The notes below the pieces were generated by a model, which was given only the letters and a program-made list of their open reading frames with translations, ran no database searches and was not told the origin of the DNA. A program made the position numbers and the translations under genes. 43,540 nt of DNA from a virus. How positions within the stretch are numbered: position 1 is the stretch's first letter; every line of letters begins with the position of its first letter. Location of the stretch: IMG/VR virus record IMGVR_UViG_3300036912_000011, positions 1 through 43,540 of that record. The stretch is one strand, 5' to 3'. Shown here in pieces: positions 1 through 43,540 of this stretch.

Positions 1-150
1 CCGACAGCGAAGGCCTCAAGGCGAGCATCAAGAAGTTTGGCCTCATCAACCCTCTCACCATTGACCACCTTAACAACTTAGTTGCTGGCGAGCGTAGGTT
101 GATTTGCTGTAAAGAACTTGGCATGACCACAGTACCCTGTGTACTGAGAG
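1..150. repeat. Terminal redundancy, left copy
   Basis: This 150-base stretch is repeated at 43391-43540 with one difference (C at 127, T at 43517). The ParB-methyltransferase reading frame runs intact across the join. This is either assembly overlap of a circular or permuted genome, or a short terminal repeat. The length of exactly 150 suggests read or overlap length rather than biology. Confidence 0.95.
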
Positions 151-1256
151 AGGAATTGGATGATGAAAGTAAAGCGGAAATTGAACTTGAGGAGAACCTC
201 CACCGTGCTAACCTCACCGACGAGGAAACAGTTGACGCAATCAACAAGCTACACCAAATCAAACTCACCAAGTACGGAGGTGGGCAAGGCGCTGGCAAAC
301 ACACAGGGGGAGCAGGGTGGAGCTTGCAGGATACCGCAGACTCAGTTGGAATTTCTCGAAGCCTCGCGGGGCTTTATATCCAAGTGGCAAAGGCAAAGGA
401 CAAATCACCTGCTGTTGCTGAGTCCCTCCGCAAAGACGGCGTTACAGCTGCTTACAAACAACTTAACTTCGAACGCACCAACGCAGTCACAGCGGTGCTT
501 GTGCGAAGGAGAGTTGAGGCCTTACCAGCAAGCAGCGCTAATGGATTCGATCCTGATATGTACTACCAACTTGGAGACTCTGAGCAACTTCTGGATGCTA
601 TTCCCCCTTCATCGGTAGACCTAGTCTTTACCGACCCCCCTTATGGAGTAGGGGTGGATGTGATGAACTATTGGGGAGACTTCACAGGCAATATTAAGTA
701 CAATGATAGCAAGGAGTATGTAGATAAGCTAATGCAAGTGGTACTTCCTAAGTTGTATAAGGTGATGAAAGAAGATAGCTTCATCTTCTTTTGGCAACCT
801 ATCCAACTTTTGGAGAGGAACACGCGGCCAATAGAGTTTAGGGAAATGATGGAAGCAGCAGGTTTCTCTATTGCTAAGATTCCCTTCTTCTGGGTAAAGG
901 ACGTTCAGCCATACACACCTAACCCCGAGCAGTGGTTTGGTACTTCTGTTGAGTGTGGTATTTACGGGTACAAAGGTAAGCCACAACTTGCAATTCGTGG
1001 CGCTCGTAACTACATTCAGCATCAGCCTGTGCCTCTTGCTGAAAAGTTACACCCCCATGAAAAGCCTGTTGACCTTCAGTTGATGCTCATTGAACGGTTT
1101 GTAAGAAAAGGGGCTTTTGTCCTCGACCCCTTTGCAGGTACAGCGAATGTGGTGAGGGCTTGTCTTAAAGGCAAGTATCAACCACTGGCGTTTGAGATGG
1201 ATGAGGACTACTATAATAAAGGGAAACTGAGGTTGATTAAGGAGAACAGCAAATGA
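1..1256 (+). CDS. ParB/Srx-like domain fused to DNA methyltransferase (3' part of junction-spanning gene)
   Basis: The gene starts at 43327 and continues across the circular junction, giving about 439 aa. The N-terminal domain has ParB/sulfiredoxin-fold signatures (VAGERRL, then ENLHRANLT at about residues 87-95). The C-terminal domain is an amino-methyltransferase with catalytic DPPY at about residue 233 and the SAM-binding DPFAGTA at about 397; this order fits the beta class. Such fusions occur in phages and mobile elements and methylate adenine or cytosine N, often for protection from restriction; which base is not visible here. The gene ends with ATGA overlap into a 60-aa ORF. An internal ATG at 99 is not the start, because the ParB domain lies upstream of it. 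Confidence 0.9.
   Translation, partial: DSEGLKASIKKFGLINPLTIDHLNNLVAGERRLICCKELGMTTVPCVLREELDDESKAEIELEENLHRANLTDEETVDAINKLHQIKLTKYGGGQGAGKHTGGAGWSLQDTADSVGISRSLAGLYIQVAKAKDKSPAVAESLRKDGVTAAYKQLNFERTNAVTAVLVRRRVEALPASSANGFDPDMYYQLGDSEQLLDAIPPSSVDLVFTDPPYGVGVDVMNYWGDFTGNIKYNDSKEYVDKLMQVVLPKLYKVMKEDSFIFFWQPIQLLERNTRPIEFREMMEAAGFSIAKIPFFWVKDVQPYTPNPEQWFGTSVECGIYGYKGKPQLAIRGARNYIQHQPVPLAEKLHPHEKPVDLQLMLIERFVRKGAFVLDPFAGTANVVRACLKGKYQPLAFEMDEDYYNKGKLRLIKENSK
1225..1256 (+). repeat. 32-bp direct repeat, copy 1
   Basis: This covers the last codons of the methyltransferase gene, an AAGGAG ribosome site and the next ATG. It matches 1420-1451 at 30 of 32 positions. The second copy follows the 60-aa ORF, so that ORF is bracketed by the duplication. 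Confidence 0.9.
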
Positions 1257-1435
1257 AGCAAAGATTACTTGTAGAATTTACTTTTCCAGATAACTTTGGG
1301 AAGGTTAAAATTAAACCAGAGGATTTACAAGACTTTTTAATCAGCAAAACAGCAAGTGAGTTTTTGTCCTTAGAAGTAAAAAGTACAGGTCTTGCTGGTA
1401 TAGTTTCTGAGATAAATGTAACTGAGGTTGATTAA
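1253..1435 (+). CDS. Hypothetical 60-aa protein in a duplicated junction
   Basis: Small protein with no recognised family. It starts at an ATG that overlaps the methyltransferase stop (ATGA) behind an AAGGAG site. It is AT-rich compared with its neighbours and alternates charged and hydrophobic residues with no membrane segment. Its 3' end lies in the second copy of the 32-bp repeat but is read in a different frame from the methyltransferase tail. That suggests it was inserted as a mobile small gene. Confidence 0.7.
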   Translation: MKQRLLVEFTFPDNFGKVKIKPEDLQDFLISKTASEFLSLEVKSTGLAGIVSEINVTEVD

Positions 1436-1451
1436 GGAGAATAGTAAATGA
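1420..1451 (+). repeat. 32-bp direct repeat, copy 2
   Basis: Second copy of the element at 1225-1256, with two transitions. It again supplies an AAGGAG site and ATG, here for the 51-aa ORF at 1448. Confidence 0.9.
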
Positions 1452-1603
1452 GCAAAATGGACGAGTTGTTTCTAGAGTATGGAGAAGTTTGGGATGCTTT
1501 TGTTTCCTGGGCTAAAAATAACGGTTGCTGGTCTGATAGTGAAGAAGACTGGTCTCCTTGGTGGGAGTGTTATCTTGCTGGAAGAGAAAAGAAAACTGAA
1601 TGA
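1448..1603 (+). CDS. Hypothetical 51-aa Trp-rich acidic protein
   Basis: Short ORF behind AAGGAG (about 1434-1439), beginning MSKMDELFLEYGEVW and rich in Trp, Asp and Glu. Its stop overlaps the next gene's start (ATGA at 1600), as is usual in this operon. No family is recognised. It is supported by the ribosome site, tight packing and biased composition only. Confidence 0.6.
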   Translation: MSKMDELFLEYGEVWDAFVSWAKNNGCWSDSEEDWSPWWECYLAGREKKTE

Positions 1604-1935
1604 GCAACCAAATCCTCATCCTCAGTGAGGTTCCTTACCTCAAGCTCGCTTCCCTTTGCAAAGTTGCCATCGAGGACGACAACATCTCCGACTGGTGGCT
1701 CATCAAGAATGAGATGAGGGAGAGGATGAAGAAGGTACAGCTACCTCCTGCGAAGGAGTATGTTGCTCCTGCTCACACTGATTTCACAGATGAAAGCCTT
1801 ATGCCCTTTGGTAAACACGCAGGAATTCCACTTGGGGAAGTCCCAAGGCATTACCTTCGTTGGCTCTCTGAGCAGTCTCTTTATCACTTCCCTGAATTGA
1901 AGGAATACTTAATTGCAAAGACAAGTTCCCAATAA
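1600..1935 (+). CDS. DUF3820-like small protein
   Basis: 111 aa. The second half carries the DUF3820-type signature MPFGKHAGIPLGEVP followed by HYLRWL (about residues 68-90), a small domain found in phages and bacteria, often next to exonuclease or polymerase genes. Its biochemical role is not settled. It starts at the ATGA overlap at 1600 and its 3' end overlaps the polymerase gene by 23 bases, so it is likely coupled to replication functions. Confidence 0.75.
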   Translation: MSNQILILSEVPYLKLASLCKVAIEDDNISDWWLIKNEMRERMKKVQLPPAKEYVAPAHTDFTDESLMPFGKHAGIPLGEVPRHYLRWLSEQSLYHFPELKEYLIAKTSSQ

Positions 1936-3520
1936 GCAACCCCTTTACCTTGACCCAAGTAAACCTCGCATCGCTCTCGTTGGTGAGGCTCCTGGTGCAG
2001 ATGAGGAAATGCAAGGTGAGCCTTTTGTTGGCTTTTCAGGACAACTACTTAACAAGGCAATCAGTAAGGTAGGCTTACTACGCAGCAGCTGCTTCATCGG
2101 CAATGTGCATCAGTATCGTCCGCCTAATAATAAGATAGAAGCGGTAAACAAAAGCAGTCCTGAGTGGCATCAAGGCATCCTCACCCTACGCGCTGAGCTT
2201 GCTGCTTTTGACCCTGACATCACAGTGGCTTTTGGAGAAACTGCCCTTAAAGTATTAACTGAAAGAACTGGAATCACTCGCTGGAGGGGGAGTATCACAG
2301 CCAACACTCTCCTTGGAAACGGTGTTGTACTCGCAACCTACCATCCCGCCTACGTCCTACGGCAGTATAAGTGGCTACCAATAATGGAGTTTGATTTAGG
2401 TAAGGCTACTCATATCGCCCCCACAGGAAAAACGTGGACTCCCCCCCCCAGAACCTTTGAAATCAACCCATCCTTTAATAGGATAATGGAGTACCTTCAT
2501 GAAGCTGAGTCTGCTGCCTTTGTTAGCTATGACTTCGAAACCCTCCGTGGTAACGGCTTGCCTTTGTGCCTTGGGTTTGCTACTAGTGGAAATCATAGTT
2601 TGTGTATTCCTTTTGGTGATTGCTGGACGCTCACAGAAGAATGGGAAATCTGGAAAGCCATCGAACGACTCATGAAGTCACCAGTAAAGAAGGTAGCTCA
2701 TAACAGCCTTTACGATAACGCTGTATTCGCTGTGTGGCCAAAGATATGGGTGAACAACCTGTACATGGACACTATGCTCGCCATCCATGCCTGTTACCCT
2801 GAACTCCCCAAGAAGCTTGCCTTTGCCACCAGCATCTTCACCGACGAGCCATACTACAAGCATGAACATAAAGAGGCGGAGGAAGAGGAGGATGAAAAGG
2901 GGTGGAGTATAAAAGCACCCAAGGATAAACTTTATGTTTACAACTGCAAGGACTGCTGTGTTACCTATGAGTTAGTTGACAAATTGTCAAGAGAACTTGA
3001 TGAAACTAGTTCCCGCAGGGGGTATGAGATTGATATGCAGTCTTTACCTATTGCCCTTGATATGATGCTCAGCGGAGTTAAATTTGACTATGAGGCCGCG
3101 TCGCTAAGGTATGCTGAACTTGAGTATGAAGCTGAGTGCCTCAGCAAACTGATTGCTGCAAGGTTTGGCCGCGAGATAAATACCAAGTCACCTAAGCAAA
3201 TGAAAGAGCTACTGTATGATGAGCTTAAACTCCCTCCTCAATTAAATCAAGGTAAAGTGAGCAGCAACGTAGACGCAATGTTAGCTCTCGCTGCTAAGTT
3301 CCCTGAGAAAATTGAACTTATGATGATGCTCAAGAACCGTCAACTGAGGACGAAGCAGAGTTTCTTCGACATTGATGTAGGAAAGGATGGTCGTGTACAC
3401 GCAGGATACAACGTGGCAGGAACTGAAACAGGAAGATGGTCAAGCAGTAGTAGTATCTTGGGGGGAAGGAACTTAATGAACATACCGGAGGATTGTCGAG
3501 ATGTCTACATTGCAGGTTAA
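1913..3520 (+). CDS. DNA polymerase A, N-terminal half: uracil-DNA glycosylase + 3'-5' exonuclease + start of polymerase
   Basis: 535 aa from a TTG start (AAGGA about 9 bases upstream). Residues 15-160 form a family 4/5-like uracil-DNA glycosylase (GEAPGADEE at 24-32, HPAYVLRQ at 144-151). Residues 200-355 form a DnaQ-type proofreading exonuclease: Exo I DFET (207-210), Exo II HNSLYDNAVF (263-272), Exo III YNCKD (343-347). The family A polymerase then begins, with GTETGRWSSS and NLMNIPEDCRDVYIAG. The frame stops exactly in the loop before polymerase motif A; motif A and the rest are encoded at 3895-4674. A glycosylase domain joined to a family A polymerase is known in phage SPO1. Two small ORFs separate the halves. 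Confidence 0.88.
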   Translation: MQRQVPNKQPLYLDPSKPRIALVGEAPGADEEMQGEPFVGFSGQLLNKAISKVGLLRSSCFIGNVHQYRPPNNKIEAVNKSSPEWHQGILTLRAELAAFDPDITVAFGETALKVLTERTGITRWRGSITANTLLGNGVVLATYHPAYVLRQYKWLPIMEFDLGKATHIAPTGKTWTPPPRTFEINPSFNRIMEYLHEAESAAFVSYDFETLRGNGLPLCLGFATSGNHSLCIPFGDCWTLTEEWEIWKAIERLMKSPVKKVAHNSLYDNAVFAVWPKIWVNNLYMDTMLAIHACYPELPKKLAFATSIFTDEPYYKHEHKEAEEEEDEKGWSIKAPKDKLYVYNCKDCCVTYELVDKLSRELDETSSRRGYEIDMQSLPIALDMMLSGVKFDYEAASLRYAELEYEAECLSKLIAARFGREINTKSPKQMKELLYDELKLPPQLNQGKVSSNVDAMLALAAKFPEKIELMMMLKNRQLRTKQSFFDIDVGKDGRVHAGYNVAGTETGRWSSSSSILGGRNLMNIPEDCRDVYIAG

Positions 3521-3788
3521 GTACATCTTTATTGGAGGAGGAGAACAGTTTGATGGAAAAAGATTTGAAACAGATAGTGGACCTTACTGGAGGATGTATG
3601 AAAAACCAGAACCACTATCTTCTTTTCAAATTGCATCAGTTCCTACTATCAGTGATTTAACTAAAGTAAAACAATTCAAGAGAGAAATATTAGCTACAGA
3701 AAGGCAAAAGTTTATTTTCTATTATTATGACCAGCTTTCACTAGAACAAGCTATAACAATGCTATTTGATTGGTACTGTGCAAGATAA
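3501..3788 (+). CDS. Hypothetical 95-aa protein interrupting the polymerase gene
   Basis: Starts inside the end of the polymerase N-half; its GGAGG site (3487-3491) lies within polymerase codons. AT-rich, no HNH, GIY-YIG or LAGLIDADG motif, and no membrane segment. The sequence (aromatic, Lys-rich) matches nothing I recognise. It occupies most of the 374-base interruption between the polymerase halves. It resembles the other AT-rich small ORFs of this arm rather than a homing endonuclease. Confidence 0.7.
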   Translation: MSTLQVKYIFIGGGEQFDGKRFETDSGPYWRMYEKPEPLSSFQIASVPTISDLTKVKQFKREILATERQKFIFYYYDQLSLEQAITMLFDWYCAR

Positions 3789-3793
3789 AGTAT

Positions 3794-3898
3794 ATGCTTT
3801 ACAAACCTAACGACAGTAGCTGGACGATAAAGGATTTCTTGTTTTACATTCTTTTTGTCTTAGCTTACATTGGACTTCTATCTCTCTTTCACCTATGA
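3794..3898 (+). CDS. Tiny membrane protein, 34 aa
   Basis: ATG at 3794, stop TGA at 3896-3898. A short polar N-terminus (MLYKPNDSSWTIKD) is followed by one hydrophobic segment (FLFYILFVLAYIGLLSLF). The stop overlaps the start of the polymerase C-half (ATGA at 3895), so it may couple that gene's translation. No strong ribosome site is seen. It could also be a non-functional remnant. Confidence 0.5.
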   Translation: MLYKPNDSSWTIKDFLFYILFVLAYIGLLSLFHL

Positions 3899-4674
3899 GT
3901 AAAGTATTCGTTGGCTGGGACAAAGCCCAAGCAGAAGCTCGTGTTGTCGCTTACAAGTCATGGTTATGCACTGGCGACGACAGTTACAAGAAGCTCATCG
4001 AGAGCAAGCAAAAAATCCACGTCTGGTTTGCTCATCGCCTTGTCGACCATGGAGTATTCACCTGCCCCAAAGAGTGTATCAAAGGTGGGTTGAAGGATGG
4101 TGAGCAAGGAGCCACTGAATACTACATCTCAAAGGTAGGTGTTCATGCAAACAGCTATGACATGATGGAGAAGAAGTTTTGTCAGGTGATTGCGAAGGAA
4201 ACTGACGGTGCTATCATCGTACAGCCAGAAAAGGCAAGGAAGATAAAGCAAGTTCTTTACTCCGAGATTCCTGCAATCCCTAAGTGGCATCGTGAGATTC
4301 AACGTCACCTTAGCACAAGTAGGGTGATGGTAAATGCCTTTGGGCGTAGCCGTTTATTTTTCGAAAGGTGGGGAGATGACCTCTTTCGTGAGGCCTACGC
4401 GAATGAACCTCAGTCCACAGTGGCTGACGACGTATCAAACAGTATCCACAGGGTTTGGTCACAGCTACCTTGGATACAAGTGTTGCAGCAAAATTACGAT
4501 TCTCTACTGGCTCAATGCGATGTCAGTAGAAAAGATGAAGCATTAACAAAAATGAAGCCCCTCGTCGAGCAACCAATAACCTTATGGGACTTCAAACATG
4601 AAAGGAGCTGTGTGTTTACTATACCAGTGGTGATGAAATGGGGAACTAATTGGAGGGACTTGGAGGAGATATGA
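3895..4674 (+). CDS. DNA polymerase A, C-terminal half (motifs A, B, C)
   Basis: 259 aa that begin directly at polymerase motif A: WDKAQAEARVVAY (residues 8-20) corresponds to the usual D-Y-S-Q-x-E-x-R. Motif B is KVGVHANSYDM (80-90) and motif C is YDSLLAQ (201-207), with Tyr in place of the usual His; the catalytic Asp is kept. FGRSRLFF and EPQSTVADD are further family A hallmarks. It completes the polymerase begun at 1913 and has its own ATG overlapping the preceding tiny ORF. The two polypeptides must assemble to give an active enzyme. Both halves keep their key residues, so this looks like a functional split gene rather than decay. Confidence 0.88.
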   Translation: MSKVFVGWDKAQAEARVVAYKSWLCTGDDSYKKLIESKQKIHVWFAHRLVDHGVFTCPKECIKGGLKDGEQGATEYYISKVGVHANSYDMMEKKFCQVIAKETDGAIIVQPEKARKIKQVLYSEIPAIPKWHREIQRHLSTSRVMVNAFGRSRLFFERWGDDLFREAYANEPQSTVADDVSNSIHRVWSQLPWIQVLQQNYDSLLAQCDVSRKDEALTKMKPLVEQPITLWDFKHERSCVFTIPVVMKWGTNWRDLEEI

Positions 4675-4853
4675 TAATACTTACTTTACTACTAAGCACA
4701 GAAAAAGGTAAAACACAGTATGTATCAAAGGTTAAAGTCTTCACTTCAGCAGAACACAGTGAGTATTATAAGCAAGAATTAGAGATGAGAGGAAAAATTT
4801 TAGACGCCTTGAATGAAATATCTAATATGATTATAAAAGGAGAAGACGAATGA
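4671..4853 (+). CDS. Hypothetical 60-aa protein
   Basis: Begins at the ATG overlapping the polymerase stop (ATGA) behind GGAGGAG. AT-rich, with N-terminus MIILTLLLS and a helical, charged remainder. No family recognised. Its stop overlaps the next gene at 4850. Confidence 0.65.
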   Translation: MIILTLLLSTEKGKTQYVSKVKVFTSAEHSEYYKQELEMRGKILDALNEISNMIIKGEDE

Positions 4854-5068
4854 ACAGCTACGACGTTAAAGACCTCACCATCTTCTACGACCTCACTGGT
4901 TACACTGAGTGGACCACCTGTGTTGGTGCAATCACTGAGGAGGGTAAGCCAAAGGCAGTTGTCATCGTCGGCCTTGACAATGGGAAAGTGATTAGTTGTC
5001 ACGCATACAGCATCGCGTGGTTAGAGGAGATACTAAAGAATGCTAAGGGAGAACTGAGTGCCGAGTGA
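4850..5068 (+). CDS. Hypothetical 72-aa protein
   Basis: Starts at an ATGA overlap behind AAGGAG. Predicted alternating strands (TWTTCVGAIT, KAVVIVGLDNGKVIS) suggest a small beta-rich domain. No family recognised. Lies between the polymerase and the DUF3987-like ATPase and overlaps the latter by 11 bases. Confidence 0.65.
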   Translation: MNSYDVKDLTIFYDLTGYTEWTTCVGAITEEGKPKAVVIVGLDNGKVISCHAYSIAWLEEILKNAKGELSAE

Positions 5069-6248
5069 CTTCATCGAGGACTACATCACATACACTGAGC
5101 CTCTTGAAGTCCCTACACTCTTTAATACTTGGTGCGCCCTCAGTGCATTAAGTGCTGCCGCTCAGCGTAAGATTTGGATCGACATGGGGCTTTTTAAGCT
5201 CGCTCCTAATCTGTATGTAGTATTAGACGCTGACCCAGGAGTTGGTAAAGACACCGCTATGAATGTAGTGCGGGAACTCCTCGCACAGTTACCAAGTATC
5301 AAAACAAAAAGTGATAGCATCACAAAAGAGAAAATATATGAGAGCCTTGAAGGAGCCTTCACCAAGTTTGACTTTCCTGATAGCAAGCTTAAGACTTTGG
5401 GCCATTGCAGCCTTACTGTTTTCGCTACCGAGATGTCTCTCCTCATCAAGCGACATGATAAAGACTTCGTGGCTGCTCTTAATGCTTTGTACAACTGTCT
5501 CAGCATCTTCAAGCACAGCACAAAGACAAGAGGTGAAAATCTTATTCTTTGTCCTTACCTTACTATCCTCGGTGGCACTACTCCTGACTGGATTTCGATG
5601 AACATACAAGAGGATGTAATTGAAGGAGGGCTTTCTGCGCGGACTATTATGGTGTTCAGCAATGATAGAAGCAAAATAAATCCTTGGCCAAAGGTATCTG
5701 CTGCTGGTGTCCTCGCCTACCCCAAGATGATTTCAAGACTTGAAAAGATACTAAGCCTCGGTGGCTGCTTTGAGTGGCAGCAGGAAACGAAAGTCCTTTA
5801 TGAAGATTGGTATTGTAAGCACCGTGCTGAGCACGTTAAGAACCCTGTAATGAGGGGCTTTCACACTCGTAAACCTGTACACCTTATGAAAGTGGCGATG
5901 CTTATCAGCCTCTCATATAAGGATGAACTGATACTCGACCCAAGTGACTTCCTCTGTGCTTACAAATTCCTTGAACAAATTGAACCAAGTGTAGAGAGGG
6001 CACTAAGGGGAGCAGGACGCAATGTCCTTAATGTCTATGCAGAGGAGATGCTGGATGTAATTGCATCCTCTAAAGAAAGCAGGATTGACCTTGTTGACCT
6101 CCTTCAGTTGTTTAGGTACAAGCTCTCATCAATGGACTTTAAGGAAGTCCTTGGAAGCTTGAAAGACATGAATTTAGTAAGAGGTGAAACTGCAGGTAAC
6201 CGTACATACATAAAGTATGTAGGAAACGAAAGGAAACTGAACCCATGA
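5058..6248 (+). CDS. DUF3987-like P-loop ATPase, putative replicative helicase
   Basis: 396 aa from a GTG start. The layout fits DUF3987/primase-helicase C-terminal proteins: an N-terminal FNTWCALSALSAAAQRK stretch, a Walker A variant DPGVGKDTA at about residues 59-67, an acidic strand VFATEM near 121, a GGTTPDWI sensor-like segment near 173, and a possible arginine finger in GGLSARTIMVF near 190. No primase domain is visible. As the only helicase-like gene near the polymerase, it is the best candidate for the replicative helicase. Overlaps the next gene by ATGA. Confidence 0.72.
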   Translation: MPSDFIEDYITYTEPLEVPTLFNTWCALSALSAAAQRKIWIDMGLFKLAPNLYVVLDADPGVGKDTAMNVVRELLAQLPSIKTKSDSITKEKIYESLEGAFTKFDFPDSKLKTLGHCSLTVFATEMSLLIKRHDKDFVAALNALYNCLSIFKHSTKTRGENLILCPYLTILGGTTPDWISMNIQEDVIEGGLSARTIMVFSNDRSKINPWPKVSAAGVLAYPKMISRLEKILSLGGCFEWQQETKVLYEDWYCKHRAEHVKNPVMRGFHTRKPVHLMKVAMLISLSYKDELILDPSDFLCAYKFLEQIEPSVERALRGAGRNVLNVYAEEMLDVIASSKESRIDLVDLLQLFRYKLSSMDFKEVLGSLKDMNLVRGETAGNRTYIKYVGNERKLNP

Positions 6249-6634
6249 CGTTAACAGCAATAACCATCGACCACAAAGATCAACGCTACCCAACAGTAGG
6301 AGATTGGCAGAGTAAAGAGGTAGCAGGCAAACCTGAAATCTCTGTCTTGGTTAGTAACTTAGGATACGAAGACTACAATTTTCTCATTGCAATTCACGAA
6401 CTAATAGAAGCTTATCTTTGTTGGAAACGAGGTATTACAGATGAAGAAGTAACTAGATTTGATAAGAGATTTGAAGAGTTAAGAAAAGATAAAGAGGTAG
6501 ATGGTGAGCCTGGAGATGATCCCTATGCTCCCTATAAACGTGAGCACTTCTTCGCCACCAACATTGAGCGACAGTTAGCCCATGAGCTTGGAGTTGACTG
6601 GGGTCGGTATGAGGAAAGAATTGGTAGCCTTTGA
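6245..6634 (+). CDS. Hypothetical 129-aa protein with HELIEA motif
   Basis: Starts at an ATGA overlap. Contains AIHELIEAYLCWKRG (about residues 48-62) and later HFFATNIERQLAHELGVDW. The HExxE-like motif with a downstream His/Glu-rich helix recalls metal-binding phage proteins, but no catalytic role can be claimed. AT-rich middle section. Last gene before the convergent junction region. Confidence 0.65.
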   Translation: MTLTAITIDHKDQRYPTVGDWQSKEVAGKPEISVLVSNLGYEDYNFLIAIHELIEAYLCWKRGITDEEVTRFDKRFEELRKDKEVDGEPGDDPYAPYKREHFFATNIERQLAHELGVDWGRYEERIGSL

Positions 6635-6658
6635 TGCTATCCAATTATTGGAAAGGAT
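6630..6658 (+). repeat. 29-bp element, left end of late arm
   Basis: Matches the minus-strand sequence of 34558-34586 at 26 of 29 positions, so the two copies are inverted relative to each other. Its core is the palindrome TCCAATTATTGGA (6640-6652). Here its 3' arm supplies the GGAAAGG ribosome site for the ATG at 6663. In the open frame it encodes FDAIQLLE, against FDPLQLLE at the other copy. Confidence 0.8.
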
Positions 6659-6662
6659 TAAA

Positions 6663-7061
6663 ATGCAACGTAGATTTGAAAGTTTTATTCTTACTATAAA
6701 TACTTTAGATAATAGATGGTATTTTATGGTAGAAGACTTGCACTACACTGAGTGTTCTGTCCACCCTGAAGATGTTCCTTACTATCTTAGTCAAGGAACA
6801 AAACTAAGGTTAGGAAATATAAATCCTTATCTAACTATTAAGTGGCAAGACTGGTATAAAGCTCAAGGAGAACTAATGATTGCTGGAGCTAAAAGCTTAT
6901 CCCAAACTTCTCCCCCTTTGCCACCACCTCAGAGGCCTCCTGAAGTGCATCAGTCTTCGCATCAAACTGATACGCCTCTACACTCATCGCCACCTTCAGG
7001 CAGTCCTTCACCGCTGCCTCCATCGAGTCCCCAAGACCAACCGCAAGACCAAAAGCAGTAA
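6663..7061 (+). CDS. Hypothetical 132-aa protein with an antisense-derived Pro-rich tail
   Basis: ATG at 6663 has GGAAAGG seven bases upstream; ATG at 6609 in the same frame is an alternative that would add FDAIQLLE. Residues 1-75 (MQRRFESFILTINTLDN...) look like an ordinary small globular protein. The last 57 codons run over the 3' end of the opposite-strand ATP-grasp gene and give a Pro/Ser/Gln-rich tail (PPLPPPQRPP). The tail is probably the result of losing the original stop when that gene was joined here. No terminator separates the two convergent genes. Confidence 0.6.
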   Translation: MQRRFESFILTINTLDNRWYFMVEDLHYTECSVHPEDVPYYLSQGTKLRLGNINPYLTIKWQDWYKAQGELMIAGAKSLSQTSPPLPPPQRPPEVHQSSHQTDTPLHSSPPSGSPSPLPPSSPQDQPQDQKQ

Positions 7062-8121
7062 ATTTAAGAGGAGTACAATATGTCACCCCTTCAACCACAG
7101 CCAAGTTCCGAAGCTTCACCGCATCTCGATGTTCCTTCGGCACCTCAACCGCCAACCAGTTGTTCTCCACCCAAGGAGACTCCAACACTATTAGGGCGAA
7201 GTACTCTTTTCTTCCTTTCAATTCTTCTATCTGTCCTGCTGCTCCCGATTCTATTACTTCTGGAAGGTTTTCATATACTACTTGGTAAGCTTCGGAAGGG
7301 GGGCTTGGAGCCCTAATACAGGGATCAATCATGTAGTACTCCCCCTCCTCAGTAACCCTACACTCAGTACTGAAAAAGCCTCGGAGGGAGGAAAGGTGGG
7401 GTGCGAGTATCTCAGTGACTTCAACAAGTCCCGGAGGTATGTCCTCTTGAGTAGTAACGCGCCCCACAAATCCAGCATCTTTTATCTCGTAACCATAACT
7501 ACAAACCGGAGGTAACTTCCCATTTATAAGGTATCCATCCCACCCAGTCTCTACACCTTCGACCCCATTCTCTACTATGAACTCGATTGTATACTGTCTC
7601 GGCCCGAGGAAGAAGGCGAGTTCGTCAAGCCAAGGTTTACTCAGTTCATACTTTACATGGTGAAAGGTTTCCATATCTCCGCGGAAAGTATTTATTTTGA
7701 TGTAGAGGTCTTCCTCTTTTTCAACTAAAGTTATTAGCTTTTCCAGTCCTTTGATGAGCCTTGTCTTAGGAGTGGGCATCCCAAGCTCTTTCTGGAGTTC
7801 ACGCATCTTCCACCTGTCAAGTTCATAAATTTGTGAGCGACCAGAACCCCACACATCTTTTCCCTCTTCCCTCAGATACTCTTGCAAGTCCCCCTCATAA
7901 AGGTCAGGGAAAACAAAGAGGTCAACCTCTTTCATCACGTCCCAGAAGTCGTTAACCCTTTCTACTCCCTCAATACCAGAGCCCACCAGCACCGACGCTG
8001 AACGAGGAAAGGCCATTTTCCAAGGAGAGTAATAAAGCACCCGGTCAAAGCTCTTCCCAAGATGTCTTGCAAGCTCAACATGAAGGCCGTTGTCGTACAC
8101 CAGTACAGTTCTATTATTCAT
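6889..8121 (-). CDS. ATP-grasp family ligase
   Basis: 410 aa. It resembles PurD/carbamoyl-phosphate-synthetase-like ATP-grasp enzymes, which join a carboxylate to an amine or thiol using ATP. Visible features: a Rossmann-like N-terminus (TVLVYDNGLHVELARHLG), the nucleotide-binding Lys strand YIKINTFRGDMETF near residue 147, and the metal-binding end TECRV...YYMIDPCIRAPSPPSE near 255-280 with Asp and Arg in the expected order. It is the last gene of the late arm and overlaps the ejection protein gene by 8 bases. The substrate is unknown; modification of a virion protein or of a host peptide is possible. An unusual gene for a phage late operon. Confidence 0.75.
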   Translation of the reverse strand: MNNRTVLVYDNGLHVELARHLGKSFDRVLYYSPWKMAFPRSASVLVGSGIEGVERVNDFWDVMKEVDLFVFPDLYEGDLQEYLREEGKDVWGSGRSQIYELDRWKMRELQKELGMPTPKTRLIKGLEKLITLVEKEEDLYIKINTFRGDMETFHHVKYELSKPWLDELAFFLGPRQYTIEFIVENGVEGVETGWDGYLINGKLPPVCSYGYEIKDAGFVGRVTTQEDIPPGLVEVTEILAPHLSSLRGFFSTECRVTEEGEYYMIDPCIRAPSPPSEAYQVVYENLPEVIESGAAGQIEELKGRKEYFALIVLESPWVENNWLAVEVPKEHRDAVKLRNLAVVEGVTYCTPLKFTAFGLAVGLGDSMEAAVKDCLKVAMSVEAYQFDAKTDALQEASEVVAKGEKFGISF

Positions 8122-11100
8122 CTCCCTCTGTCGCCGCCTTCGCTCTCGCGTTAGCTCTTATCTTTGCTTGCATAGTTCTAATCGCAAGTGCCCTCAGTTT
8201 CCCCCTATCTTCCTCTGGTACATCTTCAAGTTCCTTATTGATCGCTGCAATCCGTTTAGCAGGAGGTAGCGCAGCTGCCACTCTAGCAGCATACGTTGCC
8301 TTTTCATACTCCTCAAACCTCCCCTTTTTATACGCCTTTACTTCATCAGACGAGGTTTCAGTGAACGACCTAATTCCCGCTGTTGGCAGTAACGCCTTAG
8401 CAATAGACCGTTGCCCTTCAGGAGGACCACCATAATTCTCAGGCAGTAGTTGTGATGCACCAAGAGGAACAGGAATAAGAGGTGCTGCTGTTGCCTTCAA
8501 CCTCCCCACAGGCTTACCATAGAAAGTCTTCCCTGTCACCGCTCCCCTTCCTGCCTCCACCACAGGACCAAGTTTATTCCTTATCAAATGAATAGCTGAC
8601 TCAATTCCACTTTCCCCTTCCTTGTGATACTTCACAAGAGTCGTGGTAATGGGTGCTCCTAAGAACCAGCTACTCACCCAAGTATTATCCGTGCCTGGGA
8701 TGAGGGCATCGAACTTATGCCCCTTCTCTTTATTCTCCCAAGTAAATTGATGTCGTGAAAGGTAGTTCATAAACTGTGCTGCTACAAATCCAGCGGCCAT
8801 CAAGTATAACTGTGCCTTCAGTAGGTTCCTCACCACAGGCTTATTCCCCGTTGCCACATCCCCTACCATTTGCGCTGCCTGCTTACCCATAGTATACTCA
8901 GTCTGTATCTCTTTCCTAAACCATTGGTGAGCGAGGAACATAATGTTAACCGCACGATTAAAGGTTCTGTTCCTTGAGATGTCTCGGTGAAAGTTGGCAA
9001 ACTCTGACTCCAACTCTTGCACCGTGGCCTTTGCAATATCCTTCCTCTCCATCCTTTCAGAAAAGTTTTTCAGGTTCCTTTCATACCACTCAATCCCTAC
9101 ATCTTCAAGGGCTGCTTGCCCTACCTTATTAAAGATTAAATGTGAAAGTTGTTTAACCCCAGGTAGGTTCTTAACTTTCGCCCCATAAGTTTGTTCAATC
9201 CATCCACCAGATTTATACCCAGCATTGACCATCTCCTGACGAAGCCCTCGCTTTGACTCAATCCAAGTGGCATCATCTTCAGATAGACTTCCCTCCTTTA
9301 CCAACTGTCTAACTGTAGCTGGACCAAACTCAGCCAAAGCCAATGGTCTATCTGTTTTTCCTGTAAAGGCTTTTACCAAGGTTTCAATTCCTCCCTTTGG
9401 TGAAACCTGCGCCGCCATCCTAATTGCAGTAATCCTGTCAAGGTGAAAGAAGTCCCCAACAAGCTTTGACGCCTTTGTGCTTGCTGCTGTAGACGCTACC
9501 TTTTCTCCAATGAAGGATTGCGAGATAGCATCCTCACTTGTGAGGGCCTTAAACATCTTCTCATAATTGCTGAGAACCGCAACATCCCTTCCAAATACTT
9601 TCACAGGCCTGTACAAGGTAGAGGGAGTTACCTGCCTCCCCGAGGGGTCTTTTACATCAGTGTATTCCCCCGTCTCAGGGTCTTTCACCTTGCGAGAAGA
9701 TACAACCATATCTGCTACCACTGGTTCTTCAGTGATTGGGTCTTTCATCTTCTTCAGGTCAAAGAGAGACTTCACCTTCTCAATATCCATGTAGCCATAG
9801 TAAAGACGTTGCTTCACTCCCGCTACAGGATCAATCGCCACCACTCCTTTTGAGGGATTGTCCTCAGAAACATCCTTCACTTGCCCAAGCAAGATACGGT
9901 CAGCAAGGGTAAGCTCTGACCTTGGCTTTCGATAAAGTGAGCGAGTGCTATCGGTAGGCTCTCCTATTGGATCAGGCATATAAGGGCTTGTAATTGGAAA
10001 GTAGTTCTCCCTGTAAGGAGTATCAACACCAAAGGCCTTTTGAAGGGCAAGATGCTTTTGCATTATTCCCTTCAGTATTTCCCCTACCCTAGTCCCCTGT
10101 CCTTCCGCTGCACTTTGGAAAAGCTTCGCTGCCCAAGGAGCCTTCTCTTTAAGCCGTTCTGCTTCCTTTAAGATTTCCTCCTTGTCAAACCCATAGTCAA
10201 CAAGTACCCTCCCTGCCTTTCGTTCCTCTGGGTCTTTATGAAAGGTCTTAAGGGCATTACCTACTTGATTTGCTGTATCCCAAGAACGCTGCTTGATACG
10301 GCTGAAGAGGATGTCAATGTCTCCCTTTACATCTTTTGTCTCTAACAGCTTCTTAACCTTTTCCTCACCTCGGTTGTAGACCTCTTTGATAATTTTGCCT
10401 GTTGCTCCAATATCCTCCTTTGAAGGAATAGGAATTCCTCCCATTATACGAGAGCCTGGGGTTTCTGGTGGATCAGCTTGTTTCACAAATCTCGTTACTG
10501 TTTCATCTCCTGTAACAAGTCTACGAACAAAGTGTTCAAAGGAAACGGGGGTTTCTTCTGTACCATGATGAGAAGAATAGTCTTTGTATCCCTGCTCTAT
10601 CTTTTTTCGAGGAAATAATTTGGTAGCTTTATCCATCACCTCAACTGTAGGAGCTCTCATTTGTTCTGGGGTTGCAGTTGGAGTAATCTTGCCCTCGCCC
10701 TCTGGTTTAGCTCCTATTTTATTCCTCCACAGGCGAGTTGAGTCTGTTTCAAACTGCATGTCATGTTTAGCCGCCTTTAGGTTTTCTTGCAAATCAGAAC
10801 CACTTTTGTAATAACCCTTATCATAAAATCCAGAACTTTTAATATCTTGGTCAGAAATTTTTAGGTGGTCTAGTGCACTGACTAATTCACCATGATAAAT
10901 TGCAGTTGGAGAAAAAAGAAAGCGACCATCGGAAAGTTCCAAAGCAATCCCTTGTTTATTATTTAAGGCGGCGGGTAAGTTTTCTTTGGGTTCAATATAA
11001 AAATCAGTTCCTTCAATTTGGTGTAGTCCACTTTTTACAGGTAAAGTTGGACCTGTATAGCGTTGTCCAGTCCAGCCCTCCATAGAGGGTGACTGAGGAG

Positions 11101-13081
11101 GTACTTGCGCCGGTGGCTTGGCACTTTCCCCCCCACCCACTTGGGTCTGCGGAGAAGGAACTCCGGCCGCAGCAGCTTTAATCTTTTCCCTTAACTCAGC
11201 AGCTGTTCTTTTATCTCCAGTACCTTTTGCAAGTTGTGCAAGCCTGGCTGCTTGAAGATTGATGTCAGACTTCTTTGTTGCACTCTTCAGTATTGCAAGG
11301 CCATTATCAAACTGAGCTCTCTCCTTGTCTGTCACCAACCTTTCTCTAATCTCAGCAAGGGTAGCACCTCCCACACCTCCAGTTTTTGCCACAATCGGCT
11401 CCTGCTGACTTGGAGCAGCGACAGCCTCGTCTTGAGTTTTTTTCGTGACTTGTTCGAGTACTGGTTTGGGTGTGGGAGGTGCCTCTTGCTTCATACTCAT
11501 TGAAGGAGCCACTGCTGGCCCATCACTTACAGGTTTGTTTGTAGCTGGGTTCAAAATTTTATTACTATGTACTTGAGTAGGACGCTCAGGCTCATCAAGC
11601 TTCAGCCCAAACTTATTCGCAATAACATCTGCCATTGCCCTAGTAACATGCTGCACCGCGCCATTAGGATAAGTTACCTTAAACCCATGTAGTTCATCTT
11701 CCCTTTCAATCTTGGGAATCTGTGGTAAGCCAGCGGCTTCACGAGCCTCAGGGTGAGTGGGGGCAACAGACACTTCACTTGGCTTTGCCTCAGGAAGGGG
11801 AGTGCCTGTGGTGCTGACTGCAGCTTCAATTTTCGCAGGAGCTACAGGTGGTATTTGTTGTTCCTTTCCAACAATTGGAGGTGTAGGTGCTGTCTCTCTG
11901 CTCTCCCATCTATCCGCAACTGTTAACCTTGCTGCTGTCTCAAGAGCAATAGCTTCGGGTGGTCTACCAGCAACCACTTTACGAGCCTCAGGAGGGAGTT
12001 CTGACAAAAGAATATTTCCTCTTTTTCTCAGCTCCTCTTCTCCTATTCTTTGTCTAGCTCTAGTTATAAGAGAAACTGTATCAAACTTTCCAGCCAGTGG
12101 GTCTACTTGCTTTCCAACAACTGGAGAGGTAGGAGCCACCTCATTCGGCGTCTCGGGTCGTGCGTCAGCAGGTGGAGAAAGAACCTGCTGAGGAGGGACT
12201 CCTACCTTCTCCTTTTCTTTTGAAAGATTTTCAATTACTGCTAAAGCTCTTTGCAAAGGAGTATCTTCAACTGGTTGCTTCGGCCTCCACTGAGGAGCAC
12301 CAGCATCAACTGCAGGCTCACGAGGAAGTTCTGAGAGTGTTGGGCCATGACCAATAAACTCACCTGCTCCTGTAGGTCTGCCAGGAATATGAGGCGCTAA
12401 CTGCTTTGGTGCTTCCGGCCCAGGAGGAAGTTGGAAGGGGCCACGAGGAGGGGGTGCATCAGGAGGTAGCTCCCCTAGCTTTGCCCCACCAAAGTCACCA
12501 GGCAAACGAGCATTATGATATGCTGCTCCTCCAATAAGGAAAGGAAGAACTGCTGTAAGTGCTGCTCCTAAATCTCTAGAAACTTTTAGTCCTTCTGAGC
12601 CCTCTGGTGCTTGGGGAACAAGCTTTTGATAGAGTTCTGAAGGAGCATTAACCGCTTCAACAGGAGCTTGAAACGGTGTACCTTTAGAAAGTCCATGTAC
12701 TGCACCAAGCATTGCGGAAAAGGGAGAGGAAACTAAGTCAAAAGCACCAAGGCCAAGTTTACCAGCATTTACTGCTGTGTCTTTAAGTTGACCTTCAAGA
12801 GTAGGAGAAGGAGCATTTGGGTCAGAACCAAACACTGACTTCAGTACTTCCCCAATCCTTCCAAGTCCTTGACCTACTGCCCCTGTACCTGCTTGCAGCC
12901 CCTCTTTTCCTGCTTCAAGAAATGACTGACCAGTGAGAGAAGCACCTTGTTGAACAGACTCCTTGAGGTCAAGAGGAGGAGCAGGTAATCCAGCTCCCTT
13001 TAGCCTTGTCCTTATCTGCTCCCTAGTAGTACCTTCTGGTACATCTTGAAGCAGTGTACCATCAGGAAGCTTGATGTTCAA
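8114..13081 (-). CDS. Very large internal virion / DNA ejection protein (1655 aa)
   Basis: The frame opens at a TTG at 13096, but TTG at 13081 is preferred: it overlaps the previous stop, follows GGGGGAAAG, and yields the common phage N-terminus (M)NIKLPDGTLLQDVPEGT. Residues about 60-190 are Gly/Ala-rich and amphipathic, 195-700 are Pro-rich and low complexity, and 860-1655 are helical. The C-terminal part (FLAHQWFRKEIQTEY, a hydrophobic stretch near 1430) resembles large polyvalent protein-associated domains such as LPD38. Size, position after the tail genes and composition fit a podovirus ejection protein that may carry enzymatic domains. No lysozyme or RNA polymerase motif was recognised. 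Confidence 0.72.
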   Translation of the reverse strand: MNIKLPDGTLLQDVPEGTTREQIRTRLKGAGLPAPPLDLKESVQQGASLTGQSFLEAGKEGLQAGTGAVGQGLGRIGEVLKSVFGSDPNAPSPTLEGQLKDTAVNAGKLGLGAFDLVSSPFSAMLGAVHGLSKGTPFQAPVEAVNAPSELYQKLVPQAPEGSEGLKVSRDLGAALTAVLPFLIGGAAYHNARLPGDFGGAKLGELPPDAPPPRGPFQLPPGPEAPKQLAPHIPGRPTGAGEFIGHGPTLSELPREPAVDAGAPQWRPKQPVEDTPLQRALAVIENLSKEKEKVGVPPQQVLSPPADARPETPNEVAPTSPVVGKQVDPLAGKFDTVSLITRARQRIGEEELRKRGNILLSELPPEARKVVAGRPPEAIALETAARLTVADRWESRETAPTPPIVGKEQQIPPVAPAKIEAAVSTTGTPLPEAKPSEVSVAPTHPEAREAAGLPQIPKIEREDELHGFKVTYPNGAVQHVTRAMADVIANKFGLKLDEPERPTQVHSNKILNPATNKPVSDGPAVAPSMSMKQEAPPTPKPVLEQVTKKTQDEAVAAPSQQEPIVAKTGGVGGATLAEIRERLVTDKERAQFDNGLAILKSATKKSDINLQAARLAQLAKGTGDKRTAAELREKIKAAAAGVPSPQTQVGGGESAKPPAQVPPQSPSMEGWTGQRYTGPTLPVKSGLHQIEGTDFYIEPKENLPAALNNKQGIALELSDGRFLFSPTAIYHGELVSALDHLKISDQDIKSSGFYDKGYYKSGSDLQENLKAAKHDMQFETDSTRLWRNKIGAKPEGEGKITPTATPEQMRAPTVEVMDKATKLFPRKKIEQGYKDYSSHHGTEETPVSFEHFVRRLVTGDETVTRFVKQADPPETPGSRIMGGIPIPSKEDIGATGKIIKEVYNRGEEKVKKLLETKDVKGDIDILFSRIKQRSWDTANQVGNALKTFHKDPEERKAGRVLVDYGFDKEEILKEAERLKEKAPWAAKLFQSAAEGQGTRVGEILKGIMQKHLALQKAFGVDTPYRENYFPITSPYMPDPIGEPTDSTRSLYRKPRSELTLADRILLGQVKDVSEDNPSKGVVAIDPVAGVKQRLYYGYMDIEKVKSLFDLKKMKDPITEEPVVADMVVSSRKVKDPETGEYTDVKDPSGRQVTPSTLYRPVKVFGRDVAVLSNYEKMFKALTSEDAISQSFIGEKVASTAASTKASKLVGDFFHLDRITAIRMAAQVSPKGGIETLVKAFTGKTDRPLALAEFGPATVRQLVKEGSLSEDDATWIESKRGLRQEMVNAGYKSGGWIEQTYGAKVKNLPGVKQLSHLIFNKVGQAALEDVGIEWYERNLKNFSERMERKDIAKATVQELESEFANFHRDISRNRTFNRAVNIMFLAHQWFRKEIQTEYTMGKQAAQMVGDVATGNKPVVRNLLKAQLYLMAAGFVAAQFMNYLSRHQFTWENKEKGHKFDALIPGTDNTWVSSWFLGAPITTTLVKYHKEGESGIESAIHLIRNKLGPVVEAGRGAVTGKTFYGKPVGRLKATAAPLIPVPLGASQLLPENYGGPPEGQRSIAKALLPTAGIRSFTETSSDEVKAYKKGRFEEYEKATYAARVAAALPPAKRIAAINKELEDVPEEDRGKLRALAIRTMQAKIRANARAKAATEGDE

Positions 13082-13920
13082 AAGTCTTTCCCCCAAACTT
13101 TAGTGGTGCCAGCAGGAGTACTTGGTTGTTCTCCCGCAAACTTTTGCCACTTAGCTAACTCTACTTCCATCTCAGGAGAGCTTCCAAAAGTAGCCATAAA
13201 CTCCTTTATCTTTGTTACCTTATCTGCTGGCCCCAAAGTAGACAACTGTTGTTTAAGCTCAAGTGAAGCCTGTCTATAGTCTTGGGTTCCTTGGACAGCA
13301 GCTGCTCTTGTATTTGCGTTCTGCCTACCTATCTGTAGTTGCCCCCTTCTATAACTATTCTCAGACCTTATCTCCTTTCCTCGGTTAATCCCCTCTTTCT
13401 TTTTATAAGCAGCCTCAGCTTGCTGATTTTGTATCTGTGCAAGTAGATGCGCTACTGTAAGCGGTTGCATTTGTCCTGCCTGTCTACCCTGTGCAATTTG
13501 AGCAGTATCATTTATCGCAGTCTGTGGGTCTTGTGCTTGACGAACTTGATCAAGGAATGGAGACCTTATTCCCTGTGCTTCTCCAACCCCCCCTCCAAAA
13601 GCAGCAAGGGCGTTTAGGACAGACTTAACAGGGTGTTCCTTAAAGTTCCACCCATACTGATCCCTTTGACCTTGCTGAAGTTTTTCCACCTCTGATTGTG
13701 CACCTTTCCAATTATCCATCTGAGGCTGTTGCGGTAGTTGCTGTTGCTGCGGCAACTGAGGAAGCTGAGCAAAGGGTGAGTTATGCATCATACCACCTGT
13801 GTTAGCAAACTGTTGAATTGCTCCAGAAGAAGGTGCTTCAGGATTAGAAGAAGCGTCAGCCCTCGACGATGCCATTGACCCAACTAACTGCATTATTTGC
13901 TGTAGAATGTTTGGTTCCAT
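13078..13920 (-). CDS. Gln-rich virion protein, putative ejection protein
   Basis: 280 aa. Starts at ATG 13920 behind AAAGGAA. Contains a Gln/Pro tract (LPQQQQLPQQPQ, about residues 58-70), a short hydrophobic Gly/Ala segment (VLNALAAFGGGVGEAQG) and a long Gln/Ala-rich helix with coiled-coil character (150-240). It is translationally coupled to the giant ejection protein gene, which supports a role in the internal core. No named family. Confidence 0.65.
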   Translation of the reverse strand: MEPNILQQIMQLVGSMASSRADASSNPEAPSSGAIQQFANTGGMMHNSPFAQLPQLPQQQQLPQQPQMDNWKGAQSEVEKLQQGQRDQYGWNFKEHPVKSVLNALAAFGGGVGEAQGIRSPFLDQVRQAQDPQTAINDTAQIAQGRQAGQMQPLTVAHLLAQIQNQQAEAAYKKKEGINRGKEIRSENSYRRGQLQIGRQNANTRAAAVQGTQDYRQASLELKQQLSTLGPADKVTKIKEFMATFGSSPEMEVELAKWQKFAGEQPSTPAGTTKVWGKDF

Positions 13921-13929
13921 AATTCCTTT

Positions 13930-14694
13930 CTATACTATTACCTTTTGGGATTTGTAATACTCCTCTTGTCCACTGCGTATACCACGAGCTAGCTCCTTAT
14001 TATTGTAGATAGCATGGTGTGCCGTTGCTAAGCGTTTACCTAACTCACCATCAATAGCATCCACATACGTTGCGCAGTGAAGGTGGTCATAGGCTAAGTT
14101 TTGTTCTTCTGTAAATGGTGTCCCAAAGCCAGCTTGCCAAAGGCCTGCACAAGTATCATAGCATAACGGCTTGCCTCCCCTGACAGGAATAAAGTGCATT
14201 TGAATAAAAGGAAATTGCGCTGTCCTTCTCCACACAGCAGGAATTTGACATGCCCAACTTCGTATGGCTGAGCGAACAGGAGCTGGGTTGATTTGCATTA
14301 AACTTGTGTGAAGCCTAGCTACATGCTGAGTACCCATCCACTTCTCAAGAAACTCAGGTTCAAACCTCCCGCTGAAGTGAGAGGGTTTTTCCCACCCTTC
14401 CACACTTGACCAGAAAGCAATATCAGTGTCACAAATCCAAAAGTACTCTTGCGACATAAGAACAAGAGCTTCAATCCACTGGTCGTGAGAAGTGAAAGGA
14501 ACAAGTTGAAAGGTAGCACCAACCCTTTCCACTTCTTTCCTCACTGCTAAGGTTGCTGTGTCATCCAGCCCATTTCCCCACACCATCACAGGATTAGTGG
14601 GAAAGCCAGTACGTAGCGTCTGAAAAACAAACAGTGCTGCAGGAAGTAACTCTGGTTTACGAACGGTAGCCAAGATATGAACTGTTGGCTTCAC
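13930..14694 (-). CDS. GT-A-like glycosyltransferase
   Basis: 254 aa from GTG at 14694, which overlaps the upstream stop (GTGA). The N-terminus VHILATVRKPELLP and the later DxD-type motif WICDTDIAFW (Asp89 and Asp91) are typical of nucleotide-sugar-dependent GT-A enzymes, where the acidic pair binds metal and UDP/GDP-sugar. Downstream Trp/His-rich segments would form the acceptor side. It sits inside the virion module rather than with DNA metabolism, so capsid or tail glycosylation or host surface alteration is more likely than DNA glucosylation. Assignment rests on the motif and general fold pattern. Confidence 0.65.
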   Translation of the reverse strand: MKPTVHILATVRKPELLPAALFVFQTLRTGFPTNPVMVWGNGLDDTATLAVRKEVERVGATFQLVPFTSHDQWIEALVLMSQEYFWICDTDIAFWSSVEGWEKPSHFSGRFEPEFLEKWMGTQHVARLHTSLMQINPAPVRSAIRSWACQIPAVWRRTAQFPFIQMHFIPVRGGKPLCYDTCAGLWQAGFGTPFTEEQNLAYDHLHCATYVDAIDGELGKRLATAHHAIYNNKELARGIRSGQEEYYKSQKVIV

Positions 14695-14924
14695 TTCTTT
14701 TTCTTCCCCTTCTCCAGTCTTCGAATCAACAGCCTTGACAGCTTAATCGCTTCCTCCACCAACTGCTCATGCGTCCAGTTAGGATGGGCAATCTGTGCAC
14801 CGTAAAGAGCCTGTGAGGCTAAAAACTTCTCAGCAGAGCATTGCATATCAACAGGGGTTTCCTTTCTGGTCAAGATGCTCATGGTAGCAAATGGCTCTTT
14901 GTTCTTGGCTAATGGCAAAGGCAT
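14691..14924 (-). CDS. Hypothetical 77-aa basic protein
   Basis: ATG at 14924 has GGAGGG seven bases upstream, better placed than for the GTG at 14939 or ATG at 14930. ATG 14846, just after the upstream stop, is a further possibility. Ends in a basic tail (RRLEKGKKKK). From 14924 it overlaps the upstream gene by 77 bases in another frame. No family recognised. Confidence 0.55.
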   Translation of the reverse strand: MPLPLAKNKEPFATMSILTRKETPVDMQCSAEKFLASQALYGAQIAHPNWTHEQLVEEAIKLSRLLIRRLEKGKKKK

Positions 14925-15297
14925 GTTCATGCCCTCCACAGATAGCCGCCACCGCTACAACCATCTCCATCCCACAATGTCTATTATGGTTAGCCCACTC
15001 CCTTTGCCAGTCATCCTTTGACTTTTCCCACTCAACAGCATCAGCATAGGTGGTGGTGATGTTCAACGCCAGTTGCCGAAGACCAGCCATATTCTTGACA
15101 AAGAAAGGGTGAGTGTAAACCAAAAGAGCTCTTGCAAAAGTTTTAAGCTGATCTCTTGGATTCGGCCTTTCTCCATCACAAATATCATCCACCTCATGAA
15201 CATAAGGTTGCCAATGATTAGCGAGGAAATCCATTGCTTCAAGATTCCCACAGCAGACCCTTTGGACAAGGTGCTGGTCTAGTAGAGCAAGCCTCAC
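14848..15297 (-). CDS. Hypothetical 149-aa protein of the virion module
   Basis: The frame is open from 15357, but a GTG at 15297 with GGAGG eight bases upstream follows the previous gene's stop and is the likely start (VRLALLDQHLVQRVCCG). Mostly helical, with Trp, His and Cys (WEKSKDDWQREWANHNRHC). No family recognised. Lies between a Gly-rich virion protein and the glycosyltransferase pair. Confidence 0.6.
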   Translation of the reverse strand: MRLALLDQHLVQRVCCGNLEAMDFLANHWQPYVHEVDDICDGERPNPRDQLKTFARALLVYTHPFFVKNMAGLRQLALNITTTYADAVEWEKSKDDWQREWANHNRHCGMEMVVAVAAICGGHEHAFAISQEQRAICYHEHLDQKGNPC

Positions 15298-15298
15298 C

Positions 15299-15964
15299 TT
15301 AATAGCCTCCACCTCCACTACCACCGCCACCTCCCATACTGCTAAGTCCTCCAGCACCCCCTCCTCCTACTTTCATTGCTGACATTATGGAGGAGAAGTC
15401 AGAAGCTTGCTCTCCTTTATTTTTACTCCTTGAAAGAGTAGGTTCCATCATTGAGGTGAGCTGAGCAGGAAGCATTTGGTAGTTTTGTTCTTGCCCAAGT
15501 CCCTGCAGCTGCAACTGCTGGTTATTTTGGTACTGTCCAAAGAGTTGCTGTGCAATCTGGTCATTCAAGCTTGTTTGTGTTTGACCAACAGCTTGTGATT
15601 CTGCTTGCGCGAGTGGGCTACTTCCCTCTGCTCCTGTTTGTCCTTGTGATGCAAACTGTGACCGGAGGCCAGCAAGGTTCTTACCAAGGTTTGTGTTTGA
15701 TTGGTCAGTTAATGAAGAAAGGAGATTCTTCATGTAAGGATTACTTCCCACATCCAAATAGTTTGGATCTGAGTATTGACCTAAGGCTGTACCAATCCCT
15801 TGCAACGCAGTAGGGTCCATAGAAAAGGCAGCTAACCCTTGCTGCTTTTTAGTGGGGTCTCCACTGATTACATCAGACACCCCTGTACTTACTTGTTTCT
15901 GTAGCGCTCTACCTGCACCACCACTAGAAGACCCACTAGGAGAACCAGTAAAGAAATTTCCCAT
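15299..15964 (-). CDS. Gly/Gln-rich virion protein
   Basis: 221 aa. N-terminal Gly/Ser segment, central Gln/Asn/Leu-rich helices (SQAVGQTQTSLNDQ, QQLQLQGLGQ), and a flexible poly-Gly tail ending GGGGGSGGGGY. This composition is common in small internal virion proteins of podoviruses that come just before the ejection proteins, as here. Function inferred from composition and place. Confidence 0.65.
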   Translation of the reverse strand: MGNFFTGSPSGSSSGGAGRALQKQVSTGVSDVISGDPTKKQQGLAAFSMDPTALQGIGTALGQYSDPNYLDVGSNPYMKNLLSSLTDQSNTNLGKNLAGLRSQFASQGQTGAEGSSPLAQAESQAVGQTQTSLNDQIAQQLFGQYQNNQQLQLQGLGQEQNYQMLPAQLTSMMEPTLSRSKNKGEQASDFSSIMSAMKVGGGGAGGLSSMGGGGGSGGGGY

Positions 15965-15965
15965 A

Positions 15966-16418
15966 TCACACTATCCTTTCAAACATTGTTGCCCGCTTTA
16001 CGAAGTTATACTTTCTCATCCGTCTTAACGAAACTTCATTTTCCTTTTGTGTATCCTCCATTGGAGTAAAGGTAACAACCAGACTTGCTCCATTTTTCTT
16101 TATCCAGGGAATACAGTAGTCCTCTAAACCTACTTTTGGTTTAGCGGTGGGGAGGTTATACACTAATACAATCTCAGCATAGACTTGGCCTAAGTCATTT
16201 GGCCTTAGCACTATGACACAAAGAAGAACAGGAAGGTCATCTACAAATTGCATACACACCCCTACCCTACCTGTCTGAACCTCGTCTAAGATAAACCCAA
16301 AGAAAGCTAAAGAGTTAAACTTCTCCTTGTTATGCTTAGCAACTTTATCAATAGCGTGTAAGATGAAAGGTGCGTACTGATGGAGTACCTTTCTATCCGT
16401 AATCATCTCTGTTCTCAT
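15966..16418 (-). CDS. Unassigned 150-aa protein, possibly GNAT-like
   Basis: Starts at an ATGA overlap with the upstream tail gene. Alternating hydrophobic strands (VGVCMQFVDDLPVLLCVIVL, YAEIVLVYNLP) and a last segment RRMRKYNFVKRATMFERIV resemble the final helix-strand part of GNAT acyltransferase folds, and podoviruses often carry such a protein in the tail/ejection block. No acetyl-CoA loop can be pointed to, so the family call is tentative. Confidence 0.55.
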   Translation of the reverse strand: MRTEMITDRKVLHQYAPFILHAIDKVAKHNKEKFNSLAFFGFILDEVQTGRVGVCMQFVDDLPVLLCVIVLRPNDLGQVYAEIVLVYNLPTAKPKVGLEDYCIPWIKKNGASLVVTFTPMEDTQKENEVSLRRMRKYNFVKRATMFERIV

Positions 16419-17995
16419 ACTCTTTCCCCTCCTACTTGCAGTACCATTGAGATGTCGGAAAGCATAATGAGGTCTGAAGAGGCAATCTGTAGTTGATACA
16501 TTCTTGCAGTCAGTCGACAGTCAAGCCTACTATCTGAGTCAAGAAATACAGCAGGCTCAAAGTTAATCGGGTCTTCCGCTTTATCTCTACCCCCAAGCCT
16601 CACCTGTGTTGCGCCCCCTAAGCCAAGAATATCAAAGAAAACCCTCGTCACATGACAGCGACGTTGCCACCCTGCTGGCCACAAATCCCCTGTCTGTAGT
16701 AACCCAAGCACAGGAGTCACCCCATCCCCCGAGGTATTAGTTCCCTGTTCATGTACCATCACCTTTGCCGTTCCTCCAACCACAACGAAAGTTCCCTCTT
16801 TACTTTTATCTCTCCAAGTAAGTGAGGTAGCCTTTTCGTCGTTAAAGACCCCCGTATCATCACTAAAGATAGCTGACGTGTCAAGCTCAAACTCTGCCAT
16901 CACAGACATAGGAAAGGGGTCACGTCTACTCCAACAGTCCATTAACCAGTTGTATACAAGAGCCTTATCAAACACTCCTCCACCACTATTGCTTTTGTAG
17001 ATGAAGTAAATCTCAGGATAAATAGGGTGAGCAAAAGAGTAAATACTGTTTGGATGACCGTTGTAAAGGTCACCGAAGAGAAAGTTGTCAACCCTATTCA
17101 CTCCAATTAACTGTGGACTAGTTCCTGTGAACTTGTAAAAACCCTCAGTCCCCAGCCAGTAGAGGGTATTTTGAAAAGAGATAACACTGTAAGGTGCAAA
17201 GCATCCAATATCATCCACAATCCTCTGTACGTTCCAGATTGTAGGAAGCCCGGTGTAAGTGAAAAGGTAAGTTGACTTTAATGTAAACGCTACAAAGGCA
17301 TTTTGTCCAAGAGCAACAAGACCCCTTATTTCTCCATCAAGGTCGAAAACTGAAGCCTCGTTAATGTTAACATTAGGCATCCACACAGTAGCGTCAAAGT
17401 CTGACACTCTTATCCTATATGGAAAAGCTGTTGTTCCCTCAACAATGTTAGCCATTACAAGATGCCCTAAGCTGTTCAAGATGAACTTAGCTCCTGCTGG
17501 CATATTGATGTCAGTACTTAACACAGTGAGAGTAGCAGGAGAGGTGGGGTCAAATACCTGCGGCTTAGTTGCAAGGTTCACCAAGACAAGCTTATTATTG
17601 ATAACCGCTGACTGCCACCTATCTTCATCCGCGCCTGTGTAGCTTGTTGCAATAGACGCAAACACCTTCGTCGTCCTGTCATAAAGGTAAACGTCAGTTT
17701 TATTCGCCACCAAGAACCACCTTGTTCCTGAGTTGTCTTGGAAGTCGAACGCGTAGTTAAGGGGGTTTGCAAAGGTGTTACTACTGTCCTCTGAAAGAGT
17801 TCCCCACCCTCCATACTTTTGTACCCTGTTATCAAGGGTGTGGAAGTTGTTCATCTCCAACCATCCACCCAAAGGCATGTCTACACTGTCAAGGTCTTTA
17901 ATTAACCCAAGCAAAATGCCATTAGGAAACTGTGAGGTGTTCCTACTGGAGTACTCCTTCTGGAGAAGGAGCTTGGGGTAAATGCTAGGAGGCAT
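16415..17995 (-). CDS. Tail tube/nozzle-like protein (beta-propeller type)
   Basis: 526 aa. Contains repeated strand-loop units such as RWQSAVINNKLVLVN, LGHLVMANIVEG, NAFVAFTLKSTYLFTY and NTLYWLGTEGFYKFTG, spaced as in the propeller of podovirus tail nozzle proteins (P22 gp10 / T7 gp12-like). Follows the adaptor and a small fibre-like gene, the expected place. Start and upstream stop share a base (TAATG at 17995). Probably forms the tail tip through which DNA passes. Confidence 0.72.
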   Translation of the reverse strand: MPPSIYPKLLLQKEYSSRNTSQFPNGILLGLIKDLDSVDMPLGGWLEMNNFHTLDNRVQKYGGWGTLSEDSSNTFANPLNYAFDFQDNSGTRWFLVANKTDVYLYDRTTKVFASIATSYTGADEDRWQSAVINNKLVLVNLATKPQVFDPTSPATLTVLSTDINMPAGAKFILNSLGHLVMANIVEGTTAFPYRIRVSDFDATVWMPNVNINEASVFDLDGEIRGLVALGQNAFVAFTLKSTYLFTYTGLPTIWNVQRIVDDIGCFAPYSVISFQNTLYWLGTEGFYKFTGTSPQLIGVNRVDNFLFGDLYNGHPNSIYSFAHPIYPEIYFIYKSNSGGGVFDKALVYNWLMDCWSRRDPFPMSVMAEFELDTSAIFSDDTGVFNDEKATSLTWRDKSKEGTFVVVGGTAKVMVHEQGTNTSGDGVTPVLGLLQTGDLWPAGWQRRCHVTRVFFDILGLGGATQVRLGGRDKAEDPINFEPAVFLDSDSRLDCRLTARMYQLQIASSDLIMLSDISMVLQVGGERV

Positions 17996-18831
17996 TAGTA
18001 AACACCTACAATTCTTACGTTTAACGCGGAGATAGTTGCAGTAAAAGGACCACGTACTTCTTGAACTGTTATTGTAATTGTTCCCCCTGCTTTAATACTA
18101 GCGTCACCAGTTAAATAAAGGTCTTTAGTTCCTGTTGTATGAGCAGAGACATAAGCACTTGCTATAGGAGTAGACCCTATGTTAATAAATATATACACTC
18201 TTGCGGAAGTAAACCCCCCCAGAACAGATACTATCGCCCTTGCGTTTATGATGATATGAATTGTCTGGTAATCATTTGCAGCTAAAACATAAGTGTAAAA
18301 AGGTGTTTCTGTATTAGTTACTGCCTGTGGTGTAGTTGCTGCCCCGTCATAAAAGATTGGCCGTCTATCCGCTTGTAAAGCAGCAGTAAATACTGTAAGC
18401 AGTTGCCAAGCAGTTCCATCATACACCACCTCCACCACTTGTCCTGCCACCAAAGCTCCTGCGTTCAGAGCAGCAGACAAAAAGGTTATCGCAACCGCAC
18501 TTCCTACATTTGTACTATTAGAGGTAATCTGCAGAGTTGTTGCTCCTGTATTCGTTGTCCCCACAAGGAACTTTACAAAAAGTCCTGCGTGCAATCCCAC
18601 CGTCACCAAGCGACTCGCGTTTCCCACCTCTACCACCACAGCATTCGCTGTTCCTGTAGCCACTCCATAAAAGTGTTTCCCATCACAGGCATGTTGTAGC
18701 CTTGTCCACCGAAGGAAGAGCTCTTGTAAATACCTCCACCATCCTGGAGCAGCACTTTCAAGCTCACCATCAGTAGGGGCGGTTACGGGAGACGACAAAC
18801 TACACGGGTCAATAGTACCTGGAGCTGGCAT
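17995..18831 (-). CDS. Tail fibre/appendage-like protein
   Basis: 278 aa. The segment from about residue 58 to 125 (ATGTANAVVVEVGN, AGLFVKFLVGTTNTGATTLQ) is the recurrent phage tail-fibre module built on short beta strands around TNTGATTL. The rest is also beta-rich (DGAATTPQAVTNTETPFYTYV). Located between adaptor and nozzle genes. Likely a virion appendage; the receptor is unknown. Confidence 0.65.
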   Translation of the reverse strand: MPAPGTIDPCSLSSPVTAPTDGELESAAPGWWRYLQELFLRWTRLQHACDGKHFYGVATGTANAVVVEVGNASRLVTVGLHAGLFVKFLVGTTNTGATTLQITSNSTNVGSAVAITFLSAALNAGALVAGQVVEVVYDGTAWQLLTVFTAALQADRRPIFYDGAATTPQAVTNTETPFYTYVLAANDYQTIHIIINARAIVSVLGGFTSARVYIFINIGSTPIASAYVSAHTTGTKDLYLTGDASIKAGGTITITVQEVRGPFTATISALNVRIVGVY

Positions 18832-18838
18832 AATTTCC

Positions 18839-19504
18839 TTAACTTAAATCTGTTCTTGCACCATCATCAGGAATACGAGCATCGTACTCCACAAGCCTTG
18901 TGAGAGCAGCTTGGTAAGACATTTCGTCAACAGGCACTCTCGCTTCTTCCTTCACAAACCTATTTTGCACTCTAAGCGCTTCCCAAAGAAGACAATCACC
19001 TGCATACTTCAGCAGAAAGTCCTCCCTGTTAAGGTCATCACCATAGTCAGCTATCCAACTATAGTACCACACCTGCAGTTGTGCGTCAGTTACTTCAGGG
19101 AATAAAAGTAAACTTGGCACTTCATTTAGCCACTCTACTCTATACACAATCCCTGTTTGTGGTACAGGCACTAGCGCGGTGGTGATTGAAGGCAGTGGGC
19201 ACGCCTGTTGCATCCTTCTCTGCCGCTGGCTAAAGCTTTCCCCAAGCAAAGGCCTGTTAACTCCATTTACTCCTAGAGAAACAGACCTTTGACTTACCAT
19301 TCCCTTAAAGTCACTTGGTAAGGGAAGGCCTACCCCCACCGAGGAGGGATATACCAGCGCAGCAGTCTTCCTTGTAAAGTTGAAGTTACGTTCCAACTGC
19401 AACCCTGTCTTTGCCATATTGACAAAGAAGTCAACCTGCGCTACTGGTATATCCTTCCTGTTAATGAAGGACATCAGGTTCGTTCTGAAGTCCTGATATT
19501 TCAC
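18839..19504 (-). CDS. Head-tail adaptor protein
   Basis: 221 aa from GTG 19504 (AAGG upstream). The pattern of an N-terminal helix pair, a beta region with VYPSSVGVGLPLPSDFKGM, and a C-terminal helical part with LLKYAGDCLLWEALR and YQAALTRLVEYDARIPD fits phage adaptor/gp4-like proteins that extend the portal. Position just after the capsid gene agrees. The name rests on pattern and gene order. Confidence 0.68.
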   Translation of the reverse strand: MKYQDFRTNLMSFINRKDIPVAQVDFFVNMAKTGLQLERNFNFTRKTAALVYPSSVGVGLPLPSDFKGMVSQRSVSLGVNGVNRPLLGESFSQRQRRMQQACPLPSITTALVPVPQTGIVYRVEWLNEVPSLLLFPEVTDAQLQVWYYSWIADYGDDLNREDFLLKYAGDCLLWEALRVQNRFVKEEARVPVDEMSYQAALTRLVEYDARIPDDGARTDLS

Positions 19505-19507
19505 AGC

Positions 19508-19711
19508 TTAGGCCTTATCCTCTCGCTGTTCATTTCTTTCCTTCTCAGGAGGGGTATCAACCGCTTCACCCTCTTGAGCTTCCGTGGGCTGCTTGCCCTT
19601 CATTTCCTTAGCACCAAAGCCCTTTGCCTTGGTTTCACTGGAGTACATACTATTGCGTGTCTCTCCAGTCTTTGCACTTCCCCCTTTCGGGGCTGACCTT
19701 TCATTCTTCAT
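19508..19711 (-). CDS. Small highly charged 67-aa protein
   Basis: Lys/Glu/Gly-rich, probably disordered (KAKGFGAKEMKGKQPTEAQ). Clear AAGGAG site before ATG 19711. One of two small hydrophilic genes between capsid and adaptor, a place where phages often keep head-decoration or assembly accessory proteins. No family recognised. Confidence 0.6.
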   Translation of the reverse strand: MKNERSAPKGGSAKTGETRNSMYSSETKAKGFGAKEMKGKQPTEAQEGEAVDTPPEKERNEQREDKA

Positions 19712-19719
19712 ATTACTCC

Positions 19720-19944
19720 TTACGCATTATTAGGTGTTGGGTCTTTAGCTCCGCCCTCATGGGCTTGCTGGGGCTGCACCCCCTTATCCAGATGATGACC
19801 GAAGTCATCTGTCTCTTCCATCTCAGTGCGAAACCTTTTCGTAGGACTGATGCCCCGAAAGTCGCCTTTGATTTCCGATTCTGGACAAGGAGATGATGCC
19901 CCGCGTGGAGCTGAGTTACTGGCTCTTCGTGAAAACCTAGCCAT
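19720..19944 (-). CDS. Small hydrophilic 74-aa protein after capsid
   Basis: ATG at 19944 follows TTGAGGA and lies 15 bases beyond the capsid stop. Arg/Ser/Pro-rich N-terminus and acidic middle (TEMEETDDFG), probably disordered. Preferred over the overlapping frame from 20048 because of spacing and ribosome site. Function unknown. Confidence 0.55.
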   Translation of the reverse strand: MARFSRRASNSAPRGASSPCPESEIKGDFRGISPTKRFRTEMEETDDFGHHLDKGVQPQQAHEGGAKDPTPNNA

Positions 19945-19959
19945 TCCTCAATCCCTTTC

Positions 19960-21180
19960 TTACGTTGACGGCGTAGCACCAACCAAGTTAGTGATGAGGA
20001 GGTGAGCTCCATCCTTCGCGCTTGTGATGTCGTTGCCAGTTCCAACATGGTGGACTTCCAAACCGCTTTCGGTCAGGAACTCATCCATGCGCTCGTCAGC
20101 ATCATTCTGCTGACGGTTCATCAACTTCTGTGTATCTCGTCCTGTCACATGGCGATACACCAAGCCATGTACATCAAGGATGAGGGCGTTGTTGCGCCAC
20201 ACAGGATGCTGAGTGAACAGGGGATGTGTACGAAGGTAGAGTGTCCCAAAGGGTGTATACCACCGAATGAGGCTCATACCAAAGGACTCATCACCAGCTA
20301 CTGTTTCCATTCGTCCCACCTTTTCTGAAAGGCGGTTGATGGCGTTTAGTGCTCCACTTCCAATCAACACAAGCTTCTCTTGTGCTGTGTTAAGGCAGAC
20401 TCGGAAGACCAGCTCAAACCATCGGCTGAGCTCATCCCCTGTGACAATGCCAGCACCATCAGCAGGAGACACCTTATACCCCGCAGGCAAGAACTGCACT
20501 AAGCCCTGTGTAGTGCGCTTAGTCTTACCCGTGGACGGGTCAGCGTACTCAGCCATCTTCGACTGAATAAACGCCCACTCCATTTGAGTCATGTGGAACT
20601 CAAGTGCCTCACGCAGCTTCTCAGTATACGGCCCACTGCGGTCGTACTTGAGTGCTGTCTTCATCACAGTTCCCGTGAGCTCCATAGGAGAACGGAAAAT
20701 CTGCGTGATGTTAGTCACCGGGGTCGGGTCAATGCTCATCACTTGAGGAGCATTACCACCTTCTGCGTTGATGTTGCCAATAACTCTAATCGGGTCACCA
20801 GCGCCAATAGACGCTACTGCTGTTCCCCAATTCCCACGAGTCACTGTCAGCACAAGCCCTGTGCTGTCAACTGCAGTAACTTCCATTTGTTCACCAGTGA
20901 GTTCATTCTCAATCTGATGCCCAACACGGAAGTTCTTATCCGCCACACTCAGCGTACTCACAGCATTGTTGTAGGATGCTGTAAGCGCACTTCGCAGTAA
21001 CGGCGTTACCTTCTCATACCAGAAGAAATGTGGGTCATTCGTCTCTTCTGGTTTCGTCAATGACAGGAAAGCTGTCAGCGGGGCCGCTCCATTCGGAGAG
21101 GCATACAAAATACCCCGCCGATAATTCTTGAAGCGGTCAGCGTCGAAGCTTACCGTGTCTCTTAGTCCAAGGATTGCCAT
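19960..21180 (-). CDS. Major capsid protein (SU10/DUF5309-like)
   Basis: 406 aa. The start region (FKNYRRGILY, then PLTAFLSLTKPEETNDPHFF at about 36-55) and a later VMKTALKYDRSGPYTEKLREALEFH block match the SU10-type major capsid group with HK97 fold. An insertion-like beta segment (about 95-140) precedes the helix spine. Follows the scaffold gene, and the 72-base gap between them holds a 21-bp palindrome. ATG 21180 follows AAGGAGAGG. Confidence 0.82.
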   Translation of the reverse strand: MAILGLRDTVSFDADRFKNYRRGILYASPNGAAPLTAFLSLTKPEETNDPHFFWYEKVTPLLRSALTASYNNAVSTLSVADKNFRVGHQIENELTGEQMEVTAVDSTGLVLTVTRGNWGTAVASIGAGDPIRVIGNINAEGGNAPQVMSIDPTPVTNITQIFRSPMELTGTVMKTALKYDRSGPYTEKLREALEFHMTQMEWAFIQSKMAEYADPSTGKTKRTTQGLVQFLPAGYKVSPADGAGIVTGDELSRWFELVFRVCLNTAQEKLVLIGSGALNAINRLSEKVGRMETVAGDESFGMSLIRWYTPFGTLYLRTHPLFTQHPVWRNNALILDVHGLVYRHVTGRDTQKLMNRQQNDADERMDEFLTESGLEVHHVGTGNDITSAKDGAHLLITNLVGATPST

Positions 21181-21226
21181 AACGGAATCCTCTCCTTATC
21201 CACCTTAGTTACGTTCCCTCTTTCTT

Positions 21227-21247
21227 CCTCTCCAATCTTTGGATAGG
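21227..21247. repeat. 21-bp palindromic element between scaffold and capsid
   Basis: Copy of the dispersed palindrome: arms CCTCTCCAA and TTGGATAGG around TCT, one mispair. It lies in the intergenic gap, so the capsid mRNA leader could fold into a hairpin here. Confidence 0.7.
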
Positions 21248-21253
21248 AAAAAT

Positions 21254-22090
21254 TCATTTATTCCTCGCCCCAAATAACAGGTCGAAGTCCTTCTCTTCTT
21301 CCGTCTTTGCCGACGCTGGTGCACCACGGGGTGCAGGCTTTGGCGGTACAGTAGGAGGCACTTGGCCATTGCCAGCGGGGGGTGTTACACCAAACCTTGC
21401 CTTGTACCTTGCAATGAACTCCCTTGCCTGTTTTGCCACATGCTCAAATAACTGCTCCTCAGTCTTAAACTGACTAACGTCAGTCTTTGTAGCAATTTCC
21501 CTACAAATGTCCACATCATCCTTTAGGTCAGCATACTTCTTTGTAAACCGTTCCTCCGCTTGCTGCACCACTTGATAATTAACATGGTCTTGCAGGGGTT
21601 TCACAACCTCTTGAATAACAGCCATTGCATACCTTAACGTCTGTGCAGTTGTTTGCTTGCTGATCTCATTGAGCACTTGGACTCCTTTTTCTGGAGATTC
21701 CAGAAACTGCTCATACATCTCTGGGGTTACCTCATACAGCTTAAGAGGTGCAGGAGGAGGAGGTGTAACTGGCTTAGGCTTTAGAGCGTCTACCACTTCC
21801 TTCTGCTGCTTAAGAAAGTCACCTAACAACGCTTCTATTGCAGGCTTCTCAACTGCCTCTTCTTTCCTTTTTTCCTCAGCGGGAGGAGGCACACCTTCTA
21901 CTGGAGGTATAGACGGAGGCACAGCTGCTGGTTTAGCCTCTGGAGTTTTAACTCCAAGGTCGCCTGCAATCTCTGATTCCGTTCCTACTGTTGGTTCTAC
22001 CCTCACCTCAGCTGGAGGTGCAGTAGGAGGTGGAGTAGCCGCTGGAGGTGGTGTCGGTTCAGCCACCGGAGGTTTTGCATCATCACTCAT
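21254..22090 (-). CDS. Scaffolding protein
   Basis: 278 aa, with a long Pro/Ala/Glu-rich disordered N-terminus (residues 1-130), a helical middle (YEQFLESPEKGVQVLNEISK onward) and a conserved-looking acidic C-terminal end EEKDFDLLFGARNK. Composition, length and position directly before the capsid gene are typical of phage scaffolds, which guide capsid assembly and then leave. No protease domain seen. Confidence 0.72.
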   Translation of the reverse strand: MSDDAKPPVAEPTPPPAATPPPTAPPAEVRVEPTVGTESEIAGDLGVKTPEAKPAAVPPSIPPVEGVPPPAEEKRKEEAVEKPAIEALLGDFLKQQKEVVDALKPKPVTPPPPAPLKLYEVTPEMYEQFLESPEKGVQVLNEISKQTTAQTLRYAMAVIQEVVKPLQDHVNYQVVQQAEERFTKKYADLKDDVDICREIATKTDVSQFKTEEQLFEHVAKQAREFIARYKARFGVTPPAGNGQVPPTVPPKPAPRGAPASAKTEEEKDFDLLFGARNK

Positions 22091-22331
22091 GTTTTTGTTC
22101 CTTCTTTGCCCCTAATTTCAGTTCGTCAATTAAACCCTGAATAGGGTCTTCCTCTAAGGCAGAGGCACGGCCTTTAGAATACTCTTGCTTCATAATATCC
22201 ATGTAGTGCATCACAGGTAGCAGGCACATATCTATCTCCTGCTTTGCCCTTCGCTTTTGAAAGTCACGAAGTTGTGTGTACTGTTCAGTCTTCTGAAAGT
22301 CTATAAGGAGCTGGCGAACATCAACACTCAT
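22083..22331 (-). CDS. Small helical protein between portal and scaffold
   Basis: 82 aa, charged and helical (YTQLRDFQKRRAKQEIDMCL). Start overlaps the portal stop (ATGA at 22328) and its end overlaps the scaffold start. Unassigned; position suggests a head assembly accessory role. Confidence 0.6.
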   Translation of the reverse strand: MSVDVRQLLIDFQKTEQYTQLRDFQKRRAKQEIDMCLLPVMHYMDIMKQEYSKGRASALEEDPIQGLIDELKLGAKKEQKHE

Positions 22332-24319
22332 TGTATTCTCCCCCCACCACCAGCAATCCCACCATCAATCTGCTCAAGGTTACCCCTTTGTACTTGGTCC
22401 TCAACATGCTCCTCAGGCATTACCTTCGCCTCTACTCCCCTAGGCTGCCCATTAGCCCCATTCAATTTTCCACTCATCGCCATCACGATTGCAAGCTGTT
22501 GGTCAGGAGGCATTGGTGGCTGAGCGAAGTCAGAAGTATTCTTGAACCCATAGTTCTGCAGCATCTGTACTATCATCTGTCCAGGATTCAACCCCCACAT
22601 CATAGCAATCTGTGGTTGAGGAAGGATGGCCATTACAAACTCTTGCAGTTTACTCGCCATCATTACCTTATCTTGGGGAGTGGTGGTGTCAACCATAGCA
22701 ATGTTGAACATCCCCTGCAAATCCTCCGGACTTACATTCACCCTTCCTGCAAGCATCTCCTGTGGATTGAGGCCCATCGAGAGTCCCATACCGAACATAA
22801 GCTTAAGGCTTCTCTGCATAGTCATGAACTGCTGAGTATTCTGTATCATCTGCTTACCCACCTGCTTAAATCCTTGCTCCCAAAGCAGTTGTGCAAGTAA
22901 ATTAACTCTTGACTGTCCACCCCTCAGCGTTGACAAGCTTTCCGTCGCTGTACGTGAGGTAGGAGTAGGCATCCCTGACACAGGGTCATTTACTCCTGTA
23001 GTTCTCATTATAAAGTTAAGTGCTGCTGCAGCATCAGCAACATGACCTTGAGTCACATCCACTACCTGAAACTGCTTCATTGCCTGCTCAATCCGCCCCC
23101 TTGCACCAGCCTTCAATCGTATCATTGGACTACGGCTTTCAATATCCTCAGTTTCCACTAAGGAAGGATCAACGATAAACTGATTGTTGATTGTCCTTCT
23201 CACACTGTTGATGTGAGTATTAAGTGACCAGCTAATAAGGTCTTGCAGTCCGTCAATTACCTGCGCCATTCCATCATTCACAAGTTCATGCTGGTCAGGA
23301 GCGTACTCAATCACACTTACAGGAAACTGTCCATGTTCGTAAGTGCAAGGTTCTGCAGCAACAATCCTTGCCTCGTTCGCCATTACTATCTTCCAAATCT
23401 GCATCCCATCGAACTCAGCAAGTTCATAGTCCTTCGGCACCAACTTCACATAAAGGTAGTCGAGGATAACCATATCCCCACCCATCAGTGTGGTAGGGCC
23501 ACGAGTAGTCCGGATTTCATCCATCCTTGACTCTCTCTCCCTATCAGTAAAGCGTCCCATAAGCGTGGTTGGTTGCTTAGGAATTCCCTTTACATTCATG
23601 AACTCTCCATTTTTCTCAGCATTCAGCATCTCGTTGTATGAGCGCTTATACTGATGAAAAACATACTGAGCCCTTTGAATATCCCCTACACTCACCGCAG
23701 GGTCAAAGCGAAAGGTGTATGGGTCGCCAAGTTCAAACTTCGCCCCTTCATACCCAATTACAGGCACTGTCTCTTTCCCAAGTAACCCACCAAGGTCACC
23801 AAGCATGGGGACTTGTCTGTTCTTCGTGATGAAGCACAGCCTCTTTTCATAGGTAGTATGCAGCACTCCAAACCCATACTTCAAACAGTCCTGTACCCAC
23901 TGGTACATCTGCAACTTCCACCCTGCCATCTCCATTTGATAGTTGAGCTCCAACTCCATTAGCTTACTTGAACGGTGAAACTGTGGCTGAGTGCCCTCAA
24001 GCTCGAAGAAAGGAGTCCGACTAAAAATAGTCATAAGCACAGACAGCGTGGTCTGTATCTGCGCCCAAGTTACTGGGTAGACTATCTTAATCGGTTCTCC
24101 TCTCTCCGAGGCTTTTTGGTCATCTTCATCAGGCACACGGAAGCAGTGGTACATCCTATCCGCCCTCTTCATCCGCTCCACGTCCTGTTCAAGTGCCTCC
24201 TCTCCCTCCATCTTCAACCTCTTGACGAAGTCAAGAAGCTTCTGATGAGGTTCATTAATGCTGTCACCGATTGTGAAGCGGTTACGAACGTCGGAGACTA
24301 TGGAGTTGAAGTCAAACAT
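22328..24319 (-). CDS. Portal protein
   Basis: 663 aa, the right size for a podovirus portal. Visible portal-like features: an N-terminal helical region, TLSVLMTIFSRTPFFELEG near residue 90, YGFGVLHTTYEKR near 148, DQHELVNDGMAQVIDGLQDL near 350 followed by a long helix, and a Gln/Met-rich helical C-terminal crown (450-640). Followed in order by scaffold, capsid and adaptor, which supports the call. It forms the dodecameric vertex for packaging and ejection. Confidence 0.82.
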   Translation of the reverse strand: MFDFNSIVSDVRNRFTIGDSINEPHQKLLDFVKRLKMEGEEALEQDVERMKRADRMYHCFRVPDEDDQKASERGEPIKIVYPVTWAQIQTTLSVLMTIFSRTPFFELEGTQPQFHRSSKLMELELNYQMEMAGWKLQMYQWVQDCLKYGFGVLHTTYEKRLCFITKNRQVPMLGDLGGLLGKETVPVIGYEGAKFELGDPYTFRFDPAVSVGDIQRAQYVFHQYKRSYNEMLNAEKNGEFMNVKGIPKQPTTLMGRFTDRERESRMDEIRTTRGPTTLMGGDMVILDYLYVKLVPKDYELAEFDGMQIWKIVMANEARIVAAEPCTYEHGQFPVSVIEYAPDQHELVNDGMAQVIDGLQDLISWSLNTHINSVRRTINNQFIVDPSLVETEDIESRSPMIRLKAGARGRIEQAMKQFQVVDVTQGHVADAAAALNFIMRTTGVNDPVSGMPTPTSRTATESLSTLRGGQSRVNLLAQLLWEQGFKQVGKQMIQNTQQFMTMQRSLKLMFGMGLSMGLNPQEMLAGRVNVSPEDLQGMFNIAMVDTTTPQDKVMMASKLQEFVMAILPQPQIAMMWGLNPGQMIVQMLQNYGFKNTSDFAQPPMPPDQQLAIVMAMSGKLNGANGQPRGVEAKVMPEEHVEDQVQRGNLEQIDGGIAGGGGRIQ

Positions 24320-24322
24320 GGC

Positions 24323-24796
24323 TTACTTTACAGGAGGCACTGATACTTTTACTGGAGCCACGGGCACAGGAGTTGGTCCTTTTGCAGGAACTACTGGTAC
24401 GGGATTTGGTACTCTCACAGGAACTGCAGGATCAGGTATTGGCACTCTTACCTGTTCTGGCGATTGCACTGGTCTTTGTACTTGCACTGGTGCTTGCACT
24501 GGTGCTTACACCGAAGTAGTAACTACTGGCTTCTGTGAAGTCACCACAGGTACTTGCTGTTCCACAGGAATATTCTTCGTTACAACTGTACGCGGCATTA
24601 CTGATGCAGCCGGTACTCCAATCGTTACTGAGTCAGCAGCAAACACAATCGGTGTCTTTCCATCAATCGTCTTGCCAAGGGCGGTTTTAACTGCCTTTGA
24701 ATTACTGATGTAGTCTCTGAGAACAGAGCGGCTAAGAGGCTTATCTGTAGTCAGCGTATCAACCTGTTTTCCGTTTACTATGATTTTGATAGTCAT
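24323..24796 (-). pseudogene. Pro-Val-repeat protein with in-frame ochre stop (96 aa + 60 aa)
   Basis: The ORF from 24796 (MTIKIIVNGKQVDTLTT) encodes 96 aa and stops at TAA 24506-24508. The same frame then stays open for 60 more codons to TAA 24323-24325, continuing the pattern of P-V/Q repeats (APVQAPVQ, RVPNPVPVVP). At the stop, the repeat unit GCA CCA GTG CAA predicts CAA, so a single C-to-T change explains it. The 96-aa product may be functional alone (beta-rich, Val-rich). The full form would have a stiff Pro-Val tail like envelope-spanning linkers. Read-through or a population variant is possible. Confidence 0.65.
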
Positions 24797-24797
24797 A

Positions 24798-25130
24798 TTA
24801 CTTTACCTGTACCCAAGAAGCTGCTGCGTTTGAACCGATGTAAGTACCAATCACAATGTTTGTGTACACTGCGTTAGTACTCGCACAGTTTGTCAAGCAA
24901 ACTGAGTTGTAGTTAGTGTAGGTTGTGGCGTGGTTCAGATTAAAAGCATTAGTCTGAACATAGATAGCCCCATTATTAGTGGGAATTATCCACAACGAAC
25001 CAGGAGCTGCCCAACCAGGATTGCCAATTTGTACAAACGTTTGCTGTACTGTTGGCCTTCCTTGTCCTTTCACCTTAGCAACAACCAAAAGGGTTGCTAC
25101 CATCATAACTGCTACTATTACTTTTTTCAT
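24798..25130 (-). CDS. Secreted Thr-Asn-rich 110-aa protein
   Basis: N-terminal signal peptide (MKKVIVAVMMVATLLVVAKVKG, cleavage likely near residue 23). The mature part has a GNPGWAAPGSLWIIPTNNG segment and many TN pairs (NYNSVCLTNCASTNAVYTN), with two Cys that could pair. Preceded by AAGGAAAG and a 21-bp hairpin. Resembles the other exported TN-rich proteins of this cassette. Function unknown; surface-exposed or lysis-associated roles are possible. Confidence 0.65.
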   Translation of the reverse strand: MKKVIVAVMMVATLLVVAKVKGQGRPTVQQTFVQIGNPGWAAPGSLWIIPTNNGAIYVQTNAFNLNHATTYTNYNSVCLTNCASTNAVYTNIVIGTYIGSNAAASWVQVK

Positions 25131-25147
25131 ACTTTCCTTTTGTTTAT

Positions 25148-25168
25148 CCTTTCCATTTATTGGAAAGG
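25148..25168. repeat. 21-bp palindromic hairpin upstream of secreted protein gene
   Basis: Perfect 8-bp arms CCTTTCCA and TGGAAAGG around TTTAT. Located in the leader of the gene at 24798-25130 on the minus strand. A member of the dispersed palindrome family. Confidence 0.75.
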
Positions 25169-25172
25169 AAAT

Positions 25173-25367
25173 TTATAGGGCTCCTAATACTGAAGTTGAT
25201 GGAGGGTTAATCCCATAAGCTTCGTATGCCTTTGCCTTAGCAAAGATGTCATCCCAATCTGCTTGTGTTGGGTCTTTCTTCACAAACAAGGCAAGCAGTG
25301 CCTGAGCAGCAGGTACGCCATACTTCAAGGCAAACTGAATGATAAGGGCAATCGTTGCAGCATCCAT
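25173..25367 (-). CDS. Small protein with one hydrophobic segment
   Basis: About 64 aa. ATG 25367 overlaps the upstream stop (TGATG) behind AAGGA; GTG 25370 is also possible. A hydrophobic, Ala/Leu-rich segment (IALIIQFALKYGVPAAQALLALFV) is followed by a charged tail. It could be a small holin-like or membrane protein in the putative lysis cluster; no family is certain. Confidence 0.6.
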   Translation of the reverse strand: MDAATIALIIQFALKYGVPAAQALLALFVKKDPTQADWDDIFAKAKAYEAYGINPPSTSVLGAL

Positions 25368-25741
25368 CACTTTGTTCCTTTCACTTCAGCAGCTTTATCA
25401 GGAGGAAGAAACTGCATAATAAGGCCTGTCACATCTGCACTCGCCGCAGTCACCGCACTGATGGAAGCGGTTAGCCCCGCTTGGTCAGGCACAGTGGCGT
25501 GTTTATACTCAATCACCACTTGTCGAAGTGTTTGCATTGAGACATAGTACTTGTTGTAGGCAGAGTGTACCACATCAACCTGTGCTGCTGTGGCCTTTCC
25601 AGAGTTAACGTAATCTGCCCATGCTTGCATTGCAGTATCCACGATGGTGGTGACTGTACCTATGGTGTGATAAGCGTTGTTCTCAAGGCTCGCACACCCC
25701 ATCACCACCAACAGAGGGATAATGAGTAGAAGCTTTTTCAT
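25367..25741 (-). CDS. Lipoprotein, possible spanin component
   Basis: 124 aa with a clear lipoprotein signal: MKKLLLIIPLLVVMGCAS, lipobox Cys16. The mature part is helical. Start overlaps the holin-like gene (ATGA at 25738). A phage lipoprotein next to small membrane proteins suggests the outer-membrane spanin role, which would also imply a Gram-negative host. It is longer than typical Rz1-like proteins, so this is an inference from position. Confidence 0.62.
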   Translation of the reverse strand: MKKLLLIIPLLVVMGCASLENNAYHTIGTVTTIVDTAMQAWADYVNSGKATAAQVDVVHSAYNKYYVSMQTLRQVVIEYKHATVPDQAGLTASISAVTAASADVTGLIMQFLPPDKAAEVKGTK

Positions 25742-25947
25742 TTACTTTCCGGCTTCATTGAGGAGTCTTTGATATCTTTAGTATCAACTGCATTATGTCC
25801 AACACCAGCAAGGCCAACTGCTCCAAGCAAGGCTAGCGTAACCCGAAGCCAGTCAGGAATCCCAGGAATAAGGGCAGCAGCAACACCTAAACCACCAAGC
25901 CAACCAAAGATAGCCGTGGGGCTTTGAAAGAATTCTTTCCATGTCAT
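25738..25947 (-). CDS. Holin-like 69-aa membrane protein
   Basis: ATG 25947 is chosen for its AAGGAAAT site; the longer frame to 26028 would run through a hairpin. The sequence has two hydrophobic segments (FGWLGGLGVAAALIPG and RVTLALLGAVGLAGVG) separated by a short turn with Pro, and a charged C-terminus. This is typical of small class II holins, though not proof. It overlaps the lipoprotein gene. Confidence 0.6.
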   Translation of the reverse strand: MTWKEFFQSPTAIFGWLGGLGVAAALIPGIPDWLRVTLALLGAVGLAGVGHNAVDTKDIKDSSMKPESK

Positions 25948-25974
25948 AATATAATTTCCTTTTTTTGTGCTTGA

Positions 25975-26018
25975 GGAACGGCCAGCCATTACCCTCTGGC
26001 CGTTCCCTAAGCTTTTTT
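25975..26018 (+). terminator. Rho-independent terminator-like hairpin facing rightward
   Basis: Perfect 11-bp stem GGAACGGCCAG / CTGGCCGTTCC (25975-25985, 25996-26006) with a 10-base loop, then six T on the plus strand (26013-26018). On the minus strand, where the genes lie, no T run follows. It therefore faces against the operon and would stop antisense or invading rightward transcription. Confidence 0.6.
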
Positions 26019-26020
26019 CC

Positions 26021-26464
26021 TTACACAACCGGAGTTACCGGCGGCGTGACAGCAATAGCACCAGACTTCGCCACAAGTGCTTGACTCGAGGCTTGAATAG
26101 CATCAAGCGCCGCTTGGTCTGCCGCACTCAGCGTACCCGGTGAGTTCTGCAGTTGCGTAATCAAGGCATCCAACGCAGCAATACCAGTGACGATTCCGTC
26201 AAGGGTGCTGCTAATGGCGTCAAGACTAGCCTGCTCAGTAGCCGCCCAATCAGTGATTTGGCTCATAATACGTTCTTCCATCTTTTGCAAGTCTTGCTTT
26301 GTTACTGCTTGAGGGTCAGGCTTGCAATGTTCCTCCAGCAGTTGTTTCAATCCTTCCATCATAAGATGGAGGTCGAAATGGATACAAGCTAACAGCTCAC
26401 GCTCACTTAGCAAATGCCAAAAAGGGCGTGGTTTACTTGGGTCGAAGTTTGCATTATCACTCAT
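26021..26464 (-). CDS. Coiled-coil 147-aa protein
   Basis: Helical protein with a long Leu/Ile/Ala heptad-like region (SLDAISSTLDGIVTGIAALD, ITQLQNSPGTLSAADQAALD, about residues 80-135) and a Pro-Val tail. The N-terminal part has WHLLSERELLACIHFDLHLM. Such segments recur in phage structural or accessory proteins. AAAAGGAAAA precedes ATG 26464. Role unknown. Confidence 0.6.
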   Translation of the reverse strand: MSDNANFDPSKPRPFWHLLSERELLACIHFDLHLMMEGLKQLLEEHCKPDPQAVTKQDLQKMEERIMSQITDWAATEQASLDAISSTLDGIVTGIAALDALITQLQNSPGTLSAADQAALDAIQASSQALVAKSGAIAVTPPVTPVV

Positions 26465-26487
26465 GTTTTCCTTTTCTTTCAGTGGTG

Positions 26488-26844
26488 TTACTTCTGCGGT
26501 CGTTTCTGAAGTTCTTTAATGTCCATTTTAGATTCTTTAACGTCAGCCTCGATTCGACCTAAGGCTTCGGTGATGCTCTTTTCCAACACTGATTCCTTGA
26601 TCTCAATCGTGCCAATCCGAGCACGACTATCAGCAATCATTTCTGAACGAGCCGTGCCTCCACTGTCAAGGTGGCCTATTTTATTGTTCAAATCCGCTAC
26701 GTCCTTTTCTAGTGATGATACTCGAACATACATCAAGCCAACAGCTACTGCTGCAGCTACTGCCATTTTACCGAGGTCAAATAACCATGACGGCACGGAG
26801 AAAGTTTGTCTTTCATTTTCACCATTTCTTTTATCTTTTACCAT
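26488..26844 (-). CDS. Membrane-anchored coiled-coil protein (possible inner-membrane spanin or holin partner)
   Basis: 118 aa: polar start, one membrane segment (LFDLGKMAVAAAVAVGLMYV, residues 21-40), then about 75 residues of charged coiled coil (SSLEKDVADLNNKIGHLD...). This architecture is that of an inner-membrane spanin or similar envelope protein, and the lipoprotein at 25367 would be a plausible partner. Position in the membrane-gene cluster supports a lysis role, by inference. Confidence 0.6.
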   Translation of the reverse strand: MVKDKRNGENERQTFSVPSWLFDLGKMAVAAAVAVGLMYVRVSSLEKDVADLNNKIGHLDSGGTARSEMIADSRARIGTIEIKESVLEKSITEALGRIEADVKESKMDIKELQKRPQK

Positions 26845-27105
26845 TTATACTACCCTTTTCAGCCCTGACCTATACAAAGGTCTCTTTTTCTCTATTACAA
26901 ACAGCACGACATTAGTCGGCGCTGCTACCCGTTTTGCTGCAACTTTAATCAAGGCGCGACTTGAATGGTCCTTTATACTTAACTCACATATAGCCTTTTG
27001 CAGTCTATTACGATACGCAATTTCCTCAACTAGCGGCAACTGGCAAGCTGTCTCTGCCAACCTGAAAATCCGTTGTCGCCAGTAGTCTATACGCGCTGAG
27101 GTCAT
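26845..27105 (-). CDS. Hypothetical 86-aa basic protein
   Basis: Arg/Lys-rich helical protein (YWRQRIFRLAETACQLP). Start shares bases with the upstream stop (TAATG at 27105). No family recognised; no signal peptide. Confidence 0.55.
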   Translation of the reverse strand: MTSARIDYWRQRIFRLAETACQLPLVEEIAYRNRLQKAICELSIKDHSSRALIKVAAKRVAAPTNVVLFVIEKKRPLYRSGLKRVV

Positions 27106-27656
27106 TAAAATGCTACTCCTTGAACGAACAGACGTGACTTAGTTGGTGTCACATAGTTGGTGCTGCCCAACATTAGCCACGTCGTGCCGTTGGACAGGGT
27201 ATCTACAAATCGCCAGCCAAGTCTGAATGTTCCACTGGTTAGCACACTGCGTGTGAATCCATCTACCTGCAACAGCGTGACGAGGTTCGTGACTATAACT
27301 GTAATAGTATTGGTGATTACCACACCAGCTGCCTCAGTAGTACCTGTTGCTATATTACTATTCAATGACCAGACGCTTCCTGTGCTGCCTCGAACTGTGT
27401 AAATGTAGGGCGTGCTATTTGATAGTCCTTTATCTTGAAAACTGTTCGTCAACGGCAGTATTGCAATCGTCGTCAAGCTGCCATTCACAGAGCGTAGCAA
27501 CATGTTAGAGGTGTAAGCAATAGGATTTGTCCATGTCAACTGCAACACTGCTCCCTGCACTTGGCAAGGCGCCAACAACATCAGCAGCAGGAGCACCACA
27601 ACGCCAACGCACACGGTCAAGTCGATGCTGCCGAGGATGAGTTTGGCGGCGCTCAT
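27105..27656 (-). CDS. Exported or membrane-anchored TN-containing 183-aa protein
   Basis: N-terminal hydrophobic segment (VCVGVVVLLLLMLLAP, about 15-30) acts as signal or anchor. The mature region resembles a fibronectin-III-like start (VLQLTWTNPIAYTSNMLLRS, STPYIYTVRGSTGSV) and then a TN-rich stretch (VVITNTITVIVTNLV). It belongs with the neighbouring exported VTN proteins. ATG 27656 overlaps the stop of a 19-codon ORF. Function unknown. Confidence 0.6.
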   Translation of the reverse strand: MSAAKLILGSIDLTVCVGVVVLLLLMLLAPCQVQGAVLQLTWTNPIAYTSNMLLRSVNGSLTTIAILPLTNSFQDKGLSNSTPYIYTVRGSTGSVWSLNSNIATGTTEAAGVVITNTITVIVTNLVTLLQVDGFTRSVLTSGTFRLGWRFVDTLSNGTTWLMLGSTNYVTPTKSRLFVQGVAF

Positions 27657-27712
27657 GGATTGGATTCCTGTTGCAAGTGCGCCTTGTACGTCGCCAGCAA
27701 CGTCAGCCTCAT
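27653..27712 (-). CDS. Tiny coupling ORF, 19 aa
   Basis: ATG 27712 overlaps the stop of the VTN-repeat gene (ATGA), and its TGA overlaps the next ATG at 27656 (ATGA). It encodes MRLTLLATYKAHLQQESNP. It may only pass ribosomes from one gene to the next, or it may be the remains of a deleted gene. Confidence 0.4.
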   Translation of the reverse strand: MRLTLLATYKAHLQQESNP

Positions 27713-29235
27713 AATCCCCTCACAATTAAGCGGAAATTGTTGGTTGCTATATTGATGACCGCCCCGAAGTTATTAACAGCGGTGGCGTTAATCCGAACAG
27801 TCACATTGGTTATCAGGCCCGGCGCATTGGTCGATGAGCCGCGACTGCGGAATGAAAACCACCTGTTGTTTTCGTTTTGGTAGGTCAGGCTTTCCTGTCG
27901 ATATTGAAATATCGGGCCGGCGGTCTGGATGATGACTGTGCCGGCACAGGAACTTCCGCCGTTGTTGGCGTTGGTCGCGCAGACATTGCCCAAGAACATG
28001 CCCGGTCCCGGCCCATTTAACGCCACAGATTCGGTTGTGGGAAAGTTCGGCGGAGTAACATAGCCGTAGCTCCCACTGAAGTTATAGTTTGTTAAATACG
28101 AATCGTTATTGACCGACAAGAAACCAACCGGGTAACTTGAGACTGCCCCGTTCGTTGCCGCCACAAGCTGATACTCCACCCAAACCGTGCTGCAAGGAGT
28201 ACTCCACGATGCCGATGCCGAGCCGACCGGACCGGTAATGGTCATATTGCTTAACAACGGCACAGAGATTGAGGTTGCCGCGTTGGTGCCTTCGTTGTGC
28301 GACCAGACGCCACCGCTGAATGTGAAGGTGTTGCTGCCGAGCGGCCACGGTTGCGGCACAGTCAGATAATTCGTGCCGACATTGGCCGGGAGTTGGGAGA
28401 ACACAAGTGGCTGTGTGTTGGTCATGCCGGCCAGAGTATCCGCTGCCCGACTGACGAGCACGCCGTTGGTGTAGCACGTGATTCCGCCAAACTGGTTTGT
28501 CACGCAGAGGTATCCTTGCGAAGTCGAGTTTGTGTAAGCAACAGATAGCACCGTGTTGCTGCCAAGCCAGTTCGTCGCCGTACCAACGCTATCTACAGTA
28601 TTTGTGAAGTAGTTATTTACTGTGTTAGTAACATAAGTTGTGGAGTTTGAAATAAGAATAGTGTTATTTACTATGTTAGTAATAGCCACTGAGTTAGTGA
28701 CTACCATAGTAGTTTGATTAGTTACAACCACTGTGTTTTGATTAGTCACAAACAAAGAAACTTGATTAGTAACTCCTATGTTAATTACATTTGTCACTTG
28801 CAACGAAACAGTATTTGTCATCTCCACCAAATTACTAACATTTACTAGGTTAGTAATACTTGTAGAGTTAGTGACAAACAAAGAAACTTGGTTTGTAATC
28901 CCTAAATTAACTGTATTAGTTACAATTAAAGAAACTGTATTAGTCACAGTTATATAGTTTGTGGTGGAGATAGAAATAGAAACACTTGTCCCTGTTCCCC
29001 CACTGCCTCCCCCACTAATCCCACCACCAAGAATTGGCCAAGAGGGGGTTACTCCTCCGTGATAGTTAGAAAGAGCATTTGTTACAGTGTATCCTGAGAT
29101 GTAAACATTTGTCTTTTGCCCACTGCTAGTTAAGACATTAGTGAAGAGTCTCCCGGGGAATGTGGAGTAGTCCACGTTGATGTCTTGGGCAAACACCAAA
29201 GAAGGAAAAAGGAAAAGTATAAGCCACTTACTCAA
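27709..29235 (-). CDS. Exported VTN-repeat fibre-like protein (508 aa)
   Basis: Signal peptide MSKWLILFLFPSLVFAQ, a Gly-rich hinge (GGGISGGGSGGTG, about 71-83), then residues 93-214 as a repeat array of about seven residues built on VTN (VSLFVTN, VNLGITN, VSLQVTN). The C-terminal half (220-508) is beta-rich and ends in a conserved-looking sandwich. The repeat part is AT-rich, while the C-terminal part is clearly richer in G+C. The repeats would form an extended stalk and the C-terminus a head domain. A signal peptide is unusual for a tail fibre; the protein may instead be displayed on the infected cell. Confidence 0.68.
   Translation of the reverse strand: MSKWLILFLFPSLVFAQDINVDYSTFPGRLFTNVLTSSGQKTNVYISGYTVTNALSNYHGGVTPSWPILGGGISGGGSGGTGTSVSISISTTNYITVTNTVSLIVTNTVNLGITNQVSLFVTNSTSITNLVNVSNLVEMTNTVSLQVTNVINIGVTNQVSLFVTNQNTVVVTNQTTMVVTNSVAITNIVNNTILISNSTTYVTNTVNNYFTNTVDSVGTATNWLGSNTVLSVAYTNSTSQGYLCVTNQFGGITCYTNGVLVSRAADTLAGMTNTQPLVFSQLPANVGTNYLTVPQPWPLGSNTFTFSGGVWSHNEGTNAATSISVPLLSNMTITGPVGSASASWSTPCSTVWVEYQLVAATNGAVSSYPVGFLSVNNDSYLTNYNFSGSYGYVTPPNFPTTESVALNGPGPGMFLGNVCATNANNGGSSCAGTVIIQTAGPIFQYRQESLTYQNENNRWFSFRSRGSSTNAPGLITNVTVRINATAVNNFGAVINIATNNFRLIVRGL
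28594..28959 (-). repeat. VTN repeat array in fibre-like gene
   Basis: Protein-level tandem repeats of xVTNxxx with nucleotide-level duplication: a block containing ACAAACAAAGAAACTTG occurs near 28748 and again near 28876. This suggests recent unit duplication or slippage, hence possible length variation between isolates. Confidence 0.75.
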
Positions 29236-30257
29236 GGTGTAGAAACTCCCCGAATAATCCCGTTTGTGATGTAGAGGGTAGAAAAGGTAGAGGGTAAGAC
29301 AGTTAAGACGCTTAGGTTTGTACTCACCCCACTAGCGATGACTTGCCAGCCGCCGTTCGTGCCGTCCACGCTGACGAGTGCACAGCCAAAGCAGGGCACG
29401 TTGGTCGCTGTGATGGAGCGGATTGGTGCGCCTCCCAACTGGTCGATGTTGGTCAGATTATCGGCCGTAAAGATTTGCGCATTATTGATGGTCAGCTCGT
29501 CGTCGACCCCGAAGATCTCGTTGGTAAAGACGGTGACGCCGTTGTCCGAGACGAAAATCAAGTGCCTTGAGTCCGACCCTGTCAAGCCACCAGTTATCTC
29601 TCCTAAAACGATATTGTTTCTGACGTCACTAAAGTCAGAAACGTAGGCAAGCTGTTGAGTAACTACATCACCCACTTCATTAGTAGTAACCCAACTTGGA
29701 CGCCAATCGATAAGCAACCCCACACCATTAGTTGCTCCAATTACAACTCCACCAGTGTTTGTAAGTAGTATAGAACTACAGAATATTGAGCCCGTGGTGG
29801 CGATGAAACTGAGGTTTGTTATGGCGTAGCCTCCAGCGTCGACAGTGTTTGTCCAAGGATTACTGAGGCTGCTGCCGCTAATAGCTTCCCAATTCCCAGC
29901 TTGGTTAAGGAAAAGGTTCGTATTAGGAGAGCCTACATTATGCACCAAACCAGTATTACTACCAGAATAAAGGTTAGTAATTCCAGGAGCACCGTTTGTT
30001 CCGTTAGCTCCACTAGTTCCATTAGTTCCAGAGGGGCCCTGAATTCCTTGGATTCCCTGTGCACCTATAGCTCCTGTTGGCCCAACCGCACCTAAGCCAA
30101 CTCTACGAACTGCTCCAGATAAAGATAGACCGTTAGCGTCAAAAAAGTTGGTGTAGGCGCTGGGCAAAACATGGGTGGTTCTGTCTACCTGCAGGTTGTC
30201 ATTGGTTGCCGCTAGCACACTAGTACAAAAGGCAAAGAAGAAAAGTATCTTTTTCAT
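29232..30257 (-). CDS. Exported collagen-like fibre protein (341 aa)
   Basis: Signal peptide MKKILFFFAFCTSVLAA. A G-x-y collagen-like stretch from about residue 58 to 93 (GPTGAIGAQGIQGIQGPSG and GANGTNGAPG) is followed by beta-rich TN-containing domains. The stretch near 29340-29580 is visibly G+C-rich against its surroundings. It overlaps the VTN-repeat gene by ATGA, so both exported fibres are made together. Likely trimeric. Whether it is a virion fibre or a cell-surface protein is open. Confidence 0.68.
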   Translation of the reverse strand: MKKILFFFAFCTSVLAATNDNLQVDRTTHVLPSAYTNFFDANGLSLSGAVRRVGLGAVGPTGAIGAQGIQGIQGPSGTNGTSGANGTNGAPGITNLYSGSNTGLVHNVGSPNTNLFLNQAGNWEAISGSSLSNPWTNTVDAGGYAITNLSFIATTGSIFCSSILLTNTGGVVIGATNGVGLLIDWRPSWVTTNEVGDVVTQQLAYVSDFSDVRNNIVLGEITGGLTGSDSRHLIFVSDNGVTVFTNEIFGVDDELTINNAQIFTADNLTNIDQLGGAPIRSITATNVPCFGCALVSVDGTNGGWQVIASGVSTNLSVLTVLPSTFSTLYITNGIIRGVSTP

Positions 30258-30499
30258 TATACATCCACCACAGAGTTAGTGCCATCATTATTCACAATAA
30301 ACTTCTTATGCCCATCAGGGGACAGTATTCCATCTCCTGGGCTAGGAGCCCCACCAATCACCGCTACCCAACCAAGGACAGTGTACACATACACCGCTCC
30401 ATCTTGCATCACCCAAAGTGCTCCACACTCTACCTCTCCAGGAGAGCTGTCTTGGTAATATGTATTAGGATGAGGATTTTGTGTTGCAGCTAAGCTCAT
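30257..30499 (-). CDS. Small 80-aa protein with W-module (tail fibre adaptor-like)
   Basis: Carries the module DSSPGEVECGALWV...VLGWVAVIGG, which is shared with the next two fibre genes, then a short tail ending NNDGTNSVVDV. ATGA overlaps both neighbours' ends. It probably mediates attachment or folding of the collagen-like fibres. Confidence 0.6.
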   Translation of the reverse strand: MSLAATQNPHPNTYYQDSSPGEVECGALWVMQDGAVYVYTVLGWVAVIGGAPSPGDGILSPDGHKKFIVNNDGTNSVVDV

Positions 30500-30882
30500 T
30501 TACTTATCGTCCTTCCAGGAGCCCCTTGCACCCCTTGAATTCCTTGCTTACCAGTATACCCAAGTTCCCCTCTTTCCCCCTTGTCGCCCTTTGGTCCAGC
30601 AACCCCTGCTTCCCCCGCAACACCCTTTTCTCCCTTTACTCCTTGTTCTCCTTGTAATCCCTGCGCACCTGTGTCACCAGCCATTCCTCTTTCTCCCTTC
30701 TCTCCCTTCTCACCTTTCTCTCCCCTAACTCCTTGCGGACCAACAGGACCAACTTCCCCACCACCCACTGCTACCCAACCAAAGGGAGTGGATACATGGA
30801 ACTTGCCGTGAGTGGTTACCCAAAGAGTGCCGTCTTGCCACTTGCCTGGGTCACTATCTTGAACTAGGATTTGTGTTTGCAT
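30496..30882 (-). CDS. Collagen-like protein with W-module (128 aa)
   Basis: N-terminal module (QDSDPGKWQDGTLWV, PFGWVAVGGG, residues 8-43) and then about 80 residues of G-x-y repeats rich in GEKGEKG and GPKGDKG. Phage collagen-like proteins form trimeric stalks. No signal peptide, in contrast with the exported collagen-like protein at 29232. Likely a virion fibre part. Confidence 0.72.
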   Translation of the reverse strand: MQTQILVQDSDPGKWQDGTLWVTTHGKFHVSTPFGWVAVGGGEVGPVGPQGVRGEKGEKGEKGERGMAGDTGAQGLQGEQGVKGEKGVAGEAGVAGPKGDKGERGELGYTGKQGIQGVQGAPGRTISK

Positions 30883-30885
30883 AAA

Positions 30886-31599
30886 CTAAAAGACTCCTAC
30901 AACCCAATCCGAAGCAGGATCAAAGGTTGCGTTATGGTTTCCTGTTGCGTCAGCGATTGACAATCCAGAGCCCTCATCACAATGCCAAAGAGCAATAGTG
31001 TTGGCGTCTAGTTGATTACATTTTGAAGGAGTAAAGCTCGTGGTATATCGAACTATATTTGAAATTCTAAACTCATCTAAATGAACCTCATCTCCACCAA
31101 GACCAAGGTAAAGATTAGACAGGTCTGCTGCAGGAATTGGCACACCAACAGCAGCAAAAACTGTATCTAAAGCTCCATCTATCCAAAGCTTTCCATAAAC
31201 GCCATCCCAAGTAAAGGCAACATGATGAAAGTTTCCATCGGCTAAAAGTCTTCCAGAACTAAGAGTTGAAACATCACCACTAACACCAAAAACACAATAA
31301 ACACTAACCACACCACCAGAAATACCAAGCCGATATCCACTTGCAGGAGAACCACCTACACGACAGTAGAACCAGTTATTGTTTCCATTACCAATGTTCT
31401 TTACCCAACACTCAAGGGTTCCAACAGAAGGAAAGAAATCGGAGCTAAAAGGTGTGGAAGAATTGTTTAGGCTACTGTTAATTCCAAACCTACCACAAGA
31501 TATACAACAGCAGGCTCCCATAGGACTTCCACCCACACTTTTTTTAAGTGGTAATCCTAACACATTATCCTTTTGAGGAACGTAAGGAGGTACGCTCAT
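30886..31599 (-). CDS. LamG/concanavalin-like domain protein
   Basis: 237 aa from ATG 31599, which overlaps the upstream stop (ATGA). Most of the sequence is a LamG-like jelly roll: [19 protein letters not shown], then [20 protein letters not shown], then [19 protein letters not shown] and [10 protein letters not shown]. Such domains bind glycans or proteins. A Cys cluster ([12 protein letters not shown], near residue 30) precedes it. Located in the collagen-fibre cluster, so it is probably a receptor-binding tip or host-surface binder. Confidence 0.75.
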
Positions 31600-32195
31600 G
31601 CTGGACAATCCACAAAGGTAGTTACTGTTGAGTCACCTGACACCTGTTTGGTTTCCTTCAAGATGCCTGATGTAGGATCATAATTCACATCCATCACCGC
31701 GTCAATAGTTCCTGTGTCACCAGCAGGCCCCTGCGGCCCTGTTGCCCCTTGCGGACCCGTAGCACCATCAGCTCCACTTGGGCCAGTAGCTCCTTGCACT
31801 CCTGCATTACCTTGTGGCCCCGCTGGGCCTGTTGCACCGTCAGCACCTGCAGGCCCTTGTGCCCCCGTACCTCCAGTAAGTCCCAAAACAGAACCTTGCA
31901 GTACCCACACCCCGCTCACCTGCCAATACACATTCCAAGTAGTGTTGTCAATGTAAAGGTCACCATCATTGTAGGTTGCCACTGGTGCACCAGCAGCTAC
32001 ATAAATCCTATTCCCTGTCCCCCCACCACCACCAGAAATCACAATCCAACTACCAAACCAAATCCTCAGTTCAGAGATGGTTGGTCTAAACCAAAATGCC
32101 CCAAATACTGAGTCCCCCGGATTTGCCTCTTGCACAAAGACAATCTGGTCCCCATGCTGAGCAGACGCGAGTGCATTAACTCTTGAATCACTCAT
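31596..32195 (-). CDS. Collagen-like tail fibre protein with two W-modules (199 aa)
   Basis: ATG 32195 overlaps the upstream stop (ATGA). Two related modules come first ([14 protein letters not shown]...[12 protein letters not shown] and [19 protein letters not shown]), then G-x-y repeats ([13 protein letters not shown], residues 115-165), then a short beta C-terminus. It fits a tail-fibre stalk. It is coupled to the LamG protein gene downstream, which may provide the tip. Confidence 0.72.
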
Positions 32196-32431
32196 GCCCA
32201 AGCACTCCCATTCCACACCCTCATCACATGCGCCATGTAGTCCCAAGCAACCATACCCTCAGTGGGAAGACGGATTGCAGCAACGTCAGGCAATGGGTGA
32301 GCCTTACCTGCTTCAGTTTGATTAAATGTCATCCATCTCTTAAACTCTTCCTCAAATTGCTTCTGCCTTTCATCCTTAACAGGTGCCTTAAGTACAGCAA
32401 AGTTAAACCCTGCGAATGCTTGGTGACTCAT
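32192..32431 (-). CDS. Small 79-aa protein after terminase
   Basis: Charged N-terminal half and a C-terminal [18 protein letters not shown], which resembles the Trp-ending short domains of tail-fibre adaptor proteins. Coupled by ATGA to terminase and to the fibre gene. No clear family. Confidence 0.55.
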
Positions 32432-33975
32432 ATTGCAGCTAAGTCCTTCAGCTTAAACGGTTTACTCGGCGTGCGAAGGTCAACATACTCAGTCTCAAGA
32501 AGGATAAGACGATACATATTCTCCATCATATGGTCGTCTTTGTCCTTGGGCTTTTCCTTAGCATTGCGGTCATTCCCATACTTCCACTCATCCCAAGTAT
32601 AGTTTTGTATCTCAAAGATAGTACGAGTGCAGTTCTCACAAATGAAAAGGTTGCGCGCCTTAAATGCCTCTCGCGTTGCCGTTATCCCCGCTTCTTTCCT
32701 CTTGCTTGCCTTGTCAAGGAAAATCCCTTCGTCTGCAAAAGCGTCCGCCCACTTTCTCCCATCCTCTGGGTCTTCATCAAACGCAAGGGGGTCGGCAATC
32801 CTATTGAGTACAGGGAGCTGTTTAATAACCTTAACCCCCGCTTCAAGTTCAACATATTGCTCCTTCACCTGCCACAGTTTACAGAGGTCGGGGAGAAAGG
32901 TGTCACTGAAAATCTCATCAAAGATAAACCGCCTACCATCCTTTGCGGTGGCCATGAATAGGATAGCGTGAGGCTGACGGGGATGGGGGTCAAGGGCTAC
33001 ATCCACTACACAGTTGTTGTAAATCCACTCCCTACTCAGTTCTTTAACAAGGTGACCTTCCTTGCCATTACTTAACTTGGGCTCAAACTCCTTATAAATA
33101 AGGCCCTCGAGGTGGATCCAAAGTCCCTTCGCGCGTGCCTTATACTCATCAACCGTCAGTTTCCCCTTGTAGTCTTCCCATCCCTCCCTACTGATGTGAG
33201 GGTTTTGATTCTCCACCACGTTAATAACTTCAATCTTCCCATTAGAAGTGGGCGCACGGTCAACAATCTCATTCTTAATCCACGCCTCTCGTAGGGGGGT
33301 GAGAGTAAAGATCTCGTATCCCCCTCTGTCAACAAGACCACGACTTACAGCGACACGAAGCTTGCGGTCTGGTGGTTCATCATAGTGCGCCATGTCATGC
33401 TGCTTACCTTCAAAGGACTGAGGATCGTTTATGAAGGACTTTTGAGTATCAACAATTATTTGACTCCCGAAGGTCTTAAGGTAGTATGAGCAAATGTTAC
33501 CCATATTATTCTTCTCAACTTTGTCAATCGCCCCTGCAGGGATGAACTGCTTAAACTTTCCTGCAGTCTCATCCTTTCCTTGAGTCCAAATATCATCTGC
33601 AACGTCCCAATCACTAACTATCAAAATGACCTTGGTAGGGGGATGAAGGGGGGTCTTTACAAACTCAGGTAGGTGCTCATAATTAGCAAGCAACTCTTCA
33701 ACAGGGAGGGACTTAAGTTCATCGGGGAGTAGGTAAGGCCGGAAGCCAAGCCAAAAGCAAATGTCCTCCACCCCTCCTGCGGTACTCTTTCCAATCCTAT
33801 TCGGTCCAATGAGGGCTCGTACCTTCGCTTTGCTTTCATGAAAGGCACGTTGTTCATCACAGTAAGGTTGGTAGAAGTAAAGGCGGTGCTTTTGCATCCA
33901 ATCAAGTTTGCGCTTCTTGATTGCTAACGACTGAGCTTTAAGACTGATAAGAGTATCAGCTTGCGCCAGTAACAT
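32428..33975 (-). CDS. terL: Terminase large subunit
   Basis: 515 aa. ATPase: Walker A GPNRIGKST (57-65), motor strand VILIVSDWD near 123, Walker B MAHYDEPPD near 197. Nuclease: acidic strand VVDVALDPH near 327, FIFDEIF near 355, and later acidic residues (AFDEDPEDG). It packages DNA through the portal and cuts the concatemer. Overlaps the small subunit gene by 20 bases and is coupled to the fibre cluster by ATGA. Placing fibre genes between terminase and portal is unusual, but the gene itself looks intact. Confidence 0.85.
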   Translation of the reverse strand: MLLAQADTLISLKAQSLAIKKRKLDWMQKHRLYFYQPYCDEQRAFHESKAKVRALIGPNRIGKSTAGGVEDICFWLGFRPYLLPDELKSLPVEELLANYEHLPEFVKTPLHPPTKVILIVSDWDVADDIWTQGKDETAGKFKQFIPAGAIDKVEKNNMGNICSYYLKTFGSQIIVDTQKSFINDPQSFEGKQHDMAHYDEPPDRKLRVAVSRGLVDRGGYEIFTLTPLREAWIKNEIVDRAPTSNGKIEVINVVENQNPHISREGWEDYKGKLTVDEYKARAKGLWIHLEGLIYKEFEPKLSNGKEGHLVKELSREWIYNNCVVDVALDPHPRQPHAILFMATAKDGRRFIFDEIFSDTFLPDLCKLWQVKEQYVELEAGVKVIKQLPVLNRIADPLAFDEDPEDGRKWADAFADEGIFLDKASKRKEAGITATREAFKARNLFICENCTRTIFEIQNYTWDEWKYGNDRNAKEKPKDKDDHMMENMYRLILLETEYVDLRTPSKPFKLKDLAAI

Positions 33976-34531
33976 TAGGAGCAGTCCCCACTAGTGCCTT
34001 TAACTTCGCCTCCACCAACTCCTCTTCCTTCTCAATCTCATCAAGTGACCGACGATTATCCTCAATGGTGATTCGTTGGCCTCTTGCTACTTTTAAAATC
34101 TCAATCGCAGTGTCCTTGCGAAGCTTAGGTGTGTTACTCTCATCTGCCATAATACTGTGAGCAACATCAAGAGCCTCTGCTTCATACTTCTTATAAACAC
34201 GTTCAAGCCCTTCTTGCGCTAGGCCGTGAATAGTTTCAAGGATAAACTTCTCTGCCCAAGGTTGCTTTAGTACCTGTCTAACATGAAAGATACTGTACTC
34301 AAGTTTCTCCGCAATCTCATTTGGGGAGAACCCTTCACACCTCAACAAACACATACTTCTGTGGATTGGAGTTTCCTCAAGTACCTCATATCTTGGGCTG
34401 GAGGCATTATGAAGAGCGGGAATCAAAGGAGACAAAGACACTTCTATCCTTGCCTTCGGCACAGCACCTCTCCTTGAGGTAGCAGTAAAGGTGTCAGGAA
34501 GTTTGAACTCTTTGATGTCCGTTGCTTCCAT
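33956..34531 (-). CDS. Terminase small subunit (putative)
   Basis: 191 aa. A helix-turn-helix is visible at LRCEGFSPNEIAEKLEYSIF (about 65-84), followed by long helices and a charged oligomerisation-type C-terminus (DEIEKEEELVEAKLKAL). It directly precedes and overlaps terL, which is the main support. ATG 34531 follows AAGGGAATA. Confidence 0.68.
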   Translation of the reverse strand: MEATDIKEFKLPDTFTATSRRGAVPKARIEVSLSPLIPALHNASSPRYEVLEETPIHRSMCLLRCEGFSPNEIAEKLEYSIFHVRQVLKQPWAEKFILETIHGLAQEGLERVYKKYEAEALDVAHSIMADESNTPKLRKDTAIEILKVARGQRITIEDNRRSLDEIEKEEELVEAKLKALVGTAPNVTGAS

Positions 34532-34673
34532 TATTCCCTTGTTGCTGAGCAGCCTTCATGCTTTCCAATAATTGGAGAGGATCAAACAATCGCTTTGCAA
34601 GATCACACCCAAGCACAATCTTCTCCGTCGTCGTCAGACTTGTCTGTATCAGTGTTGTCCGTTCCTCATCCAT
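34494..34673 (-). CDS. Hypothetical 59-aa protein, first gene of the late arm
   Basis: ATG 34673 (MDEERTTLIQTSLTTTEK) is chosen as the first plausible start; upstream in-frame codons are possible and no strong ribosome site is seen. It contains FDPLQLLESMK, encoded by the 29-bp element that recurs inverted at 6630. Overlaps the small terminase gene by 38 bases. No family recognised. Confidence 0.5.
   Translation of the reverse strand: MDEERTTLIQTSLTTTEKIVLGCDLAKRLFDPLQLLESMKAAQQQGNNGSNGHQRVQTS
34558..34586 (-). repeat. 29-bp element, right end of late arm
   Basis: Inverted counterpart of 6630-6658 (26 of 29 identical when read on the minus strand). Contains the palindrome core TCCAATTATTGGA and lies within the 59-aa ORF. 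Confidence 0.8.
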
Positions 34674-34785
34674 CACCACCACCATACACCCGTTATGGCA
34701 TGGGGTCAAGCGGCATTTGTGCGCCCATCCGGGAGGCCATCAGGCCGCTGCCCGCCCATTGACCCCCACCAAACGCTGTACGGAA

Positions 34786-34815
34786 GAGCATTGTACCTAT
34801 GAGTATTGTACCGAT
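34786..34815. repeat. 15-bp tandem repeat, two units
   Basis: Units GAGCATTGTACCTAT and GAGTATTGTACCGAT (13 of 15 identical), followed by another GAG. They sit just upstream of the late arm. Possible operator or iteron. Confidence 0.7.
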
Positions 34816-34856
34816 GAGTAACAAGACATATTTTTGTTGAAGGGAGCCCCCACATT

Positions 34857-34903
34857 AAAAAAAAATAAAGACTCGCAGGGCGGGGTAGGCAGGCATACCG
34901 CCC
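34857..34903 (-). terminator. Leftward terminator upstream of late arm
   Basis: On the minus strand: stem GGGCGG / CCGCCC (34898-34903 with 34878-34883), then a run of T (complement of A at 34857-34869). It lies 5' of the late genes. It would stop leftward transcripts started further right unless they are antiterminated, which suggests attenuation control. Confidence 0.55.
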
Positions 34904-35076
34904 CCTGCTCCGCGCAGGTTGCGTGCCAAGTCTCGTGTTCAGTTATTGGACATGCACTCATTACTGTGCCATCCCATTGTAACCCATTGCAACACAACAG
35001 GTTATGGCTTATTTTGGGACATATTGTGTTCAATTATTGGACAGCTCAAATAAATACACCGTTGCAATGCAACAGG

Positions 35077-35131
35077 TTACAACTTGGCACGGCGAATGGT
35101 ATATAATGGATGTGCCACGAACGATGGCACA
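35077..35131 (+). promoter_or_regulatory. Rightward promoter with operator-like inverted repeat
   Basis: TTACAA (35077-35082), 17 bases, then TATATA (35100-35105; overlapping TATAAT at 35102-35107) preceded by TGG (extended -10). Just downstream lies TGTGCCA / TGGCACA (35111-35117, 35125-35131), a perfect 7-bp inverted repeat across the expected transcription start. GTTGCA A TGCAAC (35061-35073) lies just upstream. Drives the gene at 35240. Confidence 0.6.
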
Positions 35132-35239
35132 GTGACAATTTGGCAGCAGTTCATTGACAATTTGGCGGTCAGCGTTGACACGACGGGCAGGGTGTAACAC
35201 CAGCCGCACGCCAACAGGCTGCCATTATGGAGATACAAG

Positions 35240-35701
35240 ATGAAGGTAGAACAAATCAAAATCTCGACCGCGCTTCTCACGGGCGAACCAATTATCATTA
35301 GTCATAATTGGTATGACAGCCTTGAGGAATTGCGGGCAGATCAATACACGGATGAGAATATCGTGGAATTGGTCAATCGGGACGAAGCCACAAACATTGG
35401 CAACGTGGCTCGTGCAAAGGTCGTTGCGATGCTCAAGGATAACCCTAGCACCCCCCGTGCCGACCTTGAGGCGGCGGCGAAATCCGCAGCCGAAGGTTAT
35501 CTCACGGGAGATAAGGCTGTCCGAACCCGTGGTGGCGCAGCGTCGAAGCTGGGCAAGACCATCAAGTGGGCAACCGCAAGTGCTGAAATGACAAAGGCTT
35601 ACACTGATGCCATTATCAGCAGCGGCTTGGAAGCGGCGAATATCGCCATCCAAGAGTTGTATGATGCCGCGCATCCTGCGAAGGTTGTGGTTAAGGCATA
35701 A
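35240..35701 (+). CDS. Hypothetical 153-aa protein, first rightward gene
   Basis: ATG 35240 follows GGAG. Ala/Glu/Lys-rich and mostly helical (ARAKVVAMLKDNPSTPRADL, LEAANIAIQELYDAAHP). No family recognised. It has its own promoter upstream and a hairpin directly after the stop, so it is probably a separate, strongly expressed early transcript. Visibly richer in G+C than later early genes. An early host-takeover or abundant DNA-associated protein would fit, but this is not shown. Confidence 0.7.
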   Translation: MKVEQIKISTALLTGEPIIISHNWYDSLEELRADQYTDENIVELVNRDEATNIGNVARAKVVAMLKDNPSTPRADLEAAAKSAAEGYLTGDKAVRTRGGAASKLGKTIKWATASAEMTKAYTDAIISSGLEAANIAIQELYDAAHPAKVVVKA

Positions 35702-35750
35702 CAAACACGCAAACCCCTGCAGGGGACAGCAAACCCTGTGGGGTGTTTGT
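35701..35750 (+). terminator. Three-way hairpin after first early gene
   Basis: Outer stem ACAAACAC / GTGTTTGT (35701-35708, 35743-35750) encloses CCCCTGCAGGGG (35714-35725) and CCCTGTGGG. There is no clear T run after it, so it may be a partial terminator or an mRNA-stabilising structure. Confidence 0.45.
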
Positions 35751-35771
35751 GCTTTCCAATTATCGGATAGC
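35751..35771. repeat. 21-bp palindromic element in early leader
   Basis: Arms GCTTTCC / GGATAGC around AATTATC; a member of the dispersed palindrome family. Lies between the first early gene's hairpin and the AAGGAAAA ribosome site of the next gene. Confidence 0.65.
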
Positions 35772-35781
35772 AAGGAAAATA

Positions 35782-35982
35782 ATGACCTACTACCTATACG
35801 CCACCAGCAAGAATAACGCAACGCCAACTCTCCTTGAGGTATTCAGCGGCCTACCATTACACTTCGTGAGGAGCGTCTCACGCGCATTTTGCTCTGCTCG
35901 CGGCTTTACTTTCCAATGTCTTTCAAGAACGGTGATAAGGGTAAATAATGTTGGTCATCCTACAAGCGAGGGGAAAGACTAA
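35782..35982 (+). CDS. Hypothetical 66-aa protein
   Basis: ATG 35782 with AAGGAAAA upstream. Sequence MTYYLYATSKNNATPTLLEV, then a basic and aromatic stretch. No family recognised. Followed by a 167-base gap with a long inverted repeat. Confidence 0.5.
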   Translation: MTYYLYATSKNNATPTLLEVFSGLPLHFVRSVSRAFCSARGFTFQCLSRTVIRVNNVGHPTSEGKD

Positions 35983-35995
35983 TGACAATGGATAT

Positions 35996-36120
35996 GGTGG
36001 GTGAGTGAGCAATGGCCTCCCCCCCCCGCGTGAGAGGATGAGGGAGAGTAATGATATTATATGATTGCTCACCGCACCGCATCGCGCACGCAAGCGGCAT
36101 TCATTGCTCACTCACCTACC
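35996..36120. repeat. Long inverted repeat around AT-rich core; candidate replication origin
   Basis: Arms of 19 bases with one mismatch (35996-36014 and 36102-36120, perfect in GGTGAGTGAGCAATG) enclose 87 bases that include an AT-rich stretch (36042-36064) and a third ATTGCTCAC at 36064-36072. No gene here. Repeated motifs around an easily melted core are typical of origins, but strong regulation of the following operon is an alternative. Confidence 0.6.
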
Positions 36121-36149
36121 CCCCATTTACAAACAAGAATACAAACTAA

Positions 36150-36686
36150 ATGAGCTACCCTAAAGGCAAACCTCGCAAGTACAATGCTTCTGCATTACCA
36201 GAAGATAAGGATGGCTGTGTCCTTTGGCAAGGTGCGGTGGACTGTCACGGGCATCCTGTTCGCTTCTTCAACGGGCTTACGATTAGGGTAAGGCAAGAGG
36301 TCTTTCAAGCTACCTTTGGCCACAAACCAAGTAGATTGCTTGCAAACTCCTGTGGAAAGGCAACCTGCATCGCGGCAGCACATCTTCGTGAAAACACAAT
36401 AGCAAGTAATAAACAACAAGCAGCAGCCACTCGCATTTTCCTCCGTCTCGCGGAGCTTAACACTATTCTTGAACGACTTACAATTTCCATTAGTGTGCTA
36501 GAGGGAGAGAAGACAGCAGAAGCGGTTGAAGCGACAATACACTTTCAAAATGACCTCAAGCTCGCACTCGAGGAACAGCAGAAGCTCCTTATTTTACAAC
36601 AACAGCTTACTTCCCCAACAAACGATACTGGGGAGGAAGAAACCAACGATAGCGCTAACGCGCTGGAGGAGAATAGTCATGGATGA
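36150..36686 (+). CDS. HNH-derived protein with degenerate active site
   Basis: 178 aa. Residues 22-80 follow the phage HNH pattern (CVLWQGAVDCHGHPVRFF, then SCGKATCIAAAHLRENT, corresponding to C-x-x-W-x-G...H-R...H-C-x-N-x-x-C-x-N-P-x-H-L). The first His and the mid-motif His are replaced (VRQ, LANSCG), while Cys residues and the last His remain. It is probably a DNA-binding or regulatory descendant rather than a nuclease. The C-terminal half is a coiled-coil-like helix and an acidic tail. Its last codons hold an RBS hairpin for the next gene. Confidence 0.65.
   Translation: MSYPKGKPRKYNASALPEDKDGCVLWQGAVDCHGHPVRFFNGLTIRVRQEVFQATFGHKPSRLLANSCGKATCIAAAHLRENTIASNKQQAAATRIFLRLAELNTILERLTISISVLEGEKTAEAVEATIHFQNDLKLALEEQQKLLILQQQLTSPTNDTGEEETNDSANALEENSHG
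36652..36665 (+). promoter_or_regulatory. RBS hairpin, copy 1
   Basis: AGCGC-TAAC-GCGCT followed at once by GGAGGA, the ribosome site for ATG 36679; preceded by AAACCAACGAT. Compare with 36915-36931. Confidence 0.6.
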
Positions 36687-36855
36687 GAAAAAACCAGTTA
36701 GCCAAGTTATTGCACTGAAGCAATACTTCGGCCTTAAGGAAGGGCAAACACTCAAAGACTTCGCAACCGAGTGTGCAGCCCTTTCGCCCAGCGAGAAAAA
36801 GGAACTCGCGACCGCAGCAGCGAAAGAACTTGGCGTCGACCTCCAAGTCGATTAG
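36679..36855 (+). CDS. Hypothetical 58-aa protein
   Basis: ATG 36679 with GGAGGA upstream; overlaps the previous gene by 8 bases. Helical, Lys/Ala/Glu-rich (SQVIALKQYFGLKEGQTLKD). Resembles small phage proteins of the 'FG-x-x-x-G-Q-T-L-K-D-F' type but has no named function. A strong hairpin follows its stop. Confidence 0.65.
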   Translation: MDEKKPVSQVIALKQYFGLKEGQTLKDFATECAALSPSEKKELATAAAKELGVDLQVD

Positions 36856-36863
36856 TGTCACAG

Positions 36864-36892
36864 ACTCCCCACAACTAACCCTTGTGGGGAGT
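36864..36892 (+). terminator. Strong hairpin, no T run
   Basis: Perfect 11-bp stem ACTCCCCACAA / TTGTGGGGAGT with loop CTAACCC. AAAGTG follows instead of T, so it may protect mRNA ends or act as a processing site rather than a true terminator. Confidence 0.5.
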
Positions 36893-36914
36893 AAAGTGAA
36901 ACTAAACCAACGAT

Positions 36915-36931
36915 AGCACCCCAACGGTGCT
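36915..36931 (+). promoter_or_regulatory. RBS hairpin, copy 2
   Basis: AGCACC-CCAAC-GGTGCT followed by GGAGGA before ATG 36946. It shares AAACCAACGAT upstream with copy 1 while the stem bases differ in a pair-preserving way. Confidence 0.6.
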
Positions 36932-36945
36932 GGAGGATAAACAAG

Positions 36946-37179
36946 ATGAGAGTAACAGAAGCATATGAGGCACGCAAGCCTCTCTTTCCAAGTACAAGTG
37001 TAGGAAAGACAAAGGTTGGGCTTAAACAGCAAATGAAGGCAGCAACTACCATTGATGAGCTGCTTAACCTTTCAGGAGAAAGCAAAGGCTACACAGCTGC
37101 CTGCACAAAGACGCAGAATAAGTGGGAAAAGGTGTTTAACCTTCGCTATGCACAACTCAATGGTGAGGTGAAGCCATGA
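36946..37179 (+). CDS. Hypothetical 77-aa basic protein
   Basis: MRVTEAYEARKPLFPSTSVG, helical and Lys-rich, with KWEKVFNLRYAQLNG near the end. No family recognised. ATGA overlap with the next small ORF. Confidence 0.62.
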   Translation: MRVTEAYEARKPLFPSTSVGKTKVGLKQQMKAATTIDELLNLSGESKGYTAACTKTQNKWEKVFNLRYAQLNGEVKP

Positions 37180-37325
37180 GTCACTTTAATCAAATGAGAT
37201 GTGCAAGCAATTCTTGGGGACGAAGTTATCTCCACTTACTCTGCCTACTATGTGATTGGCACTGGCGACAGCATTGCGCAGGCATCATGAGAGAAATCCA
37301 CCTACATAATGGGGCAAAGGCATGA
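37176..37325 (+). CDS. Small Cys/His/Trp-rich ORF, 49 aa
   Basis: Opens at an ATGA overlap and closes in another (37322). Contains CASNSWGRSYLHLLCLLCDW and WHWRQHC, five Cys in total; it could bind metal, but no defined zinc pattern is visible. Supported by packing between genes rather than by homology. Confidence 0.5.
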   Translation: MSHFNQMRCASNSWGRSYLHLLCLLCDWHWRQHCAGIMREIHLHNGAKA

Positions 37326-37492
37326 AGATTGAACTCGACGACGACCTCATTACAAAGCTAGTTGAACTGTACGCATCAGCAGATGAACCTCTCACTGATG
37401 ACAAAGGCCTTCCTGACCACGATAGCATAGTAGAGGTGGTTGAGGACTATGTTGAAAGAGGATTAAAGGTAGACTTTCAGGAGCAACTATGA
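37322..37492 (+). CDS. Hypothetical 56-aa acidic protein
   Basis: MKIELDDDLITKLVELYASA, strongly acidic. ATGA overlaps at both ends (37322 and 37489). No family recognised. Confidence 0.6.
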   Translation: MKIELDDDLITKLVELYASADEPLTDDKGLPDHDSIVEVVEDYVERGLKVDFQEQL

Positions 37493-37734
37493 AAACAGCC
37501 AAATGTTACTCCTTTTGCTGTCAGTGTGAATACACAATACAAGTACCCTTTGGGTATAAGTTTGTTTCAAGAGGAAAGCTAAAGGCTAAAGATGTTATTC
37601 TGCTGTGGGACGGTCCTCCCCTTGTAGTTCAAAAGGACTACAAATTTGAGTCAGAAGAGTTTCTCCGTCGTACTTTCCTTGGACACCTCTTTAATGTTAC
37701 ACTTTCTCAAGATGTAAGAAAGGTGAAAGTATGA
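37489..37734 (+). CDS. Hypothetical 81-aa protein, Cys-containing N-terminus
   Basis: N-terminal CYSFCCQCEYTIQV could be a half zinc ribbon; the rest is beta/alpha with no second Cys pair. AT-rich. ATGA overlaps on both sides. Unassigned. Confidence 0.6.
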   Translation: MKTAKCYSFCCQCEYTIQVPFGYKFVSRGKLKAKDVILLWDGPPLVVQKDYKFESEEFLRRTFLGHLFNVTLSQDVRKVKV

Positions 37735-38054
37735 ACACCCCACTAATTCCTAACCGAAGTGAAGACCTCTTCCTTCGCTGTTGGTATGCAACTAAAGGTT
37801 GTGCTGCACCCCTTACTGACAGTGGAAGGTTTGTGGTTGATGAGATGTTAAAGGCACGTTATTCCCTCGGCTACTCACGCAGTGAAGTACGCGAAGAGGT
37901 AATAAAGGCCTTCATTAACAGCACCGCTGAGAGAGAAGCAGCGTCTCATTCTCACGAGAAGAAACGCTTTGTCCTTACAGTGGATGCGTTTCTTGCGAAA
38001 CTTAAGGCAGTGAAAGAAAGGAATATATGGCAGACTCCTTCAGCACAGACATAA
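37731..38054 (+). CDS. Hypothetical 107-aa protein with AKLKAVKER motif
   Basis: Helical, with YATKGCAAPLTDSGRFVVDE and a C-terminal DAFLAKLKAVKERN. The same C-terminal motif occurs in the 88-aa protein at 39224. Overlaps the next gene by 28 bases. Function unknown. Confidence 0.62.
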   Translation: MNTPLIPNRSEDLFLRCWYATKGCAAPLTDSGRFVVDEMLKARYSLGYSRSEVREEVIKAFINSTAEREAASHSHEKKRFVLTVDAFLAKLKAVKERNIWQTPSAQT

Positions 38055-38239
38055 AAACAGTATATCTTTGGGAAACATCAAAGCAACTTGCAGAAGAGCT
38101 CGATCTTATTATTGACTGTAGGCCACCCTCCTTTGGAATCAGTAAAGGAGAAGAACTTCTAACCTTTTCTGACTCACTAATTGAGATTAAAGCTTTCTTA
38201 AAGGGATATAGAGAGGCAAGACAACAGAGGACAATATGA
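38027..38239 (+). CDS. Hypothetical 70-aa protein
   Basis: MADSFSTDIKTVYLWETSKQ; AT-rich; ribosome site GAAAGGA within the previous gene's AKLKAVKER codons. ATGA overlap at its end. No family recognised. Confidence 0.58.
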   Translation: MADSFSTDIKTVYLWETSKQLAEELDLIIDCRPPSFGISKGEELLTFSDSLIEIKAFLKGYREARQQRTI

Positions 38240-38622
38240 CCTTCACCAAGCAACAAAAGATAATGTACCTTCGCAGTCAGATTGCCGCCGCTGACATCCT
38301 TGGGATTGAGGAGGTGGCTTTGGCTTGTGCCGCTGCTATCCAGAAGTTGGAAAGCAACACAACGAACATCTTTGAGAGTGCAATAAAGGCACATGATTAC
38401 GAGCATACAGAAGGACCAAAACTCCTCACTGTTGGTGAGGTTGCAGAAGCAGCAGGAGTGACTACTAATGAACTTCTTGAGCAGTATGCTCTTGAAGCAG
38501 TAGTACCTGCTTGCTGTGAAGATGGATGCGAAGTTGAGCCTGAAGGCAAGGATAGAAGTGTCTTTGTCTCCACGGCACTTGCCCTCATGGACATCCCTCA
38601 ATCCTCATTGCAGCAGGGTTAA
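38236..38622 (+). CDS. Protein with helix-turn-helix-like segment (128 aa)
   Basis: An N-terminal helical part precedes LLTVGEVAEAAGVTTNELLEQY (about 66-87), which has the spacing of a helix-turn-helix. The C-terminus holds CCEDGCEVEPEGKD. It may be a small DNA-binding regulator, but the HTH call rests on a single segment. Confidence 0.58.
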   Translation: MTFTKQQKIMYLRSQIAAADILGIEEVALACAAAIQKLESNTTNIFESAIKAHDYEHTEGPKLLTVGEVAEAAGVTTNELLEQYALEAVVPACCEDGCEVEPEGKDRSVFVSTALALMDIPQSSLQQG

Positions 38623-38646
38623 TATAAAGAGAAAAGGAGCAAAGTC

Positions 38647-38964
38647 GTGGGGAGCTACTACAATGACAGCATCGAAGTTAAAATCAACAGTGAGGTTAAA
38701 GCACACTTCCTTTCCCTCTACAGGTGGCAAGGAGCAATCTCTATCATCTGCAGGAAGGCAATCGAGTCCGCCATCGCAGATAAGGTGGCAAAGGGAGAAG
38801 ATGTAAATGTGCCTACCCCTACTCAAGAACAACCGCCTCAGCCACCTATTAGCGGTGGCGAGCGAAAGAGAATTAAAGTCTTACGAAGCAAAGGAGCTTC
38901 ACATCCTCATTCACGAGGAGGAAAGTCAAAGAGAATACCAACAGCAAGAGGAAAGAACAAATGA
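38647..38964 (+). CDS. Hypothetical 105-aa protein with basic tail
   Basis: GTG 38647 with AAGGAG upstream. The N-terminal part (YYNDSIEVKINSEVKAHFLS, ICRKAIESAIADKV) resembles a ribbon-helix-helix-sized domain, followed by a Pro/Gln linker and a Lys/Arg-rich tail. Possible DNA-binding protein; no firm family. Confidence 0.58.
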   Translation: MGSYYNDSIEVKINSEVKAHFLSLYRWQGAISIICRKAIESAIADKVAKGEDVNVPTPTQEQPPQPPISGGERKRIKVLRSKGASHPHSRGGKSKRIPTARGKNK

Positions 38965-39224
38965 AGAAAAAAATTACATTTGAGACAGGAAACTTCAAAC
39001 CAGTAAAGTTAGAGCTGACCTTTGAAACACAAGACGAACTAGATATTTTTGCTGCCATCTTTAACTATACTCCTATTTCAGATATTAAAATTAAAGATGT
39101 TAAAATAAGCTCACTAATTGGTCATGTCGACTTTCTTCCCTTTGGGGGAAACTCCTCACGCCTCTTAAAAGAACTAGCAGACCAAGTTTTTAATCATCCT
39201 GCAATACAAGTAAGGATACAATAA
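38961..39224 (+). CDS. Hypothetical 87-aa protein
   Basis: AT-rich, beta/alpha pattern (KKITFETGNFKPVKLELTFE). ATGA overlap at start; end abuts the next ATG (TAATG). No family recognised. Confidence 0.6.
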   Translation: MKKKITFETGNFKPVKLELTFETQDELDIFAAIFNYTPISDIKIKDVKISSLIGHVDFLPFGGNSSRLLKELADQVFNHPAIQVRIQ

Positions 39225-39490
39225 TGGACGAGCAACAAACTACCCGTCTCGAAGCACTTCGCCTTAAGTTTGATAATGAAGGACCAGCATCCCTTTCTCA
39301 ACAAGAAGGAGAGGAATTTGTACGCCTCATGAGACTTGAAGGTACTGCCTTTGCGAAGGCCAAGTCATCAAAGCGAGCAGCAGCAAGTGGAGGGAAGAAA
39401 GAGGCAAAACTCGCTCCTCCTCCTTCTGCTGCGGACTTTGCGGCGAAGTTAAAGGCAATTAAGGAAAGGATGGCAGGAGGAAAAGTATGA
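39224..39490 (+). CDS. Hypothetical 88-aa protein with AKLKAIKER motif
   Basis: Charged helix, an Ala/Lys-rich middle, then FAAKLKAIKERMAGG at the C-terminus, matching the motif in the 37731 protein. ATGA overlap with the next gene. Confidence 0.6.
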   Translation: MDEQQTTRLEALRLKFDNEGPASLSQQEGEEFVRLMRLEGTAFAKAKSSKRAAASGGKKEAKLAPPPSAADFAAKLKAIKERMAGGKV

Positions 39491-39795
39491 CACCAGAAGC
39501 ACAAAGGATTGCGATTGCAGAGGTGTGTGGATGGAAACGATGCCAGCCCGACGTACTAGATTATCGAAAGGGTGAGTTTCCAATGGGAGAAGCACCCAAT
39601 GGTATGTATCAGGCACTTCCTGACTACCCCAACGACCTCAATGCAATGCACGAGGCGGAAGCTAAAGTATTAAATCACCAACAGTGGTGGGCCTACCAAG
39701 AGCAGCTAGAAAAATTGGTAAAATACACCTTGGGAGCCACCGCCTCTCAACGCGCCGAGGCGTTCCTACGAACACTTAACCTTTGGAAAGATTAG
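39487..39795 (+). CDS. Phage ABA-sandwich-like small protein
   Basis: 102 aa. MTPEAQRIAIAEVCGWKRCQ and PDYPNDLNAMHEAEAKVL are the recurrent features of a widespread small phage protein group (ABA sandwich type). Molecular role unknown. Its stop lies just before the nuclease start. Confidence 0.65.
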   Translation: MTPEAQRIAIAEVCGWKRCQPDVLDYRKGEFPMGEAPNGMYQALPDYPNDLNAMHEAEAKVLNHQQWWAYQEQLEKLVKYTLGATASQRAEAFLRTLNLWKD

Positions 39796-39797
39796 CT

Positions 39798-40736
39798 ATG
39801 CTTCCTCTCATCATTGACAACACTAAATTATCCGCCTTCCGCGCTTGTCCTCGCAAGTACTACTTTCGCCACATCCTTGGATTGAAGGAGGACAAGGTCG
39901 CACCTCCCCTTAACTTCAACGCAGCCATCCACGCAGGATATGCAGCGTGGCTCCTTGGCAGTCCCCAAGATACCGCCATTGGCAACGCCTTACGAAGTAT
40001 GCAAGCACAAGCATTTGACGCAGAGGAGTGGCGAACGCCTGACAAGGTAGTTGAGCTACTCACTGAACTCTTTAAGGAAGAGCCACCACCCCTCATTGCA
40101 GATAAGGAGGGCAAACCTCTTGTTGAGGTAAGCTTCAGCTTCCCCCTTCTCACTGTCAATGACAGTAAAATACAGGAGCTATTAAAGGCCGCTGGCTACA
40201 GTGACCTCATCTACTGCGGCATTGTGGATATGTTTAGCAGTATCGGTGACAAGGTAATCATCGTTGACCACAAAGGATGTGGGAAACTGGAAGGAAAAAA
40301 GGGGGAAGGAAAGCGCTTACCAAGTTACTTCTGGTCTGGCTTCAAGCCTCACTGTGCAACCACAGGATACCTTTGGGGAGCCTCACAGTTCTTTAAGGAC
40401 AGAATACACACTGTGATGATTAACGGATTAGGCTGTGACCGCTATGGCACTTCCTTCGGTCGTCAGACCTTTACCTATGTTCCTGAAGAAGTGGAAGAGT
40501 GGAGACAGTCCACTATCTCCACAGTTAATAATCTCCTTCACACTGAGATTGAGCATAACCTTTCAACAAGGTACAACAGCGACGCGTGTTTTAACTTTGG
40601 TAGGCGATGTGAATATCAGCAAATGTGTAGCTTACCCGCGAGTCAAAGAAAAGGGTTTGAAGGTAATTACAAGGTGGAGCACTGGAATCCACTTGAGGTG
40701 AGAAAAGAAGAGGCAGCAAAACTTGGGAGTGAATGA
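39798..40736 (+). CDS. PD-(D/E)XK nuclease, RecB/Cas4-like
   Basis: 312 aa from ATG 39798 (GGAAAG upstream). Active-site residues are visible in order: His45 (IHAGYAA), Glu110 (LVEVSF), Asp144 (CGIVDMF) and Asp157-x-Lys159 (IVDHKGCG). Cys17 (FRACPRKYYF) and a C-terminal Cys trio (CFNFGRRCEYQQMC) fit an iron-sulfur cluster as in Cas4/AddB. Likely an exonuclease that makes single-stranded ends for recombination with the RecA-like ATPase downstream. ATGA overlap with the next gene. Confidence 0.8.
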   Translation: MLPLIIDNTKLSAFRACPRKYYFRHILGLKEDKVAPPLNFNAAIHAGYAAWLLGSPQDTAIGNALRSMQAQAFDAEEWRTPDKVVELLTELFKEEPPPLIADKEGKPLVEVSFSFPLLTVNDSKIQELLKAAGYSDLIYCGIVDMFSSIGDKVIIVDHKGCGKLEGKKGEGKRLPSYFWSGFKPHCATTGYLWGASQFFKDRIHTVMINGLGCDRYGTSFGRQTFTYVPEEVEEWRQSTISTVNNLLHTEIEHNLSTRYNSDACFNFGRRCEYQQMCSLPASQRKGFEGNYKVEHWNPLEVRKEEAAKLGSE

Positions 40737-41110
40737 AAATAACCCTTGACACCAATGACTTCTTCACCATCCAATACTTCGACAATGCCTTCGGCGGCAA
40801 TGCAGAGGATTGGGGCTCAGGCTCCTTCGTTGACAGCAACGGTGAACTTCAGCACATGGAGCAGGTTGAGGAGTTTCGTAACCCAGCCTCCATTGCTGAG
40901 GGAATCTCAATTCGCATTAACCTTTCCAAACTTCGGAAAGCAATGGCAAACGCAGGAGTGTGGTGGTGTAAAGATGAGGAGCTAGCAAAAGCAAATGAAC
41001 TATTCTTTAACCGAGCAGGAAGTAGCGACCTTACTGGAGGCCCTTCGCTTCCACCAACGGTCACTACGCAAGGAGATTTCAACGAGTACCTCGCCAGCAC
41101 AGAGGTATAG
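40733..41110 (+). CDS. Hypothetical 125-aa protein overlapping its neighbour
   Basis: MKITLDTNDFFTIQYFDNAF then ISIRINLSKLRKAM; alpha/beta pattern. Its last 38 codons overlap the 73-aa ORF at 40995 in another frame. Contains a degenerate copy of the 21-bp palindrome (40921-40941). Function unknown. Confidence 0.62.
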   Translation: MKITLDTNDFFTIQYFDNAFGGNAEDWGSGSFVDSNGELQHMEQVEEFRNPASIAEGISIRINLSKLRKAMANAGVWWCKDEELAKANELFFNRAGSSDLTGGPSLPPTVTTQGDFNEYLASTEV

Positions 41111-41216
41111 GCTTTACATAGCAAAGGGATTGTTAAACGACCTAACGAAAGTGAGAAGGAAAATAGAGAAGGAGACAAAGCAACATGAACCAGAAAGTAA
41201 ACCCTTACCTTTCTAA
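40995..41216 (+). CDS. Small helical 73-aa protein
   Basis: MNYSLTEQEVATLLEALRFH and YRLYIAKGLLNDLTKVRRKI give a clear two-helix phage protein of a common type (LTEQE...LL..AL). It overlaps the previous gene by 116 bases; both frames look protein-like. Function unknown. Confidence 0.6.
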   Translation: MNYSLTEQEVATLLEALRFHQRSLRKEISTSTSPAQRYRLYIAKGLLNDLTKVRRKIEKETKQHEPESKPLPF

Positions 41217-41221
41217 ACAAC

Positions 41222-41989
41222 ATGAATAACCTCCGCATACGAGAGTTAAGGTTTGGTCGCCCAAAGACTCGCAAGACCTCCGCGATAGTCGAGACATACC
41301 CTACTCCTATGGTAGTGTTTAACTTCGAGATGGACGGCCTCAGCGTGGTGAAGGCACGCAAGATTACCTTTGTTAACAGCCTTGAATACAGAGAGTTGTT
41401 GAAGAAGAAAATGGAAGAGCTGCCAGAGGTAGTCGCCCTTGACTACATTTACGCAGCAAATAAAAGGATAGGAACTAACTTTGGGATAACTTATGAAGCC
41501 TCGACATTTGAGCGATTCGCAAATGATGCAAATTTGCTTCTTGACTCCTGTCCCTTCAAGACCGTCGTACTTGATAGCCTTACAGGAGTCAGTGAGGCAG
41601 CGATTGGACTGGTGGGAGCAAAGAATCCCGCAGCACTTAAAGACGCAAGACACTGGGCTGGACAGGCTGGTGCTAAGATTCGTGAGGTTGTCTCTTGCTT
41701 ATACGCAATTAACTGCCAATGCGTCGTCATCATCGCTCACGAAATGGTCAGTGAGAACGAAACCACAAAGGAAGTTAGAGTTCTCCCTAACATCGTCAGT
41801 GGGCAAAAAGAAACGCTAGGCGCACTTGCAAGTCAGTTCATCTACGCCACTACTGAGATGGACAACCAAGGAAAGCCTAAGTTTGTGGTGTACACACAGC
41901 CCACTGGCCTCGTTAAGGGACTTGGGATGAGGGTAGGCAACATTGGAAAGGGAGTGTGTGGGCCAGCCTTTGAGGAGATTTATGGATAG
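41222..41989 (+). CDS. RecA-fold ATPase (Sak4/AAA_24-like recombinase)
   Basis: 255 aa. Short RecA-type domain: degenerate Walker A GRPKTRKTS (12-20; Arg in place of the usual Gly before Lys), Walker B TVVLDSLTG near 116-124, then CQCVVIIAHEM, a sensor-like strand, and a C-terminal QPTGLVKGLGMRVGN. Size and layout fit phage Sak4-like proteins that pair DNA strands, usually encoded next to a nuclease and an ssDNA-binding protein as here. Weak ribosome site; a 14-codon ORF overlaps the start. Confidence 0.72.
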   Translation: MNNLRIRELRFGRPKTRKTSAIVETYPTPMVVFNFEMDGLSVVKARKITFVNSLEYRELLKKKMEELPEVVALDYIYAANKRIGTNFGITYEASTFERFANDANLLLDSCPFKTVVLDSLTGVSEAAIGLVGAKNPAALKDARHWAGQAGAKIREVVSCLYAINCQCVVIIAHEMVSENETTKEVRVLPNIVSGQKETLGALASQFIYATTEMDNQGKPKFVVYTQPTGLVKGLGMRVGNIGKGVCGPAFEEIYG

Positions 41990-42242
41990 CATCATAGACG
42001 AAACAGAAATCATCAATCTAGTGGCAATTGCTTCAACAAAAGAAACAGGGTGGGTAAGACTTATAGGAGGCATCTTTGTTAAGTACCTTGAGGGTAAAGC
42101 AACTTATGCAGTGTGGCAAGTAGGTGAAAATTGGGTAAGAAGAACACCTAAAGCCACCTATCATAGTGGGAGCTGCTATAATGATAATGATGAAGTTTTC
42201 TCTACATTACAAGCAGAGTTGACACTAGGAACAAACTTTTGA
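41982..42242 (+). CDS. Hypothetical 86-aa protein
   Basis: ATG 41982 with GAGGAG upstream, overlapping the ATPase gene by 8 bases. AT-rich, beta-leaning (WVRLIGGIFVKYLEGKATYA). No family recognised. Confidence 0.6.
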   Translation: MDSIIDETEIINLVAIASTKETGWVRLIGGIFVKYLEGKATYAVWQVGENWVRRTPKATYHSGSCYNDNDEVFSTLQAELTLGTNF

Positions 42243-42299
42243 CAGCGCAGAAAACAAACCAACAAACAAACTGTCAAAAACAAGAGGAGAAGTAAAAGT

Positions 42300-42779
42300 A
42301 TGGCAGGAGCAATAACAGTAGATATGAAGCCAGAAGATTTTCTTCTCGGCTTCCCTATCCTCCTCCCAGGAACCTACGTCAGTCTTATCAGTGACGTAGA
42401 ACTGGCGACGAGTAAGAAGGCACAAGAGGCAGGAGCAACTGAGCCTAACATGGCGGTGCTGAAGTTCACCCCACAAGGCAGGGTCAAGGTGCAAACCAAG
42501 GACACAGAAACTGGCGAGTCAAAGGTGACTGAGATTGATGGGCGAGAGCTCCTCAAAAGTCAGTGTGTGTTCCAAGGTAACTGCGCCCGACAAACCCTTG
42601 AGTTACAGGTTGCAACGAGGACTCCTAACATTGGGTTTAGAAAGACTGGAGAAAACTCTGGCCAGTTCTTCCCGGAGGAGTATATTCAGTTCAAGGGGAA
42701 GGTGGTAAAGGTAGTCGTGGAGAATGAAGACTATGAAGGAAGGGCACAGGCCAAGGTGAAAGCCCTTTACCCCGCGTAA
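42300..42779 (+). CDS. DUF669-like protein, putative ssDNA-binding/recombination partner
   Basis: 159 aa. LPGTYVSLISDVELATSKKA, MAVLKFTPQGRVKVQT and a C-terminal KVVKVVVENEDYEGRAQAKV match the pattern of DUF669-type phage proteins, often found beside Sak4-like ATPases and nucleases. It may bind single-stranded DNA, by analogy. AGAGGAG precedes ATG 42300. Confidence 0.6.
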   Translation: MAGAITVDMKPEDFLLGFPILLPGTYVSLISDVELATSKKAQEAGATEPNMAVLKFTPQGRVKVQTKDTETGESKVTEIDGRELLKSQCVFQGNCARQTLELQVATRTPNIGFRKTGENSGQFFPEEYIQFKGKVVKVVVENEDYEGRAQAKVKALYPA

Positions 42780-42985
42780 GTAACTCAGGGACTGGCCGCC
42801 CTAAATATGCCACTCCCCGCTTTCGAGGGTCAGGAATATCGAAGGAAAGCATCCAACTATAACAGTGAATCGAACGACTAATCCCATCCTAGGGTGGAGT
42901 GTCGTGGCTGTAAAAGTCCCCGCAAGCGGGTGGCAGGTGTAACCCCTGCTGGATGCCCAATTTTTAGTGGTAGTGAAGGAAAAGA
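42780..42985 (+). ncRNA. Structured non-coding stretch
   Basis: 206 bases with no convincing ORF. Possible helices: GCTTTC/GAAAGC (42819-42824, 42845-42850), CACTCC/GGAGTG (42811-42816, 42896-42901), ACGAC/GTCGT (42874-42878, 42901-42905), GCATCC/GGATGC (42849-42854, 42951-42956), CCCG/CGGG (42918-42921, 42926-42929) and GCAGG/CCTGC (42933-42937, 42945-42949), then TTTTT. Some pairings exclude each other or form a pseudoknot. No known RNA family recognised; it could be a leader with a terminator or a small RNA. Confidence 0.4.
42933..42965 (+). terminator. Terminator-like hairpin with T5
   Basis: GCAGG / CCTGC stem with 7-base loop, then GGATGCCCAA and TTTTT (42961-42965). Ends the structured stretch before the zinc-ribbon gene. 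Confidence 0.4.
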
Positions 42986-43210
42986 ATGAAAATAAATAGT
43001 AAAGTAACTGTAGGCAGTGATACTCCAATTAAGCCTTTTCCTCGTAAGACGTGGACTTACAAGTGTCGCAACCCAAAGTGTGAACATGAGTGGAAGGTAA
43101 AAGGTGTTAGTCCTATGGAGTGCCCTAAGTGTCACAGCTACAACTTTCACCTCATCATTAAAGAGGTGAGTAAAGGGGAGGATAGTAATGCCACCTACTC
43201 AGGAAGCTAA
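42986..43210 (+). CDS. Zinc-ribbon protein (74 aa)
   Basis: C27-x4-C32 (KCRNPKCEHEW) and C46-x2-C49 (ECPKCHSYNFH) form a clear zinc ribbon. AAGGAAAA precedes the ATG. A likely nucleic-acid or protein-binding regulator; partner unknown. Overlaps the next ORF by 23 bases. Confidence 0.72.
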   Translation: MKINSKVTVGSDTPIKPFPRKTWTYKCRNPKCEHEWKVKGVSPMECPKCHSYNFHLIIKEVSKGEDSNATYSGS

Positions 43211-43355
43211 CCCCCTTAACTTTAAGGAGAATGAATGGGAATTTCCCAAGGCTAGAAACTACAACTGGCTGAGGAAAAAGAAGTGGATACGTTACACAAG
43301 CAATGGTGAACCAGTGAAGAAAGACAATGAACATCCTAGAAAAGCCAATAGCTGA
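43188..43355 (+). CDS. Small 55-aa basic protein
   Basis: ATG 43188 with GGGGAGG upstream. Trp/Lys-rich (KARNYNWLRKKKWIRYTS). Overlaps the ParB-methyltransferase start by 29 bases. No family recognised. Confidence 0.58.
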   Translation: MPPTQEANPLNFKENEWEFPKARNYNWLRKKKWIRYTSNGEPVKKDNEHPRKANS

Positions 43356-43540
43356 CATCATCGTAAGTGCTCGCCAACGCACCAAGTTCCCCGACAGCGA
43401 AGGCCTCAAGGCGAGCATCAAGAAGTTTGGCCTCATCAACCCTCTCACCATTGACCACCTTAACAACTTAGTTGCTGGCGAGCGTAGGTTGATTTGCTGT
43501 AAAGAACTTGGCATGATCACAGTACCCTGTGTACTGAGAG
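43327..43540 (+). CDS. ParB-DNA methyltransferase fusion (5' part; continues at base 1)
   Basis: Start ATG 43327 gives MNILEKPIADIIVSARQRTK, the usual beginning of a ParB/Srx domain. The frame continues without a break into base 1 of the window when the 150-base overlap is removed (43390 joined to 1). At residue 64 this copy encodes Ile, while the copy at 126-128 encodes Thr. Confidence 0.88.
   Translation, partial: MNILEKPIADIIVSARQRTKFPDSEGLKASIKKFGLINPLTIDHLNNLVAGERRLICCKELGMITVPCVLR
43391..43540. repeat. Terminal redundancy, right copy
   Basis: Matches 1-150 at 149 of 150 positions; see the left copy. Confidence 0.95.

Follow-up and report, generated by a model that had tools for sequence, protein, structure and literature searches.

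Noc is a ParB paralogue that has dispersed palindromic sites and no dedicated ParA. It differs from the phage protein described here, a ParB-HTH-methyltransferase fusion, in being chromosomal and membrane-associated, in lacking a methyltransferase domain and in having a shorter site. An ordinary parS is also shorter, at 16 bp, than the 25-bp phage dyads. In the KorB/OB system of RK2, KorB is a ParB-family protein with an N-domain and an HTH, like the fusion, and acts at a distance from separate operators on one replicon through CTP-dependent clamp sliding (PMC11790492). OB-distal action of KorB has been demonstrated up to about 1.5 kb; OB is 16 bp, whereas the phage dyad is 25 bp, and KorB carries no methyltransferase and partners with KorA (PMC11790492).

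Cluster O mycobacteriophages (Corndog) harbor 34 nearly invariant 17-bp dyads, TGTTCGG-NNN-CCGAACA, that were reported without explanation (PMC4351075). As here, their dyads are dispersed over intergenic and coding positions, mostly off promoters, and the phages lack integrase and parAB and encode ParB-like domain proteins; they differ in forming another phage group and in having one near-invariant motif (PMC4351075). Cluster A stoperators are likewise numerous genome-wide sites, often in short intergenic gaps within operons, but they are asymmetric, transcription-oriented and bound by a temperate repressor (PMC4351075), whereas the dyads described here are symmetric. Temperate integration genes of the Cluster A type were not found, the PF00589 profile being absent from the 13 genomes searched. 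Fusions of ParB to an N6/N4 methyltransferase, the same domain fusion as in our protein, are enriched in phages, with their role listed as unknown and anti-defence suggested; the parts of that source drawn on here make no mention of linked dispersed dyads (PMC12704722).

The window analyzed here is the whole 43,540-nucleotide stretch of viral DNA (IMG/VR record IMGVR_UViG_3300036912_000011). Computational searches revealed ten 25-bp dyads in it, each with two 9-bp half-sites flanking a 7-bp A/T-rich centre (Table 1), that is, with the two equal half-sites that a parS-type site requires. Shuffled sequence gave a mean of 0.1 sites at a score of at least 16/20 and zero at 17/20 or above. The best family objective was 78.7 in the window compared to 21.7–25.4 in shuffles, and the dyad objective of 107 exceeded the mirror (52) and direct-repeat (58) nulls of the same genome, unlike what is expected of a T7-type promoter set, which consists of non-palindromic, one-directional repeats.

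Table 1. Positions of the dyads and of the proposed binding protein in the window.
Feature	Position	Strand	Sequence and context
Dyad site 1	796..820		AACCTATCC aactttt GGAGAGGAA; within the ParB-methyltransferase gene itself
Dyad site 2	6634..6658		ATGCTATCC aattatt GGAAAGGAT; left copy of the pair first described, immediately 3' of the stop codon at 6634
Dyad site 3	11861..11885		within the 1660-aa late gene; weakest among the ten
Dyad site 4	12107..12131		within the 1660-aa late gene
Dyad site 5	21225..21249		intergenic; upstream of the minus-strand gene for the major capsid protein (19960-21180)
Dyad site 6	25146..25170		intergenic; upstream of ORF 24798-25130 (minus)
Dyad site 7	34558..34582		right copy of the pair first described; 27 bp upstream of a small-terminase-type gene (33956-34531, minus)
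Dyad site 8	35749..35773		intergenic; where the rightward early operon begins
Dyad site 9	38333..38357		within ORF 38236-38622
Dyad site 10	40919..40943		within ORF 40733-41110
ParB-HTH-methyltransferase gene, 5' part	43327..43540	+	ATG at 43327; interrupted by the contig end
ParB-HTH-methyltransferase gene, remainder	1..1256	+	proposed dyad binder

A sequence-only reading had described two of these copies, 6630-6658 and 34558-34586 (minus strand), as an inverted 29-bp pair bracketing the 27.9-kb late arm. The 26/29 identity was confirmed, and a repeat comparison lengthened the match to 32 nt (88%). Both copies are dyads in their own right (CTATCC-AATTATT-GGAAAG), and they are 85% identical to each other when aligned as direct repeats. 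Because every copy is palindromic, any two look both direct and inverted, and the label "inverted" is uninformative. The copies are not a two-member set, since seven were found by the repeat comparison and ten by further searches, and four lie inside the arm that the pair was thought to bracket. Site 7 is identical in the near-identical contig G001; it also falls within a possible small ORF (34494-34673).

The pair had also been read as recombination sites that flip the late arm, on the basis of the 26/29 identity and the seemingly inverted arrangement. We regard this as extremely improbable, because there are ten palindromic copies instead of two, the PF00589 tyrosine recombinase was absent, the placement at the convergent junction is not conserved (see below), and a virus from another metagenome, matching at 99.81% over 13074-37276, keeps the same orientation through the 34558 site. 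Fork control had been suggested as well; Ter-type sites are asymmetric and so would not be palindromes. Conserved protein coding, for which the peptides FDAIQLLE and FDPLQLLE had been considered, was rejected as the source of the match, since the copies in the 1660-aa gene translate in another frame (PPIVGK and SPVVGK) and four copies in the window are noncoding. The 6630 copy is probably noncoding, with a stop at 6634 before it and a likely start at 6663 after it.

The gene of the ParB-HTH-methyltransferase runs across the contig end, where 43391-43540 repeats 1-150 with one difference. The protein of 439 aa in total comprises a ParB N-domain, an HTH-like segment (WSLQDTADSVGISRSLAGLYIQVAKA) and an N6/N4 methyltransferase. 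The N-terminal domain matched PF02195 (ParB_N) with 38.3 bits (cut-off 26.3), the CTP-pocket boxes G-x-R-R and E-N-x-x-R are present as GERR and ENLHR, and G51, R54, E83, N87 and R90 are invariant across 17 sequences. In the LS06 homologue, TIGR00180 spanned the N-domain and HTH with a score of 72.7 (cut-off 58.45). The window protein scored 49.1, under this cut-off; its HTH-like motif aligned with that of nearly all relatives and was recognized through that alignment only. By sequence, the fusion proteins matched Noc, Spo0J, ParB and KorB structures, with Noc among the best matches of the window protein and KorB matched by the ParB-HTH region of LS06. An AlphaFold model of the G016 homologue had a pLDDT of 84, and structure searches with this model gave methyltransferases only among the matches listed, because that domain fills the list; the ParB assignment rests on sequence profiles. 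The methyltransferase occupies the place of the C-terminal dimerisation domain of canonical ParB, which was not found, and we therefore refer to the protein as a ParB fusion. The ParA ATPase (PF13614), the partner in ParABS partition, was detected in the control genomes but not in the window or in 12 relatives. In one relative (G013), the ParB domain, the HTH and the dyads are kept, and the methyltransferase domain of the same protein lacks the DPPY motif.

An unbiased dyad search revealed families of their own in about 20 relatives, with objectives of 39–124 against mostly 18–28 in shuffles. The control phages T7, lambda, PaMx33, Tiera, EBPR3 and P5 reached 26–35, and in T7 the mirror null beat the dyad objective (64 vs 35). 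Full contigs were used because loci of 12–21 kb gave too little power. The geometry was usually constant across relatives and the dyad sequence genome-specific: the cross-genome consensus is near GT-N5-TC-ARTNATT-GA-N5-AC, in which the outer bases and the centre are often common and the middles differ from genome to genome. This combination of constant geometry and genome-specific middles suggests a homologous binder with drifting specificity. Half-site similarity tracked the HTH (r 0.36–0.49), but TerL and primase tracked the half-sites as well (r about 0.55), so that these correlations do not separate co-evolution from common descent.

Complete genomes with a convincing dyad family encode the ParB-HTH-methyltransferase, and controls without the fusion showed no convincing family. 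When contigs were selected by the fusion protein alone, 9 of 11 carried a family above their own mirror and direct-repeat nulls, compared to 0 of 9 methyltransferase-only control contigs. This co-occurrence is partly phylogenetic, because most relatives belong to one clade. Mel-JY34 has both dyads and fusion, with no match to the TerS or TerL profiles of the window clade. No dyad family was detected, also with other spacings, in three genomes with an intact HTH (G007, G034 and G036), and VS-ABTNL-3 and G025, whose fusions have no recognizable HTH, showed just a 4-copy or marginal family. Two further families were judged compositional, namely a CG-rich one in Kuura (objective 51 vs direct-repeat null 48) and one in the control G044 (54 vs 55). 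The lone exact-motif match in IMG/VR was a single copy in a contig otherwise unmatched and was taken as chance.

The copies were spaced more evenly than chance, with a combined p of about 2e-15 over genomes that are not independent. They prefer gene junctions: the noncoding share of sites was 6/9 in LS06, 5/6 in Mel-JY34 and 4/10 in the window, against a background of 5–7%. Dyads recur at small-terminase and portal gene starts, and the small-terminase start carried one in 9 of 17 relatives (1.6 expected). Near the primase 3' end, at the convergent junction, a dyad was present in 3 of 14 (2.6 expected). Of the two placements described earlier, the one where the leftward operon begins is recurrent in relatives, and conservation at the convergent junction is not supported.

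This placement bears on two other explanations. Small terminases are DNA binders, and the dyads could be bound by the small terminase, or by another packaging or replication protein, and mark DNA for packaging or replication; besides the recurrence at its gene start, most site-bearing genomes have TerS. We consider this quite unlikely, as Mel-JY34 has dyads and is unmatched by this TerS profile, TerS similarity tracks the half-sites no better than other genes do, and one site is normal for packaging, compared to ten evenly spaced ones here. The dyads could instead be stoperator-like operators with which a separate, unrecognized repressor or early regulator silences many junctions, the ParB fusion being unrelated. 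Junction preference and sites within operons do resemble Cluster A stoperators, and many small early genes of the window have no assigned family. Nevertheless, no other small DNA-binding protein family was common to all site-bearing genomes, dyads were present in most contigs picked by the fusion, the sites are symmetric without orientation to transcription, and no integrase was found with PF00589. A separate repressor therefore appears improbable, though less so than packaging.

Another possibility is that the dyads form RNA hairpins in transcripts, for translation control, processing or termination. Two of three single copies folded well as RNA (z −3.8 and −2.9), and several dyads immediately precede a start codon. 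However, the 34558 copy folded like shuffles (z −0.33), the sites inspected had no T-run, some sites are deep within coding sequence, and compensated half-site changes were fewer than expected (63 vs 75). Since the two halves vary independently, the dyad seems to act as DNA, and an RNA role is very unlikely.

These results suggest, with a probability of roughly 0.7, that the dyads are parS-like sites specifically bound by the phage's own ParB-HTH-methyltransferase. The sequence-only reading is partly supported here, in that its proposal of coordinated regulation through a common site pointed in the right direction. The fusion would bind the dyads through its ParB-type HTH and, by analogy with ParB and KorB biochemistry, may load there as a sliding clamp. 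One dyad every ~4–9 kb would give such a clamp reach over the whole phage genome. The clamp-borne methyltransferase could then methylate the phage's own DNA in cis, or, alternatively, the ParB clamp may repress or organize transcription over long distances.

The analysis links dispersed dyads and ParB-methyltransferase fusions across some 30 viral genomes. Each genome yields a prediction of the exact DNA that its ParB fusion should bind, and the function of fusion and dyads is therefore directly testable; the diverged ParB/site pairs form a natural set for specificity studies. Tentatively, a large group of lytic-looking phages may possess a private parS-like grid, with one loading site per few kilobases, from which a ParB-methyltransferase clamp slides over the genome of its own phage and marks it in cis. 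Joint drift of site and HTH would keep such marking phage-specific. If true, this would be a mechanism of self/non-self labelling not described before.

The sequence-only reading had described 6630-6658 and 34558-34586 of the window as an inverted pair bracketing the late arm. The first segment and the complement of the second agreed at 26 of 29 bases, and the match extended to 32 nt at 88%. The match was real, but each copy was its own inverted repeat, so that the same copies were also 85% identical as direct repeats. The repeat search that gave this direct match revealed seven copies in the window. Scanned with a consensus, the window scored at least 15/20 in eleven places and at least 16/20 in nine, while Markov shuffles averaged 0.1 at the latter level and gave none at 17/20 or above. 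A consensus-free palindrome-pair search yielded a family of eight members, compared with three in the best shuffle families. Half-site modelling placed ten 25-bp dyads, of which four were noncoding (about 5% of placements by chance, p = 0.0012) and six lay in genes. A perfect 30-nt inverted repeat also lies in two genes of the window, which read it in different frames. Its arms are not palindromic as the dyads are, so they form a truly inverted pair, and the arm at 34428 was unchanged in a near-identical contig (G001).

Positions of the dyads, the fusion genes and other repeats or genes
Feature	Position	Size or copies	Sequence or remark
Dyads, window	starts 796, 6634, 11861, 12107, 21225, 25146, 34558, 35749, 38333, 40919	ten, 25 bp	half-site modelling
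ParB-methyltransferase, window	ATG 43327 through end repeat to 1256	439 aa	split by contig ends
Dyad family, contig G016		12 copies	ACTTTATCG..CGATAAAGT; motif-free dyad search
Dyad family, phage LS06		9 copies	TATGTCCCA..TGGGACATA; motif-free dyad search
Dyad family, VS-ABTNL-3	L099:171, 6566, 23357, 38798	4 copies	TTTCAATCG-6-CGATTGAAA
ParB-methyltransferase, contig G013	L114:5674-7140		no DPPY motif
Inverted repeat, window	34428-34457, 38542-38571	30 nt	GGAGACAAAGACACTTCTATCCTTGCCTTC
Noncoding region, window	34930-35080		TTGCAACACAACAGGTTA / TTGCAATGCAACAGGTTA; GTTCAGTTATTGGACA / GTTCAATTATTGGACA
DNA polymerase I, window	1913-3520, 3895-4674	two ORFs	95-aa ORF between
Gene-end/ribosome-site segment, window	1225-1256, 1420-1451	32 nt, 94%	AACTGAGGTTGATTAAGGAGAA..

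The window, from an IMG/VR virus, has a 150-nt end repeat, and megablast of its first 25 kb against deposited phages found no relative. A contig from a second metagenome (G001) belongs to this species: it is colinear with the window over 13074-37276 at 99.81%, and the four dyads it covered were all unchanged. A broad group of relatives was gathered by a terminase-based search. The window's own motif was absent from these genomes; a motif-free dyad search revealed that most carry a differing family, including G004, G009, G018, G021, G022 and G023. Scores of the best dyad family ("objectives") ranged from 39 to 124 in relatives, compared with mostly 18-28 in shuffles; T7, lambda and four phages lacking the fusion protein described below, related by polymerase and primase, scored 26-35. 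Most families shared the 9-7-9 geometry and an A/T-rich centre (AATTATT, AGTTATT), often with outer GT..AC, and the half-site middle was private to each genome. Spacings differed slightly in MW202489 and G012. DNA polymerase I, divided in the window, is a single gene in most relatives.

Coding for FDAIQLLE, noted in the sequence-only reading, does not explain the dyads, because four copies are noncoding and those within a 1660-aa gene are read in a different frame. Single copies could fold as RNA. Left and right half-sites varied independently across 21 genomes (63 compensated changes observed, 75 expected), a pattern that fits a DNA site recognised by a dimer and not an RNA hairpin.

Portal, polymerase, capsid, scaffold-like, Sak4-like, PD-(D/E)XK nuclease and ParB-methyltransferase families were present in 9/9 complete site-bearing genomes first compared. 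The ParB-methyltransferase was the only plausible sequence-specific dimer among these seven and is the candidate binder. In the window protein, the ParB N-domain scored above the Pfam threshold; GERR and ENLHR boxes, a helix-turn-helix (HTH)-like segment and an N6/N4 methyltransferase were also present. Among solved structures, its N-terminal part was closest to Noc and Spo0J and its C-terminal part to CcrM-type methyltransferases; the LS06 homologue also matched KorB. The G016 homologue was modelled with AlphaFold from 34 sequences (mean pLDDT 84), and the methyltransferase part of the model aligned with CcrM (Z 23.9, rmsd 2.8, 228 residues). The two 32-nt gene-end copies suggest a small local duplication.

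We examined the link between fusion and dyads in 11 full-length contigs chosen by the fusion protein alone and nine methyltransferase-only controls, with mirror-repeat and direct-repeat objectives of the same genome as composition-matched nulls. The dyad objective exceeded both nulls in 9/11 fusion-selected contigs, modestly in two (G037, 48 vs 38; G040, 48 vs 44), and in 0/9 controls. The two failures (G034, G036) and the earlier contig G007 had no detectable dyad family despite an intact HTH. Fusions without a recognisable HTH, in VS-ABTNL-3 and G025, accompanied a four-copy or marginal family. In Vibrio phage vB_VspS_VS-ABTNL-3 the HTH was not recognisable within the aligned region, yet four dyad copies were present. 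Half-site similarity increased with similarity of the HTH, but it did so with that of terminase and primase as well; co-evolution of half-site and HTH is therefore not claimed.

The longest inter-site gap, typically 6-10 kb in 44-kb genomes, was usually below random placement (18 genomes; combined p about 2e-15, indicative since the genomes are related). In annotated isolates, noncoding gaps held 6/9 sites in LS06 and 5/6 in Mel-JY34 (background 5-7%). Sites occurred at the portal gene start in 9/19 genomes (1.7 expected) and at the small-terminase start in 9/17 (1.6 expected). The right copy of the originally noted pair is this recurrent small-terminase site, but the convergent-junction placement of the left copy was not conserved (3/14, 2.6 expected). 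The noncoding region at 34930-35080, between divergent operons, contains paired repeats and may be an origin or a control region for early promoters.

ParB proteins recognise palindromic DNA; with CTP they close into a clamp that then slides. By such sliding, KorB represses at distances of up to about 1.5 kb (PMC11790492). Prophage partition is an unlikely role for the dyads, because neither ParA nor a tyrosine integrase was found in 13 of these genomes. The even spacing suggests that no part of the genome should lie far from a loading site. Through its fused methyltransferase, the protein could then deliver DNA methylation in cis to the phage genome; alternatively, the sites could serve long-range transcription control. 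In G013, ParB, HTH and dyads are kept, the fusion's methyltransferase domain lacks DPPY, and a separate 264-aa methyltransferase-like ORF adjoins the gene; therefore methylation may not be the sole role of the fusion.

The closest descriptions are of Cluster O mycobacteriophages, which carry 17-bp dyads without assigned function and also ParB-like proteins (PMC4351075), and a survey of phage ParB-methyltransferase fusions without an assigned role (PMC12704722). Our literature search found no paper tying such fusions to dispersed sites. The dyads and the fusion probably form a ParB/parS-like system, whose novel aspect would be the marking of the phage genome in cis.

Follow-up and report, generated by a model that had tools for sequence, protein, structure and literature searches.

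Predicted Sec export signals on fibre-block proteins of an uncultivated podovirus-like phage, with receptor masking as a candidate role

The window, that is, the whole stretch of DNA analyzed (43,540 nt), is a near-complete podovirus-like genome of ∼43.4 kb. Coordinates and reading frames given in an earlier sequence-only reading were re-checked and were all correct. Genes 29232, 27709, 27105, 25367 and 24798, named by their lower coordinate, all lie on the minus strand between TerL and the portal. The features were as follows.

32428..33975, minus strand: terminase large subunit (TerL; phrog_5653, 1.6e-9), upper border of the fibre block
31596..32246, minus strand: collagen-like fibre protein with the GxLW module, signal absent, virion fibre candidate
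30886..31608, minus strand: LamG/concanavalin-like lectin protein (Pfam Laminin_G_3, 7.7e-11), signal absent, virion fibre candidate
30496..30882, minus strand: collagen-like fibre protein with the same GxLW module (sequence reading and module), signal absent
30257..30499, minus strand: short fibre-like protein, SxPG..GxLW module in common with 24798, signal absent
29232..30257, minus strand: predicted exported collagen-like fibre protein, 341 aa (signal heuristic, Pfam Collagen, phrog_5073)
27709..29235, minus strand: predicted exported VTN-repeat fibre-like protein, 508 aa (signal heuristic), TTG start
27105..27656, minus strand: small protein of 183 aa whose N-terminus has a long hydrophobic segment that may be a signal peptide or an anchor
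26488..26844, minus strand: candidate Rz-like inner-membrane spanin, TM + coiled coil (phrog_89, E 0.0015)
25738..26028, minus strand: small membrane protein, holin candidate by direct sequence reading, probable internal ATG start MTWKEFF
25367..25741, minus strand: predicted lipoprotein, 124 aa, lipobox VMGC, of a conserved family adjoining lysis-like genes
24798..25130, minus strand: small protein, 110 aa, with predicted signal peptide (heuristic) and NPG..GxLW module (alignment)
22328..24319, minus strand: portal (phrog_332, 5.5e-19; phrog_1216 portal, 1.3e-14), lower border of the block
17995..18831, minus strand: protein preceding a nozzle-like gene, signal absent, assigned from its position as a possible fibre or collar protein of the virion

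Signal peptides (SP) were called with a simple home-made n-, h- and c-region heuristic, not with SignalP. The signal-peptide prediction proposed in the sequence-only reading was run in this way, and the signal peptides or anchors claimed there for four proteins proved real. Clean Sec/signal peptidase I (SPase I) signals, with a positive n-region, a hydrophobic h-region and an A-X-A-type site, were found on 29232, 27709 and 24798; 27105 has these features in part, on a longer and less certain segment. No other plausible gene of the window scored as SP or lipoprotein by the heuristic, leftover calls being spurious antisense ORFs. The predicted signal of 29232 covers residues 1-16 (nt 30210-30257; MKKILFFFAFCTSVLA before A), that of 27709 residues 1-16 (nt 29188-29235; SKWLILFLFPSLVFA before Q), and that of 24798 reads MKKVIVAVMMVATLLVVA..KG/Q with cleavage after residue 18 or 22. 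Within-protein shuffles scored as SP in ∼3% of cases each for 29232 and 27709 and ∼12% for 24798. In 27105 a hydrophobic segment (residues ∼15-35, nt 27552-27656; core 3.73 KD) precedes VQG/A, and the n-region lacks net charge; this less certain segment may be a signal peptide or an anchor.

The collagen repeat of 29232 spans residues 56-92 (Pfam Collagen, 27.7 bits, above cut-off), and its match to PHROG tail fiber phrog_5073 (7.7e-8) is confined to this stretch. The collagen-like description holds for 29232, where alone Pfam Collagen was above cut-off, and 27709 is a VTN-repeat protein. The TTG start of 27709 overlaps the preceding stop and has GGGGAG upstream; the gene contains a 79 nt internal repeat (28742-28820/28868-28946). 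No family match to 27709 was found in PHROG, Pfam or the isolated-phage collection, where 29232 was also unmatched, and 27105 and 24798 likewise lacked a PHROG match. No N-terminal virion adaptor domain was recognized with PHROG or Pfam in the signal-bearing proteins of the window. AlphaFold without relatives gave an unusable model of 29232 (pLDDT 31), as did single-sequence AF2 for 27105 (helix 13-28, the rest at low confidence; pLDDT 38). An fn3-like appearance of 27105 by eye was not confirmed by Pfam scan or shuffle comparison, and fn3 homology to small SP proteins of L099, L102 and L297 was not supported, 27105 scoring no higher than shuffles.

The NPG..GxLW module of 24798 also occurs in the signal-less 30257, 30496 and 31596; between 0 and 0.4% of shuffles attained the alignment scores. 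A signal-less protein was found at the position of 17995 in relatives; the version in the L257 phage is conserved in L270, L284, L261, L272, L277 and L260, and sequence homology between it and 17995 was not found.

The description of the exported set as Thr-Asn-rich was borne out and is directional, TN being above expectation in all four signal or anchor proteins (observed/expected 17/3.7 in 29232, 31/9.2 in 27709, 5/1.6 in 27105 and 6/1.3 in 24798) and 0 in the neighbouring signal-less fibre-like 30886 and 31596. In the window and relatives together, TN to NT was 190:73 in SP proteins versus 132:117 in signal-less fibre-like proteins (p 7e-6), and 143:59 in SP proteins without those of the window. 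Thr-Asn enrichment marks signal-bearing proteins and not signal-less fibre-like proteins at the same position, a contrast that suggests a different compartment or history. Export driven by disulphide formation was rejected: SP proteins show no cysteine enrichment (p 0.4) and hence no hint of adaptation to it.

The fifth protein of the sequence-only reading, 25367 (MKKLLLIIPLLVVMGC), was upheld as a lipoprotein: by the heuristic, lipobox VMGC follows the h-region as expected for SPase II, and the cysteine is kept in homologues (24-32% identity in L099, L102, L270 and L284; more distant lipoproteins in L257 and L101). Its grouping with the fibre or display set did not stand, since 25367 clusters with lysis-like genes, as do its homologues in relatives, and it looks like part of a conserved lysis-like block. 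Matches to Rz-like spanin phrog_4349 (E 0.029) and to Cor phrog_1119 (E 0.12, signal region only) were weak, and PHROG and Pfam searches with 25738 gave nothing informative. By layout 25367 (lipoprotein) and 26488 (TM + coiled coil) resemble the two-component Rz/Rz1 spanins; the window genes differ in being un-nested, and 25367 is longer than a typical Rz1.

Close relatives comprised one near-identical contig only (L002/L006/L086/L087/L252), with the fibre block identical throughout. The comparison set comprised 24 relatives in which a block of genes separates terminase from portal, and their ORFs of ≥150 aa were scored for strict signal peptides. These were found on 18 of 83 block ORFs, against 2 of 153 in the remainder of those loci (p 2e-7); relatives lacking the block gave 3/508, and collagen-like ORFs of unrelated contigs 1/96. 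Composition-shuffled block ORFs gave a mean of 0.9 and a maximum of 5 (60 replicates). Chance hydrophobic N-termini were ruled out by the shuffles and by position. Signal-bearing block proteins recur in the distant relatives L099, L102, L111, L132, L154, L257, L270 and L284, where they occupy the positions of signal-less fibres in other relatives. Six state switches (SP versus other) are required on the TerL tree, and well-supported branches force no fewer than four of them, so the trait has been gained or lost repeatedly. A dual start giving a cytosolic form was rejected, with no recurrent internal start with a Shine-Dalgarno sequence among 21 proteins checked and weak candidates in 27105 and L257 only.

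Mature parts are mostly non-homologous between phages. Tail fiber or tail PHROG matches lie behind the signals of L154, L270, L113 (tail) and L045, an EPS depolymerase match behind that of L111 and a virion structural protein match behind that of L132. Some of the fibre-type matches are to short or repetitive stretches, such as the collagen of 29232. Host-type modules (LamG, beta-helix, PEP-CTERM) also recur; a block protein of L284 combines a signal peptide with a PEP-CTERM sorting motif at its C-terminus, which would fit surface targeting. A PEP-CTERM motif search of the window gave no match, nor did it in its control genomes, and PEP-CTERM was absent from the Pfam scan of window proteins. 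Searches for a host clue found no tRNA in the window, and the only contig in which the terminase was found, 4.1 kb long and from a 'Candidatus Lithacetigena' MAG, lacks the fibre block and was uninformative.

In L045, an unrelated phage, the signal directly precedes an epsilon15/phiV10-type tailspike adaptor (36-41% identity, E to 3e-21), the mature A/TVANV aligning with MTVST of epsilon15. A second adaptor copy was not found in this 34 kb record, possibly an incomplete contig. The statement that tail fibres lack signals was too strong, because the only adaptor-bearing fibre or spike of this record carries one. A virion-attachment domain behind a signal, with no second copy, fits virion attachment better than a free decoy.

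From the signals and the comparative data, Sec export of the fibre-block proteins is the best reading; it is well supported as a prediction for the fibre-module proteins, and those of the window are very probably exported. On this preferred explanation 29232, 27709, 24798 and probably 27105 would be members of a tail-fibre/adhesin block that are expressed as part of the late operon. The host Sec system would move them through the inner membrane, signal peptidase I would remove the signals, and folding would take place in the periplasm or further out. Both at that location and in the lysate they would most likely bind the same envelope or extracellular polymers that the phage fibres bind. Their likely function would be receptor occupation or masking on the dying cell, on its debris and perhaps on neighbours, whereby progeny would be spared loss by re-adsorption and other phages kept off; the signal-less 31596, 30886, 30496, 30257 and 17995 would serve the virion. 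Display on the infected-cell surface is a plausible candidate role. Given export, a masking or surface role is about evenly balanced, and the explanation as a whole, exported fibre-block proteins that likely mask receptors, is put at slightly under an even chance.

Attachment to virions after lysis is a live alternative because the L045 signal precedes a virion-attachment domain. The exported proteins would then be the virion's own fibres, folded and kept in the periplasm and joined to virions only when lysis mixes the compartments. Assembly outside the cytoplasm is possible, given that in vitro P22 tailspikes and T4 long fibres can be added to particles; the L045 arrangement agrees with it, as do the occupation of fibre positions by SP-bearing proteins, the tail PHROG match of L113 and an L257 SP protein whose start after the cleavage site resembles that of the L003 fibre (ADxxI..xP). 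The last similarity is weak (its score is reached by 1.1% of shuffles), L045 may be incomplete, and lysis would dilute the proteins; moreover, fibre-like proteins without a signal persist in the window and in several SP relatives, and the window's four proteins have no recognizable adaptor. We consider this possible but on the doubtful side, and more doubtful still the general proposition that some tailed phages export virion fibres via Sec and, at or after lysis, finish their particles outside the cytoplasm, a lifestyle that would have arisen more than once.

The proteins could instead be accessory morons, host-derived surface proteins acquired by recombination that alter the infected-cell surface or matrix with no receptor masking. 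The non-homologous mature parts and recurring host-type modules would agree with this, and the Thr-Asn enrichment could reflect the secretome of the host; the strong preference for the fibre-block position and the several recognizable phage tail proteins make it improbable. That the hydrophobic N-termini serve fibres assembled in the cytoplasm as structural or anchoring segments, and not as Sec signals, is very unlikely: phage proteins can carry such N-termini, and 27105 is atypical in its n-region without net positive charge, but the full signal layout (n-, h- and c-regions, A-X-A-type site) appears repeatedly in front of unrelated mature domains, in strong excess over shuffles, the L045 signal sits exactly before the adaptor, and no recurrent internal start would remove the signal.

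The usual assumption is that tail fibres are both synthesized and attached inside the cytoplasm. In the open-access literature a report of tail fibres with signal peptides was not found, which is weak evidence of absence, and the isolated verrucophage P8625 was reported without them. Export signals recur here on fibre-cluster proteins, in uncultivated podovirus-like phages that form a widespread group and also in one or more unrelated phages; they would imply an extracytoplasmic location, undescribed for fibre proteins in the literature found. One outcome would be a class of receptor-binding proteins that are exported and mask receptors, derived from fibres and not from small lipoproteins; the other, an unrecognized virion-completion step outside the cytoplasm. 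Either would change receptor-binding protein annotation, because a signal peptide normally argues against a virion role.

The proteins resemble podovirus fibres and tailspikes (epsilon15/phiV10 type, collagen-like, LamG) in the kind of gene block, low-charge repetitive sequence, collagen repeats and PHROG tail fiber matches, and in the epsilon15-type adaptor of the L045 member. They differ in that the fibre part in the window and relatives is preceded by an N-terminal Sec signal, whereas the related fibres of epsilon15, zth2-2, ctQRb9, Pelagibacter HTVC028P and Vibrio MZH0603 start at the adaptor and are signal-less. PblA/PblB of streptococcal phage SM1 are phage tail proteins on a bacterial surface, but are said to arrive there via lysis without Sec signals, and the host is Gram-positive. 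T5 Llp is a precedent for envelope-directed phage proteins that act on receptors and reduce adsorption to the fragments of lysed cells (PMC9586334). Llp and Cor of T1-related phages are phage-encoded and sent to the envelope; they are small lipoproteins, and Llp is described as early-made, whereas the proteins here are large SPase I fibre-type proteins of a late structural block and operon. Lambda Lom is an exported protein whose gene lies between those for the tail spike and the tail fibre (PMC12309495), comparable to the predicted export and fibre-gene position of the window proteins; unlike a fibre, it forms a beta-barrel in the outer membrane.

The window is a near-complete podovirus-like phage genome, as judged by a 150-base end repeat (1-150 and 43391-43540, 99.3%, one mismatch). 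This overlap makes it likely that the whole genome is present, either with terminal repeats or in circularly permuted form. The minus strand carries the structural genes, which run TerS, TerL, fibre-like block, lysis-like block with 24798 (proteins are named by the lower coordinate of the gene), portal, scaffold, major capsid protein, connector and nozzle-like genes, and last a protein of 1660 aa.

Main features of the window
32428-33975, minus strand, TerL
32246-27105, minus strand, fibre-like block
26844-24798, minus strand, lysis-like block including 24798
22328-24319, minus strand, portal
19960-21180, minus strand, major capsid protein

A single ORF at 1913-3520 holds, by Pfam, a uracil-DNA-glycosylase domain together with two parts of a family A DNA polymerase, its exonuclease domain and the start of its polymerase domain. 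The near-identical contig L002 is identical in the fibre block; 18 of its 20 differences (17 silent) fall within 255 bases of TerL (32840-33094), reflecting either local recombination or an assembly mixture.

Predicted Sec export is the best reading of the signal-bearing fibre-block proteins. The sequence-only reading had placed a cluster of exported proteins here, with all coordinates correct, and had assigned signal peptides or anchors to four of them. The signals of 29232, 27709 and 24798 are textbook; 27105 has a longer hydrophobic N-terminus with no net positive charge before it. Remaining strong N-terminal matches in the window were implausible antisense ORFs. The Thr-Asn richness claimed for the cluster was confirmed, with TN pairs at 3-5 times expectation, and is limited to signal-bearing proteins; TN is absent from the neighbouring signal-less fibre-like 30886 and 31596. 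An NPG..GxLW module behind the signal of 24798 recurs in three signal-less fibre-like proteins of the window (alignment scores equalled in 0 to 0.4% of shuffles). The VTN-repeat gene 27709 contains an imperfect 79-nt direct repeat (28742-28820 / 28868-28946).

The fifth protein, 25367, carries a lipobox, as expected of the lipoprotein it was proposed to be. Its homologues in L099, L102, L270 and L284 adjoin small membrane proteins, and a relative that lacks signal-bearing fibres, L101, encodes a more distantly related lipoprotein at the equivalent position. 25367 is thus a separate case: it looks like part of the lysis block, together with 26488, which has an Rz-like spanin match, and the holin candidate 25738.

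IMG/VR was searched with terminase and portal profiles, giving 80 loci each on partly shared contigs. In some lineages the portal directly follows the terminase; elsewhere the two are separated by a 3-9 kb block of fibre-like and lysis-like genes, in which long proteins with clean signals recur.

Signal-bearing proteins of the terminase-portal block (aa)
L099: 774, 599, 128
L102: 487
L111: 655
L132: 814, 251
L154: 489, 242
L257: 410, 208, 429
L270: 941, 243
L284: 183

Fibre-like proteins without signals occupy the same block in L003, L004, L005, L095, L107, L114, L144, L277 and L280. On the terminase tree, where the window sits on a long branch of unsure placement, signal state must change six times, and supported branches force no fewer than four of these changes, so the trait has switched repeatedly.

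Under a strict rule (longest ORF start, ORFs of at least 150 aa), signals were called in 18/83 block ORFs, 2/153 ORFs outside the block at the same loci and 3/508 ORFs of relatives without the block. Those three proteins are long and of fibre type: one has a tail PHROG match (L113), one, by position, follows a nozzle-like gene (L286) and one contains LamG (L297). Residue-shuffled block ORFs gave a mean of 0.93 and a maximum of 5 (60 replicates). Collagen-containing ORFs of other contigs carried a signal in 1/96 (the phage contig L045). Signal-bearing fibre-like proteins of the block hold 190 TN and 73 NT pairs (143:59 excluding the window), with SN the second most enriched pair, and signal-less ones 132 and 117 (p 7e-6, with residues within one protein being non-independent counts). 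The ordered bias fits a difference in compartment or origin. L284:4982-5533, between terminase and portal, combines an N-terminal signal with a C-terminal PEP-CTERM motif, of the kind found in surface proteins sorted by exosortase. The same pairing occurs on viral contig L268 (5532-6185) in doubtful surroundings. The block of L284 also contains, beside exported proteins, an insertion (6440-9338) of genes that by eye resemble glycosyltransferases and methyltransferases.

The most telling case is L045, of a different lineage, where consecutive signal-bearing proteins follow the internal virion proteins (7230-13228). In the first, a collagen-like tail fibre, the signal peptide is followed directly by an epsilon15-type adaptor (36-41% identity to the N-terminal part of the tailspikes of epsilon15 and phiV10, E down to 3e-21); signal-less epsilon15/phiV10-type versions start at this adaptor region. 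Its mature part has many tail-fibre PHROG matches, several starting at profile position 3, and no second adaptor copy was found within the 34 kb record. A signal is therefore possible on a real tail fibre or spike.

Exported proteins might accordingly be virion fibres that join particles at lysis, a rival reading that the adaptor favours for the L045 phage. In the window, however, the four signal-bearing proteins show no virion adaptor, and the genome retains several fibre-like proteins without signals as candidates for the virion. For these reasons we lean, by a small margin, towards free exported adhesins, which would act on receptors of the dying cell and of debris by masking or altering them.

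Phage investment in receptor masking or alteration has precedent in T5 Llp (PMC9586334). Searches of the open-access literature found no description of tail fibres with signal peptides, which is weak evidence of absence. Fibres and Sec signals are each of known kinds; what is new is that they occur together, and do so repeatedly.
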